DNA from: Sinohyriopsis cumingii
Taxonomy: Eukaryota; Mollusca; Bivalvia; Unionida; Unionidae
Reading direction: 5' to 3'
Length of the DNA: 64,000 nt
NCBI GenBank assembly: GCA_028554795.2
Contig: CM068838.1
Coordinates: forward strand, 125,123,928-125,187,927
The notes beneath the pieces are model-generated. The model did not search any database, was not told the DNA's origin, and worked only from the letters and a program-made list of their open reading frames with translations. Every line of letters starts with the position of its first letter. The stretch's first letter is position 1. This document shows positions 1-64,000 of this stretch, in pieces. The translations under genes were made by a program, and so were the position numbers.

Positions 1-413
1 CAGAATGGAATGATCGGCTCATATTCCAAACGATGTGGTATTAAATGAAATGTATGGAAAGTAAACGGTCTGATCAAAATGTAAATCAGCTAGCGTAAAT
101 CCAAACAAACACAGGGGGCGCTGTTAGCCAGACTTACAATCGACAGGCGTATTTACAGAATTCGGCTGAGATTTTTGCAGACGACATTTAACATCTAAAG
201 TTAGTGTTTCTTCTCATTTGATATAAACAAGAACTATGTTTTCCAATCAGGATAAAGTGACTATCCACATAAATGAGTGTGCGTGTATTTTTTTTCTTCA
301 AGTTCTGCCCTGTACTGCGCGAGTTTCTTAGGCTTCAACAAAGAGAGATCTATCAACTAAAGAGATTAAATCTTGATTTTATTTGATCAATATTAATTAC
401 CATGTTTAATGAC
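1..413 (+). repeat. Left long inverted repeat arm
   Basis: Pairs with 4484-4896 in opposite orientation. The match includes the segment around 100-240 (CAGGGGGCGCTGTTAGCCAG in the left arm) and runs to the ACCATGTTTAATGACC sequence at its inner end. Confidence 0.8.
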
Positions 414-935
414 CTTACACACTAAGCCAGAAATGTGTTTCCCGTCACTTTTGGTATATTTTACATTACCGGTCCTACGTTCATACGTATTATTCGTCCA
501 ACTTCTATATGTTATCAATTCTTCTTTTTCCCGCATTGAATCCAGTTTGCAGCGACATATTAGTGCTTTTTTTTCTTCTTGTATGTTTCCTCTTTGATAT
601 CGAATATAATTTTTCTTAGAATCCCTTATTCACGACTCTTAGTGTACTTCAAACACCCCACTCTCCTTTCCAAACGTATTGAAAATTGGGGGGGGGGGGG
701 GAGGGAACTTAGTCATATCTTTTGAAAGAATAATACGTGAACAATAAACAGTTACCTCCTTTGGAGTGTTTTATGGCGAAGAAGAAGCACAGATCATGTT
801 TGAATAAACCTCAAATTTAGCAAATGATGTATGAAAATAACAAAGAAAGGCCATGGATTCTATCAGAATTTTCAAAAAAAACCACAACATCATCAGCAAT
901 TTGTAAGTGATACCACGTAGACCTCAGAGTAAAGA

Positions 936-938
<3 letters not shown>

Positions 939-971
<33 letters not shown>
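939..971. repeat. (TC)n microsatellite
   Basis: Uninterrupted CT dinucleotides. Confidence 0.95.
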
Positions 972-974
<3 letters not shown>

Positions 975-1195
975 ATAAAGCGGTCGAAGCTTGTACTTCC
1001 TGCTTTCTGCTGACTGCTGGACCAATGCTAGATTTTGCCTGATATCCATCGATTTAAGTAGTGTCCATTTGGTATTTATTTGTACCTAGCTCAATTGCCT
1101 GTTTCAACATAATTTTTTTCTCAAAAAGTAATCAAACAAAAAATAATAATAATGGGATGAGCAATTTTTTTTAAAAAGTTTGAATTTAAAAATAC

Positions 1196-1440
1196 AAAAA
1201 AGGTGTTTAAAAAATTGCGACCTCTTGTTTGGCAGCCTGACACATAGAAAGATAAATGTGGGTGTCAATATAAAAAGACGATATATTTTCAAGATAAAAA
1301 TTTAAAAAAAGTAAAATTGGAATGAGCGAATTTGAAAGAAATTTTGAACATAAAATGCCAAAAAAGGTATTTACCAAAAAATTGGGATGCCGCCGCGAGT
1401 TTCGAACTCTCGACATCTTGTTTTACAGAAGCGAAGTATA
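1196..1440 (-). repeat. Degenerate tRNA-derived fragment (SINE remnant)
   Basis: Two similar short segments (about 1196-1250 and 1345-1440) read on the minus strand like the 3' half of a tRNA. The second has a B-box-like GAGTTCGAAAC. No complete cloverleaf can be drawn, so a decayed SINE is more likely than a tRNA gene. Confidence 0.35.
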
Positions 1441-1885
1441 TTGTATCACTTTTCTACTTTGATGTCATTGGCAGTGCCAACAAGAACAAAATATCAAAAT
1501 TAATAATAATATTAATAATAATAATAATAACAATAATAATAATTATATGTCATGTCAAAAGTAAGAAATTGTCATTGCCACAAAAACAATGTTTGTTTTA
1601 AAGTATAAATACATTCTAACTTTGCGTGCAAGCAGTGGCGTACTAAAGGTAAATGGCGTCGGGACGACGATGATAGCCTAAGGGTTTTTTGGCGCCACAA
1701 CACTTCTGGCACCCATCCATGGTTTTGGTGCCCCAGTGCCACTAGCGCCCGGAGCAACCACTCCGTCCGTACCCCCACCCTCCATTACAACACTATTACA
1801 TGCAAGTTTATATTATCTACTTCCTTCTCCTGACATCATAGACCTAAAATCAAGATTTCTTAATATGCTTCCAAATATAAGTCAA

Positions 1886-1940
1886 GCCCTATAGCTCAGT
1901 GGAGCATACCCCCCCCCCTTCCAGGTTTGATCTCCTTGTC
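1886..1940 (+). repeat. tRNA-like promoter fragment
   Basis: Contains an A-box-like TAGCTCAGTGG and, about 25 nt later, a B-box-like GGTTTGATCTCC, separated by a C run. It is too short and unpaired to be a functional tRNA and probably a SINE head or tRNA pseudogene. Confidence 0.35.
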
Positions 1941-4483
1941 ATGCCACTTAATATCAGATAAAATGAATGAGCGATATTAGTTTATTACTAAAATAGTCCA
2001 TTTCAGTTAGAAGAGATTCAAACATTGAACTTAAGTAGGACATTATCATCCTTGTGTATTCCGAGACGATGAAACATAAGGTAGCTAGGGTAAATCACCC
2101 TTAGCTGATGATGTGATAATCTGTGGAAGCGAGAAAAAATAATTGACACGTTTGTGTAATTGTGTCACAGACACACAAATATAAAAACCAATTCCACAAA
2201 AGTACTGTACCTCTTCATCAAATATTTAAGTCAAATTTTCATCGGTTCCCAAAAGTGTTTTAGCAGAAGAGTTTTTTTAGGTGTTCAAGCAAAAACTGAG
2301 CAACCTCCAGCTCATCATCATCACCATTAGCAGCACTATCATCACTGTTGTCATCACCATACCATTATATCAATTTAGATAATTAATTTTCTTCTTGTTT
2401 TTGCTTTTCTTCTTCTTCTTCTTATAATAATAATAGGAAGAAGAATAAATAGATTTATTTATTTTTTATTTATTTATTTATTGTCATGGTAGCTTATAAC
2501 TTTTCAATACTAATTTTAAGATCAACCAATAACAGAGTTCTCTCCAAAATTGTATAATCCTGTCAGTTTTACAGGCTTCCACATATCAAGAAACTCAGTG
2601 TATATATGTTGCCTTATTTCTTATATATTGGTCACTATAAAGGAGGATGTACTTTAGGCATAACATTGTTTTTTGGCTATATTTTAAATGTATTACCAGT
2701 AAACGGTAAAAATATTTGGCTATATGTATATTAGAAGTAACACTAAAGAACCTATGGCTATTAAAATATTAAAATATTAAATTAAAATAAATATTTTAAA
2801 ATAAAAAAAAAATTAAATTAAAATAAAGTTTTTGAAATGATATTAATATGGAAGTTTGTAAAAGTTTATGATTAAAATTTACACGAACCTTGTGCATGCA
2901 ACATTCGTGCAACAAGTTTTATCAATTTGCATAATAATTAAATAGTTATTCTTGTGTAGTTTCTATTTCTGCCCACATTTCATCTTTTTTCATAAGCCAA
3001 ATTTTAGTCTTTTATCTTCCAATATATATAAAACCTAGTACCAAAATAATAACTTTGTATTTTATAAGAATATCTAGTTTGAATGAATTATTAATGTCAG
3101 GTAGTTTCATAATTCCATTCCAGTTTCCATCTGCATATTATTTCTGGTGCGTCTACATTTAAAAAAAAAACGAAGATGGAACCTTCATGGTAATATATGG
3201 TTTTGTAAAGTTCCTTGAAAAATTGTGAAAACAGAAAATATTTTACAAGAATCATAGAGACATGATACTGGGATAATTCAGAGAGAAGAAAAGAAATTGA
3301 TTCTATTGCTGTCTTTCTTTCGATATATGTTTCAACACTACAAGGACTTCCATATTTGTAAAGTGGTATGTGATGAGCCCTTAGAAAGCCAAACGGTCCA
3401 CATCTTCAAAAAGATCAAACAAATCAACATGGAACGTGTATCAACAATCAGCATCTCTTGATACTTTAAGTTTGGGTCTATATGAAATGTTACAATTCTA
3501 TGGTGTTAAACTAAGTATCAGAAACAAGCGAAACCGTAAAGTTTAAGAAAAGCTAACTCTGTGTACCATCAACAGATTTATTATGTCAAGTAAATTCTTC
3601 TTCTTCTTCTTCTTCTTCTTATTATTATTATTGGTGAACATGATATTTGTGCTGCTGGTGTCTTTAATTTATTCTCTTGATATTGTTTTATTGTGGTGCT
3701 GTACACACCTACAAACACTTCTCCGCATTTTTCTGACATGACTGGAGGCGCCACTAGTTATTGGTCTAAGTCGAGCTAAATGGTGATGGTGATTGTAATG
3801 TTTTGTTATTGAAGAATAACTCCAGTAGAGATCTATAACTTTTCTCATAGATTTTATTCAATAAAATATGTATATATGTCAGCAGTATCACATGTGCAGG
3901 CGCGCACTGAGAAAATATATTATGAAAAGGAGAGCGATAGCTGCATTCCAATCACTATGTAAGGTATGTACAGCAAGTAGGACTTAGAACGAGATGAGAA
4001 TAATTATAGCGTATGACATGAAATTAATATTATGTATAAATATTAGTGACAACATCATACGTGGTAATTTTTCTAAAAGAAATTTGTTCAAAATATAAAG
4101 ACTTAGTTTCTAATGATTTTGACGCCAAACTATATATACGATATGTTCAGTAAAAGGACAAATAATGTCAGTACAGTTTCTGGTCTATTGATACTACGAT
4201 CTATGCAAAATTATAACTTTTTCTTTCTAAGCCCGAAATGGAATTGTATAAAAATAGTTTGGGTCCAGTCATTTGGAACTGTCTACCTATAGATGTTAAA
4301 GAAGAACCATTAGATCATTCCTTTTGTCACAGGCGTTTGAAATGGATACAATCTAAATAATGTCTATAACCGGTTATGGTCAGCTTTCCCCTGTGTGTGT
4401 GTGTGTGTGTGTGTGAATGAAAAAGCTTTCATACAAAAAGTGGCGGGCAACAAATTGTTTGTTTAGTGCGTATGCTACGTTAG

Positions 4484-4896
4484 GTCATTAAACATGGTAG
4501 TTACTATTGATCAAATGAGATGAAGATTTAATCTCCTTAGCTGATAGATCTAGCTGAGATGAAGCCTTGAAAACTCGTGCAGTACAAGGCAGATTTTAAA
4601 ATAAAATACACACAGACATTCATTAATGTGGATATTCACTTTATCCTGATTGGAAAACATAGTTCATGTTTATATCAAATGAGAAGAAACGCTAACTTTA
4701 GCTGTTAAATGTCGTCTGCAAAAATCTCAGCCGAATTCTGTAAATACGCCTGTCGATTGTAAGTCTGGCTAACAGCGCCCCCCTGTGTTTGTTTGGATTT
4801 ACGCTAGCTGATTTACATTTTGATCAGACCGTTTACTTTCCATACATTTCATTTAATACCACATCATTTGGAATATGAGCCGATCATTCCATTCTG
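4484..4896 (-). repeat. Right long inverted repeat arm
   Basis: Reverse complement of 1-413. It continues outward without a break into the CATTTGGAATCTGAATTCAT-type satellite. Confidence 0.8.
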
Positions 4897-6018
4897 TTCT
4901 TCAGACCATTTCAACTAATGCCAGATCATTTGGAATCTGAATACATCATTTCATTTTTTGGGTTAGATCATTTAATTCTAGACTACATAATTTCATTTAA
5001 TACTACGTCATTTGGAAGCAGATTTCATCAATCCGTTTTGTTCTTTAAATCATTTAATTTAATACCACATCATTTGGAATCTGAATTCATCATTTCATTT
5101 GTTGAGTTAAATCATTTCATTTCATACTACGTAAATTCATTTAATAATATGTCATTTGGAAGCAGATTTCATCAATCCGTTTTGTTCTTTAAATCATTTT
5201 ATTTAATACCAGATCATCTGGAATTTAAAATCATGATTTCATTTGTTGAGTTAAATCATTTCACTTTAGACTACATCATTTTATTTAACAGCATGTCATT
5301 TGGAAGCAGATATCATCATTCCGTTTTGTTTTTTAAATCATTGTATTTAATACCAGATCATTTCATTTAAGGCCATATCATTTGAAATCTGAATTCATTA
5401 TTTCATTTTTGGGGTTCAATCATTTCATTTCTTGCTACATCATTTCATATCACACAACATCATTTGGAATCTGAATTCATCATTCCGTTTGATGGGTTAA
5501 ATCATTTCATTTCACTCTACATCATTTCATATCACACAACATCATTTGGAATCTGAATTCATCATTCCGTTTGATGGGTTAAATCATTTCATTTCACTCT
5601 ACATCATTTCATATCACACATCATCATTTGGAATCTGAATTCATCATTCCGTTTGATGGGTTAAATCATTTCATTTCACTCTACATCATTTCATATCACA
5701 CAACATCATTTGGAATCTGAATTCATCATTCCGTTTGATGGGTTAAATCATTTCATTTCACTCTACATCATTTCATATCACACAACATCATTTGGAATCT
5801 GAATTCATCATTCCGTTTGATGGGTTAAATCATTTCATTTCATGCTACATCATTTCATATCACACAACATCATTTGGAATCTGAATTCATCATTCCGTTT
5901 GATGGGTTAAATCATTTCATTTCATGCTACATCATTTCATATCACACAACATCATTTGGAATCTGAATTCATCATTCCGTTTGATGGGTTAAATCATTTC
6001 ATTTCACTCTACATCATT
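4897..6018. repeat. Satellite array (82-bp homogeneous part)
   Basis: From about 5376 to 6018 an 82-bp unit repeats nearly perfectly. The word CATCATTTGGAATCTG recurs at 5458, 5540, 5622, 5704, 5786, 5868 and 5950. From 4897 to about 5375 the units are diverged and form a longer period of about 144 bp. The array is cut by the Polinton and resumes in diverged form at 25673. A 150-codon open frame over 4918-5370 is a by-product of the repeat. Confidence 0.9.
6013..6018. repeat. Left target-site duplication ATCATT
   Basis: The six bases directly before the terminal AGTAGTGAAAG equal the six bases directly after the other terminus (25673-25678). Six bp is the known Polinton duplication length. 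Confidence 0.93.
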
Positions 6019-6353
6019 AGTAGTGAAAGGGGGCACTTTACGGACAATGGGAATTAGCATTACAGGGACCCCTGGGTCAGATTACGGACAATGGAAATTT
6101 AACATGGCGAAAAATCGTGGGTCAGATTACGGACAAGGGGAATTAACATGGCAAAAAATCGTGGGTTACTTTACGGACAAGGGGAATTTAACATGGGAAT
6201 AAATCGTGGGTCACTCTACGGACAAGGGGAATTTAACATGGGATTTTTTTTTTTTAAATTTTAAAAAAAATTTTTTTTTTTTAAAAAAGGGGTAGGCAAT
6301 TCAAAGACTATCTCTTTTCGAGAAATATGGCTGGCCCTGAAAAGGGCCTTTGG
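6019..6353 (+). repeat. Polinton left terminal inverted repeat
   Basis: Matches the reverse complement of 25338-25672. The outer part holds about five ~45-bp subrepeats built on TTACGGACAA(T/G)GGGAATT...AACATGG. Next comes a T/A homopolymer palindrome near 6244-6286, then a unique inner part ending in a histone-like hairpin at 6333-6348. Confidence 0.95.
6333..6348 (-). terminator. Histone-type 3' stem-loop in left TIR
   Basis: On the minus strand it reads GGCCCTTTTCAGGGCC: a 6-bp stem with a 4-nt TTTC loop. It lies about 22 nt past the stop of the minus-strand gene 6371-6601 and is followed by AGCCA and a purine stretch GAAAAGAGA. This is the arrangement of metazoan histone mRNA 3' ends (SLBP stem-loop, then U7 element). 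Confidence 0.8.
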
Positions 6354-6370
6354 TTTATGTTAATATGCCC

Positions 6371-6601
6371 TTAACATAAAGGGCATTTGCGACATCTTCT
6401 TTTCCTCAAACTTCGTCTTACAGCAGGGCCATACATCAGAGTCCTCTTGAGGCAACCTTGTCTCTCTATATAGACTCTTCTTATCCACAGACTGCTGTTG
6501 GTCCTGTAGACAACGGTCCACTTGGATCGGACATACATGAGCATGTCCGTCCTGAACATCATTGTTGACACAAGGGTTGAAGATTCAACGTCGGTCCACA
6601 T
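6371..6601 (-). CDS. Small Arg/Cys-rich accessory protein
   Basis: 76 codons with an ATG start. A minus-strand TATA box (TATAAATA, 6646-6653) lies 45 bp upstream, the same spacing as other genes in this element, and a histone-like hairpin follows the stop by about 22 nt. These two signals, more than the protein itself, support it as a gene. The product is strongly basic, with a C-terminal run rich in Arg, Lys and Cys (RKRRCRKCPLC). No known domain is recognised. A DNA- or RNA-binding role would fit the charge but is a guess. Confidence 0.6.
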   Translation of the reverse strand: MWTDVESSTLVSTMMFRTDMLMYVRSKWTVVYRTNSSLWIRRVYIERQGCLKRTLMYGPAVRRSLRKRRCRKCPLC

Positions 6602-6820
6602 GTTGAGGCTCCGAGAATAGGTGAATCAATGCAGTGAACTGCGCTTATTTATAGGGACAGAAAGGATTGAAACGGATTGAGTTCATTCACCAATCCGAAC
6701 ACGCGTTACAGAATTCAGTCAGCCCGCATCCAATCCAAAGAGAGCAGTCTGTGACGTCACGTAGTCAATATAGATTCGCTAGCGCTTGTGTGCAGTCAAT
6801 CTATGCGACAGTGATTCATC
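6602..6820. promoter_or_regulatory. Divergent promoter region with CRE and TATA
   Basis: It separates the leftmost minus gene from the plus gene at 6821. It holds a minus-strand TATA (6646-6653), CCAAT motifs near 6690 and 6730, a perfect palindromic CRE/ATF site TGACGTCA at 6752-6759, and an AATATAGA TATA-like sequence near 6768 for the plus gene. Confidence 0.6.
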
Positions 6821-7387
6821 ATGACGGAAACTCAGAAAACGATCCAGTGGGGTGCACCAGCAGGGGAGACCGCCCAAGGGAACCCGGACTTACTTTCAGA
6901 AGAGGTGAATTGGGATTTTGTGGATTTTCTCTCCTCGCAAGAATTTGTTCCGGAACCTTCGTTACCTTCTTCATTACCGCAAGTGGAAAATTTTAGACAG
7001 AGACAGAAAGAAGAATTGGAGAAATTTATACAACGACAAAAGGAAGCGGAACAGGCTTTTCTCCTACAGCAACAGCAACAAGAAGAAGAGGTAAGAAAAA
7101 AACAACAGCAAGAAGAAGTAGCAGCAAAGAAACAAGAGGGTGAAAATCAAACGGTCACGGTACTGTTGGACATTTTAGCGGAGTTAAGAAGTCTGAAACA
7201 AATGTATCAGACTTCTTTATCACGACCGAAGAGAATACGACCTTCCCGAGCCAAACATGTCAACCCTGTGACTAAGCCTACCGTACCACCCTTAGTGATT
7301 TCAACCCAATCATTATCATCATTACGCAGTCCAGAAGTAGGCCTTGGCCGTGGCAAAGGCTTAAGGCAGTTAAAATTGATTGCTTAA
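6821..7387 (+). CDS. Accessory coiled-coil protein
   Basis: 188 aa, not assigned to a family. Residues about 60-115 form a charged Q/E/K-rich helix (runs of QQQQQEEE and KKQQQEE), most likely a coiled coil. A Leu-rich helical stretch (LLDILAELRSLKQM) follows, then a basic Pro-rich tail. It is divergent from the gene at 6371-6601 and convergent with that at 7680-8153. It ends in a histone-type stem-loop at 7416, a feature shared with the three right-hand accessory genes. Its function is unknown; the shared architecture suggests one accessory class. Confidence 0.75.
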   Translation: MTETQKTIQWGAPAGETAQGNPDLLSEEVNWDFVDFLSSQEFVPEPSLPSSLPQVENFRQRQKEELEKFIQRQKEAEQAFLLQQQQQEEEVRKKQQQEEVAAKKQEGENQTVTVLLDILAELRSLKQMYQTSLSRPKRIRPSRAKHVNPVTKPTVPPLVISTQSLSSLRSPEVGLGRGKGLRQLKLIA

Positions 7388-7415
7388 ACTCACCCCTGCA
7401 CCATAAAGAAAAAAA

Positions 7416-7431
7416 GGCCCTTTTCAGGGCC
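7416..7431 (+). terminator. Histone-type 3' stem-loop
   Basis: GGCCCTTTTCAGGGCC preceded by an A run and followed directly by ACCCA, the usual histone cleavage context. A purine element GAAAAGAAA lies at 7445-7453, where a U7 snRNA target would be. It begins 29 nt after the stop at 7387. An AATAAA at 7644 could be a backup. Confidence 0.88.
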
Positions 7432-7587
7432 ACCCACATTTCTCGAAAAGAAATACAATTTCAATTTGCCAATCACTCAAAAAAACTCACCCATTTTACC
7501 CTTATAGTACGTGTCTGTGTATGAGTGCGTGAGTGTAGCTTCTTATTTTAAAATCACAACTCAAAGACTCTTACCTTATATCATTCA

Positions 7588-7593
7588 TTTATT
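7588..7593 (-). terminator. Poly(A) signal AATAAA, minus strand
   Basis: Lies about 90 nt past the stop of the zinc-knuckle gene 7680-8153. Confidence 0.55.
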
Positions 7594-7679
7594 CTTTTCT
7601 CCATTTTTTACAATCCAATTCACAATTCACAACACAACACTTTAATAAAAAGTTCATTGATTTCTTCTTTTCTCCTTGT

Positions 7680-8153
7680 TTAGTCTCTCTGTTTTTTGAA
7701 TTTCTTCACCGTCACACTCTTTTCCTCTTCTTCTTCCTCCTCGCTTTCTTCCCTTCTTCTTTTTTTCTCCTGTTTCTTTTTCTTCACCTGTCTTCTTTCT
7801 TCCTCAGAAGAATCCCTCTCTTCCTCTGAAGAATCCCTCTCTTCTTCTGAAGAATTCCTCTTTTCTTCTGACTCCTCTTGTTTCTTTTTTGGGCAATCTG
7901 GAGACCAATGTCCTTTTTCTTGACAATAATAACAGGTATCTTGACTTTTGTCTTTTTTATCCCCTGTTTTTTTTCTTTTTTGACGGTCTGGACACTCTGA
8001 AGACCAATGCCCTTTCTTCTGACAGATATAGCAAGTATCTTGACTTTTATCTCTAAAGGAAGGAGAGTAGTCTGTAGGCTGGTCTGAAGAGAATTTTCTA
8101 ATGACCCCTCGCAAAGCTCTGACGAAACGTTCCATCTGGTTAGTCTCTTCCAT
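7680..8153 (-). CDS. Two-zinc-knuckle (CCHC) protein with acidic repeats
   Basis: 157 aa. The ATG at 8153 is chosen because a minus-strand TATA box (8208-8216) lies 55 bp upstream, as for other genes here; the frame is open further upstream but lacks an ATG. Two CCHC zinc knuckles (CYICQKKGHWSSEC and CYYCQEKGHWSPDC) indicate single-stranded nucleic-acid binding, as in retroviral nucleocapsid proteins. They are followed by tandem SSEEERD repeats, likely casein kinase targets, and a Lys/Glu-rich tail. It is divergent from the polymerase gene, so the two may be expressed together. A role in genome packaging or replication is inferred. Confidence 0.82.
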   Translation of the reverse strand: MEETNQMERFVRALRGVIRKFSSDQPTDYSPSFRDKSQDTCYICQKKGHWSSECPDRQKRKKTGDKKDKSQDTCYYCQEKGHWSPDCPKKKQEESEEKRNSSEEERDSSEEERDSSEEERRQVKKKKQEKKRRREESEEEEEEEKSVTVKKFKKQRD

Positions 8154-8287
8154 CGTTGTGCTCGGCTTGAGAGTGAAATGAATAGTGAAAGGACAAGACA
8201 CACACCCTTTTATATACGCTGGTCTGCTATGACTATAAAGTAGTTTATGGTGTTTGAACTTGAGCCATTTGACTTTTTGCTTTCAAG
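8154..8287. promoter_or_regulatory. Divergent promoters of zinc-knuckle and polymerase genes
   Basis: Minus-strand TATATAAAA at 8208-8216 serves 8153. Plus-strand TATAAA at 8234-8239 lies 54 bp before the polymerase ATG at 8288. Confidence 0.75.
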
Positions 8288-11200
8288 ATGAAACGATTCC
8301 ATTCATTCGAGAAGAAAGAAGAAGAAGAAAGTAAGAGGCAGAAACGTGATCTATCGCCTCGTACCAGGGCTGAAATCTTGGCACAAATTCATGCCAGTGA
8401 TTTTGAAGAGGACATGAGTGAACCAGAATCCCAACCCTCTAAACCAAGTTCACCACCCTTAGTCAACCCTGAAAAGTACTATTCCATTCGAGAGACGGAA
8501 AAGCGCTCCTCTAGAAAATTTAGAACTACGGCTTACAAATACACGGTGAAGTTTAAAGATTTCAAGGCTGAAGTGCCGTTAGAGAAAGCAGAAGTGTTCA
8601 TCACCGAGGTGTGGGATTCTTTGCTCACTGCACTCAAGCGACAATGTCAACCCAAAGAAGACGATCGCTTGAGACTTTCCATACAACACGACGGTTTGAA
8701 ATCCCCTGTTTGGATCGAGTTTAGCACCCCTGCAGAATTGACTGCTTCCAAAGTCATGGACAAGATTCAACACGTACAACAATCTAATGATCAGTTTGAC
8801 ATCACCGATGGTAAAGCCACACTGGACATGACCCACGTCTCTCCTCCTCAAGGGACAGGACGCAAAAAGATGTTATTGGTGGACGACCTTCGCAACACCA
8901 AAAAGAGTCTTGTCCGAATTAACAACCCTCATGACCAGATGTGTTTAGCCCGTGCCATCGTGGTGGGACGAACCTATGCCAACAAGAACGACACGGTAGA
9001 ATGGAAAAGAACCTGGGACACTATTCAACGTTCCGACCGAGCCAAACAACGAAACGAAGCAGAACTCCTGTTGCAACAAGCCGGACTGCCCAAAGACACA
9101 CCCTGTGGCATTCCTGAGATGCAAAAATTGCAAGATGCCCTAGCTCCACGCTACACCTTGAAAGTGCACCCTCAAGAAATGCGCGGGCCTCTGTTGTTTC
9201 GAGGCCAACATTTTAAGGACGGAAAATACATTCACCTTTATCATCACGATGACCATTTCGATACCATTACCAGTATCACTGGATTCCTGGGATATGCTTA
9301 TTATTGTGAGAAATGTGACTATGGTTATAATAATCGAGAGCAACACAAACATTGTGGATGGAAATGCTCAGGATGTTTGGCCTCTCAACCCTGTCTGAGC
9401 GAAGAACCAGTGCCTTGTTCAACTTGTCTGCGCACGTTTGTCAGCCCTACCTGTTACCAACAACATTTGAAGACGCAAGGTTCACAGAAGAAATGCGCTT
9501 GTCAACTCCTGAGATTGTGCCCTACGTGTGGACAAGGCATACGTACCAATAATACCAAGGCACACGTATGTTCAGGAAAGAAAAAATGTCACATTTGTCA
9601 CCACATTGTGGACTTGGAACACGAATGTTACGTGCAAAAATACCAACCCCCACCAGAGAAAGAGGACGGTCACAAGAAGAAAGGCAATTTCATCTTTTTC
9701 GATTTCGAATGCATGCAAGAGACCGGCATTCACATTCCTAATTTCTGCGTGGCTCATCGAGCGTGCGAGAAGTGCATTCAAGAACCTATCTTCAGTCATT
9801 GCCCTCACTGTAGCAAGATTCCCGGAGGGCGTGAAAAAATCTTTCGGGGACCAAACACGTTAGCCGATTTTGCCCAATGGGTCTTAGACCCCGTCGACAA
9901 GACGTGGAGCCAAGAGGACATCGAACGTTACGGAGATTGTCATCGCCATGCCACAGTGATGGCTCACAATTTCTCCGGATACGATGGACAGTTTCTTCTC
10001 AGATACTATACGGAACAAGGCACCGAGCGTCCTAAAGTGACTTTGAACGGAGCCAAAATCATTTTCATGCAAGTGGGACAAGTACAGTTTAAAGATTCGA
10101 TGAGCTATTTGGCCATGCCTTTGAGTCGAATGCCTAAAACGTTTGGAATGACAGAAATGGCTAAAGGGTACTTTCCACACTTTTTCAATACGGAAGCCAA
10201 TCAACACGCCGTTCTACCCCATTTACCAGAGGCTCACTATTACGACCCCGACAACATGCGTACCGAACAACGAGAAGCTTTCTACGCTTGGTACCAGATT
10301 CACGCCTCGGACCCTTTCGACTTTCAGGAAGAAATGTTAAAGTATTGTCGTTCCGACGTGGACATTTTACGGCGTTGCTGTGGAAAATTTCGAGAACTGT
10401 TCATGGAACACGGAGGGGTCGATCCTTTGAAAGAAGCTTGCACCATTGCCAAAGCGTGTTCCTTAGTGTATCGACAACGATTCATGCCTGAAAAGACCGT
10501 GGCTGTCATCAGTCCTCAAACGACCCACTTTGTCAAACGTCAATACTCGGTCAAAGCCCTACGTTGGTTACATTACTTGTGCGACAAGGAAGACAAGTGG
10601 ATTCAGCATGCCCGCAACGGAGGGGGCGAAAAGACCATCGGAACGTATTCGGTCGATGGCTGGGACTTAGAAAACCCCAAGATCGTGTACGAGTTTAACG
10701 GTTGCTTATTTCACGGATGTCCTGTTTGTTACCCTGACCGTGGCACTAAAAATCAGTTTTTGCAACGAACCATGGAAGACTTGTACCAGGACACTTGTCA
10801 GCGACGCCTAAAGTTAGAACAGCAAGGATACCAAGTGGTGGAAATGTGGGAACACGAGTACGATCACCGTATGAGAACCGATCCCGAGTTTAAACGCCTC
10901 GTGGAAAGTTACCAGTTCATGGACCCGCTGAACCCGAGGGATAGTTTGTACGGAGGAAGGACCAATGCCACCTGTTTGCTGTACCAAGCCGACGAAGAGA
11001 AAGGAGAAGAAATCAAATACTTGGACGTGTGTTCGCTATATCCCTACGTGTGCAAATATTGTCGCTTTCCCGTAGGGCACCCGCAATTGCTGACGGAACA
11101 CATCGACCTGAAAAACATTCGACAATACGAAGGCTTGATCAAGTGTAAAGTTTTGCCTCCCACGAACCTATACCATCCCGTCTTACCTCACCATTGTCAA

Positions 11201-12343
11201 GGCAAACTGATGTTTCCCTTGTGCCGTACTTGTGCCGAGGCGTGCAACCAAGATCAGCCTTGTCAGCACACCCAGGAAGAACGGGCCTTGACGGGAACCT
11301 GGGTCAGCGTGGAATTGTTCAAAGCTCTGGACATGGGATACCAACTGTTAGAAGTGTACGAAATTTGCCACTTTCCCAAGACACAACAGTACCGCAAGGG
11401 TGACCCTACTCAGAAAGGCATTTTCGCCGACTACGTGGATGCCTTTTTGAAACTGAAGCAAGAAGCCAGCGGCTATCCTTCCTGGTGTCACACTCCCGAA
11501 GACCAAATACAATTCAAAGAGAAATACTACGAACAAGAAGGCATCACTTTAGACCACATCGAGAAAAACGAAGGCAGGAGATCGTTTGCCAAAGTGATGT
11601 TAAATTGCTTGTGGGGTAAAATGGCACAACGACCGTGTTTACCGAAGACGGAATATTTGACAGAACCTTCCCGCTACTTCCAGATGATTCACGACAAAAC
11701 CAAATACATGAAACACGTGGACGTCGTTCGAGAGAATTTGATCTTGGTCAATTACGAAGAAGATCTGGACTTTGTACAAGACGACCTTTTTGGAAATGTC
11801 ATCATTGCGGCTTACGTGACAGCCCATGCTCGCTTAAAATTGTACGAAGCTTTAGAACTGTTAGAAGAACGCGTCCTGTACTTTGACACGGACAGTTGCA
11901 TTTACGTCCATCACCCGATTCAACATCACCCTAACATCGAAGGAGACCGTTTAGGAGCCTGGACAGACGAGCATCCCGACGACAAGATTCTAAGTTTCGT
12001 CAGTGGCGGTCCCAAAAATTACGGCTACGAATACCGTGACAAACAAAGGGAAGTGCACACGACGTGCAAAGTGAAAGGACTGACTCTGAATTATCGTACC
12101 AGTCGAGTGGTCAACTTTGGGGTATTGAAAGAAGCCTTGCAATCGGGAGAGGATGGAAACTTTAAAGTGACCACCTACCAACCGAACAAGATTGTACGTT
12201 TACCCACTCACCACATCGTCAGTCGACCCTTGGAAAAAGTCTATCAAATCGTGTACCAGAAGCGAGTTCGACTTCCCAATCATTTCACCTTACCGTACGG
12301 TCACGTCGGTATTGGTCTGTATATAAAAAGGAACCCTAGGTAA
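8288..12343 (+). CDS. polB: Protein-primed family B DNA polymerase
   Basis: 1351 aa, intact. It replicates the linear element with a protein primer, as in Polintons and adenoviruses. The N-terminus is charged. Residues about 350-455 hold many Cys/His pairs, probably zinc fingers. The 3'-5' exonuclease motifs are present: Exo I DFEC (D472, E474), Exo II NFSGYD (D566) and Exo III YCRSDVD (D690). The palm has motif A DVCSLYP (D913), motif B around K1102 and N1106 (NCLWG, with Trp where Tyr is usual), and motif C DTD (D1200, D1202). Every catalytic residue I can place is present. The last codons contain the TATA box of the next gene (12320-12328). TATA at 8234-8239 supports the start. Confidence 0.97.
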   Translation: MKRFHSFEKKEEEESKRQKRDLSPRTRAEILAQIHASDFEEDMSEPESQPSKPSSPPLVNPEKYYSIRETEKRSSRKFRTTAYKYTVKFKDFKAEVPLEKAEVFITEVWDSLLTALKRQCQPKEDDRLRLSIQHDGLKSPVWIEFSTPAELTASKVMDKIQHVQQSNDQFDITDGKATLDMTHVSPPQGTGRKKMLLVDDLRNTKKSLVRINNPHDQMCLARAIVVGRTYANKNDTVEWKRTWDTIQRSDRAKQRNEAELLLQQAGLPKDTPCGIPEMQKLQDALAPRYTLKVHPQEMRGPLLFRGQHFKDGKYIHLYHHDDHFDTITSITGFLGYAYYCEKCDYGYNNREQHKHCGWKCSGCLASQPCLSEEPVPCSTCLRTFVSPTCYQQHLKTQGSQKKCACQLLRLCPTCGQGIRTNNTKAHVCSGKKKCHICHHIVDLEHECYVQKYQPPPEKEDGHKKKGNFIFFDFECMQETGIHIPNFCVAHRACEKCIQEPIFSHCPHCSKIPGGREKIFRGPNTLADFAQWVLDPVDKTWSQEDIERYGDCHRHATVMAHNFSGYDGQFLLRYYTEQGTERPKVTLNGAKIIFMQVGQVQFKDSMSYLAMPLSRMPKTFGMTEMAKGYFPHFFNTEANQHAVLPHLPEAHYYDPDNMRTEQREAFYAWYQIHASDPFDFQEEMLKYCRSDVDILRRCCGKFRELFMEHGGVDPLKEACTIAKACSLVYRQRFMPEKTVAVISPQTTHFVKRQYSVKALRWLHYLCDKEDKWIQHARNGGGEKTIGTYSVDGWDLENPKIVYEFNGCLFHGCPVCYPDRGTKNQFLQRTMEDLYQDTCQRRLKLEQQGYQVVEMWEHEYDHRMRTDPEFKRLVESYQFMDPLNPRDSLYGGRTNATCLLYQADEEKGEEIKYLDVCSLYPYVCKYCRFPVGHPQLLTEHIDLKNIRQYEGLIKCKVLPPTNLYHPVLPHHCQGKLMFPLCRTCAEACNQDQPCQHTQEERALTGTWVSVELFKALDMGYQLLEVYEICHFPKTQQYRKGDPTQKGIFADYVDAFLKLKQEASGYPSWCHTPEDQIQFKEKYYEQEGITLDHIEKNEGRRSFAKVMLNCLWGKMAQRPCLPKTEYLTEPSRYFQMIHDKTKYMKHVDVVRENLILVNYEEDLDFVQDDLFGNVIIAAYVTAHARLKLYEALELLEERVLYFDTDSCIYVHHPIQHHPNIEGDRLGAWTDEHPDDKILSFVSGGPKNYGYEYRDKQREVHTTCKVKGLTLNYRTSRVVNFGVLKEALQSGEDGNFKVTTYQPNKIVRLPTHHIVSRPLEKVYQIVYQKRVRLPNHFTLPYGHVGIGLYIKRNPR
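12320..12328 (+). promoter_or_regulatory. TATA box inside the polymerase 3' end
   Basis: TATATAAAA lies inside the last codons of the polymerase, 57 bp before the ATG of the BIR gene at 12385. Confidence 0.7.
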
Positions 12344-12384
12344 GATCGATAGTTCATTGCGACTACCAAGACCGAGCGAACAAG

Positions 12385-13122
12385 ATGAATACTTTGAAAA
12401 AGACATCGTTCCAGTTTGGGGATTGTAAAAAAGTTGTATCTTCCTCTAGTGTGACTAATATTGGATGGATAAGACCCAGACATTGCGAGGGAAAATGTCC
12501 GGAAGGAAACTGCGATTGTCCATGTGGTTACCATTGTAATTGCGTAACGGAGTTTGCAGACGAGTGCGATTGTGAGCCTTGCGATGGGACCGATGCTGTA
12601 CCTTGTGACCTGAGCGATGCCGTAAAGCATCATGGGAACTTTGTTCTCACTGCCCCTGTCATGGAAAGTGATGCTGTGCGTGTCAAACCTCAGGGATGCG
12701 AAAGCGATGCCGGTCGTCCTCTTAGACATTTTACCGGGTTTAAAGGGGAATGTCGACCTTCACGTTTACCTCCCTACGGATGTCATCCAGCCCTGAGCAA
12801 ACTCCTGTTCCTGTCACCCAACCCTTATCGAAACGAACCTGTGAAAAACGAATATTCGTTCCCTGTGCGTTTGTCGGAATACTGCGACTTTGAAAATCGT
12901 CTTCAATCGTTCAAAGGAAAATGGCCAAAGTATCTGGGAGGACCGACCCCCGAAGAATTAGCCAGAGCCGGATTTTTCTACTTGGGCGAAGGAGATAAAG
13001 TCAAGTGCTTCAGTTGCGGTGTGTCACTTCACCACTGGGAACCGCAAGATTCGGCCTACGTTGAACATGCTCGATGGTCACCGAATTGTCATTACTTACC
13101 TTTAGTGGGACCGAGACATTGA
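12385..13122 (+). CDS. BIR-domain (IAP-like) protein
   Basis: 245 aa. The C-terminal third (about 168-240) is a baculoviral IAP repeat with the zinc ligands C208, C211, H228 and C235 in exact C-x2-C-x16-H-x6-C spacing. BIR domains bind caspases or IAP antagonists, and large DNA viruses use them to delay host-cell death; that role here is inferred. Residues about 34-75 form a separate Cys cluster (CEGKCPEGNCDCPCGYHCNC) of unknown fold. There is one BIR and no RING, so ubiquitin-ligase activity is unlikely. The gene has its own TATA box and is probably a captured host gene. It sits between the polymerase and a cluster of small accessory ORFs. Confidence 0.9.
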   Translation: MNTLKKTSFQFGDCKKVVSSSSVTNIGWIRPRHCEGKCPEGNCDCPCGYHCNCVTEFADECDCEPCDGTDAVPCDLSDAVKHHGNFVLTAPVMESDAVRVKPQGCESDAGRPLRHFTGFKGECRPSRLPPYGCHPALSKLLFLSPNPYRNEPVKNEYSFPVRLSEYCDFENRLQSFKGKWPKYLGGPTPEELARAGFFYLGEGDKVKCFSCGVSLHHWEPQDSAYVEHARWSPNCHYLPLVGPRH

Positions 13123-13150
13123 AGTAACTTCTTACCATAATAATCTGTTC

Positions 13151-13606
13151 ATGGATACTTTACAAGAGAACATTCGTGCTTTGCCTGTGGAGTTGAGAGA
13201 ACGCATTTACCGAGAGCTGGTCAAAATACAAGTGAAACGTAAAGAACAATTGCATCCGTCACGTCACCGGTGTTTGAACCACTGGTACCTGAAGGCTATA
13301 CAAGGATTGATTCAATTGAAAGTGTTCCATCGGACAGACATTGATCAACGATCCTCTAGTTTTAAAAAGGATTGGTTTGGTATGGACGATTGTAGTTACA
13401 TCATTGTAAACGTACTGCATCGAATTCCAGAGGAAGAGTTAACGAATTACCAACATCTTGAACACAATGTCAACTTGGTGAAAGAGGAAACTTCTGAACG
13501 AATTGTAATGTGTAGATTAGTGACTCAACGATTTAAATTCGACACTGAAGTGAAACCATGTTTGTGCAAAGAGTACATTTCTTGTGTCAGACCAAAGAGG
13601 ATTTAG
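13151..13606 (+). CDS. F-box-like accessory protein, copy 1
   Basis: 151 aa. Residues 1-45 (IRALPVELRERIYRELVK...) have the LPxEL...I...L pattern of an F-box-like or similar helical adaptor motif, followed by basic residues, Cys and Trp. It is nearly identical over its first ~40 residues to the next gene (13619) and diverges afterwards, so the two are tandem duplicates. The F-box reading rests on pattern only. If true, it would recruit host SCF ubiquitin ligase, which would fit the neighbouring BIR gene as part of a host-manipulation block. Confidence 0.65.
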   Translation: MDTLQENIRALPVELRERIYRELVKIQVKRKEQLHPSRHRCLNHWYLKAIQGLIQLKVFHRTDIDQRSSSFKKDWFGMDDCSYIIVNVLHRIPEEELTNYQHLEHNVNLVKEETSERIVMCRLVTQRFKFDTEVKPCLCKEYISCVRPKRI

Positions 13607-13618
13607 TATGACCTATTC

Positions 13619-14137
13619 ATGGATACTTTGCTAGAGAACATTCGTGCTTTGCCTGTGGAGTTGAGAGAACGCATTTACCGAGAGCTGGTGAAAATACAAG
13701 TCAAACGTAAAGAACAATTGCATCCGTTACGTCACCAGATCTTTAACCACTGGTACCTGAATGGTATAAGAGAACTGATTCGTCAGAAATTGTTTCAGTG
13801 GTCAGACCTTGTTCAACACTTTGAGTTAGTGAATGATCGAAACGTTCATTATTTTGGTTACTTCGAGATTCACCTACAGCAATACATTGAGGAAGACAAG
13901 TTAAAGGATTATCAACATATTTTACGTGAAATCTACTTAGAGGAAGAGGAAACTTCTAAACGAACTCTGAAGTTTCGGTTACAGTATGCAAGATTTAGAT
14001 TCCCTACTGGAGAACGAAGATCTCTGGCTAGAAAGTACGTGTATTGTTTCCGAAACAAAGAGACTATAAAAACAGGCTGCCATGCCACGACTTATGTCAC
14101 ATGTCATCCAACAGATTCCGTGGAAGGAACTCAATGA
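13619..14137 (+). CDS. F-box-like accessory protein, copy 2
   Basis: 172 aa. Paralogue of 13151-13606. The leaders TTCATGGATACTTT are identical and the first ~40 residues match almost fully. The rest is alignable but diverged (for example LKDYQHILREIYLEEEETSKR here against a similar stretch in copy 1). The 3' end runs about 20 codons past the point where copy 1 stops and overlaps the ORF at 14082. A TATAAAAA at 14065-14072 lies inside this gene. Confidence 0.65.
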   Translation: MDTLLENIRALPVELRERIYRELVKIQVKRKEQLHPLRHQIFNHWYLNGIRELIRQKLFQWSDLVQHFELVNDRNVHYFGYFEIHLQQYIEEDKLKDYQHILREIYLEEEETSKRTLKFRLQYARFRFPTGERRSLARKYVYCFRNKETIKTGCHATTYVTCHPTDSVEGTQ

Positions 14138-14306
14138 CCATATTCAAACCGTGGATCATTACCATCGATTATTACAAGAACTGTATCCATTCAATTTGGG
14201 ACGACAAGTGGTGTGTGTCTTAGTGACTTGTTTTTTGGGATTTCGTTTACCAGCCGATTCTTTGTGGACTCTTTACGATCAGTACTTACCACCTCCATGG
14301 CCTTAA
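14082..14306 (+). CDS. Small overlapping ORF, possible third paralogue fragment
   Basis: 74 aa, in a different frame from the end of 13619-14137 and overlapping the start of the next ORF (14297). The segment IPWKELNDHIQTVDHYHRLL weakly resembles the IPEEELTNYQHLEH region of the upstream pair, so it may be the tail of a decayed third copy. A TATA-like sequence at 14065 lies only 17 bp before the ATG, so translation may start at the second ATG (14094). Confidence 0.35.
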   Translation: MPRLMSHVIQQIPWKELNDHIQTVDHYHRLLQELYPFNLGRQVVCVLVTCFLGFRLPADSLWTLYDQYLPPPWP

Positions 14307-14620
14307 ATGGTCACGAAAAACTCCTTTTGCTCAAAGCCTTGCGTTTTCATCTGGATACTTCTCGACCTCTACGGGAAAAAAAGATTCGTCAACTTTTAGC
14401 TACCCAAGACGTGTATGACGATGTGTGTGTAGCTTGTGACTTACATCCCCATTGGACAGATGTCCGTGCCTGGAAAGAATGGGATTTTGAGGCTTGGACC
14501 CAAGAAGTGGCCCAGTATGCACGAGAGTTGTTCAAGGAAAAAAGTTACTTTTCAACCCGTGTTAGTGACGGTGCCAGAAGAACCCGTCACCCAGGACAGG
14601 ACTGTCGTGGACAGACCTGA
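14297..14620 (+). CDS. Accessory protein of unknown family
   Basis: 107 aa from ATG 14297. Helical, Leu- and Trp-rich (RAWKEWDFEAWTQEV). No domain recognised. After about codon 90 the composition changes to Arg/Gly-rich, while the +1 frame (14460-14807) becomes more protein-like. The two ORFs may therefore be parts of one gene read with a frameshift near the A-run at 14540-14547, or may simply overlap. Confidence 0.5.
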   Translation: MALNGHEKLLLLKALRFHLDTSRPLREKKIRQLLATQDVYDDVCVACDLHPHWTDVRAWKEWDFEAWTQEVAQYARELFKEKSYFSTRVSDGARRTRHPGQDCRGQT

Positions 14621-14807
14621 AAGACCCTTTCGGGAGGACACTTGTGTAACCTTACCCCCTGTTGAACTGGTTAGAACATTACCCAAAAGATGTGATTGTT
14701 GTACAGACACTTGTGTTTATTCCACGTTCATCGTTATCATGTGCCTTTTATCCTTGTACTTAAGCCTTTGGCTTTTATGTATTTTTGTCTTTCGTATTCA
14801 TGTTTGA
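14460..14807 (+). CDS. Small C-terminal transmembrane protein (overlapping ORF)
   Basis: 115 aa if the ATG at 14460 is used; a second ATG at 14517 is possible. It overlaps 14297-14620 in the +1 frame. The last ~30 residues are a strongly hydrophobic helix (FIVIMCLLSLYLSLWLLCIF), preceded by a Cys cluster (RCDCCTDTC). The stop is 12 nt before an AATAAA. It is probably a tail-anchored membrane protein; its role is unknown. Confidence 0.5.
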   Translation: MSVPGKNGILRLGPKKWPSMHESCSRKKVTFQPVLVTVPEEPVTQDRTVVDRPERPFREDTCVTLPPVELVRTLPKRCDCCTDTCVYSTFIVIMCLLSLYLSLWLLCIFVFRIHV

Positions 14808-14819
14808 AAAAAAACATTC

Positions 14820-14825
14820 AATAAA
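14820..14825 (+). terminator. Poly(A) signal AATAAA
   Basis: Lies between the TM protein stop (14807) and the ATPase TATA box (14843), so it closes the accessory cluster. Confidence 0.6.
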
Positions 14826-14842
14826 CGTGTTCTGAAAAAGTA

Positions 14843-14848
14843 TATAAA
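14843..14848 (+). promoter_or_regulatory. TATA box of the ATPase gene
   Basis: TATAAA within TATATAAACT, 52 bp before ATG 14895. Confidence 0.75.
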
Positions 14849-14894
14849 CTCTTGTCTTGTTTGTTTTCGTGTCACAAGTGACATTTCTCACACC

Positions 14895-15638
14895 ATGGCT
14901 ACCTCTACTGTCTCTGCTCCCTCTTCCTCTACTGTCAAAGTCATCGACGAACACTTAGATCGTGCCAGTTGGGAGGCTTTGTATCTTCGCCATCCCTTTA
15001 ACATGCTCATTGCTGGACCTAGCGGTTCAGGCAAAACCGAATTCGTCAAACGTTTGATCGAACATAAACATCATTTGATCGATCGGCCCCCTCAACGGAT
15101 CGTGTGGTGTTACAAAGAGTGGCAATCGGCGTACAGCCTCTTGCGAGAAAGTCAAGGCGATTCCATCGTGTTTGTGGAAGGCATTCCTAAAGAAGACGAC
15201 GGCATCGTCTCTGACTCCCGTCAAACCCATTTGGTCATTTTCGACGACATGTTAGGAGAAGACGAAGAAGAAATTAAATTGTGGTTCACGCGCAAAGGGC
15301 ATCACCGTAATGCCAGTGTCATTTACATCACCCAAAATTTGTTTCAACAAAGTAAAGCCCATCGCACCATCAGTCTCAATGCGCATTACGTGGTCTTGTT
15401 TAAAAGCCCTCGAGATAAATCGCAAGTGCAAGTCTTAGCCAAACAGTTAGGAACGCCTTGGCTGACTCAGGCGTACGACGATGCCACTCAAACTCCACAC
15501 GCCTATTTACTCGTCGATTTGAAACCTACGACCCCCGAGGATTTGCGATTTCGTACCCACTTGTTTCACCACTGGTGCCAAGACGGAGGGCCTGTCCTGT
15601 ACACGTCTCCGTCCTCGACTTCATTTCACTCCCCATGA
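14895..15638 (+). CDS. A32-like DNA packaging ATPase
   Basis: 247 aa. FtsK/HerA-class ATPase that pumps DNA into capsids in Polintons and related viruses. The Walker A motif GPSGSGKT is at residues 41-48, Walker B LVIFDD at about 113-118, and a YITQN motif near 145 is likely the sensor. The order, length and absence of extra domains match the family. The frame is intact. Its own TATA and an ATG in good context support the start. The next gene's TATA begins 8 bp after the stop. Confidence 0.95.
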   Translation: MATSTVSAPSSSTVKVIDEHLDRASWEALYLRHPFNMLIAGPSGSGKTEFVKRLIEHKHHLIDRPPQRIVWCYKEWQSAYSLLRESQGDSIVFVEGIPKEDDGIVSDSRQTHLVIFDDMLGEDEEEIKLWFTRKGHHRNASVIYITQNLFQQSKAHRTISLNAHYVVLFKSPRDKSQVQVLAKQLGTPWLTQAYDDATQTPHAYLLVDLKPTTPEDLRFRTHLFHHWCQDGGPVLYTSPSSTSFHSP

Positions 15639-15645
15639 AAAAATC

Positions 15646-15653
15646 TATAAAAA
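15646..15653 (+). promoter_or_regulatory. TATA box
   Basis: TATAAAAA, 46 bp before ATG 15692 and just after the ATPase stop. Confidence 0.7.
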
Positions 15654-15691
15654 CCTCAGACCCTTTTTCGTCTGTCTCACACAGTGTGAAC

Positions 15692-16642
15692 ATGACGTCC
15701 CTTCAGTCGCATCTTCCCGTCAAATTGATTCGTGCCTTGTATGGCATCAGCCGAGAAAAAGATCCACAAACACGAGCTCGTGTCTTAGAAGCTAGTCTCA
15801 AAGAAGTCTTACGATGGTTCACGGTGACGGCACGTCAATTACTCCAAGGAATCATTCAGATTCCTCATCAAACCCAACGCTTTTTCGATCGAAACAAAGT
15901 CGCTTTGGTCCAACTGGCCGATCCCCGCATCGACACTCAAACCAAAAAACAAATCATTTTGAAACCTGGAGGGAGCGGTACTCTAGGAGGGGTCATCATT
16001 CGCTCACTCTTAAGATGGGATCCTAATGCCCCCAAAGTTATCCCTAAGACAAAAGTCCAACGAAGCCCCAAGAAGAAAAAGAAAAAGACCAAGTCCCCAA
16101 GAAGAACTTCTCCAGTGGCGGGACCCTCCTCTTACCAGACACCACCACCATCACCCCGGAAAAAGAAAAGAAGCCCCCAGAAAAAGAAACAGAGAAAAAG
16201 TCCTCAAAAAAAGAAAAGTCCACAGAAGAAAACTAGTCGCAAGAGAGGCACTTCGGCCAGGACGCAACCTTACACTCGCAAGCCACGACCTGCCACAGCG
16301 TCTCCGGCAGCCTCACGTTTGTCCACTTCTCCGTTGATGTCACCAGGAACTGAAGAGTACTTGGAGACGTTGATCACACCAAGAACTTCTCCGTTGATGA
16401 CCCCCAAAAGAACTTCCCCAGTGGCAGGACCTTCCAATTTAGCGGCAGTGGCTGCTGCTCACAAAGTACCTTCTCCCAAAATCAAAGTCCATGAAAGATC
16501 GGGCATGTTACAAAGTTTACTGGATTTGTCCAAGCAAGAACTGGCTCGATTTAGTCCGTTACGTACCCCTGCACGACGTGTCATGCCTGTCCTCAAACTG
16601 ATACGACGTAAAGACAATCAGTGGCGACGCGTTCCAGTATAA
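15692..16642 (+). CDS. Lys/Pro-rich basic virion-type protein with SPKK motifs
   Basis: 316 aa. The ATG at 15692 is chosen from the TATA box 46 bp upstream; the frame is open further upstream but overlaps the ATPase. Residues 1-110 are a folded-looking conserved domain. Residues about 118-195 are a long basic low-complexity tract with repeated SPKKK and SPRRT units, the minor-groove-binding motif of histone H1-like proteins. The C-terminus is again ordered (LQSLLDLSKQELARF). It may be a core DNA-condensing protein; this is inferred from composition. The TAA stop lies inside the next gene's TATA box. Confidence 0.8.
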   Translation: MTSLQSHLPVKLIRALYGISREKDPQTRARVLEASLKEVLRWFTVTARQLLQGIIQIPHQTQRFFDRNKVALVQLADPRIDTQTKKQIILKPGGSGTLGGVIIRSLLRWDPNAPKVIPKTKVQRSPKKKKKKTKSPRRTSPVAGPSSYQTPPPSPRKKKRSPQKKKQRKSPQKKKSPQKKTSRKRGTSARTQPYTRKPRPATASPAASRLSTSPLMSPGTEEYLETLITPRTSPLMTPKRTSPVAGPSNLAAVAAAHKVPSPKIKVHERSGMLQSLLDLSKQELARFSPLRTPARRVMPVLKLIRRKDNQWRRVPV

Positions 16643-16646
16643 AAAA
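16638..16646 (+). promoter_or_regulatory. TATA box overlapping a stop codon
   Basis: TATAAAAAA includes the TAA stop (16640-16642) of the previous gene and lies 55-63 bp before ATG 16701. Confidence 0.7.
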
Positions 16647-16700
16647 GGCCTGTGACCGAGTAGGGTATCAGTGTTTTTAGGTGCTCCTAAAGACTCAAAG

Positions 16701-17087
16701 ATGTCACCCTCCAGAAAACCCCAAGGAAAGAAAAGAAAAGGACTACCACCACGTTTAGCCAAACATGGGGATCTGTTATCTGTCCTGTCCAAAGCTTCTC
16801 CACCCCTACGAAAAAAACTCATTCAAACGGCCTCCAAAGAGGTCATCGATACCGTGTGCGAATGTTGTTTGAACGTTTTGAAAGGCACGATCCCTTTGTC
16901 CAAACACCAGAAACAATGCTTAGGCAAACATCGTCACGTTCTTCGGAAAATGGTTCAAAAGAAAATTCCCATTCGTCAAAAAAAGAAGATGTTGGTCCAA
17001 CGTGGAGGCATTTTACCTCTCTTGTTAGGCCCCATACTGAAAGGAGTCTTGGGAACCATGTTGGGAGGACTGATGGGAGCAAGATAA
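16701..17087 (+). CDS. Small conserved Polinton basic protein with Gly-rich hydrophobic tail
   Basis: 128 aa from ATG 16701, supported by the TATA at 16638. A basic N-terminus is followed by a helical domain (LLSVLSKASPPLRKKLI) with a CECC cluster. The C-terminus is a Gly/Leu-rich hydrophobic stretch (GGILPLLLGPILKGVLGTML) that could be membrane-active. Proteins of this shape are common beside Polinton capsid genes in invertebrate genomes; their function is not known to me. Confidence 0.8.
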   Translation: MSPSRKPQGKKRKGLPPRLAKHGDLLSVLSKASPPLRKKLIQTASKEVIDTVCECCLNVLKGTIPLSKHQKQCLGKHRHVLRKMVQKKIPIRQKKKMLVQRGGILPLLLGPILKGVLGTMLGGLMGAR

Positions 17088-17091
17088 AAAG
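17084..17091 (+). promoter_or_regulatory. TATA-like box overlapping a stop codon
   Basis: ATAAAAAG includes the TAA stop (17085-17087) of the previous gene and lies about 50 bp before ATG 17137. This repeats the arrangement at 16638. Confidence 0.5.
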
Positions 17092-17136
17092 GCCTTCGGA
17101 AGTCCCAAGATCTCAGAATTCACCCCTGACAACCCC

Positions 17137-17775
17137 ATGGAAGGACGAAAACTAGCTTTAGTGCCTTACAAACGATGGATGGAATACCATCGGTGGCAAG
17201 AACAACGCACCCCGCATTTACCTCCCAATCCCAATTTGAGCGAGATGTCCCAGTTACAACACGAATTGCAATCCTTGATGGATCGCCAAGATTTGTCCGA
17301 AACAGAAAAATCGCAAAAGTACGGTCAACTCTTGCAACGACTGCAACTCTTTCACCAGAAAGCTTTAGACGAAACAGCTTTACCCACTCTGAAAGATTTT
17401 AAGACCTTGATGAAAAGTCCAGCACCATCACCAGTACCAGTACCACCAGTACCCGTGACCAAGACAGAAAAAGGAAAAGAAGAAGAAGAAGAAGGGTTTC
17501 AAACTCCACCAGAAAAAGTACGCAAGTTAACAACACCACCTACCTCCAGAATTGGATGGATTAAAAAGATGATGGCCACCCCTTCTTCCTCACAAGAGAA
17601 AAAGAAAGTGAAGACAGAAGTGAAGACAGAAGTGAAACAAGAGCCGATATCCCCTGCTCAGACATCCTCCTCCTCTTCGACACCTATTGCTGGCCGCACA
17701 CGCAAAGCCTTGCAATCCAAGAAAATATCCCAAGAGAAAAAGAGTAGCCTCTTCCAAGAGTGGGTGCCTTATTAA
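17137..17775 (+). CDS. Coiled-coil protein of the Polinton core region
   Basis: 212 aa. An N-terminal helical region (about 25-95, QLQHELQSLMDRQ) is predicted to coil. It is followed by a Pro/Val-rich stretch (PSPVPVPPVPV), an acidic tract, KTEVKTEVKQEP repeats and a Ser-rich linker. It ends with an aromatic tail FQEWVPY. It lies directly before the integrase, with 21 bp between stop and ATG. The family name is not recognised; a structural or adaptor role is possible. Confidence 0.75.
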   Translation: MEGRKLALVPYKRWMEYHRWQEQRTPHLPPNPNLSEMSQLQHELQSLMDRQDLSETEKSQKYGQLLQRLQLFHQKALDETALPTLKDFKTLMKSPAPSPVPVPPVPVTKTEKGKEEEEEGFQTPPEKVRKLTTPPTSRIGWIKKMMATPSSSQEKKKVKTEVKTEVKQEPISPAQTSSSSSTPIAGRTRKALQSKKISQEKKSSLFQEWVPY

Positions 17776-17796
17776 GACACCAATCAACACAAAAAA

Positions 17797-18909
17797 ATGG
17801 AAAAAGTCTTAGCTAGCATTTACTACGATCCCTCCCATCCTGCAGGTTACGCAGGAGTTCAAAAATTGTATCGTGCTGCCAAAACGCGACTGAAAAGTCT
17901 CCGTTTACCTCAAGTGCAACGATGGTTACAAGAACAAGCTACCTACACTTTACACAAACCCATTCGACGCAAGTTTGCCAGAAGTCGCACCCGAGTGGAA
18001 GGCATCGATCATCAATGGCAAGCCGATTTAGCCGATGTCTCTCATTTGGCCAGCTACAATCGTGGTTACAAATATTTGTTTTGTGTCATCGACGTCTTTT
18101 CCAAATTTGCCTGGGTCGTACCCTTGACTTCCAAATCCAGCAGCGAGTTAGTGCGAGCCCTGCAACGGGTGTTGAAACAAAGCGGTCGTCGCCCTCTTCG
18201 ATGGCAAACGGACAAAGGCACCGAATTTCTGAACCAAGCTTTCCAAAAAGAATTAAAGAAACGTGACATTCATTTTTTTACCACCGAGAATCCCGAAACC
18301 AAAGCCAGTATCGTGGAACGTTTTCAACGCACTTTGAAAGAACGCATGTGGAAATATTTTACGCATCACCACACTCTGAAGTACATCGACATCTTACCGC
18401 ACCTGGTGCAAGCGTACAACCAATCTTACCATCGAAGCATCGGACGTGCCCCGCAAGACGTGACTCCCGACAACGAAGTGCTGGTGTTCGAGCGCCTGTT
18501 CGGTACGTCCCCGACGAGGGCTGTCCCCAAGAAAAGTGGAGAGTTGACCGTAGGAGATTGGGTGCGCATTGGCAAAACCAAATGCACTTTCGACAAAGGT
18601 TACTTACCTAACTGGACGACCGAACTGTTTCGCGTCACTGGACGAGTACATGGCCGTCATCCTGCCGTCTATAAATTGGAAGACATGAACGGAGAAGTAC
18701 TCAAAGGAACGTTTTATTTGCCCGAGTTACAACGTGTCACCAAAAAAGAAGACGACGTGTACGACATCGAAAGCATTCTCGAACGCAGAACCCGTAAAGT
18801 GGGCAAACGACGTGTCAAAGAAGTCAAAGTACGTTGGAAAGGATATCCACCCAGTTTCGATTCTTGGATCGACGCTTCGCAAGTCATCGACTATAAAAAG
18901 AAGAAGTGA
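17797..18909 (+). CDS. Retroviral-type integrase with chromodomain
   Basis: 370 aa, intact. It inserts the linear element by strand transfer, giving the 6-bp duplications seen here. The rve core carries the DDE triad: D77 (WQADLAD), D139 (QTDKGTEF) and E174 (SIVERFQ), with canonical D-35-E spacing. There is no HHCC zinc finger at the N-terminus. The C-terminus (about 321-364) is a chromodomain (YDIESILE...VRWKGYPPSFDSW) with cage-like aromatics Y322, W347 and Y350, likely steering insertion to modified histones. That would fit landing in satellite DNA. Confidence 0.97.
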   Translation: MEKVLASIYYDPSHPAGYAGVQKLYRAAKTRLKSLRLPQVQRWLQEQATYTLHKPIRRKFARSRTRVEGIDHQWQADLADVSHLASYNRGYKYLFCVIDVFSKFAWVVPLTSKSSSELVRALQRVLKQSGRRPLRWQTDKGTEFLNQAFQKELKKRDIHFFTTENPETKASIVERFQRTLKERMWKYFTHHHTLKYIDILPHLVQAYNQSYHRSIGRAPQDVTPDNEVLVFERLFGTSPTRAVPKKSGELTVGDWVRIGKTKCTFDKGYLPNWTTELFRVTGRVHGRHPAVYKLEDMNGEVLKGTFYLPELQRVTKKEDDVYDIESILERRTRKVGKRRVKEVKVRWKGYPPSFDSWIDASQVIDYKKKK

Positions 18910-18914
18910 CCATC

Positions 18915-19325
18915 ATGCCCTTTCACACATCAGACGCAGCTACGTCGACCAGTCCTTCTTCCCCTAGTTCTTCTGTGCAAGATTTACAAAAACAACCCTT
19001 GTGGGTGTGGTGTGGAGAACGTGTGCCTAAAACGCAAATCGTCTTTTTCTGCCAAATCTTCGTGGTGTATTGTGTCATCGGGGCAGCCATCGCCAATTTG
19101 AGTTTGCAACAAGGAGACAAACAATTGTGGACCATTTTATTGAGCAGTTGCATCGGTTACCTGCTTCCCAATCCCTCCCTGAAATTCTCCTCAAACGGGA
19201 ACGTTGTGTCCAGTGCCAGTGCCAGTCACCACTCCAACAACCACAACCAGAACCCCATTTTGGGCGGAGACACGCCTCTGACATCCACTAACCCCTCGGA
19301 CAGCCACAGAACTCTGGAATTATGA
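18915..19325 (+). CDS. Two-transmembrane-segment Polinton protein
   Basis: 136 aa from ATG 18915, 5 nt after the integrase stop. A Ser/Thr/Pro-rich N-terminus is followed by hydrophobic segments at about 41-62 (QIVFFCQIFVVYCVIGAAIA) and 71-84, ending in GYLLPNPSL, then a Ser/His/Asn-rich tail. Similar two-TM proteins sit at this place in other Polintons. Its stop overlaps the next start as ATGA (19322-19325), which suggests coupled translation from one mRNA. Role unknown; a virion or membrane-interaction role is a guess. Confidence 0.75.
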   Translation: MPFHTSDAATSTSPSSPSSSVQDLQKQPLWVWCGERVPKTQIVFFCQIFVVYCVIGAAIANLSLQQGDKQLWTILLSSCIGYLLPNPSLKFSSNGNVVSSASASHHSNNHNQNPILGGDTPLTSTNPSDSHRTLEL

Positions 19326-20257
19326 GTCACCAAAACCAATTTTACTTAACCTTACCCAGTGACAGTTCCATGGAGGTGTTTCCCAATAACACGTTGTGCT
19401 GTTACACGGCCAAATTACCTCAAGCCATCCCCTTAGATCACGAAGCCCATTGGGAAGTGGCTTTAGTGGAAATGATTCACCCAACCCAAGTCCTCAATGT
19501 CCTTCCCAATCAAAATTCTTTCACGGTGGAAGTTTATGACGAGCAATTGCAACAGGAGTTGGATAAGAGAACCATATCTGACATTAAAACCTATGATCAA
19601 ATCACTAAAACGACCACCTACCACTTGTCCATTCTCCCAGGCTATTATTTCAGTGGTCATCATTTGGTCAGCGCCATAGCCTCCAGGTTTAATGGCGTGT
19701 TTGGGAAAGCTTTTGACATTGTCAGGAACAAAAGTGTCACCATGGAGTACCACAAAGTAGCTCGTCGCTTCTTGATGAAATTTGAGCGAAGTAAAATCGT
19801 GGGCATTGAATTTTGTCCTGAATTGTTTGACATGTTGGGCGGTAACATGGAGCTGAGGAAGAAATTAAAAGAAGAAAAAAACGAATTACCCATCATTTAC
19901 GACAACACGACTTTTGGTCAATATTTTAATACCCCGGTAGAACTGAACCAAGGACTGAATTTGATCTTTGTGTACTCCGATGTAGTGGAATACAACGTGG
20001 TGGGACACACCTCCGTACCGTTACTGCGTGTCATTCCTTTCAAAGTGGATTCTGCCACGAACGCTGACGAGGAAGGTGGAAACACTTACCACGTCCACCG
20101 CGAATTTGTCCATCCTCACTATTTGCCGGTCACTAAGTCGTATTTGGACACGGTCAACATTACTATAAAAGGAGATTTGGGACAAAATATTCCATTCACC
20201 AAAGGAAAAGTCACGGTGAAACTCCATTTTCGAAAACGGTTCTCTCACGACTCGTAA
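19322..20257 (+). CDS. Penton-like minor capsid protein (single jelly-roll)
   Basis: 311 aa, intact. It has the pattern of the Polinton minor capsid protein: an N-terminus with FYLTLPSDSS...FPNN, then the WEVALVEMIHP strand and repeated beta segments to the end. By analogy it forms the capsid vertices. It overlaps the preceding gene by 4 bp and is followed closely by 20265, so this looks like a capsid transcription block. Identification is from position, length and recognisable sequence pattern. Confidence 0.85.
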   Translation: MSHQNQFYLTLPSDSSMEVFPNNTLCCYTAKLPQAIPLDHEAHWEVALVEMIHPTQVLNVLPNQNSFTVEVYDEQLQQELDKRTISDIKTYDQITKTTTYHLSILPGYYFSGHHLVSAIASRFNGVFGKAFDIVRNKSVTMEYHKVARRFLMKFERSKIVGIEFCPELFDMLGGNMELRKKLKEEKNELPIIYDNTTFGQYFNTPVELNQGLNLIFVYSDVVEYNVVGHTSVPLLRVIPFKVDSATNADEEGGNTYHVHREFVHPHYLPVTKSYLDTVNITIKGDLGQNIPFTKGKVTVKLHFRKRFSHDS

Positions 20258-20264
20258 GTAAGTC

Positions 20265-20684
20265 ATGTATCCAGTGTACCAAGGGGTGGCTCGACAGCGA
20301 GGACACGGTTTAGGAGACATGTTAAAATCGGCCTTTCGTTCGGTGGCCCCAGTGTTGAAACCGATGGTGACACGCGGATTGCACGCCTTGAAAGATGCGG
20401 CACTGACGCAAGGCAAAGAATTTCTCCAAAATGTCATCATCGACAAACAGAACCCTAAAGAAGCCTTCATGAGGGCTGGCAAAAATGTCTTGCTGCAAAC
20501 GGGTAAAGACATTTTAGGCCAACGAGACACACCTATAAATGCCCTGCACGCTACCGAGTCAGGCATTCAGCAAGGACAAGGCAGAAAGAGACGACGAAGA
20601 AGAAAACACCCTTTCACCAGACTTCAAGCTAGAAAGGCCAAGAAAAGAAGAACCATTCGAGACTTAGACGTTTTCGATTATTGA
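20265..20684 (+). CDS. Basic pVI-like capsid accessory protein
   Basis: 139 aa. The N-terminus (GHGLGDMLKSAFRSVAPVLK) can form an amphipathic helix like the membrane-lytic region of adenovirus protein VI. The middle is helical. The C-terminus is a basic cluster (GRKRRRRRKHPF) ending in DLDVFDY. Located between the penton and major capsid genes, where Polintons commonly carry such a protein. GxG sequences might be protease sites. The function is inferred from adenovirus analogy. Confidence 0.7.
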   Translation: MYPVYQGVARQRGHGLGDMLKSAFRSVAPVLKPMVTRGLHALKDAALTQGKEFLQNVIIDKQNPKEAFMRAGKNVLLQTGKDILGQRDTPINALHATESGIQQGQGRKRRRRRKHPFTRLQARKAKKRRTIRDLDVFDY

Positions 20685-20697
20685 AACACAAAACAAA

Positions 20698-21988
20698 ATG
20701 ATGCACCGAGAGTCTTGCGCTTGTTCCAAGACGGAACTGGATCTGTTTGCCATGCCCCCCACCATGATGACCATGCAAGAATTTCAGTGGGTGGAATTTA
20801 ATCCCATCTCCTCACTGATCGATTCCGCTCCCATCGAGTTTGAAATCAAAGGATAGCCCGAAGATTACATCGATCTGAATAGCAGTTACTTGTACTTGAA
20901 AGTCCAAGTTCTAGATAAGGATGGTGCTGGAGTAGAAGACACTGAGAATATAGCTCCCGTCAACAATTTCATGCATTCCTTGTTCAGCTCAGTGGATTTG
21001 TACTTGAATAACAAACTAGTCAGCAGCAGCATGGATACATACCCTTACCGCGCCTACCTGGAAAATCTCTTGACGTACGGAATAGATGCCAAGGATACTC
21101 ATCTCAATGCCTGTGTGCTGTGGGAACCTGACGAAGCGAACAAGTTCGACGCAACAGATGGAAGCAATTCCGGCTTTGAGCAAAGACAAAGCAAAATCTT
21201 AGAGAACAAGAGTTTAGAACTGATGGATCGTTTGCATTTGGACATGTGGTTGCAAGAGAAATATTTGCTGAACGGGGTGAATGTTCGCTTGAGACTGAAT
21301 CGCAACAGTACCGCTTTCCATTTGTTGGCTGATCCTGATAAGACTGGCATTCCTAAAAGCAAAATTTTAGAGGCCAAACTCTACGTACGACGCGTGGAAG
21401 TGTTACCCAAAGTGGGTAACGATATCAGTCAAACGTTGAGCAGAACGACTGCCAAGTATCCCATCCGACGTGTGGAAGTGAAAACGTTCACCATTTCTGC
21501 TGGACTGCAATCCATAACCGAAGATCATCTGTTCCAAGGACAGTTACCCAAACGTTTGATCCTTGGTATGGTCACGAATTCAGCCTTCAACGGAGCCTTC
21601 AAAGAAAATCCTTTCAACTTTCAACACTTCAACGTGAAGAAAGTCGAAGTCAGTCGTGATGGCAAGACCTTGTGTACCCGACCTTTCGAAACTGACTTTA
21701 GTGACAAGAAGAAGAATTACTTGAGATCGTACTTGTCCCTTAGGAACCAACACCAGTCACGGCATTACGTACGAGGATTACGCAGGAGGCTATGCTTTGT
21801 GGGCTTTCGATTTCACTCCAGACCAAGGCAGCGACGAGGGGCATTTCCACCCTATAAAATCTGGCCAGATTCGTGTGGAACTTCAGTTTGCAGATAAACT
21901 ACCAGCGACAGTGAACGTCATCCTCTATGCAGAATTCGATAATACCATAGAAATCAACAGTTTGAGAGAAGTCATTCTAGATTATTAG
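20698..21988 (+). pseudogene. Major capsid protein (double jelly-roll), interrupted
   Basis: About 430 codons. Start ATG at 20698, 13 nt after the preceding stop. The frame is closed by an in-frame TAG at 20854-20856 (codon 53), reopens in the same frame to about 21740, then shifts: the conserved C-terminal block (GGYALWAFDFTPDQ, ending near 21988) lies in the +1 frame. The frameshift falls between about 21735 and 21765. Without correction the main frame ends at 21897. Codons either side are otherwise well preserved, so the damage is recent or the TAG and shift are sequencing or assembly errors. It would form the hexon-like shell. Confidence 0.9.
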
Positions 21989-21994
21989 AAAGCC

Positions 21995-22501
21995 ATGGAA
22001 GACTGTTATCCCTCTTTACCTAGTGGAGAAACTTTGGAGATGGAATGTAAGGAGACCGTGGAAGGAGAAGAATCTCAAGACAAAGACGAAGAAGATATCA
22101 TGATGAAGTCGAGATGGCCAGAACAAGAAGCCCATTTAGTCTGCTGTTTTGCCAAACACTTGGTCGACAAAATGACGGAATTGATCAAGAAAAATTGTTA
22201 TGGATGTCAAAACGATCATCCCAGTCAAATTCAACACGATAAATGCCTGATGTTAAGTCAAGAAGAAAAATTGGACGAGTATCTGGACGAAGCTTGGAGT
22301 CTCATCTCGAACAAAGACGTGTTGCACCAGTGGTATAAAGACTTGCGTGAACATTCTTGTCCACCATTAACCACTCAAGAGATCCATCGTATCGAAGCTC
22401 TCCTGAATCAGAGTGAGGAAACAGAACGAATAACCGTTTATTCGTCAGACATTTTCAAGCAAAAAGTCAGGATCGAATTGACGACGTATTATTACCTGTG
22501 A
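21995..22501 (+). CDS. Conserved Cys/His protein between capsid and protease
   Basis: 168 aa, starting 6 nt after the capsid stop. An acidic N-terminus is followed by a helical region with a Cys/His cluster (CYGCQNDHPSQIQHDKC), a plausible zinc site. Proteins with this cluster accompany capsid genes in other invertebrate Polintons. The function is unknown. Confidence 0.75.
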   Translation: MEDCYPSLPSGETLEMECKETVEGEESQDKDEEDIMMKSRWPEQEAHLVCCFAKHLVDKMTELIKKNCYGCQNDHPSQIQHDKCLMLSQEEKLDEYLDEAWSLISNKDVLHQWYKDLREHSCPPLTTQEIHRIEALLNQSEETERITVYSSDIFKQKVRIELTTYYYL

Positions 22502-22523
22502 AGAAGAAAACAAACACAAAACA

Positions 22524-22958
22524 ATGGATACCTGGGAACTTTATTACCTTTTGAACCACAGTTCGTATACGGCTTCTTGGAATCCCGTCGTCTGTGCTAA
22601 AGATGAACTCCCTCATCGCAAACCTAAAGACCATCAAGCTTACGTGATCAACACGGACGACAGTCATCTCCCAGGAACCCACTGGGTAGCCGTCTACTTT
22701 CCTCAAGAAGGATGTGTGGAATATTTCGATTCGTACGGATTGCCCCCTTTGGAAGACGATATCATCGACTTTATGAGAAGAAATGCTCAAACCACCCGAT
22801 TCAATAATGTGAAATTACAAGGCACAGATTCCTTGGTGTGTGGACAGTACTGTGTGTATTTTCTGCATCATCGCAGCCTGGGCTATTCCTTAGAACATTT
22901 AGTGACTCATTTTGATCCTCGTTCTTCTGCTAGAAACGATGTGAAAGTAGATCGATAG
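22524..22958 (+). CDS. Adenovirus-type maturation cysteine protease (C5-like)
   Basis: 144 aa. Cleaves capsid precursors during maturation. The catalytic set is present in order: H53 (GTHWVAVY), D69 (EYFDSYG), Q99 (KLQGTDS) and C110 (CGQYC). It ends at a TAG (22956-22958) soon after the NDVKVD segment, where family members usually continue a last helix, and the same frame stays open for 41 more codons. It may therefore be truncated. The start has an AACAATGG context. No TATA is seen. Confidence 0.92.
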   Translation: MDTWELYYLLNHSSYTASWNPVVCAKDELPHRKPKDHQAYVINTDDSHLPGTHWVAVYFPQEGCVEYFDSYGLPPLEDDIIDFMRRNAQTTRFNNVKLQGTDSLVCGQYCVYFLHHRSLGYSLEHLVTHFDPRSSARNDVKVDR

Positions 22959-23084
22959 TTTTGTGACCATTATGCTTATCTTTTGTCTCAAGCTAGGAAA
23001 CGTAGTGTCCATCAATGGCCTAATGATTTCCAACAGTGGAAATCACAATTTCATTCACAACGTTGTCAGCCTTGTTTAAAGTAG
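22959..23084 (+). other. In-frame open extension after the protease TAG
   Basis: Forty-one sense codons in the protease frame, then TAG at 23082-23084. The composition is protein-like (basic and aromatic, for example QARKRS and WPNDFQQW). It is either the cut-off C-terminus or chance. An AATAAA follows at 23171. Confidence 0.4.
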
Positions 23085-23170
23085 ATTGTATTTGAAGAAA
23101 AAAAATTGTTTGATGTTATATTGTTGGATTATTGTTAAAAATGTTGTTGTTTAGTGTTAAGTGATTTTTG

Positions 23171-23176
23171 AATAAA
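23171..23176 (+). terminator. Poly(A) signal AATAAA
   Basis: Lies 213 nt past the protease stop in an AT-rich stretch; likely 3' end of the capsid/protease transcripts. Confidence 0.55.
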
Positions 23177-23276
23177 AAATGTTGTGTTTAGAAAAAAATG
23201 CCTTTGTCGTTTGTTTAGCTATAAGAATGTTGGATTGATGCTCTTTCATTTCTTACTATCTCTCTCATGAACGTGT

Positions 23277-23314
23277 GGGGATGTTTTCCTTCACGTCCGC
23301 GCTTTAACTTTAAG
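23277..23314 (+). promoter_or_regulatory. Shared promoter box 1
   Basis: GGGGATG followed by TTTTCCTTCACGTCCGCGC, then CTTT and a TATA-variant TTTAAG at 23309. It lies about 60 bp before ATG 23368. The same box precedes the next two genes. Confidence 0.75.
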
Positions 23315-23367
23315 AACCGGGTTGTTCCCAGTCTAGCCATCCATTGTCGACTCATCCTCCTAAGAAG

Positions 23368-23727
23368 ATGTGCTCCAAACTAGCTAAGCTCAACGAAGCC
23401 TACGTGAATTTGCATAGGGTCAGACACAGTCTGATACCGAAACCAGAAGAAATAGAGAATGTGAGAATGTTAAAAATCACTGAAGACCTGATAGAAGAGC
23501 TCTTCAGAGAAGAAATGAACAGGGAGAAAGAAGAATGGACAGAGAAGTACAGACTTCAGAAACAGCAGCAACAGCAGCAACAACAGCAACAGCAGCAGCA
23601 ACCTGAAGCTGACAGAGGCTTTGTCGATTGTCGTATCGACACCAAAGAATTCTTCTTCTCTTTCCGAAGAAGCAGACCTATAGCCAGAAAGTCTATCCTC
23701 AGAGGACATCGCATTCTTAGAAACTAA
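23368..23727 (+). CDS. Accessory coiled-coil protein with polyglutamine
   Basis: 119 aa. The ATG at 23368 is chosen from its distance to the promoter box. A helical N-terminus is followed by a long run of Gln from CAG/CAA codons (about 75-87), then a basic tail (FFSFRRSRPIARKS). No family is recognised. It ends in a histone-like hairpin. The promoter box and hairpin group it with the next two genes as a repeated expression module. The glutamine run may vary between copies. Confidence 0.65.
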   Translation: MCSKLAKLNEAYVNLHRVRHSLIPKPEEIENVRMLKITEDLIEELFREEMNREKEEWTEKYRLQKQQQQQQQQQQQQQPEADRGFVDCRIDTKEFFFSFRRSRPIARKSILRGHRILRN

Positions 23728-23755
23728 AAAGAATGCCATAGCAAAACAAAAAAAA

Positions 23756-23771
23756 AGCCCTTTTCAGGGCT
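23756..23771 (+). terminator. Histone-type 3' stem-loop
   Basis: AGCCCTTTTCAGGGCT: same loop as the others, but the outer pair is A-T instead of G-C, a compensatory change that supports selection for the hairpin. TACCCA follows, and GAAAAGAAAT begins at 23785. The hairpin starts 29 nt after the stop. Confidence 0.85.
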
Positions 23772-24120
23772 ACCCAATAATCTAGAAAAGAAATAAAGAT
23801 TAATTTGCCAATGTGTGTAGGTAGAGTAGTGTGAAAATAAACACTAACTCTTTCTTAAAAAATGTGAGGGTATGAGTTTGTGTGTTTGTGTTTGTAAGTG
23901 ATAAAATAGGTTGGTGTGGATAGTAGATTAAAATGATGTTTGTTTTTTTGGGCTATTTGAGGTGAATATTTGGGGTTAGATTGGATTGCTTTGAGTATGT
24001 GGATAGTCTATTGAAGTGATGGGTAGCATAAAAAAGTGAGCGAGTGTTTCTTTTAGGTCCGCGCGTTGTTGTTGTTTTTTTTTGGTCATGATCTAGGTAA
24101 GATGAATTTTATGTTTTTAG
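23772..24120 (+). repeat. Non-coding spacer duplicated at 24569-24861
   Basis: After the hairpin, a segment near 23800-23890 (TTAATTTGCCAATGTGTGTAG and onward) and one near 24086-24120 (GATCTAGGTAAGAT) recur after the next gene. A partial promoter box (GTCCGCGCG) is at 24058. This shows that whole gene modules were duplicated. Confidence 0.8.
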
Positions 24121-24158
24121 GGGGATGTTTTCCTTCACGTCCGCGCTTTCAGTATAAA
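24121..24158 (+). promoter_or_regulatory. Shared promoter box 2 with TATA
   Basis: The box begins at 24121 with GGGGATG and ends in GTCCGCGC. TATAAA is at 24153-24158, 63 bp before ATG 24216. A decayed box lies 71 bp upstream. Confidence 0.8.
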
Positions 24159-24215
24159 TTGAAACTCGTTCGGCAGTCCAGCTACCCTTGTTGATTGATC
24201 AACACAGCCAGAAGA

Positions 24216-24524
24216 ATGACTAGCAGAATAGTGAAACTGTTAGAACTCCAGATGCACCTGGAATATGCCAGGCGCATAGTAAACGAACTATCAGCGGAGG
24301 CTATCGTAGAAGAAGCAAGAATAAAGAAGGAAGAAGAGGAGAGAAGACAGAGGAAAGAGGAGGAAAAGAAAAGAGAAGAGATGATGTCGTTTAATATTCC
24401 TGAAACAGAGGATTGGGGTGCTGAAGCGAATCATCCTCCCTCTGCGCTCCCTAGAAGAAAGGTGAAAGAAGACTGGGGAAGAAGATGCATGTGCGGCGCC
24501 AGGCCAGGAAGGTGCAACCATTAG
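24216..24524 (+). CDS. Accessory coiled-coil protein with Cys tail
   Basis: 102 aa from ATG 24216. An N-terminal helix (RIVKLLELQMHLEYARRI) runs into a Glu/Arg/Lys coiled coil. Then comes a DWGAE segment, repeated later as KEDWG, and a short C-terminal CMCGARPGRC motif that could bind metal. It has promoter box 2 and ends 28 nt before a histone-type hairpin. Function unknown. Confidence 0.65.
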   Translation: MTSRIVKLLELQMHLEYARRIVNELSAEAIVEEARIKKEEEERRQRKEEEKKREEMMSFNIPETEDWGAEANHPPSALPRRKVKEDWGRRCMCGARPGRCNH

Positions 24525-24552
24525 ATAGGTGCATCTGGAGTTTAAAAAAAAC

Positions 24553-24568
24553 AGCCCTTTTCAGGGCT
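24553..24568 (+). terminator. Histone-type 3' stem-loop
   Basis: AGCCCTTTTCAGGGCT followed by ACCCA and GAAAAGAAA at 24582-24590. Same A-T outer pair as the copy at 23756. Confidence 0.85.
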
Positions 24569-24790
24569 ACCCAATACTCTAGAAAAGAAATAACTATTAA
24601 TTTGCCAATGTGTGTAGGTAGAGTAGTGTGAAAATAAACACTAACTCTTTATTAATAGTGGAAGTGTATGAGTTTGTGTGTTTGTGTGTTTGTAAGAGCT
24701 CAGGTATGTTTGTGTGAATAGTAGATTATGGGTTTTTTAGCAAATGTGGAGAGTATAGTTAGGGTTATATTATATGAAATGAGAAAGTAG

Positions 24791-24899
24791 GGGGATGTTT
24801 TCCTTCACGTCCGCGCGATGTTGTTTGGTCATCATCTAGGTAAGATCCATTTTATGTTTCAGGGGATGTTTTCCTTCACGTTCGCGCTTTTCGTATAAG
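24791..24899 (+). promoter_or_regulatory. Paired promoter boxes and TATA
   Basis: Two full boxes start at 24791 and 24862, 71 bp apart. The second is followed by TATAAG at 24894, 55 bp before ATG 24949. The pair mirrors the decayed-plus-intact pair at 24050 and 24121. Confidence 0.8.
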
Positions 24900-24948
24900 A
24901 ACCCACAGTATTAGTTGTTCAAACCATTCTGCAAAGAATACAAAGAAG

Positions 24949-25329
24949 ATGGCGTCAAACCAAATGGACAAATTACAAACCTTGCAAGACGTTTTAGACA
25001 ACTTAGGAATAATGGAACAGATGCTATTAAGACTGGTTGAAGACCATTATTCCTATAGTCCCCATCGTGTGAAGATGGAAATTAATAACTTAAGGAAAGC
25101 AAAGGACAAGATTAGTGGTTTCATGAAAGAGATCAAGGAGGAGAAGGAGGATGAAGAGGAAAGAATAAGAATAAGCAATTGGAACGAAAAAATTGAAAAA
25201 GAAGAAGAAAATGAGAAGAGGAAGAAAGAAGAAGAGGAGAAAGAGAAGAAAGAAGAGAAGGAGAAAAAAAAGAAGAGAAAGAGTGTTGGAGATAAAAAAA
25301 GAAGTTGGTGGAGGAAAAGAAGAAATTAG
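24949..25329 (+). CDS. Accessory coiled-coil protein, Lys/Glu-rich
   Basis: 126 aa. The N-terminal 60 residues look globular and helical (LQDVLDNLGIMEQMLLRLVE). The C-terminal half is a continuous Lys/Glu coiled coil ending in a basic WWRKRRN tail. No family is recognised. The stop is 13 nt before the hairpin that lies inside the right terminal repeat, so the transcript would run into the TIR. Confidence 0.65.
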   Translation: MASNQMDKLQTLQDVLDNLGIMEQMLLRLVEDHYSYSPHRVKMEINNLRKAKDKISGFMKEIKEEKEDEEERIRISNWNEKIEKEEENEKRKKEEEEKEKKEEKEKKKKRKSVGDKKRSWWRKRRN

Positions 25330-25337
25330 AAGAAAAC

Positions 25338-25672
25338 CCAAAGGCCCTTTTCAGGGCCAGCCATATTTCTCGAAGAGAGATAGTCTTTGAATTGCCTACC
25401 CCTTTTTTTTTAAAAAAAAATTTTTTTTAAAATTTAAAAAAAAAAAATCCCATGTTAAATTCCCCTTGTCCGTAGAGTGACCCACGATTTATTCCCATGT
25501 TAAATTCCCCTTGTCCGTAAAGTAACCCACGATTTTTTGCCATGTTAATTCCCCTTGTCCGTAATCTGACCCACGATTTTTCGCCATGTTAAATTTCCAT
25601 TGTCCGTAATCTGACCCAGGGGTCCCTGTAATGCTAATTCCCATTGTCCGTAAAGTGCCCCCTTTCACTACT
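25338..25672 (-). repeat. Polinton right terminal inverted repeat
   Basis: Inverted copy of 6019-6353 with the same subrepeats, A/T palindrome and inner hairpin (25343-25358). Confidence 0.95.
25343..25358 (+). terminator. Histone-type 3' stem-loop in right TIR
   Basis: GGCCCTTTTCAGGGCC followed by AGCCA and a purine-rich GAAGAGAGA. It is the inverted partner of 6333-6348, so the TIRs supply 3' ends to the outermost genes on both sides. Confidence 0.85.
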
Positions 25673-25678
25673 ATCATT
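25673..25678. repeat. Right target-site duplication ATCATT
   Basis: Equal to 6013-6018 and directly adjoining the terminus ...CACTACT. Confidence 0.93.
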
Positions 25679-25842
25679 TCATTAAATACCACTTCATTTG
25701 AAATCTAAATGCATCATTCGGTTTTGTTCGTTAAATCATTTCATGTGACACCACATCAGTTGGAATCTGGATTTATCATTTCATTTGTTAGGTTAAATCA
25801 TTTGATTTCATACTAGATCATTTGATTAATGTAATTTTGGCG
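25679..25842. repeat. Satellite remnant right of the Polinton
   Basis: Diverged units of the same satellite as 4897-6018 (CATTTCATTAAATACCA, ATCATTTCATTTGTTAGG). Confidence 0.8.
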
Positions 25843-27946
<2,104 letters not shown>

Positions 27947-28104
27947 TAGGTACTCATCATGAATATCCACCTATTCCTGAGAGACCTGAGGGTGTCCCGA
28001 AGACAACAACATTATCAGAACGTCCTTCGGTGGATGAACTTCCATGGAGCGTCCCACATATCATGATTAGCTACAACTGGGAAAACCAGAAAGAGATTAT
28101 TGCC
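27947..28104 (+). CDS. TIR-SAM gene, exon with TIR box 1
   Basis: Acceptor ...TACAG at 27946 (27950 is an alternative start), donor GTAAGT, ending in phase 0. It encodes a Pro-rich linker then the TIR start HIMISYNWENQKEII. Confidence 0.8.
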
Positions 28105-28789
28105 GTAAGTTTGTTTTCGGTATAACCTCACTTACTAATAATGCATGCATTTAACGAATGTTGACTATGTAATTGGTATTGCATATCCAGTGTTTTTTTT
28201 TTTCCCCACAGCAACTCTTAGGCGAGCATATGTATCAGTGTACCGTCATCATAAATTTTGATATAGTTATCAGTAGAGATTTAAGATCCAGTTTTTTTTA
28301 CATAGTCGGTACACTTTGCCTATAGTGTGTGCAGTTTAATATTTTTGATATTATACATGTGAACATATCACTTTATGTGATTCTGATTGGTATAATTAAG
28401 CTCATGAAATTATTGTGCAGTATTCTCTTTACTGATTAGCTGCGATCGTGGGAAAACTTGTAATACCCCACCTGCTGGAATTTTTTTTTTCATTTAATAT
28501 TTTGGCCGCCATTTTTTAAAACGAGCCGCGAAAGGAAATCAGGAAAAATATGGTCTCGTCTGTTTATATATTGTCAATGTACCCCCACAGGGGTTTGTTA
28601 TGTCAAGTATAACATATCATAACATGAAAAATGGCAAAAAAAACCAAGACAAGAACAATAACAACAAGCAAAACAACCGGTAATGTTTAGGAGTGGAGAT
28701 GGATGGGCGCTATATCTGTAGTATGGAATCCACCCTATATACAAGCTTGGTTTAAATGTGAACTTACTGAAGTAAATAATCTGTTATGT

Positions 28790-29770
28790 ATATTTGATTT
28801 AATTTATATTTGATTTAATTTAATTGTTTGGTAAAAAAAATTAAAATTTAATTTCATTACATGTCAAAATAATGTAGTTTTATTTACTAGGAACTCAATA
28901 CTTTTTCAGAAAATAGTTTGACTTCGACTCTTCAGTTGTAAACACTTAAGGCTGACCTAGTTCTTTACCTTCATTCAAAATTAGTAACAGCCACGTGAAC
29001 AAGTTCTTTTTTTATTTATTTTTATTGTGGGAATAATAATGGTGAGTTTGAGGCTTTATTGGATACGTGACCCTAAACTTGTACAAAGTTTTAGTGAAGT
29101 AATCAACTTTTTTATTTTACTTTTAGAGTAAAATGATTGGTTTTTGTCAGGGCCATGTTGAGAGTACGTGATGTAAACATGATCACGTGTCCCTCATACG
29201 TGTTCCTATTGTGCGTCTCAAAATTACTGTATAACCATTGTTTTAAAGAAATAATCTCAGTCTGGGCTTAAAACACTTGGTGTCAAGTCGTGTTCTTCTG
29301 TTGTAGCCAGTTTTCGAGTTATATATTAATTTTTCTTCAGATTATTTGGATTCTAAAAGATTAATTCGCTTCTCTGGAAATATTTGAGTGCTCATACAAA
29401 ATTATTGGACAAAGGCATTTTATTCTGAAATTCAAACACCGGAATATTATTGACTGTTTAATAAAAAAAGATCTATAGACGATACAACGCCATACTGACT
29501 ACAGTATACGTCATCGCCTTCCAATTTGGACTTTTCGTCGGGACTCGAAATTGAATTCATTTGAACATTTCATTATTAGGACTTCTAAAATTGCATTCGT
29601 GGATTATTCTTGGATTATTGTTGGATTTGATTCTTAAAACCGTAAGTTCTTTTTTCATTTTTACAGTTTTTTTTCCAGGGAAATAAATTATTCGTTAAAT
29701 TTTTCAAAGCTTGTTGTTCTCACTCTTTCTTTTGTTACTGTTTATTCGAGTCTAAACACGTAACATAAGA
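28790..29770 (+). repeat. Dispersed ~1-kb repeat, copy 1
   Basis: Matches, mostly in reverse, 44740-45720, 50185-50790, 51240-52020 and 54140-54600. Shared words include AATAAATTATT...TTTAAATTTT and CACTCTTTCTTTTGTTACTG. An internal GTAAGTTC...TTTTTACAG looks like a small intron but may be chance. No ORF is present. Confidence 0.7.
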
Positions 29771-31041
29771 AAACTCACCTTTGTTCACAGAAGAATGTAG
29801 ACATAAACCGGTCTCTCCAACTAACAGAGCTTTATCCAACCACAGCATATTTACGCGGTAAATATGTGATGCAAGTCTGAATCAAACAGAGATTTGTTTA
29901 CGTCATCTGTAAATCGAATGTTCCAAATCAAATACTGTATACGGGGGCGCTCACCAGTTATTATGAACTTTTGAGAGAGTGGCGTATGTAAGTTGAAGTT
30001 GCTTGTATTTAAAACATGCACAGTGGAGAGAATTTTGGCATTCCTCTATGCTACTTTAATGTAATGAGGTTGAAATTTCTTTGGATATTGTACTTTTGGA
30101 AATTGTTCATGATCTAAGCACACTGCTAACTAAAATGACTGCTCCCATGTGCTCAAAAATCAGCCTGAATTAGTCTAAAGTACACTATCTGTAGCAGCTA
30201 TTAAAATGGGGAAAATGAATTTTGCCATACTGGACAATACCAGCTTCTGAAAGTGCAATGAATGAATTACCAAATATATAAAATGTAAAAAAACAAGTTA
30301 TCGTCTCTTTCTATAACAATTTTACCTCTGAAGTTCAGGAAGTGAAAATGACCAAGTGGAGCTAGCACTTTTTTAAAGATGTACATCTGGAGTAAGGCCA
30401 AGCTGTATACTATATAATCCATATTACACCCATCAATCATACACGAAAATAAAGGGAATAAAAGGTTCTTTGAACTGTACCTAAGATATACAAGGTCTTT
30501 TTTAAATAGCCAGTTTAACCAGTGAGGAAAGCCGGGGAACTTCTTTTTCTTTAAAATTCTAACCCTTATGGAAAATACGAAACTATAAAGCGCCACAAAA
30601 TATACGGTCACAAAAACATTACAGTAAATATGTGTATTTCTGCATCCAATAATCTTATTTTCACAAAAACATCGCAACAATGTAATGTTTAGTTGTGGAA
30701 TTTCAACGTAAACAGTGTCGCTGTGTTGTGTAGGCCAACTCAGTCCGGTACTGTGCACCGTATCAAAGAATGTGACATCACACACATTGGACATTTTGTG
30801 TTGACAAATGTTTTGTCTTTTGTAAAATGTTCTTTTGATTTGGATGGACTCTTATTCTTTGATTTATAGTTATCAAAAATGTATAATATACTTTTACTAT
30901 CTCAACTTTGTTTGGGACCAATTTTTACGCACAGAAAATGAAAGGTACTGCGTCTGTCAGAATGAACGAAATTATTCGTTCTTCTTTCCATCTAAATAAT
31001 TTCTACTAAAATAAAACTGTGTGATTAAAAGATTCTCAAAA

Positions 31042-31165
31042 AGGTAATGATTTATTATTAAATTTATGAAACTCGTTAAATAATTTACAGCTTTTGCGAG
31101 CTAAGGCTCGCAAAAGCTGGACATTATTCAACTCGTTTCATAAATTCAATATTAAATCGTTACCC
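31042..31165. repeat. Foldback (MITE-like) palindrome
   Basis: Two ~58-bp arms that are reverse complements of each other meet almost directly. The centre is AGCTTTTGCGAGC / GCTCGCAAAAGCT with a short loop near 31100-31104. A small hairpin element of about 124 bp. Confidence 0.8.
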
Positions 31166-31254
31166 ATTTGAGTCACTCTATTTATGCATTTGTATGTATT
31201 AAAATATCCTCTACCTGTACCCTATATGCATTTTTTCATGTCAGTTATTTGTTA

Positions 31255-31844
31255 ATAGTTACAGCTGTTCGGATCATACTTAGAGTACCACGATCAGAGT
31301 ACACCTCGCCACTGCTCTGTACCCTACACTGGCTATCCATTCGATCCAGAATCAAACACAAACTTTGTTCTCTGTGCTACGTTTCACTCGCGGACTCTAG
31401 TCCAACATACCTATCCGACCTCACCCATGTGTACACACCAGCAAGATACTTACGCTCCTCTTCTGACAATCGTATACTCATTATTCCCACTATGAAAACA
31501 AAGTCATATGGACAGCGTTCTTTTGCATACCAAGGCCCAGCAACGTGGAATGAATTGCCCACTGAACTCAGACACAAAGACACAGTGATCCCATTCAAGA
31601 GTGCTCTCAAAACTCACTTATTTCGACTGCAAGAACAAACTTAAATACCTAATAATGTTTCCTACCTTAAATATTCTCAGCATGTTTTTTATGTTTTCTA
31701 ATTTCATGGTGTTTGTGTTTGTGATCATATCATTATATGTTGTTTTATCTTATAGTTGTTGTCTAATGTTGTAAAGCGCATAGAGCTTCTAAAGATTAGG
31801 CTCTATACAACGTCCTCATTATTATTATTATTATTATTATTAAA
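31255..31844 (+). mobile_element. LINE 3' fragment (non-LTR, CR1/L2-like)
   Basis: A C-terminal reverse-transcriptase segment typical of these LINEs (LHWLSIRSRIKHKL, YLRSSSDNRILIIP, GPATWNELPTELRH, FKSALKTHLF) ends at 31644. A 3' tail follows with GCGCATAGAGCTTCTAAAG and an (ATT)n end at 31817-31844. It is 5'-truncated, lacking most of the polymerase. Confidence 0.8.
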
Positions 31845-31994
31845 GAATAAACAATTACGTTAAGTTAAAAATTTAACCTATGACATCATCTTGTTTAGGT
31901 CCAGTTGTTGTTATCATTGATCACTTAGACTGAATTCAGTCAGTCTGATGAAGCAATTTAGCGAAACCGGTCACACATTCTACGTGTTGGTGTT

Positions 31995-31996
<2 letters not shown>

Positions 31997-32070
<74 letters not shown>
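31997..32070. repeat. (TA)n microsatellite
   Basis: Uninterrupted TA dinucleotides. Confidence 0.95.
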
Positions 32071-32072
<2 letters not shown>

Positions 32073-32754
32073 GCTGTTAAAGTTGTAGCCATCTGTGAGT
32101 TGGTTTTCTATAACTCCTGCCCCAGCAGTCCCTTGGAGATGGTGAAAGGTTAGATATATATAATTGCAATTGCAATGAGATTTTAAAATATTTTCTAATT
32201 AATTAATTATATATGTAGTTATACCAGAAAGAAGCATCACTTATATTTTGGCATCTAGGTCATTGTCGATAGGGTGTTGGTGAGTATGGGATAAGCTCTG
32301 AGGGCTGTTCATGGCAGGCAGTGTATAACACGGGGGATTTGACATTCGTGCCATTGCAGTTACTCTAGTTTCTTTTCAAAATAAGAGAAATATCCTGACA
32401 AGATAAACATCGTGACAAAACATTACAGTTATGTTGCTTCTGTGATGAACATCTGTGAGAGGGGTGTTTGTATTAGCTACCGCTCTTGCGGTTTCAGGGT
32501 GTAAATCATGGGTAAGATATACAAACAATGCACTGTAGCGTTTTCAAATATGTTGTTAGCACTTTGCTTATGCAGTAAGTTCTGGAAAACAAATATGTAA
32601 ACCATTTTTCATTATTATTCCTAGGCACTGTAAGGAATGAATTGGTGAACACAATTTTCTTTTGGTTGTGAACCATTGCCATTGCTCTACGTATTTGTTT
32701 TATTTTGCCAAACACTAATACAATTAGTTGTTTATGCATATCTGTTTATTTTAG

Positions 32755-32914
32755 ATCAGAGATCGTCTTGTGGAACGTAAGTACAATGTGTGGTTGGACT
32801 TGGACTTTATGCACGTCTACATGCTGGAGGCCATGGCACAAGCAGTTGAGAAGGCTTTTGTTGTCCTAATGTGCTTTTCGGAAAAATACAAGCTCAGTCC
32901 GAACTGCAGATTAG
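32755..32914 (+). CDS. TIR-SAM gene, central TIR exon
   Basis: TTTTAG acceptor and GTGAGT donor. It encodes RLVERKYNVWLDLDFM (BB-loop region) and LMCFSEKYKLSPNCRL. It ends after the first base of a Glu codon that is completed by the next exon; this Glu aligns with the position of the catalytic Glu in TIR NADases. Confidence 0.88.
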
Positions 32915-33032
32915 GTGAGTCATGCTAGGATCTAGTAGGGATTGAGGTGCATGGTTGAAAACTTCCATCAAATGGATTAAAAAATCCAAACACTAATACA
33001 ATTAGTTGTGTATGCATATCTGTTTATTTTAG

Positions 33033-33191
33033 ATCAGAGATCGTCTTGTGGAACGTAAGTACAATGTGTGGTTGGACTTGGACTTTATGCAGATCTACAT
33101 GCTGGAGGCCATGGCACAAGCAGTTGAGAAGGCTTTTGTTGTCCTAATGTGCTTTCGCAAAGATACAAGCTCAGTCCGAACTGCAGATTAT
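33033..33191 (+). pseudogene. Decayed duplicate TIR exon
   Basis: Same acceptor and same first ~40 codons as 32755-32914. A one-base deletion (TGCTTTCGCAAAG in place of TGCTTTTCGGAAA) shifts the frame, and the donor GTGAGT has become GTGAAC. If included it would break the protein, so it is likely skipped. Confidence 0.85.
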
Positions 33192-33849
33192 GTGAACCAT
33201 ACTAGGATCTAGTAGGGATTGAGGCGCAAGGTTGAAAACTTCCATCAAATGGATTAAAAAATGGTTCTTTAGATCTCATAATTTTGTTTCTATATAAAAC
33301 ATGTTGAGTAGTTTCCAATATAAGCAATTCTCTGCGTTCTTCAACTATATAATCTATCATTTATTCTCTATATGTTTGCAGATAATTTCCTATATTCAAT
33401 GTAATAGTCCAGTAACATCGTCATTAATAAAACAAAATGAAGGCTGGTTGCCCACACCATAATAAGCTATCATGTGTGTTTTCTATGCCGTTAATGTTCT
33501 GTAGCCAGTGTAATAATATAATAGTTCAGTAGTGTCCAGTACTGTCAAGCTCATTTCTTTATAAAGCAATGCTTGATCTACATCGTCTGTATATATATCG
33601 TTTTGATTCCAGTATTTATAATTGTCTATGAAATGGTAGAATTCAGTGCAAATACATGAAACTACGTGACAACAATCATACTACGTAGCTGGGTTGTATG
33701 GGTGCCACTCTGCAATAAATGCGAAGTATGCACATATGGATGTAGAATCAATTGACTATAGTCTTCGACAGATAATCTAGGATGAAGGGAAAGGCGATTA
33801 AGAAAACACAATTCAAGAAGTGGAGTTATCGAGATAAACACTGACGCAG

Positions 33850-36800
33850 ATCTCAGTTATCAAATGACAGCCAGTCTACTCTCCTGACTATATGCAAATG
33901 AGATCAACACTGTCTCGATGCGGGGTGTTGTTGGGCATGTTCAGTTGATCCATTATGTCTTAAAACGCCAATGCATCATAAGCCGGGAACCAAATGGGAG
34001 ACAAAGCTGGCTTCATGAGTATCATACTCTACAACGAGAATTTGATGGCATGAGGTCAATGCCGAAGGTAATTTTGCCTCTGATGTTGATTTATAGGACC
34101 ACATATGTTTACTAAATAACCCTTGTTCCATGCTGATGTCAGATAACCAGGTCTCATAATGATCAGTCCGTCAATTATCGTGCTACACTGCACATAGGCC
34201 GCTACATTGATAGTTTGTGGCCACAGTCCATAGCTGATATGTCGGATCTAGTATGATCAAAAACCTACAACCAGTTGATACCATTTGCGGCTCAAATGAG
34301 GCTTGGCATCTCTACCGTTCAGTGTCATTACTATGCCATCAAAAATCAACATCGAATAGCGCTAGGATAGCCAATCAGACATACACCTATGGTTAAAGCT
34401 ACGAAGATGTTTCAGTCCGTGATGTGTGGCACATGTTAGGACTGTGGATTGCTCACTAAACGACTTGTTGTATCCCAGCTAGAACTGATTTCTAGTATGG
34501 TTTACCAAACACTCTTGTCAAACTTCACCAACATCATTGAAGATTTCGCAAGAAGCATTAGCGCCACCATGCCTTTCAATAGACGATTAATTATGCACAC
34601 AATCTCAATGATCTTTGCACTATTTTGGATCTGATATTGATGGCACATTTCGAGCAACTGCTCGTCGCATGTGGAAAACTGTTCCATGCATGGCCTGTAT
34701 ATTGATCAGTGACGCACAAGACAACGATGGCCAATTTATGAAAACATTAGTCAATTTACTGTACGCGGAAGGAAATATTTTGCTGTCTGCTTAAACCTTC
34801 GAAAAGGAAATCACATAGGCAAACTTAGATCGCACCCATTGTCCCCCAATCTATTCTATAATGACTATAATGACCACATGGAAACAGCACGCAAACATAC
34901 CACCAGTGAGATCAATTTGCATCAGACCCAACATCAAAGACCTCACCTATGTTTCAGAATAGAGATCAGAGGAACTGAAAGGACATCCCCAATAGTACTC
35001 TAAGCAAGAAAGAAATCCTACTATTGTACAAGTATGGACAAAAAGCATAGAAGGAATCATTTTCACTTTAGTTTCTCCACGCACTAGCCGCCTTCTAGAA
35101 CCAAATGATGTTATTCTCATGTTGCCCCTGTCAGATATCTTGGTGGGGGCAAGGCACAACCATTTTGCTAAGGAATGGGAAAGACTTTGCCTCAGTGGTA
35201 GATGGATCCTGACAATCATTTCGCCTGGCCTCCAAATCACGTTTAGTGTTCCTACCCAATTGTCCGAGAGGCCTTCGGCTATACTTGTTTTGAAAGATCC
35301 CATCCGAGATCTTGCAACATGGAATAAACAATCTTCGAAAGGTGGTAGATATTGTTCAAAACATGAAATCACATGGCTTTTATTTCAGCTGTTTTAAGTA
35401 CTAAGTCCTAATGTACACTTTGACCAGACATAGACCTCAGCTCTTTCTAAACCGTTTCAAAACGGTACCAGGTTTCATAATGGAGACATCAAGACTGGTT
35501 CTTATTGCCGTTCAGGAGTGAAATGTTTCGCAAAGAATTTAGATCTAGAAGATGTGTACCCAAATTTTCAATTTACATGTCCTTCGTGAAATTTCTCTGA
35601 TTTGTTTTCAGAGATTCAGTTCAGAGCACTCCCGTTTTGGACTCATCACCAGTTCCTAGGTCTTCACAAGAACTGTGGACATAATAGGGGTCTCCATCCA
35701 TGATCATCATCACGTTCATAACATGCAGCTATTGGATACACTAAAAACGCAAGATGAGATATATTTTGAGTAAAGACATGTCTTCCCTTATTTCTCTCCC
35801 TCTAGGTCTTCTACCAACTCCTTATGAACAACGAGAAATTTGATAGAATCCCTTTTCACGAACATTGGTATGGAGTTCAAATTGCATCGCAACAGAGCCA
35901 AGAGCCTCCTGCACGAGTCTACTCTGAAAATCATTTTATTAGTGTCTTCAGTTCTTGCAATGAATCACGTCTCAGCTGGAGAACTCCTTCGCGTACTTGA
36001 TCTTCTCAGTGCGGCAGTTTATCTCTTCATTCTGGGTCGCCTGTTCAATACAGAATTGCGAATAATACTGTTAATCCGACGGCAACTGAAATTTTACCCA
36101 TCGGAACAAAAGGTTCTAGTTTCTACTTATATAAGGTAACATCTCAGCAAATGGCAGAGATTCACTTGGCTGACCACAGGTGCTCCCATATGGTTCTATC
36201 CTCTAAGAGTTAGAAAGTTATATAGATGCAAGCACAGTGGGCTAGGGTGCTCACCTTCTGATGTCTGTTCAAGATGTCAGCGTGAGTATTGTCCACTCAG
36301 GTTCGACTACTTCACATCAGTATCTTAGAGATGAAGGTCATAGTGAATCATTTGGTCACTCCACTGGCAAATTTTCTCTCAACGCAAGGGGTGGACTAAA
36401 TCCCAGGCCTCTGATTTCTATTTTAGGATTTTCTAAGGTAGCGTTATCATCAATAATTTTACCATGTTTAAGTCAGTCACATTCTGGACAGAATAAATGT
36501 ATTAGTGTACTTGCTGTCCCTAAGTAATCTGTTATTCCAAGCTGAATTGTTGTTTCATCCGTCTGCATCCAGTTAAATTGGCACCTTCTCTGGTTGGCCA
36601 CTGGCCGATCTGCTTGTGACAAGCTGCAATACAAAACTTCCAGACTTTCTCTCTCCAGACCCTGATCCAAATGCCTGCACTGTGAAAATCATTTTCATGG
36701 ATTGGAACGATTTGAAGGCCTCTGCTTCACCGTCAGCATTTCTAATCATAAAGATCTTGCAAAGGGCGAAGTACTTGGAATGACATCTTATCTTATTGCT

Positions 36801-37500
36801 CTCCAACATTAGAAAACTCGTTAATAAACGACTTGTTAAATATGGCAGCGTAAATTCCAAAGTAAGTCATGAGGATTCCTTACTCATCTGGTCAGTTTCA
36901 GGAGTGTTATATCAATCACTATCTGTTGAACCTGCATGTCTAGATCTAACAAATCATCTGGAGCAAACATTTATCAGAACAAGTTGTGGAGATAATTAGT
37001 GGGGCGGAAAGGTCGCTTATTTTGAAGGATTATGAGTAAAGTAAGGAAATTTCTCACAATGGTGCTAGCGAGGACACAATCTTCTTCATCATTACAACAA
37101 CAACAATTTCTTAACTGTTTCTTACGCCTTTTTGAGGTGAAGAAGCTGGCATCCATCATGATTCAAGGGTAACATTCCAATATATCCGACTCGTTATATC
37201 ACTACAGGAAGAGAGTTTACTGGACAAATCACAGCCTCTCGCATTAGACCAGCTTTCTACTCATCCTAGCTACTTTAGGCTGCACCAGCAAATTACATGC
37301 ATTATCAGTCAACCCAAACTATCTACATTTCGTCGGGTTGGATTGAATCTCACTAACGATGGCGTAACCTTCATTGCCAAGAACAGTCTGCTGTTCATGG
37401 GCAATTAGTCTCTTGTGTTGGGGCTTATTTCCACATTGGACTCTTTACCTCGGGGTTGTCTGCCTTTACCTCAGGGCTTTGCAGTGGTAAATATAACGGA
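33850..37500 (+). mobile_element. Degraded DIRS-like retroelement
   Basis: Plus-strand fragments in several frames with many stops. About 35130-35310 resembles a reverse-transcriptase start (HFAKEWERLCLSGRWILTII). About 35840-36100 resembles the RT end (ELLRVLDLLSAAVYL, LGRLF). Later parts might be RNase H and recombinase but are too decayed to tell. The assignment rests on the pattern of these segments; borders are approximate. Confidence 0.45.
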
Positions 37501-38335
37501 CCCCACCAGTACAAAGACAGAGAGAGAGAGAGAGAGAGATATTACCTTTGATATCTTTCATCCCAAAAGACTCGGTTTGACCTAATGAGACCAGTAGCTA
37601 CTATGCAACATGCTACATTTCCAAGTTGTTCGATAATTTCTTTGGATTCGCAGAGGAATTTTTATCCTACAGCCGCATCTAGATATATAAAATGAATGCT
37701 CTAGCCGGGTTATATAAAAGACTTAGAAGCTTAGAGAACTGGAGATGGCCTTTGTCTGGGGTAATTGGAGGTAACTCATTCATCCTATCAGCTATTAGCC
37801 TCAGGTATTATGATTGTGTAATATATTTGAAGAAGGAACCAGATATGGGAGTAAAATGTGCTTCATCAATAACATTTACGCGGTCATTAAATGGATACAA
37901 CCTCCTAACCTTCCTGCAGTCACATGCTATTGAGGTACTGTGCATTCCGCTCCAGGAGCAATTGAACCATATAAATGGTTGGTTCCTATCCCTACTTATT
38001 AGAGGAGATTGTTCAGTTGGACTACCAGTATGCTGGAAGAAAGCTTGTATAGCAACATGTTAGCTTTGAAAGGCTGGATTTGCGATGCAGTGGCTATACT
38101 CCTAAAGTGTTCTGATCAGGCAAGTACTATTGAATATAAATAATAAATGTTTAATAGCTTTCACATTGAAGACAATCTTATTGCATTTGTAACCTTTCTG
38201 AAACTAACACAAAGATAAATCTCATGAAAGTGATTTACTGTTAATGTAACCATAATGAATGTTTCCTTGAAATCAAGTCCCCAAGCACTAGAGAAGACCT
38301 CTGTACAACATATATTTTCAACTCTCTTGTCACAG

Positions 38336-38520
38336 AGGCAGAGTATGCATTTCAACAGAAGAAGGAGATTATTCCATTAAAAATGCAGAATGGATACAGT
38401 CCAGATGGCTGGTTGGGAATTCTTCTCGGTTCAAAACTCTACTATGAATTCTCTGGAACACACAATTTTGATGACATATTTGAGAAACTTTATAACGCCA
38501 TAGAACAATTACCAGGCAAT
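38336..38520 (+). CDS. TIR-SAM gene, last TIR exon
   Basis: Acceptor TCACAG, donor GTAAGT. Encodes EAEYAFQQKKEIIPL and YSPDGWLGILLGSKLYYEFS, typical of the C-terminal part of lophotrochozoan TIR domains, then a linker. Confidence 0.88.
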
Positions 38521-41417
38521 GTAAGTTTTGCTTTTAAGTTTGTATGTAACGTTGTTAGGATATAAGGATGGTGGCAGTGGGGTGGAAAATGATCCTTGGA
38601 GAATAATCTTTAAAACCAATTGTAAATGATACAGGGGCAATTTGTTGAAATGTGATTTAGGTTAAGGCTTAGAAATTACAGCTGTTATCTCTGCTTGACA
38701 AGAGACCATAATATTATGGTATTGCTGCCTTATGTATATGGCAAAATTGTAATATTTTGTTATTTAAATAGTAAAAATATATTTTTCGCCTACGTACCAA
38801 ATACACAGGATAAATGAAATTTTATAAACATATATCACGTGGAACTTTTGGATCTAATGTTTGTTCTCCTTTAATGGATAAATTATCATTAGATATGGTC
38901 AAGGAAGTCAACAATCTGAGTTGGAATATTACTTGGGTTTGAGAAATCAAATATTTAAAAGGTCAAGGACATTGTGGGCCACATATGAGTGTCTGGACAG
39001 CAATTTATGTTTAGATTGTCGTCATACGTGTCCTAAAAGGTCACTGTGTTTGTGTATTTTCATTATTTATAACGGATCTAAAGACTCAAGGTCATGGGGA
39101 TAATTATAGAAAGGCTGTGGTAAATCATTAAAATCTTTAGGAATTACATTATATCTGTATGATCCGTTTCCATGGATAAATTGTCATCTGGTTTCTGTGA
39201 TATTTGTTTGAAGGTTGGATTCATAAGAGTCACAATGTGTATACATTCTTCTGTTAATCCCTCTGTTGGTCACATATGTTGGTAAAAGTTTATGTTTTTG
39301 GTGTTAACTCACTTAGCTATAATGCCAAATGAATGTATGTTATGTGAGCAGTTTAAAAGAATGTATCCTAAGGGGGGCTTTCACGCTTATGCAAAGAATT
39401 CTGATCAACAATCAAATAAAGACAATATCAGTAATAATATGAACGCCTTTAAATGACTTTTCAAAGCTCCGGAACATAATTTAACCAAACTATGGCAGAA
39501 AGCAATTTGGTATGAAGGGTATTAAACATTATACAAATATTTTCAGTCCACCATCAGATATGACGATCATTACTAAAATAAAAATCCTTCCAATAAATTC
39601 CAAAAATTCATAGTGAAATCAGAAAGGATTTGGCTGATTAATTTTTGAAAGAAGTGCTTCAGCTTTTTATAAATGATGCTGATCCACCATCAAATATGGT
39701 CACTATTGCTACAAAGAGTAAAACCTTTAGACGACTTCACACAAACTGCTTAACGGAAAGATCAACCAATGTTGTCAAGGAGTAATGAGTTTTCAAATTT
39801 GCGCAAATGTTATGTATATCTACTTTTGCAACTCCTGGTACATGATTTGATTTATAATGTTTGTAATTTGTATACACGGCTGTAAATTGTACGGACTATC
39901 TATAGTTGGATTTTTTATGTACATGAGCTTTGTTTTAAAATTGCATGGGATCTTTAAATAGATGCTTACGTATATACCGACAGTTACTAATAATAGAATT
40001 ATTAGTAAATAAGTTTACGAGATTTGTCCGTCTTCTCATTGGAGAGATCGGTTAGGTGGTATCGTTGAAGTTAGTTAATTTCTCAATGGCTGCATGGCTT
40101 TGGACGATTCTAGAATAATTACATAGTTTCTCATTCTCACATAAATAGATATTTCGAAACAATTCATGAGTTGTATAATCTGTCACATGGGGCTATTTTG
40201 CGAAATATAGTCGTAATAAAAGTGTATATAAGGAGAGACGTGAGCAATCGTGTTTCGGTTTCCTTTTGGAGTCATTCCTAGTTCTTGTGTTTCTGTTGTA
40301 GCATCATGTCTGTAGACGTATTTTATATTGTACTTAGATATTATTTGAGGGGAAAAAACATTTGTTTGGAATGTTCAGAGGAAATATAGAGTGCTGATGT
40401 GTGGACTATAAAATTATTCTGGAACTACTGTGAATTATTCAAAGTCGCTTTGGACAACGTAATTTTGAAACGTCACGATTCTCGGCAGACCAGTACATTT
40501 CAGGTTCTGAAGTTTATACAAAACTTTCCTTCTTTTTCACCTTAATATAACTCTTTCAGGATTATTTTTTTATTCACTTCCTCTCACATTTTCATTTATA
40601 ACTTTGATAAATTATTTCTTCTGTTTTACAACGCATATTGGTTTTGCTTCTTTCTGTTATTTAGTTTAATACTACATCCTGTGAGACGACACACTTTATG
40701 TGTATTTGATTACGGGACTTTATGCGTATGTACCACATGAGAGAGCTCTGGATTTTTTGAAGGAATGTGTTTTGGATACCAAACTTTGGTCATACATTTT
40801 AAGGATTTGTATATGTTTACCTTGTTATTATTTTAAGTTATATATTTCATCTTGTAGATATATCTTGTGTTGTAATATTTCATATTTAAATTTATTTGGA
40901 AGTGGCTCTCGTCCTAAAGTTTGCACGAATCTCTTCATTTTGACATTATTTCGATTTGTACTTTTAATTGGAACCATAAAGGTTCTGTCATATACTAATA
41001 TCTATTTCATTTATCAGCCTCTATCTCCATTTCATGCAGAATTGTAATGATACATTTCTAAACCTGGACCACTATTTCACAGCTTTTATACTTTGTTGAC
41101 TTTATCACAGACAACACTTAAGTGTTATTTTCTTTCAGACTTTCTCACATAAAAATTTATATTGATGCATTTTAACAATTTATACATTGCTATATCACAG
41201 GTATGTCAGTGTGTTGAACTGACATAATTGATTCATATACCTAGAAGCTTTTAATTGTCAAGTAACAATGACTAAATCAACAACTGTCAAGTAATGCTAC
41301 GGATTTATTTAGGATTTAAAGTTTATTTATCAGAAGATAGTTCACTAATTAGATTTACAGTATTAATGTTTTTTTGTTTTAAAATATTGCCATAACAAAT
41401 CATCCCTTTTCCTAAAG
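38521..41417. other. Intron, no gene seen
   Basis: AT-rich intron of the TIR-SAM gene. Chance ORFs only. Confidence 0.6.
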
Positions 41418-41539
41418 CCTAAATCACCAGGGAAACCATTAAGACGACTATCCTCGCAGGAGTCAAGTTCTACTCATACTGTTGAGCAGTGGACTATGGA
41501 TCAAGTTAATCAATGGCTGAGGGAAAGCAAACTTGATCC
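41418..41539 (+). CDS. TIR-SAM gene, linker and SAM start
   Basis: Ser-rich linker then VEQWTMDQVNQWLRESKLDP, the first SAM helices. Donor GTAAGT, phase 2. Confidence 0.8.
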
Positions 41540-42285
41540 GTAAGTACAGATTCTACACTTTTTATTATTTTTGTTTTTATTACCACATTACTTTCAAGAA
41601 AATTGCATAAAATCGAGAACTTCACGGAGAAGCAATAACTTTACATAGGCCTTGAGAGAGTTTGTTAGCTTATTTCATACATTAACTTCAAACAGCGATT
41701 TTGTTTCAAGAAAGTGCTTAATTAGGATAAATTTAAAGAAGAATGTATATTGCAATAGACGGAATCTTTATATAATTTAAAGAACTGCAAACACGATTAT
41801 AGTAAATTTAGCCCACTTATGCTCAAACACATTTTCAATAGATCAGAAGTGCTGGAAATCTGAGAAGCAAGGAAACTTGCACTAATTAAACAAAGTACAC
41901 ATTTATTGCATATCAGTTTATTGTCTCTTGAGTTTAAAATTCAAATAATATAACCATTAACTTCGTATGATGACAAAATAAAATTGCTTTTTTATATTGG
42001 TTCATTTTCAGGAGCATAAATGTTGACAATAAAAGTAGATACAAATATTCTTCTATAATAAAGTTGTTTTAACGTAGAGGATTTCAGAAATGTTTATTGA
42101 TAGGATATTTGACAACTGATTGAATGCACTTGGAGGTATTCCTGTCTCAACGCTCTTTTACATTGCAAAGCACGTGGCTATGAGTCTACCAGTTCAAACA
42201 AACAAAACGTAACCTAAAATCCAACATGCTCAGAAAATCACGTAATCACATATACATTTATGTTTATTGAAACTATGTTACACAG

Positions 42286-42355
42286 AACCAGGCTGATTAA
42301 ACTAAAGAGCTTGACTGGTGATGAGCTGTTGTTCCTGAAGGCATTGTCAACTAAG
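42286..42355 (+). CDS. TIR-SAM gene, SAM middle exon
   Basis: 70 bp. Completes a Pro codon, then LIKLKSLTGDELLFLKALS, matching the SAM core. Donor GTAAAT. Confidence 0.8.
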
Positions 42356-42706
42356 GTAAATATTTATGCAATCAGAAATGCTGCTGTAGTGGTATGGAAT
42401 ATCAACATGACCTTATTTGTAAATTAAATTATTGTTTAAGGTATAGAACAGACAGCTGCTATCCCCTAATGTGGTGTGTATGTACTAAAAATTGGTACCA
42501 TTAAATTATCAAAATTTACAAATAAGGAAATGTCACATTAGATTCGTATCTTGTATCTCCAATAATTCAGACATTGTGAAACTCACCTCAACATTTTAAT
42601 TTTCACAAAGATTTTAGTTTATTGATATTAGCGTGCGAATATATGCACCAGTTTTAAAACGCTCAACAATGATTGACAATTATGCAAGCAAAAGCAAAAT
42701 TATACA

Positions 42707-42710
<4 letters not shown>

Positions 42711-42779
<69 letters not shown>
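42711..42779. repeat. (TA)n microsatellite
   Basis: In the last intron of the TIR-SAM gene. Confidence 0.95.
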
Positions 42780-42782
<3 letters not shown>

Positions 42783-42993
42783 CGATTGTAGACTAGTTAA
42801 ATGTGTAATTACTATTGCATAATAGCATGGACTGTAGTACAGCCCTTTCTTCATAACACAGTTGCACAAACTTTTCATATGCAAGGCATAGCGCTATTTA
42901 CAGTGCGTGTATTACATCCTCGTGTTGTCATTTTCTGCTAATGTTTCATATTACATTTGTCAAATGTAATACGCTGCTGTTTTGTACTTGCAG

Positions 42994-43098
42994 GCCCCTG
43001 AGTTTTTCTTCCGTTGCCTTGACAGCAAGCTGGGTCTGGATAGTTTGAGGGATATCATGAACTTTAGTAAAGCACTAGAGCGCCTGGCAATCGAATAA
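42994..43098 (+). CDS. TIR-SAM gene, terminal exon
   Basis: Acceptor TTGCAG. Encodes EFFFRCLDSKLGLDSLRDIM, a last SAM helix and a TAA stop. Confidence 0.85.
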   Translation, partial: APEFFFRCLDSKLGLDSLRDIMNFSKALERLAIE

Positions 43099-43270
43099 TT
43101 GGCTAGAATACATGCTTTGCGTCACACTCAGTGTCATGTTTAATTTCATGTATAAACCGTTGAGTAGAGAAGGGCTGTTTGCGTCATATTTTGATCATAT
43201 GATATAATGTTCATTGGAGGATTTTTGCCTTTGTGAACCATAGAAGTTACATTCAAATTATTACACTTCA

Positions 43271-43276
43271 AATAAA
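43271..43276 (+). terminator. Poly(A) signal AATAAA
   Basis: Lies 173 nt after the TIR-SAM stop. Confidence 0.6.
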
Positions 43277-43494
43277 ATCAATTCATAATACAATCAGAAC
43301 AAAAAAGAAAAGAAAGTCTAGCAAGCACTGTATACCAATCTATCATCTTTCTTCTGGGAGATTTAGCGTATCATGATAGCCAAGTATAAACTCAAAAGAA
43401 GCATAAAGTTGTAAAGGAGAAAATAGAAACAGAAACGATGTGTGAGATATATGTAATAACAAAAATATTTTTTGTATTATCTAAAGTTGGTGAT

Positions 43495-43495
<1 letters not shown>

Positions 43496-43552
<57 letters not shown>
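43496..43552. repeat. (TA)n microsatellite
   Basis: Uninterrupted TA dinucleotides, downstream of the TIR-SAM gene. Confidence 0.95.
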
Positions 43553-43556
<4 letters not shown>

Positions 43557-44739
43557 TTGCGTTTTCATCATTTTCTTTTAGTTGTTTTTTAGTATGCCTT
43601 GCAGATATGTCTATGTATTTCTAAGTTTCGTGTATTTTAACTGCTACACGTTTATAAACATTATCATTGGTATTTTTCACCTAGACCGTTTTCTGTGATC
43701 TTTATTCTGCAAGGAAGACTTGGTCTCATTTCAAGGGGAGACTGAATGGTAATATTGCATTCATTTGTTGTTGAAAATGGTACAATTCATAAGGAGCTCT
43801 GCATTGTGTCTCTATGCCATACTAACCCAAGGTTACTAATTTGTTCTTGTTCCTGATTTTTCTGATAAAGGTAACGTCAAAGAAACATTTCCTCTAAGAA
43901 ACAATTAGAAGCAGAATATTTTTTTCCCATTCCCATTCCATTATTAGGCTCTTATGTGCTGTAGAAACTCTTTTACATTGTATAGACAAAGCGAACATGT
44001 TGATTTGATTCAACACTTACTCAAGAACTAGTATGAATATTTTCATTTTACTTGACATACTTCTGATATTTCAGTATTCCTCAGTTTTGTGTTCGTATCA
44101 GTTGTTTGCCACTCAATAATGAAAACATTACAGTGTGTAAAACTAAATCGTATTAGTTGTTTGCCGCTCTATAATGAAATCATTACAAAGTGTGCAAAAC
44201 TAAAGCATCATGTTTCGTTCCAATGTAGAGCTCCTTTCACCTGAATAGGGATGACTGAGGGTTATGTCATCAAGGTCAAGGTCAAAGAACAATAGTTTAA
44301 GTTTGCCTTCATACTATAGATAATATGAGGAGATTTATAGGTCAGGGGATAAAATGAGGGTCCTATTGGCAGCGTTATAGTTACAGGTCAATGTTTTATT
44401 ATTTCCTCTTGCTTTCCCCTTCGTTCTACAACTTTCGAGATCACCTTTTTAGAGATGTAACTTGATATACATCAGTCATTACAATGTGTGTTGCATACAA
44501 CATTGTGGGGGTCCCGTCTTTAAAGTACAGTGGAATGAGGAAAACCTTTTTCCATTACACTTTAAACTGTTGTCTATAACTTAAAAGCTGCTATAGATCT
44601 AGAGATAAAAGTTTGTATGATTATATGTCATTATGAAGATTAGTTTCGCGTGCTACAATGAGTGTTATAGTTTAAGCGAGTTGTCACATATCAGTATTAA
44701 AAAGTTTTTAGTTTTATTTTTCGTGTAACTTTAGAGTTC

Positions 44740-45649
44740 TTCTAATTTCAGGAAGAACACATTGTATATCATGTGTTAAGAGTCTTTGCCCTTAAAATAA
44801 GTAACAGAAAAGAGTGAAGACAACAAGCTTTGTAAAATTTAACAAATAATTTATTTCCCAGGATGAAAGTGAAAAATGAGAATACAGAACTTACGCTTTT
44901 ACGAATTAAATCCCAAAATAATCCAAGAATTAAAAAACACAAGTCCTATTAATGAAAATTCCTAAGTGAATTACAGTTCAAATCCCGATGAAAATCCAAG
45001 ATGACGTCTGTAATAGTCAACGTTGTACTGATGTGTCAACAATCTCTTGTTGAATCACAGAAAATATTATTCCAGTTTTTGAATTTCATATAAATTCCAG
45101 TAAATGTCTTTGTCCAATAATCATTGGAGCATTTTTGTATTTCCAGGGAAAATAATCGCTTGAAATTCATTAATTTGAAGAAAATAAAAACTCAGCCCCA
45201 TACTGGACATGGCATAAAACTACTTGAGGTCTCAAGTGTTAAGGCATGACTGCAAAAATTCTTAACATAACATCAGTTATAAGACTAACTAAAACGCAAA
45301 AGAGGTTCCTGGATGGGGGGTCAAGAGTTCATTGTTCTGGAAAAAAAATGGAAGTTTTGTTACATGAAAACTATCACATAGTCCAGGTGTGCCCTTGATT
45401 CCACTTAATGATTTTCACTCTGAGAAAGAATTTAAAAAATCAAAAAAAAAGTAGTTTACCAAAACTGTCACTGATTTTGAAACAAGGCCAGCAACAAGGT
45501 CAGCACTAGATACAATGTTTCTATTATTAGTTGTTTACATTGAAAAATATCAGTCAGGACAAACAGAACTGAACTTTATTCTGGACAATATCAAATCCAG
45601 TAACAATATTACATTAAAATAGTATGTAATGGAATTAAAATGTTGTTTA

Positions 45650-45680
<31 letters not shown>

Positions 45681-45720
45681 AAGACTATTAAATTGAATAT
45701 ACATAATACATGATTAAACG
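44740..45720 (-). repeat. Dispersed ~1-kb repeat, copy 2
   Basis: Reverse-complement match to 28790-29770 along most of its length. Confidence 0.7.
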
Positions 45721-46107
45721 TTGCGTTGCTTATACCATTCTAGGTTCTGTCAATGTTAAGGTCATTATTTAATATTCAAATTCTTCCATTATTGATACAT
45801 AAGGTCTTTGTATGATACACATGTCAATATCAATTTTTGGAATGCTCAGACCATTTCCTAACAATCAATGAAGCCTGTGATTGGCAAAATATAAGTAATA
45901 CAGCTCCAGCTATGATGCAATTGCTGTAGCAAACAATGTTGATATTCGGTATCATAGATTTTAAGCCATATGCACAGCATTCAGCTCAAACTTTACGACA
46001 ATTTAACTTTATAAATTGAGTTACGACGTGATGCGCGAATGGAATATTATTAGAGCTAGCAGTTCATGTCTTATTCGTTTAATGGATTTTACAATTTCAT
46101 CATGGAG

Positions 46108-46365
46108 GACCCTAGTGGCGGAGTGGTCTAAAGTTCTCGCCTTACCGATCTCTGTCATTTCGCCTCTGTCCGCGTGGGTTCTTGTCTTTGGCTTGGCCAA
46201 TGTGGCTATGGGAGAGAGCATGCCAATAGCTTCTCTTGGGTAGGTGGTTCTTACTGGGGTTTTCCCCGTGTTTTTTCTCCACCAGTTATACTGGCTGCCA
46301 TGTATAGTCTATCATGTACTGAAACTAGCGACAAAACCCACAGCAACAACAACAACAATCACCAT
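46108..46365 (+). mobile_element. tRNA-derived SINE
   Basis: The head GGCGGAGTGGTCTAAAGTTC and a B-box region GTGGGTTCTTG resemble tRNA-Leu/Ser. The body is shared with 62149-62250 plus 63590-63738, and the tail is (AAC)n-rich. Confidence 0.7.
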
Positions 46366-49300
46366 CTTAGTTTACCTGTAGTTGGGCTCTACTTAAACAA
46401 CTACATTTTTGGTACTTTATCTTCTATCGTAAGAAGCACGAAATGTCTGATTTTGTATAGTGATTACTTTTCAGAACTTCTTGTGTGGTCCAGCTGTGGT
46501 CTTATATTTGCAACTTTTATTTGTGCACAGGCCTCATCCACGAGACATAGCCAGCTCTTGCGACGAAAATAGACGTTTGCTACTTAGTTGGTGCTGCTTT
46601 AGCTGCTGGAAAATTACCTTCACAATTCAGAAGAGGCCCTTAGTTTGACACTCTGAATATGAAACAAATCCATATATATTAATAACCATTGTGTATATAC
46701 AAGATCCAAGTACTCATCAGTCCTTGTACAAACATTTATATTAAACACAAGCAGTTTGAAAGCAGACATTAATTAATAATGAAATAATTGAAATGCCAAA
46801 TATGACAGTTACCCAACCACAGTTACTAAATATCGAAAAAGCATATTTTCATCATGTTGTGTCTTATGGAAGGAATGGAATACAATGATAACACTATATG
46901 CTTTTGTTACTGTTTGATACTTGTGCTACGTTTCATCCGTATATCTGATGATATATGAGTTATGGTCTTAAAACGAAAGTAATTAAATTGGGATTGTTTC
47001 TACAACAACACAAAACAATTTCATCATGAACATTCTAATTCACAAAACTATACAACAATCTGGTCCAATTGTATGCAAACATATACCATACAAAATTCTT
47101 CAACAGTGCTTAAATTACATTCCTATAATGACAGTGTGACAAACACATAGACATAAATTAATTATGTCTCCACCAATTGTGGTCAGCAGAGGGTAAGTAT
47201 TACTACTCTCTGATATCTACTCAATTATGCAATACTTACAAAATCACCATCACTATGTTCCTCAACACCAGAAACATCAACCTGTATTTGTGCTTGTTTG
47301 GTCATCTTTGAGGAGATCATGCTTTTGGCATCAAAGCAAGACCTATCTTGTTCACAATCACATCTATGTTGCACTCTGTTGATGCTATTCAGATACAGTC
47401 TTACTTTGGTGATGGTAGAACCATATCCTGTAAATTTATGTAGTTGATTGCTCCATATAACCTGCTTTCTACTAGCTACTGTAATCTGTTTATTCCTGCA
47501 AAATTAGCAGTGATGCCTATGTGCTCTTTTCTGGGTCAATCTGAAAAAGTTGATCATTACATTTTATCCTGCTTCCACTTATATGTCCCAACCTACAATT
47601 CATCCTTCATGTTTGTTCATGGAAGAAACAACAAATGTTTGGTGTGTTATCATCTCCTTCTAATAAAGTTTCATTTGCTGCACATGTTAATCTTAGTTTG
47701 TGACAGGGTCTTTTTTTTTTAATACCCTCGCACCTTGCCGGATCACAACTTCGTTGCCATTCTCCAACACTTACCCCTCCAAGAGTAATTCTTAATTTCA
47801 GATCTAAAAACCAATTTGTGCATCATGACCATATAAAAGATAAGTGCACATACCAAATCAAATTATTCCATATTGTCAAAGTTTTGCATTTGAACTTTGA
47901 CTGCTCTCTAGGGCAGCGACGGTGGGGGGGGGGGGGGTGAGGGGAGGAGGCATTTAAGTGTCCTCAAAGGCTAACTTCATGCTTGATGCATGTTCATACA
48001 GGTGTGGAATGTTTGTTTACAATTAAAGATATCAGTGAGATTGATAGACAAATGAACAGACTGAGTTCATAAACATGTCCCAAAACATGTAATTTGTAAT
48101 GGAGAAAGAAGCTTACCATGTCTTGCATGTCCAGCACACCCCAGGCTCTGATAATTTCTTCGGCTAATTAACTGTATGTACATGTTGAAGCCATGTTTCA
48201 AAGCCAATGAGGGTTGAATCAGATAGTGCTTAAAAGAAAATGAAACTAAAAGGTCTTCAACATGGAGGTTAATTTTGGATCTGGATGGACATAGAGACAG
48301 ACGGACAAACATCTATAGATAACTTTGCACATGTGATGCACAAAGAGTTTCGAAATGGCTGGTGGATGTACTTGATCACCTACAATTGGTTTTAGACAGT
48401 CATAATTTGGACATGTTCCATTCGTCGACCAGTACACACATTATTTCGTCGCAACGTGTTTGTTATGAGCGATTCTGCTGCACGACAGATTCCGCACACT
48501 GGTCATTTATCTGCAACACTATCAACTTTGCACATGGTTCATAATAGAGTAATTGGTACTCATTCTCAAACTGGTTGGCAATATCGCTCAGCAACAACTT
48601 AACTGGCATGTTCTGAGTTAGCTGAGTTGACACTATGTTCTTTCTCTATACTGTTAGCTTTATATAGCACAGTAGATAGCACAGTCATTTTATTCTTCTT
48701 CTTTGGGTTAATTCACTTCTCCTGTTGCCGGCCTTTTTTATTTGCTCTATTGCTGTTTACCAGCAGTTTGGTCTGAATTCTGGAAAGGAAACAGCAGTTT
48801 TCCGTTACCTCTATAGTAAGAACATTTAATTTCTTCATTATCCATGTATTTGTCGTAAAACCAGTTCTGTGATATAAGCTTCACTTTCTGATACATAAGG
48901 TAGTAGAAAACTATAAGAAATTAAGTTAATACTTTAACAACAGTGCACCTCCTTCAGTTTTGCTAAGAAAGAAAGCATAAAGGCACAATCCTAAAACTAG
49001 AAGAAGATATTTTAATGTTCCTCGTTTTTTTTTATATTATTTCATATTATGGCAATAGAGCTATGGTCCATAGTCGCATGTAGAATCAGCTTTACCTATC
49101 ATTAGATATGTTAGCCTTGTTGTTTATGGTCTCAATTTAAATTTCAAAATCACACTCTTTGGCACACATATATAACTAATTCCGCTTTATAACAAAATTA
49201 CTGCTCTCTTTGCAAGGTATATTTCATGGTTCCTGTATTTCCTTTAATTATTTCCATTATGTTCTCTCCACATTTAATGATGTTATTGTTTGCAAATTAT

Positions 49301-50121
49301 CGCATGTATAAAGTATGTTGATTTCTGTTGTGGCAACAACTTCTCATTTATATTGAAATCAATGTAACCACTCCTTGCATGATATTAATGACATTTGTTT
49401 TAAGGATAATGGTTAAGGATTTACAAGTTTGCAGTTTGGTATTACACTCGCTATTTTTTACGACTGCATCTTCCGACACATGAAGGACAAAGATTGCAAA
49501 TAATATGTTGGGTTTATTTTCAGTTGAAAAGTATCGGATGAGGCAGATTGTAAGAAATGACCCCAACCCCTAAAACTAGAACCATTTAAAAAGAAGACAA
49601 TTTAGGGTTTAAAATGTAATGATTGATTTTGACAATTTTTGGTTGATTTCTCGATGCTGCATTTTAGAAATCTGATAAGCCAAATTGTACTGTGCTGCGT
49701 GAATTTAATAGCTATTATCTAATATAAAGAAAAGTGTTGCAGAGATTTCATTGTAGGGGTGTGATGCCACCAGCTCGATCTGGTTCTTGCAAACAGTTTG
49801 TTAAAAAAAACTCAAAAAAACTCCCTATCGGCTTTCAAAGCCGCAGATGGACCGAACAGGTTGTTAAAGATTTGGCATCAAACTATTGTTCCAGTGTCTT
49901 GTAACTCTTGGCTTACCGATCAAATATGATCAGCGGTTAACAGTTATATTGACATCCAGGAGTGATCACTTTGTTTGAAAAGTAGTGCTAAAAAAGAATT
50001 TTGAACGAAATTTTCCAAACTTGACTACCCTCCACCAATCTTGAACAGGTTAATCAATCCGCAACTTGTAAAAGTCGAACACCCATTATCATGCAATTTA
50101 GTTTAACCATGGAAAAAGGTT

Positions 50122-50123
<2 letters not shown>

Positions 50124-50180
<57 letters not shown>
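50124..50180. repeat. (TA)n tract left of repeat copy 3
   Basis: Uninterrupted TA dinucleotides ending just before the dispersed repeat copy. Confidence 0.95.
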
Positions 50181-50183
<3 letters not shown>

Positions 50184-50184
50184 G

Positions 50185-50783
50185 TATGTCACGTGTTTAG
50201 GCTCTAATAAACAGTAACAAAAGAAAGAGTGAATTCAAGTTTTGAAAAATTGAACAAATAATTTATTTCCTTGGAAAAACACTGTAAAAATGAAAAAAAT
50301 AAGAACTTATGCTTTTTAGAATTAAATCCAAAAATAATCCAAGAATAATCGACGAATTAAATTTCATAAGTCCTAGTAATGAAATATTTTAAATTCAAGT
50401 TTGAGTCCCGGCGAAATATCAAAAATAAAAGGTGATGACGTATAATGTAGCCTGAGGTTCAACTATCCAGAATTTCGAGAACAGCATAGAAGTATTTACC
50501 TCTAAAGGCATGTAGTCCCAGTCAGCCTCAATTTCACTATTATCATTCACATATTAAAAATGGATTTAAAAAAAAAAGAAGTTGTTTACTCGATTTTCAA
50601 TCAAGGTCAGGAACTAGGTCAGGATAAGATACAAAGTTCGGTGTTTACAAATAAGTCAGGTCAAACTAATTCTGGAAAATATCAAATCCTAGTCAACAAA
50701 ATTGCATTACTTTGACATGTAATGAAATTAAAAATAAAAAGATTTAAAAACTTATAAACAATTAAATTAAATCAAATATACAT

Positions 50784-50788
<5 letters not shown>
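50185..50788 (-). repeat. Dispersed repeat copy 3, flanked by (TA)n on both sides
   Basis: Matches 28790-29770 in reverse. (TA)n tracts lie at 50124-50180 and 50789-50847, so this copy sits inside a TA array. Confidence 0.7.

Positions 50789-50847
<59 letters not shown>
50789..50847. repeat. (TA)n tract right of repeat copy 3
   Basis: Uninterrupted TA dinucleotides starting just after the dispersed repeat copy. Confidence 0.95.
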
Positions 50848-50850
<3 letters not shown>

Positions 50851-51239
50851 GATTTTTACAGGCAATTTATGAGCTCCTCATCACTTAATATTGTATCGCC
50901 TTAAAGCATAATGAATCTTCTTGAAGAGAGTGAATATGCCCGTATTATCGTTAGTTTACAATATACTAGCATATACTTTAATCAAACACAAACAAGTAAC
51001 CGTCTGCCTGACAAACACGTAGAATATAACCAGTCAGCTTGTGATAGGAATATTATTCATGTAAACGTTTTAAGAATTGAAGCAAGCATTAATCATAAAA
51101 AGAATCCTTATGTACATTATAATTAATTTAAAACATAATGATTACTAAACAGGTGACATAAATGATATTAGTAGTTACGTCTTAGACAGAGTGACAGAAC
51201 GGAAGAAAACAATGTAGTATTACGACTCTAAGGTCTTAA

Positions 51240-52020
51240 AATAGATAATATAAAGAGTGAGAAGCAACAAGCCTTGTAAAATTCAACAAATAAATTATTT
51301 CATTAGAATACAAAGTGAAAATATAAAAAAGAACTTACAGTATTGCGAATTAAATCACAAATCATCATAGATGTACAAACACAAGTCCAAAAGATTATAG
51401 TTCTCAATAAACGTTAGTGGTCATTCGAAATATGTCCAATACTGCAAGTGTTGATGTGCCTGTGGTGACCAGTGTTGTGGTGATGTGCTAACTGTCCTTT
51501 TTTGAATGACAATAATTCAATCCAAGACTATATCCTTATTTGAAATTTCACTATTAATTTAGTCTTTGTTTCCAAGAATGTTATGTTTATAAGCACATTG
51601 TATTTGCAGTGAAAACAATAATTTGAGTAAATAAATTTCAGCACAAACGAAACAGTGGAGACAACAATGATTCTTCCTTAACATCTTATAGCACCAATAA
51701 ACAATTACCTAATGAAAAATTTCATTCTGGAAGGTTCTACATGTTTACAAGATAAAATGTTAGTGATAATTAGAACTTTTATTATAATAACCTATAAAAA
51801 AAAACAATGCTCTTGACTCGGGCAAACATAATAATCCTATCAGTTACCCCATGCTCACAGAGAACAATTTAGCTTTATATTAGTTGTTTACAAATTTAAA
51901 AAATCAATGATTCGGGTTAGGTAGAAAAATAACTTGATTTTGTACTAGGTCAAGTCTAAAATATATTTAATCATATCGTAGAATGAACAAAAAACTAACT
52001 AACAATGCAAATTAAGCATA
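51240..52020 (-). repeat. Dispersed repeat copy 4
   Basis: Shares CAAGCCTTGTAAAATTCAAC...AAATTATTTC and the following order of blocks with the other copies; diverged. Confidence 0.6.
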
Positions 52021-52862
52021 CATAACAGAAGCACTGAATTTATTTCTTTATTCTGGACTTGATTCAGCTTAATTTATGAGTTTCCACGGAGAAGAAATTA
52101 ATGATAATATATCTATGAACCAGCGTATTCACGAATGGTGAAAAGAGACAACTCTACAGCTGAATAAAAATGAAGACCGGGTTCTCTTGGACAAGTGATA
52201 TTGCTTATTATAATTTCTGAAAATGAAGAAAAGACCAAATAATTAACAATAAAATAATTTTAAGCTACATCTACAGATTATATTTTTCACACTTTTCATC
52301 GTAGTCTATAAGTAGGAAACATCGAACCATGTAAAATAATTTTGTGACATTCGTGGAATTATTTGCAAGAATTCATTAAATCAAAGTTCAACAGTACGTT
52401 CACACCTAAGACAAGATATTTTGTTATGCTTCGGTCACAAGTCATCGCAGCTGATAAGGCGGATAAGCAGCCCCAGTTAACGATATGATGATGTGAGACG
52501 TGTAAATAATATAACTTTTTAAACAAAGACCATGCATTTGCCGTGACGGCTGCTTTAGGATTTCCTTGATGCTTTCCTAGTTATTGGTGGAATGGTCCAA
52601 GCTGATTTCGATTTTGATGATCCTTAAATGTTCACATAAATTAGTATGTAAAAAGAACAGCTTTTTAATCCTGCTCCCTGGAGTGTTTCCACTTCAGAAG
52701 CCATGTTGACTCGCTGGGTATCATGCATAACTAACATCAGAGGGCACGGGTGTGAATCTGGCCCAGGTCATGGCAGATATACTGCCGTAGTGTGTTCTTG
52801 GACAAAGCTTGATGAACCAATTCATGTGTTCATATGTCTTTAAACCAGGGCCAAATTAACCC

Positions 52863-52889
52863 GGGGGGGGGGGGGGGGGGGGGGGGGGG
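52863..52889. repeat. 27-base G run
   Basis: Homopolymer of guanines (or C on the other strand); length may be inexact. Confidence 0.85.
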
Positions 52890-54139
52890 CATAGACACTT
52901 AAGATAGATAAGGGAGGGGGCCTTGTAGATCTTCAAATAAACCAGAAAAGCAGACCTTAAACTGTCCTTTATATGGGTATAACTATTATAGCTTCATTAG
53001 ACTAAGTATTGACAGTTATTACCTATATATGGTTTATTTAAATAAATATAATTTTATCCATGCAAATCAAGCGGGCGTGATTAGGGAAGCCCTGGACACG
53101 TGGCCCCTGTACATCCCCTTGAATCAGTCCCTGCTTTCAACACTAAAGAATATGAAGTTAGTGGATTAAAATCTTAACACAATGACAGTATTATGGCCGT
53201 GTACTTTTAAACCCAAATTCCGTTTACAAGATATCCACACTGATTTCCTCTTGTATCTTACTAAACACTCCTACAAAATAAGTGATGCCATAAAGGACAT
53301 GTCATGGTAAAACAAAGTTGCTGTCCTTCAAGAGTATAGTTCTAGACTTCTTTGTGAGAAATATATTGTCACCCTTGACCTTTGCATCAGTGCCTGAATT
53401 ATGCTTCTTCGAAATGCTATTTAAGGATTATGTTACTCTTTACACATACATATCTACTGGGAGTGTATTATAGCAAGGCAGTTTTTTACCCGTTGTAATA
53501 CAATATCTATCTTAGGGTATCAATTTACCTTTACGTTCCCTTTTACAATGTATTAAATTAAGTCTACTATCAACAACAAACCTTTTTCATACAACTAAAA
53601 ATTATTTTCTGAATATTTAATCATGAACATAAAAACAAACTTAAGAAAATTAAGTAGCTAATAAGGCGGCTTAGTCAAATATAACTTTACTGCAACTGAG
53701 TAAACAATCTAATCATCGTGTATTTTTACAGCTTAGCTATATAATACTAATATTTATCAGTGTATCAAACCATATTTTGCCGGATAGTTTGCTTACGTCT
53801 AAGGTAACATGTGTTCTTTCCTCCCAAGATAAGACAGCATATCGGAAAGAAAAGCATCGTTTATAATCATCAAATGAAGAAACAGGAAAAGGTATTTTGT
53901 AATGGTAAAAGCGATATTTCTCTGCATTTGTCTTTGGCAGGAAGAAGCAACTGTGAAAATTAATCGTTAGAAAATAAATTCAAAATCAAAACAAAACGAT
54001 TTTAGTACGTTCACCTGACACTAAGAGTAATTTTAAAGCTACCATAAGCACTATTTATATGAATTTTATACTTCATAAACTGTTTGATGATATTAATACC
54101 AATTGTGTACTGCAAGAGTTTTTACAATGCTGCATCTTA

Positions 54140-54600
54140 GACCATGTAAAAGAATGGAAGTGAAACACTCAATTTCAGTAAAATTCAACCAAACAATTTA
54201 TTTCCCAAGAAAAATGAAAATTCCAAATACACAGTATTGCGAATTAAATTCCAAATAATCCTAAATGTTCTATCATAAGTCCATGTAAAGAATATTTCGA
54301 ATGAATTCCCCCCGTCTTGAATGTTCTCATGCACCAACAATTTTGAATCAGTTCACAATAATCACAGTGTAATGTATTAGTCCAGAAGTCGACAAACAAT
54401 TTGAAGTTCCAATGAATAATTTAAATAAATATTTACTTTAAGTTACATCTGAACACAACTGTAAACTATTCAACAAACTGATCTTATATCATGAATCAAT
54501 AATTTGTTATGAACCCCCTACTTATACATATTTCTTTTTATCTAAGACACAATAGATTTAAAATGTAGAAACCTGACCTTAAACTCAAATTCCGTCAACA
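54140..54600 (-). repeat. Dispersed repeat copy 5 (partial)
   Basis: Shares the CAATTTATTTCCCAAGAAAAA and GAATTAAATTCCAAATAAT blocks of the family. Confidence 0.6.
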
Positions 54601-55429
54601 CTGGCACAATAATAACAGCCAAGTGCAAATACTGTTAATACAGAAAAATTAGAAATGTTCCAAACATCAGTGATGACAGCTGGTTTATGTATCATTCAAG
54701 AGAGAAGCTTAATTTGTGTTATTGATAACCAGAAAAAGAGTTCTTGATGATGATGATTGATTGTTAAATTAGATATATTTAATAAATTTTATGAGAGAGA
54801 GAGAGAGAGGGAGAGAGAGATATAGGTGCCATATATCGAGGGCCTCAACCTCTAATGGGGCTCATAATTCTGAAAATAATACACTTTGATTTGTACTTAA
54901 TCGTCTTTTAAATCTTTATATAGTAAATATTATGGGCTAGTTTTGGCATTAGATTTGTTTCAGTATAAACTAGGTCTAGGGGCCTCAAACTCTCAAAATG
55001 GCTTGGACCTCTCTGAACCTCTGAAGGTGCCTGATTTGTGTTAGATAAGGCCAGAAATCCCTCAGTCTGTTATACATATTGCTAGCCAACGAGTTTAAGA
55101 ATAAGGATAAGTGGGATGATGGTGGCATCATCTCTCTAATCAGATGCATAAGGAAGTAATCTGTTAGATGACCATTCCATCATGTCAAAAATCCACACAT
55201 GGTGGCATTCCCACTATGGTAATTGAATTTTCTACAGAAATAACTTTCATCTCACTCGACCTTTCACATTAAACACCAGTGACCCCAGATATACATACCC
55301 GTATTCATTCATTTCATGGATGTTTGAACCCCAGATTACAGCTCTATTCCCGTCCTAATAAAATATTCGAGGAGGCTTTGAAATAACACTTCATGAATTC
55401 CATTATATCCGACCCCCCACAATGAGTAC

Positions 55430-55500
55430 TTGTCTCACCCAGTCACATTATCCTGACACCAGGCCCAACACTATCCTCTTAATGCTTGCGCACAAAGCAA
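55430..55500 (-). repeat. SINE body fragment
   Basis: In reverse it matches the GGGCCTGGTGTCAGGATAAT block of the SINE at 61003. Confidence 0.55.
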
Positions 55501-56689
55501 AGAAGCTGCCAGTACCAATTTAGATGTTGTTAGTTTGTCAGCTCGCTGATGCAAGCACTTTTGTTTGGTTTTAAAACTTAAATGCATTTTGCCACAACTA
55601 TTCAATATAGATATCCTTAATTCCATGAAATTTCAAAATAAATAAATGAATAATGGAAAATGTTAGTTCTGTGTGAAAAGAATTGTGTTTGAATGGGATT
55701 ATTTCGATCCAAAATATGAAAGACTTCAAGAAAAACTATATGCAAGCATTTATCTAGAACATTTTCTCCTAATTAAAGAAGGGCATGTGTACTGCCTGCA
55801 AAGTGCTGGGTTGCTGGGTGTTAAGGATCACAAAACTATAAGGATACACGGTTATAATGATATATCTTGATGGCCATCCATGCATAAACATAAAAAATTT
55901 TCTGAGAAACACTGCTAAGCTCATTGAATGACTCAGAAAATGGTGAACATAAACTAGAACTGAAAAGTAGAAAAAATATAACTAAACAATCAAAACATTG
56001 TCGAACATTGTCGAAAGAGGGTACGGATTAATAAACAGTTAAAAGAATATATAAAATACGAAAAGCAATCTCAAAAGCTACGAAGATACAAACTGAATTT
56101 GTTTAATATTATTTCTTTGCCAATACAATTTGTTAATATAGCTAGCAAAATAGTATTCATTCATTTCCTATACTATAATACGTGAAAGTTCCTGGCTGAT
56201 TCTGACAGTTTTGCTGAATAATATATTGTGTAGCAGTAGAGAGGTTGAAGCAGTGAACAAGGAGCCTCAGAGCAATGAAACACTGAGCAGCTGACATGCA
56301 ATAAGCGGAGTAAATATGACTAGAAATTTGTTATCCAGTAAGCAAAGATTCTCAAATGCTATGCTGTTACTTGGTTCGAAAGATTATTTTTGGAAGGAAA
56401 AGGTAACTCTATTCGAGTGCCTAATGCCACTGCGAAGATGAAGCATACGACGTTTGATGTCTTAATTTTAGAAACTTTAGTAAGAATCCTTTGTAACAAA
56501 CACATTATACGTGACTGATTATTAGTGTATAGCTCGAATTATTGGATACTAAATTCATTTAAATCACAGAAATGTTGTATTTGTAATAAAATAAATGTTG
56601 TATGCTCTATAACTTAGAGTGAGGCAGCTTCTTTGAATAGCAGAAGAATCCGGTGTCATAGTTGCATATGAATTCGGAAAGAAATGTAT

Positions 56690-57310
56690 CGTGTACATAA
56701 ATCTGTAAAAGGGGGGTGAATTGGTATACATAAATCTGTGAGGGGTGGATTGTGGTATACATAAATCTGTAAAAGGGTGTGGATCGGTGTAAAGAGAATT
56801 CTGTAAAAGGGTGTAGATGGGTATACAAAAATCTGTACAAAGGGGTAGATCGGTGTACATAAATCTTTAAATTGGTGTGGAAAGGTATAAATAAATCTGT
56901 AAAATGGGTGTATCATTATACATAAATCTATAAAATCGGGTGGATCGTTATACATAAATCTGTAAAAGGGGTGGATTGGTATGCATAAATCTATAAAAGG
57001 GGGTGGATTGGTATACATAAATCTGTATGAGAGGTGGATTGTGGTATACATAAATCTGTATGAGAGGTGGACTGTGGTATATATAAATCTGTAAAAGGGG
57101 GTGGATTGGTATACATAAATCTGTAAAAGGGGGTGGATTGGTATACATAAATCTGTATGAGAGGTGGATTGTGGTATACATAAATCTGTAAAAGTGGATG
57201 GTACATAAACGTGTAAGAGGGGCTGGATATGTATACTTATATCTTTAAATGGGTATGGATAGGTATAAATAAGTCTGTAAAATAGGGTGGTTTGGTGTAC
57301 ATAAATCTGT
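56690..57310. repeat. 32-33 bp minisatellite
   Basis: About 19 imperfect units of the type TACATAAATCTGTAAAAGGG. Because many units are near 33 bp, several minus-strand frames stay open (one for 221 codons), giving YRFMYT-type peptide repeats. Unlikely to be coding. Confidence 0.9.
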
Positions 57311-57399
57311 GAGATGTTCAAGGAACCTGATTACTCATTCCGATGTCAACGACATCGTAACACGCTATACAAGGCCGTTATTTGGATAGTAAGACATAG

Positions 57400-57560
57400 C
57401 ACTAAAACAAAAACATGTGCCGTGTCTTACATTGTAGGACTAAGCATGAAAGATGCAGTATTAGTGCCATTCTGGTCACAGTCAGGTTAGAAATTATAAA
57501 TCAATAATTCACGTGACTTAGTTCTGTGCACTTTTTATCACATTAAACGTTTTCATTATT
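57400..57560. repeat. Dispersed 130-bp repeat, copy a
   Basis: Shares TATTAGTGCCATTCTGGTCA and what follows with 59990-60125. Confidence 0.75.
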
Positions 57561-58032
57561 GAACTTGGTTGGGGGGTACAAACAAAATACATAAACTACC
57601 TCTTTTTCAGAGAGTGGCAAATGAGTATTTTCCACTAGGCCTACTTCTGTCTCGGGATAACACATTTCCTGTCTAAACAAACAATGAAAATTTTATATAA
57701 ATTGACGTGTTATGGACTGATGCTGGTTCGCAAAATCTACCTCTGTTTTGAGAAACACTTTTATTTTCACGGCTAGATTGATGAACGTAATGTTGTCATT
57801 CGCCATACTGTTTACTTCGTGCATAAACGAAGCAAAAAACGCAGAAGTATTCCGACGGCAATAATGAAATTGCTGAAATTTAACTCTTTAATTAAATCCC
57901 GGATATAATGCGTAGTATACAGTTAGAACTCATCGAGACAAAATTGTTGAGAAATGGACGTTCTCTTTCGTTCTTTTTGTCTGTATGTATTCTTTTTTCT
58001 CTCCAAATTTATAATCTTGTCAAATATTTTAC

Positions 58033-58172
<140 letters not shown>

Positions 58173-58275
58173 CAAATCATATGGCAATAACAGTCCTTTC
58201 AAGTGCACTGTATCCAGCAAGGGATCACTTGTGTCAGGGATTAAGATAAATTCAATAAACTGTCAACGAAGAGTG

Positions 58276-58277
<2 letters not shown>

Positions 58278-58323
<46 letters not shown>
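58278..58323. repeat. (TG)n and (AG)n microsatellite
   Basis: TG run followed by GA run. Confidence 0.9.
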
Positions 58324-58325
<2 letters not shown>

Positions 58326-58846
58326 TTAGGCCTCAGTACCACAATAATCAATACTTCCATTGTTTTGGAGAGAGAGAGAGAGATATGGTTGGTCAATTAT
58401 TGCATTTTTCACATGACACTATTTTAATCAATTTACAAATTAATAAATATGCTTCTATCGCGAATATGCATATGTTTATTTGCTGCTCTAATTCCAAAAA
58501 TGGCATGATGCGAAACTGGACTGTCTGGCAATTGAGTCAAAATATTCTGCATTGAACACATGAAAGTAAAATATTACAAATGGTAGCATTTGCGTGCGTA
58601 ATACTGAATAAGAAAAATAACATTTGTATTTTTTGTCTTGTTTTTAGAAATTTCAGTTATAACAAATTTTAAAAATAAACTGCAATTTCAAAACATCAAT
58701 GATCATTTTCTAATATATTAAAAGCGACTAGCGTTTGACAATGCTAATAGATTTCTTTAAAAATGTTGCTGTGCAAAATTACATTGTTATATAACATTCT
58801 CTTACTCTCATGTTAAACCCTCTGACACTACCATCTTCCTTTTGTA

Positions 58847-58883
<37 letters not shown>

Positions 58884-59245
58884 TTGGCGAACGACTCAAG
58901 ATAACCATTACGTTTAACTCTCATGGAGTAAAATTTATCAGCTTACAATTTATGCTTACACCGGTTAGCTGCAACTCTGCTCTTTGCGCCGAGCAGGGAA
59001 AAACAATTCCTGCAGGATAAAGGGAATAAAATAATGCTTGAAAGATAGGGAAGTCTATTCAGTTTTGCATGTGTACTATATTTAAATGTAAGGCATAAAA
59101 CAGACATGACGAAGAGAAATTTAAATAACTTATAATCAAGACAGTCACGGATACCGGTGTAAGTTGATCCTGACGACGGCACTGTTCTTACAAACCAGCA
59201 GTTGATTCACAAATACCACTTTCCCTGACAAGTGTTGAAAGAATA

Positions 59246-59369
59246 ATGACAGAATTCTTACCCCGGACCCCGATGGGACCAGGGCCTGTGACCGTCCCTT
59301 CGGTCTCTTGGTTCGAATTCATTTTGAATGACCAGCTACTGGAACAGCACCTGTCGCAAGAGAACCCAG
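59246..59369 (+). CDS. INTS8: Probable first coding exon of Integrator subunit 8
   Basis: Starts at ATG 59246 and is open for 41 codons to a GTAATG donor at 59370, phase 1. The segment SWFEFILNDQLLEQHL matches the pattern I know from the N-terminus of INTS8, a subunit of the Integrator complex that processes snRNA and terminates Pol II transcripts. A Pro-rich leader precedes it, as in the known protein. The following exon is not found in the rest of the window, so the first intron must exceed 4.6 kb or the next exon is beyond view. The identification rests on one short motif. Confidence 0.6.
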
Positions 59370-59989
59370 GTAATGCAACTGGTCAGAGGACGTTAATGTG
59401 CAATATGTGTTGGATATAGAGCTTCTTGATCGTTATTATATCGTTATTATGGTTTAGTGACGTGAATATTTGCAAAATTTAATGTGGCTTTTGTATGGAG
59501 CAAGTTTTTCCCAACGTGTACAGTCATGTAGGCACCTTTGTTGATATTAAATATTAATACACCAATAAACAGTTTCATCAGCGCCGCTATCTGCTTAGTA
59601 CAGCCCGGATGTACGAGTAACTTTTCCAGGGTCTGTATAAAATGCCAGTAGACAAGAAGTTAACTTGTGATCTTGCAGTTAGTTCTAAATGAAACCAAAC
59701 AATTTCATGGTTATGAAAGTCATTTTTAATTCGGTTTTAAATACTAGTTAGAAAAGCTATTTAGACACAAATTAGTATTTAAAAAATGGCTTCTGAAATA
59801 AAATATTGTTTTTGATTGAAAAAGGCTGTGATGTATGTTTCCTGTTTCACTCATTTTAAAATTAGGTTAGGCTTTTTAAAAAAAATAAACATTATAAATC
59901 AAATAATATTTCCAGCACTTCAAAGTACTGGAAAAAACTGGCTCAATTATAGTCTGACTATACCAACCCATTTTTTTGGAAAGTCCGTT

Positions 59990-60125
59990 GAGCATGAAAG
60001 GTGCAGGGGAATGCCAGTATTAGTGCCATTCTGGTCACAGTCAGGTTAGAAATTATAAATCAGTGATTCAGTTCACTTAGTTCTGTGCACCTTTTATTAC
60101 ATTAAACATTTTAGTTATTGAAATC
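59990..60125. repeat. Dispersed 130-bp repeat, copy b
   Basis: See 57400-57560; same orientation. Confidence 0.75.
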
Positions 60126-61002
60126 TGTAGGGGTCTACAAACTATATCAGACTATAGATACATAAATCAATTTGGCAATGTGATTTTTTTTTAAAGACAA
60201 ATTTTATACCATTGGGGAAAAAGTCATGGGTCTGCAGTGAGAAACAGGAATATTCCGCCAACTGGAAACACAGTTTTGTATTATTTTTTTATTTGCTTAA
60301 TCAAATATGTCTTGACTTCCTACAGTTAAAGCTTCACAGCATATGATAACACCATTTTTTACTTGTAATTCAAGAACGACTCTTGCATAACTCTACAGTG
60401 TATGCATGCGCACTTTGAAACTGTGTATTGTTGTTCTGAAATTTAATATTAATATAGTCTTACCAAAGTACAGTCATTCTTGATTGTTGAGTTGTGTGTA
60501 CTTTTTGTGTCATCATAAAAGTTCACAATGAAAATTTTTTCATTAAAAATTTATAAAGGCAACCAAACATTAAATTAAGTAAAGAAAAAATCTGGCACTT
60601 TCGTTATGAAATCATGACCTTCAGTCCAGTTTGCACTGGTCAACCCTTCTTGGTTGGTCTAGCCTAAATATGTACATGTACGTGAATAATGATTTTGATA
60701 GGTATATTTCCTGGCGCGGTCATGTACAAATATTGCAATGAATACTGGTGTAATCAGGGTACATGTATGTTTAATCACTCTTTATACAGTTCATATCACA
60801 TGGAGAAATTATATGGCTTGAACTTTTAAGTTTGAAATAGATTTCCCATACAGTTGCCAGATTTTTCATCAAAAATAACTATGATTTATATAAAGGCAAT
60901 ATAGAATTGTCCATTGTGAGATCTCACTCAGTCACCTTTAATAGTCATTGCCCACTATTAATGAATTAATTCTATTCCTGATTCCTCTCTTTGGAAACCG
61001 TT

Positions 61003-61310
61003 CTGGTGGCCTAGTGGTTAGCGTCCGCCTCAAATGTGGAAGGTTATGGGTTCGATCCCCGGCAGAGTCATACCAAAGACTTAAAAAATGATACTAACAG
61101 CTGCCTCGCTTGGTGCTTAGCATTAAGAGGTTAGTGTTAGGACTGTTGGGCCTGGTGTCAGGATAATTTGACTTAGTGGGACATCATGCTACATGTCTGC
61201 AGCATGATGCCCCAGTGCTAGACATCACTATAAACTGCCACACTGCAGACATTGTAGCGATATGACTGAAAAATTATTAAAGCTAAGTCCAAATCACACA
61301 CACCCTTCTT
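61003..61310 (+). mobile_element. tRNA-derived SINE with conserved middle
   Basis: A box TGGCCTAGTGGTTAG and B box GGGTTCGATCCCC, 30-odd nt apart, followed by a ~230-bp body (GGGCCTGGTGTCAGGATAAT, CATCATGCTACATGTCTGCA) that also occurs at 55430-55500. Confidence 0.75.
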
Positions 61311-62039
61311 TGAATTTTGTCTTTCAAATCTTATCAAAGGTTGATTTATAGCTAAAACATTGATTTCTGTATGTTCTCTTTTCAAGAATTACATATATGT
61401 TACATCATTTTAAACAACGGAGTATTTTCAGGTGTGCCTGGATATGTGTACATGTGCAATCATTTTTCCCATTGGAAAACTTCAGTACTCGAGTTATATG
61501 GAAGCATACATGTTTAGTTGTCTTCAAGTGCACATCTGAACTTTTTCAAATCACAGAAAGTGAGAATATTTGGTGCAATCAAGTTTTTGCTCACTAGGAT
61601 GTATAACTAAATTCGCAAAAATGAACAATTTGTTATAGATCACTGACTAAGGATTTTTGGGCAGTCTAGTTTTGCAGAAATCATACTTCATTCATATATA
61701 AAATTGTCCAGTGACCCTAATGGATGCAACAGTTCATCATTTATTTCCACCAAGGTTTTACATCATTGTATTCGCTTATGTTCTTAGTCTTGACATATTA
61801 GATGCTTGAAATATCAAATTCGTTGAAGACTTCATTTTGGTAACTAAAATGCATCATTATTATATTCATAAGCAGTTAGTAAGAAACTTTGGTGAGATTG
61901 TTCCAATTGTCAAATACTAGTGAAGGTTGTTACAGTTGCCACGACTCGAATGCAAGCACCCATTGAGGCAGAGATGATTGTTGTTAAATCCAGTGATCAT
62001 TGCAATCAGGATTTAGGGACATGGTTAATGTTTAATAAC

Positions 62040-62148
62040 TCAAATTTTTTTTGGATCAGTTATTACTCATGGTAACTATATAATGACCACACAAGATTTA
62101 GGGATCAGTTGTTACTCATGTTTACTGTATAATGACTCACAAGATGTT
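62040..62148. repeat. ~48-bp minisatellite, left part
   Basis: Units with GGATCAGTTATTACTCATGG and ACACAAGATTTA. The array resumes at 63739. Confidence 0.8.
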
Positions 62149-62250
62149 GGGGGGGCCCCGAGTGGTCTAAAGCGCTTTCCGTTATGGATCACTGCCATCT
62201 CACCTCTGTCTGCGTGGGTTCAAGTCTCAGATTCAGCCTATGTGGGTATG
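62149..62250 (+). mobile_element. SINE, 5' part (interrupted)
   Basis: Head GGCCCCGAGTGGTCTAAAGC and B-box GTGGGTTCAAGTC, tRNA-Leu/Ser-like. Same family as 46108-46365. Cut by an insertion of ~1.35 kb. Confidence 0.75.
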
Positions 62251-63164
62251 TGAGAAACAGGGATGGTCCTAGCTTTTAAAAAGCTGTCGCCAAAAAAATC
62301 GCCAACCTCAATATTTTGTCGCCAATTTTCAAAAAGTGTCGCCAGAACAAGTAGTGTACATTTTTCCAAGTGTTAATTTAGTCTATTAATGTAACAGGCA
62401 ATGAAAATTACAAAAGATGGGTTACTTAATTCTTTAATTACAGCAAGCATTAACAAAATGTTACAAAGTGTTACATGAAGATCCGTCGCAATTTTAGGGC
62501 TGCCCACTTGTTGAATGCAGTTTCAAAGTCTAATTTTTCACATCTGTACATGCTGATTCTCATGAAATTCTCGAGAGATGAGATGCAGAGTTTATTTCTG
62601 ATGTCAGTTTTTATGAGGTTCATCTTACTGAATCCACGTTCACAGTCCACAGCACTGACAGGTGACACCAGTAGTCTATCAGCAGCCCCCCCCCTTATGG
62701 CTAGCTTAACAAAGCTTGTAGTGAATTGCTTCCTAAATCCCAAGAATGATCACTGAATGCTGTATAAATTTTCTCGACAAACAAAATAGGATCTACATTC
62801 CCACGAATGAAACTTACACGAATCAACACCTGGCAATATTGGACCGTATATATAAGCATAAATTCACACCCAATTTAGAGATTCTTTCACTCTTGTATTT
62901 TGAGAAATAAATAATTATTATTAATTATGCAAAACTGGTTGTTGTTTTTGTTTTGTGCTATTTCTTGTTTCGGAGTTTAAGTCTCAGCAGCCGTAACACG
63001 GATTGATGGCAAAAGGAAAAGATCAATGAGTAAAATGCTGCATTGGCGACAGACATAATTGTGATTGAGATTTTTCCATTTGCTTTGTATTTATACACAG
63101 TAGTCGGTACTTCAAAGGTTATCAGTTTTCTATGAAGGTTCAGCAAAACTATTGTACTGGTATA

Positions 63165-63195
<31 letters not shown>

Positions 63196-63590
63196 CAACA
63201 GAAGATTTAGCCATTCAGTTAATTGTATCTGTTCTATTCGCATCTTCAGAAGTCGGTCAGTTGTAGGTATAGTTCGGTAGCATGATTGACTGTATCACAG
63301 CATACTCAGCCCAGATGTCAGCATAAGCAGATTATGATGTAACAATGCACTGTAAAGATGGGGTTGTCAATACGAACAAAGGATTGTTTGTGTAACAGAT
63401 TGATTCCAATGCATTGCTTAGTCAGGTTTGTGGCTTCCTTTCATTCTCCCTTTTAATTTATGCAGTCCAAATCTATGATTGTATGTACAAATTAAATAAC
63501 CAAAAAGTCTGTCGCCCAAAAAATCGCCAGATGGGATATTTTTGTCGCCAATAAGGAAAAAAAATCGCAATTTGCGACATTGGCAAAGCC
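62250..63590 (-). mobile_element. Insertion carrying a hAT transposase end
   Basis: The inserted block is bounded by similar TCGCCAAAAAAATCGCCA and TCGCCCAAAAAATCGCCAG sequences. It holds a hAT-type C-terminal coding fragment and a 27-A run at 63168. Confidence 0.6.
62471..62743 (-). pseudogene. hAT-family transposase C-terminal fragment
   Basis: 90 codons in which PVSAVDCERGFSKMNLIKT and DIRNKL match the hAT dimerisation region (PxSxxxxERxFSxxxxIKxxxRNxL). Upstream domains are missing, so it is a fragment of a transposase or a domesticated relative. Confidence 0.75.
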
Positions 63591-63738
63591 CAGGACGATC
63601 CCTGGAGAAGGCTTGCCAGTAGCTTCTCGTAGGTCAGTGGTTCTTTCTGGGGTTTTCCCGGGTTCTTCCTCCACCATTAATACTGGCCGCCATATGCTGA
63701 AAAATGGCGTTAAACCCTACAACAACAAAACAACAAGA
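63590..63738 (+). mobile_element. SINE, 3' part
   Basis: Continues the SINE of 62149-62250. It ends with TATACTGGCCGCCATAT-like sequence and an AAC-rich tail. A ~13-bp duplication (ACAAGATGTTGGG) flanks the whole SINE. Confidence 0.75.
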
Positions 63739-64000
63739 TGTTGGGATCAGTTGTTACTCATGTTTACTGTATACTGACCACACAAGATCTAGGGATCAGT
63801 CATTTCTCATGGTTACTGTATAATGACTACACAAGATTTAGTTATCAGTTATTACTCATGGTTACTGTATTAATGAACACACAAAATTTAGGGATCAATT
63901 ATTACTCATGGTTACTATATAAAGGCCTCACAAGATTTATGAATCAGTTATTACTCATGTTTACTGTATAATGACTACACAAGATTTAGTCATCAATTAT
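63739..64000. repeat. ~48-bp minisatellite, right part
   Basis: Continues the array of 62040-62148 to the window edge; a 77-codon open frame inside it is repeat-derived. Confidence 0.8.

Follow-up and report, generated by a model that had tools for sequence, protein, structure and literature searches.

Why should a virus-like mobile element in the genome of the bivalve Sinohyriopsis cumingii carry, behind its own small genes, hairpins of the kind that end histone messages? The question is raised by a 64,000-nt stretch of DNA (contig CM068838.1, hereafter the window). In the portion of PMC6303110 used here, histone mRNAs are described as the sole metazoan protein-coding mRNAs with a stem-loop end instead of a poly(A) tail. 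From comparison with host histone genes and with other copies of the element, five accessory genes at its ends are very probably replication-dependent histone-type transcription units, which would be processed by the host and expressed in S phase.

The element is bounded by a left terminal inverted repeat (TIR; 6019..6361, plus strand) and a right one (25330..25672, minus strand), each of which contains a hairpin; in a self-comparison of the window, the inverted repeat spanned 344 nt at 98% complementarity (6018-6361 / 25330-25673). A 6-bp target-site duplication, ATCATT, was read directly on both sides (6013..6018 and 25673-25678), although it is weak evidence because the flanking satellite is ATCATT-rich. 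Core genes on the plus strand encode a type B DNA polymerase of the viral/organellar family (8288..12343; PF03175, 3.6e-42), a packaging ATPase (14895..15638; PF04665, 5.3e-8, above cut-off) and a retrovirus-type integrase with a chromodomain (17797..18909; PF00665, 2.4e-14; PF00385, 1.1e-7), none of them with a hairpin downstream. Moreover, an ORF at 20971..21897 (plus), for which Pfam gave no match, is labeled capsid-type by its likeness to a 428-aa ORF that occupies the equivalent position in another Polinton contig, L069 (31% identity, E 4e-36), and an adenain-type protease is suggested at 22524..22958 (plus; PF00770, E 0.0049, below cut-off). Since the predicted type B polymerase (PF03175) and rve integrase (PF00665) lie in one element, we assign it to the Polintons/Mavericks, with which, as with adintoviruses, it shares polymerase, integrase, ATPase, capsid-type ORF, protease-like ORF, long TIRs and the 6-bp duplication.

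Five histone-type hairpins had been reported by the first-pass annotation, and direct reading bore out their letters and positions: GGCCCTTTTCAGGGCC at 6333-6348 on the minus strand and at 7416-7431 and 25343-25358 on the plus strand, and AGCCCTTTTCAGGGCT at 23756-23771 and 24553-24568 (plus). With up to 2 mismatches allowed, the hairpin pattern occurred 5 times in the 64 kb against 0.31 expected, and none of 100 shuffles reached 5. A covariance search with Rfam models returned RF00032 (Histone3) at all five sites, which are the sole Rfam matches within the element, with E-values from 3e-9 to 2e-5 (on 19.8 kb); relative to the cut-off of 34 bits, three hairpins score above (41.2 bits at 7416, 35.6 at 6333 and 34.2 at 25343) and two below (31.5 bits, E 1.2e-5, at 23756; 31.0 bits, E 2e-5, at 24553). 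The letters said to follow the hairpins, ACCCA or AGCCA and then a purine element, were likewise found, the purine element standing at +13 in 5/5 sites. Behind the 7416 hairpin, ACCCA (7432..7436, plus) marks the position at which histone pre-mRNA is cut, 5 nt past the stem according to the portion of PMC6303110 used here, and is followed by the downstream element core GAAAAG (7445..7450, plus), the same as in host histone genes. GAAAAG also follows the minus-strand hairpin (6314-6319) and, after ACCCA, the two AGCCCTTTTCAGGGCT hairpins (23785-23790 and 24582-24587), while the right TIR copy has AGCCA and then GAAGAG (25372-25377) in place of GAAAAG. The proposal that the A-T outer pair of two copies is compensatory held in part: the A-T caps at 23756 and 24553 are real, but they count as one compensatory change, both hairpins being part of a duplication (95% across 111 nt). 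In L001 and L007, two copies that have diverged, the outer pair is an uncompensated A-C.

Hairpins stand behind 5 of the 22 ORFs examined and behind none of the other 17, at 22, 28, 28, 28 and 13 nt past the stop, a range of 13-28 nt where 13-29 nt had been given. All five accessory ORFs are short and intact in the window. At the left end are an ORF of 76 aa (6371..6601, minus; 22% K/R) with a TATA box upstream (CCTATAAATAAG) and one of 188 aa (6821..7387, plus) with 20 homologues in public protein data, the best 96% identical; at the right end, all on the plus strand, are ORFs of 119 aa (23368..23727), 102 aa (24216..24524) and 126 aa (24949..25329; 29% K/R). Values of dN/dS were 0.04-0.19 for four of the five: 0.13 for the 76-aa ORF (over 4 distinct proteins), 0.04 for the 119-aa (9), 0.19 for the 102-aa (10) and 0.10 for the 126-aa (8). 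Constraint is weaker on the 188-aa gene (dN/dS 0.59, pooled over 14 of 23 distinct proteins including the damaged copy L015). A Pfam scan of 20 ORFs (E <= 0.1), which covered the four plus-strand hairpin genes, returned no histone match, and no Rb-binding LxCxE motif was found in 15 ORFs.

Since one hairpin sits in each TIR, near its inner edge, the hairpin could be conceived as a structure, in DNA or RNA, that acts for the repeat in replication, packaging or integration, rather than as an mRNA 3' end. This we consider highly improbable, because three of the five hairpins lie outside the TIRs, all are co-oriented with and directly behind a gene, and the host-type downstream element is present; furthermore, 75 of 79 sites compiled across copies (one counted twice, as L009, the window's own copy) follow an ORF of 54 aa or more, at 13-36 nt from its stop. 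Although the hairpins at 6333 (minus) and 25343 belong to the two copies of one TIR, they serve different ORFs.

The histone-type reading gains from the host's own genes. H3, H4, H2B, H2A and H1 form one tandem repeat of ~8.3 kb, and all match RF00032 at 35.0-39.4 bits, with GAAAAG 13 nt past the stem in H3, H4 and H2B and 14 nt in H2A and H1; the element has the host core at the host spacing, GAAGAG replacing it in one of five window sites. The metazoan replication-dependent histone mRNA 3' end, the form recognized by the first-pass annotation, is thus matched in the six-pair stem, the four-base loop, ACCCA (AGCCA in the window's TIR copies), the purine downstream element at 13 nt and the short single-ORF genes, and the element's letters are almost identical to those of the host histone genes. 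Unlike that system, the four element genes scanned are non-histone and all five lie in a virus-like mobile element. As for host processing factors, a genome search for U7 snRNA gave no match to Rfam RF00066, which matched no control genome either, and Sm-site patterns gave 78 places against 51 in the reversed control (18 against 32 in a tighter form); a convincing 3' hairpin was missing from all twelve U7 candidates inspected, 9 from the tighter set and 3 from the looser one. For SLBP, intron-blind searches, in which family searches matched no control genome, yielded nothing by Pfam and a best E of 2.85 with the human domain as query.

Three of the hairpin genes share more than the 3' end with host histone genes. 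Four copies of a promoter motif (P1) and one of a second (P2) occur in the window, all on the plus strand before the three right-end genes, and none in 100 shuffles. The element's 23-nt P1 is one letter apart from the host H2B motif and its 21-nt P2 is identical to that of host H4; in this bivalve, H2B and H1 have the P1 form and H4 has the P2 form. P1 at 23280..23302, which departs from the host H2B/H1 motif at one position and has no counterpart in 100 shuffles, lies 65 nt before the ATG at 23368 and is followed by a TTTAA run, with no TATAA. Upstream of the 102-aa gene, P2 (24047..24067), whose 21 nt all agree with the host H4 promoter, precedes P1 (24124..24146), with TATAA beginning 6 nt past the latter; P2 is 85 nt before TATAA, whereas it adjoins TATA in host H4. 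The 126-aa gene has a distal P1 (24794..24816) and a proximal one (24865..24887) with two mismatches, one in the CGTCCGC core, and TATAA again begins 6 nt past the motif. Such motifs were absent before the two left genes and from L069, and were present in L001, L004, L005, L006 and L008 and in 10 of 12 right-end stretches, each cut at a set distance from one of 12 polymerase matches. No E2F-type sites were detected in the element or in the host histone repeat. The CGTCCGC/GGTCCGC motif resembles what we take to be the HINFP consensus, a HINFP-like protein being the candidate factor. As in the histone H4 subtype-specific element (HiNF-P/NPAT), the host and element motifs have CGTCCGC or GGTCCGC near or upstream of TATA; unlike there, the bivalve P1 form belongs to H2B and H1, CGTCCGC survives in only 22 of 39 element P1 motifs (ten right-end stretches), and factor binding is putative. 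In the portion of PMC5706932 used here, HiNF-P is stated to bring both NPAT and polymerase II to the promoters of H4 genes. Having both a host promoter motif and a histone 3' signal, these three genes are probably produced by the host histone-message machinery during DNA copying.

The stem followed by A, 12 nt and GAAAAG has 49,764 matches in the genome and none in a reversed control, and 84 of the first 100 listed places are paired at the spacings of the element's ends. Such abundance, set against 662 first-look histone-fold candidates, would fit a decoy, in which histone-type signals in thousands of copies titrate host SLBP/U7 and do not express element proteins; this has very little probability in our judgment, since the hairpin genes are under purifying selection, needless for a pure decoy. 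Of 34 polymerase matches in the genome, 30 were fetched, one being the window's own (L009); the 7416 site is kept in all 29 others, with the exact 16-mer in 27. The 12 right-end stretches hold 28 sites, 26 of them exact (none in L049, one in L045), and the stem or loop is altered in 8 of the 79 sites.

Persistence of this kind could also reflect youth: pieces of host histone genes may have been picked up as relics, with hairpins that remain only because the copies are young and mRNAs that are polyadenylated. The identity of P2 to host H4 over 21 nt fits capture, the polymerase copies are 98-100% identical among the matches listed, altered promoter cores are frequent among the copies, and possible poly(A) signals (AATAAA/ATTAAA) lie 64-256 nt past the stops of 3/5 hairpin genes. 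Nevertheless, between copies selected by polymerase alone dS reaches 1.8, and at the end genes, where dS between copies exceeds 1, the hairpin and downstream element remain in place, so that hairpins persist despite high synonymous divergence. For the gene at 24216, 24 copy pairs have dS of at least 0.5, with the hairpin identical in 20 and the 12-nt downstream element 100% identical; for the gene at 24949, four diverged pairs retain the hairpin but the 12-nt element scores only 42% at a fixed offset, a comparison displaced in several copies by a spacer that differs by 1 nt. Among eight class-B ends, five of which were found via a neighboring gene's hairpin, mean pairwise identity was 58% for coding sequence, 73% for the 3' UTR spacer, 95% for the hairpin, 78% for the cleavage spacer, 94% for the downstream element and 80% beyond it. 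On this balance we regard the relic explanation as unlikely, and the element probably acquired these signals from the histone genes of its host, with selection maintaining them afterwards.

A hairpin in related copies had been the expectation, and besides the 29 copies above it extends to the distant Polinton L069, whose polymerase is 38% identical to the window's (best segment); there a C2H2 ORF is followed, 28 nt after its stop, by a hairpin of 35.8 bits. L069 is one of four stray Polinton contigs in prokaryote genomes and the only one with a hairpin; the others say little either way, because core genes make up most of what L068 shows, and L070 and L071, of 3.6-3.8 kb, consist largely of polymerase. 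In IMG/VR no relative was found with the window polymerase, a polymerase alignment, the L069 integrase or an accessory-protein alignment, and the hairpin pattern gave 0 strict matches and 4 looser ones, none above 21.3 bits. A match of a virus to RF00032 has been published for SARS-CoV-2; as given in the portion of PMC7786107 used here, it comes from a bioinformatic scan and, instead of closing a gene, falls within the nsp3 coding region, at 14.7 bits (E 0.0044), far below the present scores. In agreement with the first-pass annotation, the literature searched contained no description of histone-type 3' ends in Polintons/Mavericks or adintoviruses; "histone" and "stem-loop" are absent from the main texts of PMC8097293 and PMC11071308 (the founding adintovirus paper was outside this scope).

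In this context, we infer that the hairpin genes give rise to non-polyadenylated S-phase mRNAs. The promoter motifs would attract host histone transcription factors, perhaps HINFP-like, and host SLBP and U7 snRNP would cleave the element's pre-mRNAs ~5 nt past the stem, leaving no poly(A). The accessory proteins would then be made in S phase, when the element, with its own polymerase, would replicate, and the core genes would use ordinary 3' ends. A wider picture, for which we see roughly even chances at best, is that of an animal DNA virus lineage with mock histone genes at both ends, drawing on histone promoter machinery, perhaps in histone locus bodies, and on SLBP/U7 cutting for S-phase-only expression; its ~50,000 sites may compete with host histone mRNA processing, and the distant Polinton suggests a general Polinton strategy.

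In brief, a mobile element whose histone 3' ends match the host's and are under selection, and which also has histone promoter motifs, would, if true, break the histone-only rule and show an integrated virus timing its genes to host DNA replication. It would also preserve the evolutionary traces of an arms race over the machinery of histone mRNAs, and the timing and mode of Polinton expression become testable.

All five hairpins that the first-pass annotation had described, at 6333 (minus strand), 7416, 23756, 24553 and 25343, were present in the window sequence, and a covariance-model check matched Rfam Histone3 (RF00032) to exactly these five places, three of them above the cut-off. When all Rfam families were tried, Histone3 was the sole one matching the Polinton at E <= 1. 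The hairpins lie 22, 28, 28, 28 and 13 nt past the stops of accessory ORFs 6371-6601 (minus strand), 6821, 23368, 24216 and 24949, within the 13-29 nt stated in the first-pass annotation. Of the 22 ORFs checked, the 17 others lacked an exact hairpin within 300 nt. Downstream, the U7-type core begins at 13 nt and reads GAAAAG, except at one of the five sites, where it is GAAGAG. The hairpins at the left and right ends share a single sequence, which sits in both terminal inverted repeats (TIRs) just within their inner edges; thus at either terminus the TIR supplies another gene with its 3' end.

The TIRs (6018-6361 and 25330-25673, inverted) are 344 nt long and 98% complementary, and ATCATT, read directly from the sequence, flanks the Polinton on either side. 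According to Pfam, the element encodes a type B polymerase, a BIR-domain protein (inhibitor of apoptosis; 12385-13122, plus strand; PF00653, 1.3e-23), a packaging ATPase and a chromodomain integrase, together with a weak match to an adenain protease, and its capsid-type ORF resembles an ORF of another Polinton. This ORF (20971-21897, plus strand) has 308 aa against 428 aa in its counterpart on L069, a stray Polinton contig, and the similarity fades near the end, where the present copy may be interrupted. Two adjoining paralogous ORFs (13151-13606 and 13619-14137, plus strand), which start MDTL.ENIRALPVELRERIYREL and are 86% identical over 210 nt, had no Pfam match.

Tandem histone repeats are spaced about 8.3 kb apart in the 2.9-Gb host genome (150 of 662 candidates scored). 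In one repeat (L043), H3, H4, H2B, H2A and H1 share the same strand, and each of the five genes ends in an RF00032 hairpin (35.0-39.4 bits), with GAAAAG at 13 nt past the stem for H3, H4 and H2B and at 14 nt for H2A and H1. Consequently, the Polinton signal, with its core at 13 nt and GAAAAG in four sites, agrees in both spacing and letters with the histone signal of its own host. The three named relatives of the Polinton polymerase, from Saccostrea, Crassostrea and Mercenaria, were all bivalves; among the 120 host H1 relatives listed of 4,976, those named were molluscs, mostly bivalves, with the exception of one bacterial MAG record.

The first-pass annotation had held that absence of the hairpin from related copies would refute its reading. 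At least 34 polymerase copies in the host genome were 98-100% identical to the query, and among the 30 fetched, including the window's own (L009), the 7416-type site was kept in all 29 others, as the exact 16-mer in 27. Twelve right-end stretches yielded 28 sites (26 exact), with none in L049 and one in L045; these stretches were cut at fixed offsets, and some probably end before the last hairpin. Of the 79 sites in total, one of them counted twice, 71 retained stem and loop exactly, with the outer pair matched; the remaining eight include decayed, loop-changed and mismatched forms. In 75 of the 79, the hairpin comes 13-36 nt after an ORF 54 aa or more in length. One gene end of the 7416 type, in host locus L032 (reverse strand, near 6407), bears a 24553-type spacer and downstream element, a sign of exchange among gene ends.

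The dN/dS values of the end genes were 0.04, 0.19, 0.10 and 0.13, with synonymous divergence above 1 in some pairs, and gene 6821 gave 0.59 (14 of 23 distinct proteins counted). For gene 24216, in copy pairs with dS >= 0.5 (n = 24), the hairpin was identical in 20 and the 12-nt downstream element in all 24. In such pairs of gene 24949 the hairpin was identical in four of four, but the downstream element scored a poor 42% when compared at a fixed offset, because in several copies the spacer has changed by 1 nt; gene 23368 offered no pair at that divergence. These gene ends are histone-type in anatomy, and this anatomy is conserved.

Genome-wide, the pattern of stem, A, 12 nt and GAAAAG had 49,764 matches in the host, and its reversed control had none. 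Host histone genes probably account for some hundreds of these matches, as three of their five ends fit the pattern too. Since 84 of the first 100 places listed were paired at the spacings of the Polinton's ends, and four of the window's five sites fit, we infer a family on the order of ten thousand copies, which may fill several per cent of the genome. Polymerase frames were without a stop in 32 of 34 listed copies.

Beyond this host, a polymerase-alignment scan of prokaryote genomes found four stray Polinton contigs (L068-L071), in records of a Nocardioides MAG, a Bacteroidia MAG, a Poribacteria MAG and a Solemya velum symbiont, which are probably host or other eukaryote contamination. RF00032 matched L069 (35.8 bits, E 4e-7); the other three had no hairpin but hold mainly core genes. 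In L069, an 89-aa C2H2 zinc-finger ORF close to the contig end stops 28 nt before the hairpin, and the polymerase of this contig shows 38% identity over its best segment. L069 also encodes a TATA-binding-protein homologue (7189-7695, minus strand; PF00352, 1.2e-27), suggestive of control over transcription initiation, and the promoter motifs described below were not found in it. Hairpin and protein scans of IMG/VR returned no relative.

Histone-like features extend to the presumed promoters. The motif before host H2B and H1 is GATGTTTTC[C/A]ATCACGTCCGCGC and that before H4 is TTTCTTTTAGGTCCGCGCGTT; the Polinton P1 is one letter off the H2B form and two off the H1 form, and P2 is identical to the H4 motif. 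At up to three mismatches, the 64-kb window held four P1 and one P2, all ahead of the three hairpin genes at the right end; 100 shuffles held none of either. A TATA begins 5 nt past the motif in host H4 and H1, 29 nt past it in H2B, and 6 nt past it before genes 24216 and 24949; before gene 23368 there is just a run of TTTAA. P2 adjoins the TATA in host H4 but lies 85 nt away in the Polinton. The motifs were again present before these genes in L001, L004, L005, L006 and L008, and in 10 of the 12 right-end stretches, L045 and L049 being the exceptions. CGTCCGC was intact in just 22 of 39 P1 motifs from the ten stretches, and gene 24949 lacks an intact one in some copies (L048, L052 and L053). 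We take CGTCCGC to be similar to the binding site of HINFP, the H4 factor that works with NPAT; this consensus was not found among the matches listed by literature searches, so naming the factor is the weakest step.

Among the matches listed, in which subscription journals are thinly covered, none described histone-type 3' ends on Polinton or virus mRNAs in its title or abstract opening. The one viral Histone3 claim among them (PMC7786107) scores a weak 14.7 bits and falls within a coding region of SARS-CoV-2, whereas the Polinton hairpins lie past ORF stops. In histone mRNA, the stem is bound by SLBP, the downstream element pairs with U7, cleavage follows ACCCA at 5 nt from the stem, and secondary AATAAA/ATTAAA-type signals are used upon processing failure (PMC6303110). 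AATAAA or ATTAAA also occurs downstream of three hairpin genes. By this route the accessory proteins would probably be produced during S phase, alongside the replication of host and Polinton DNA.
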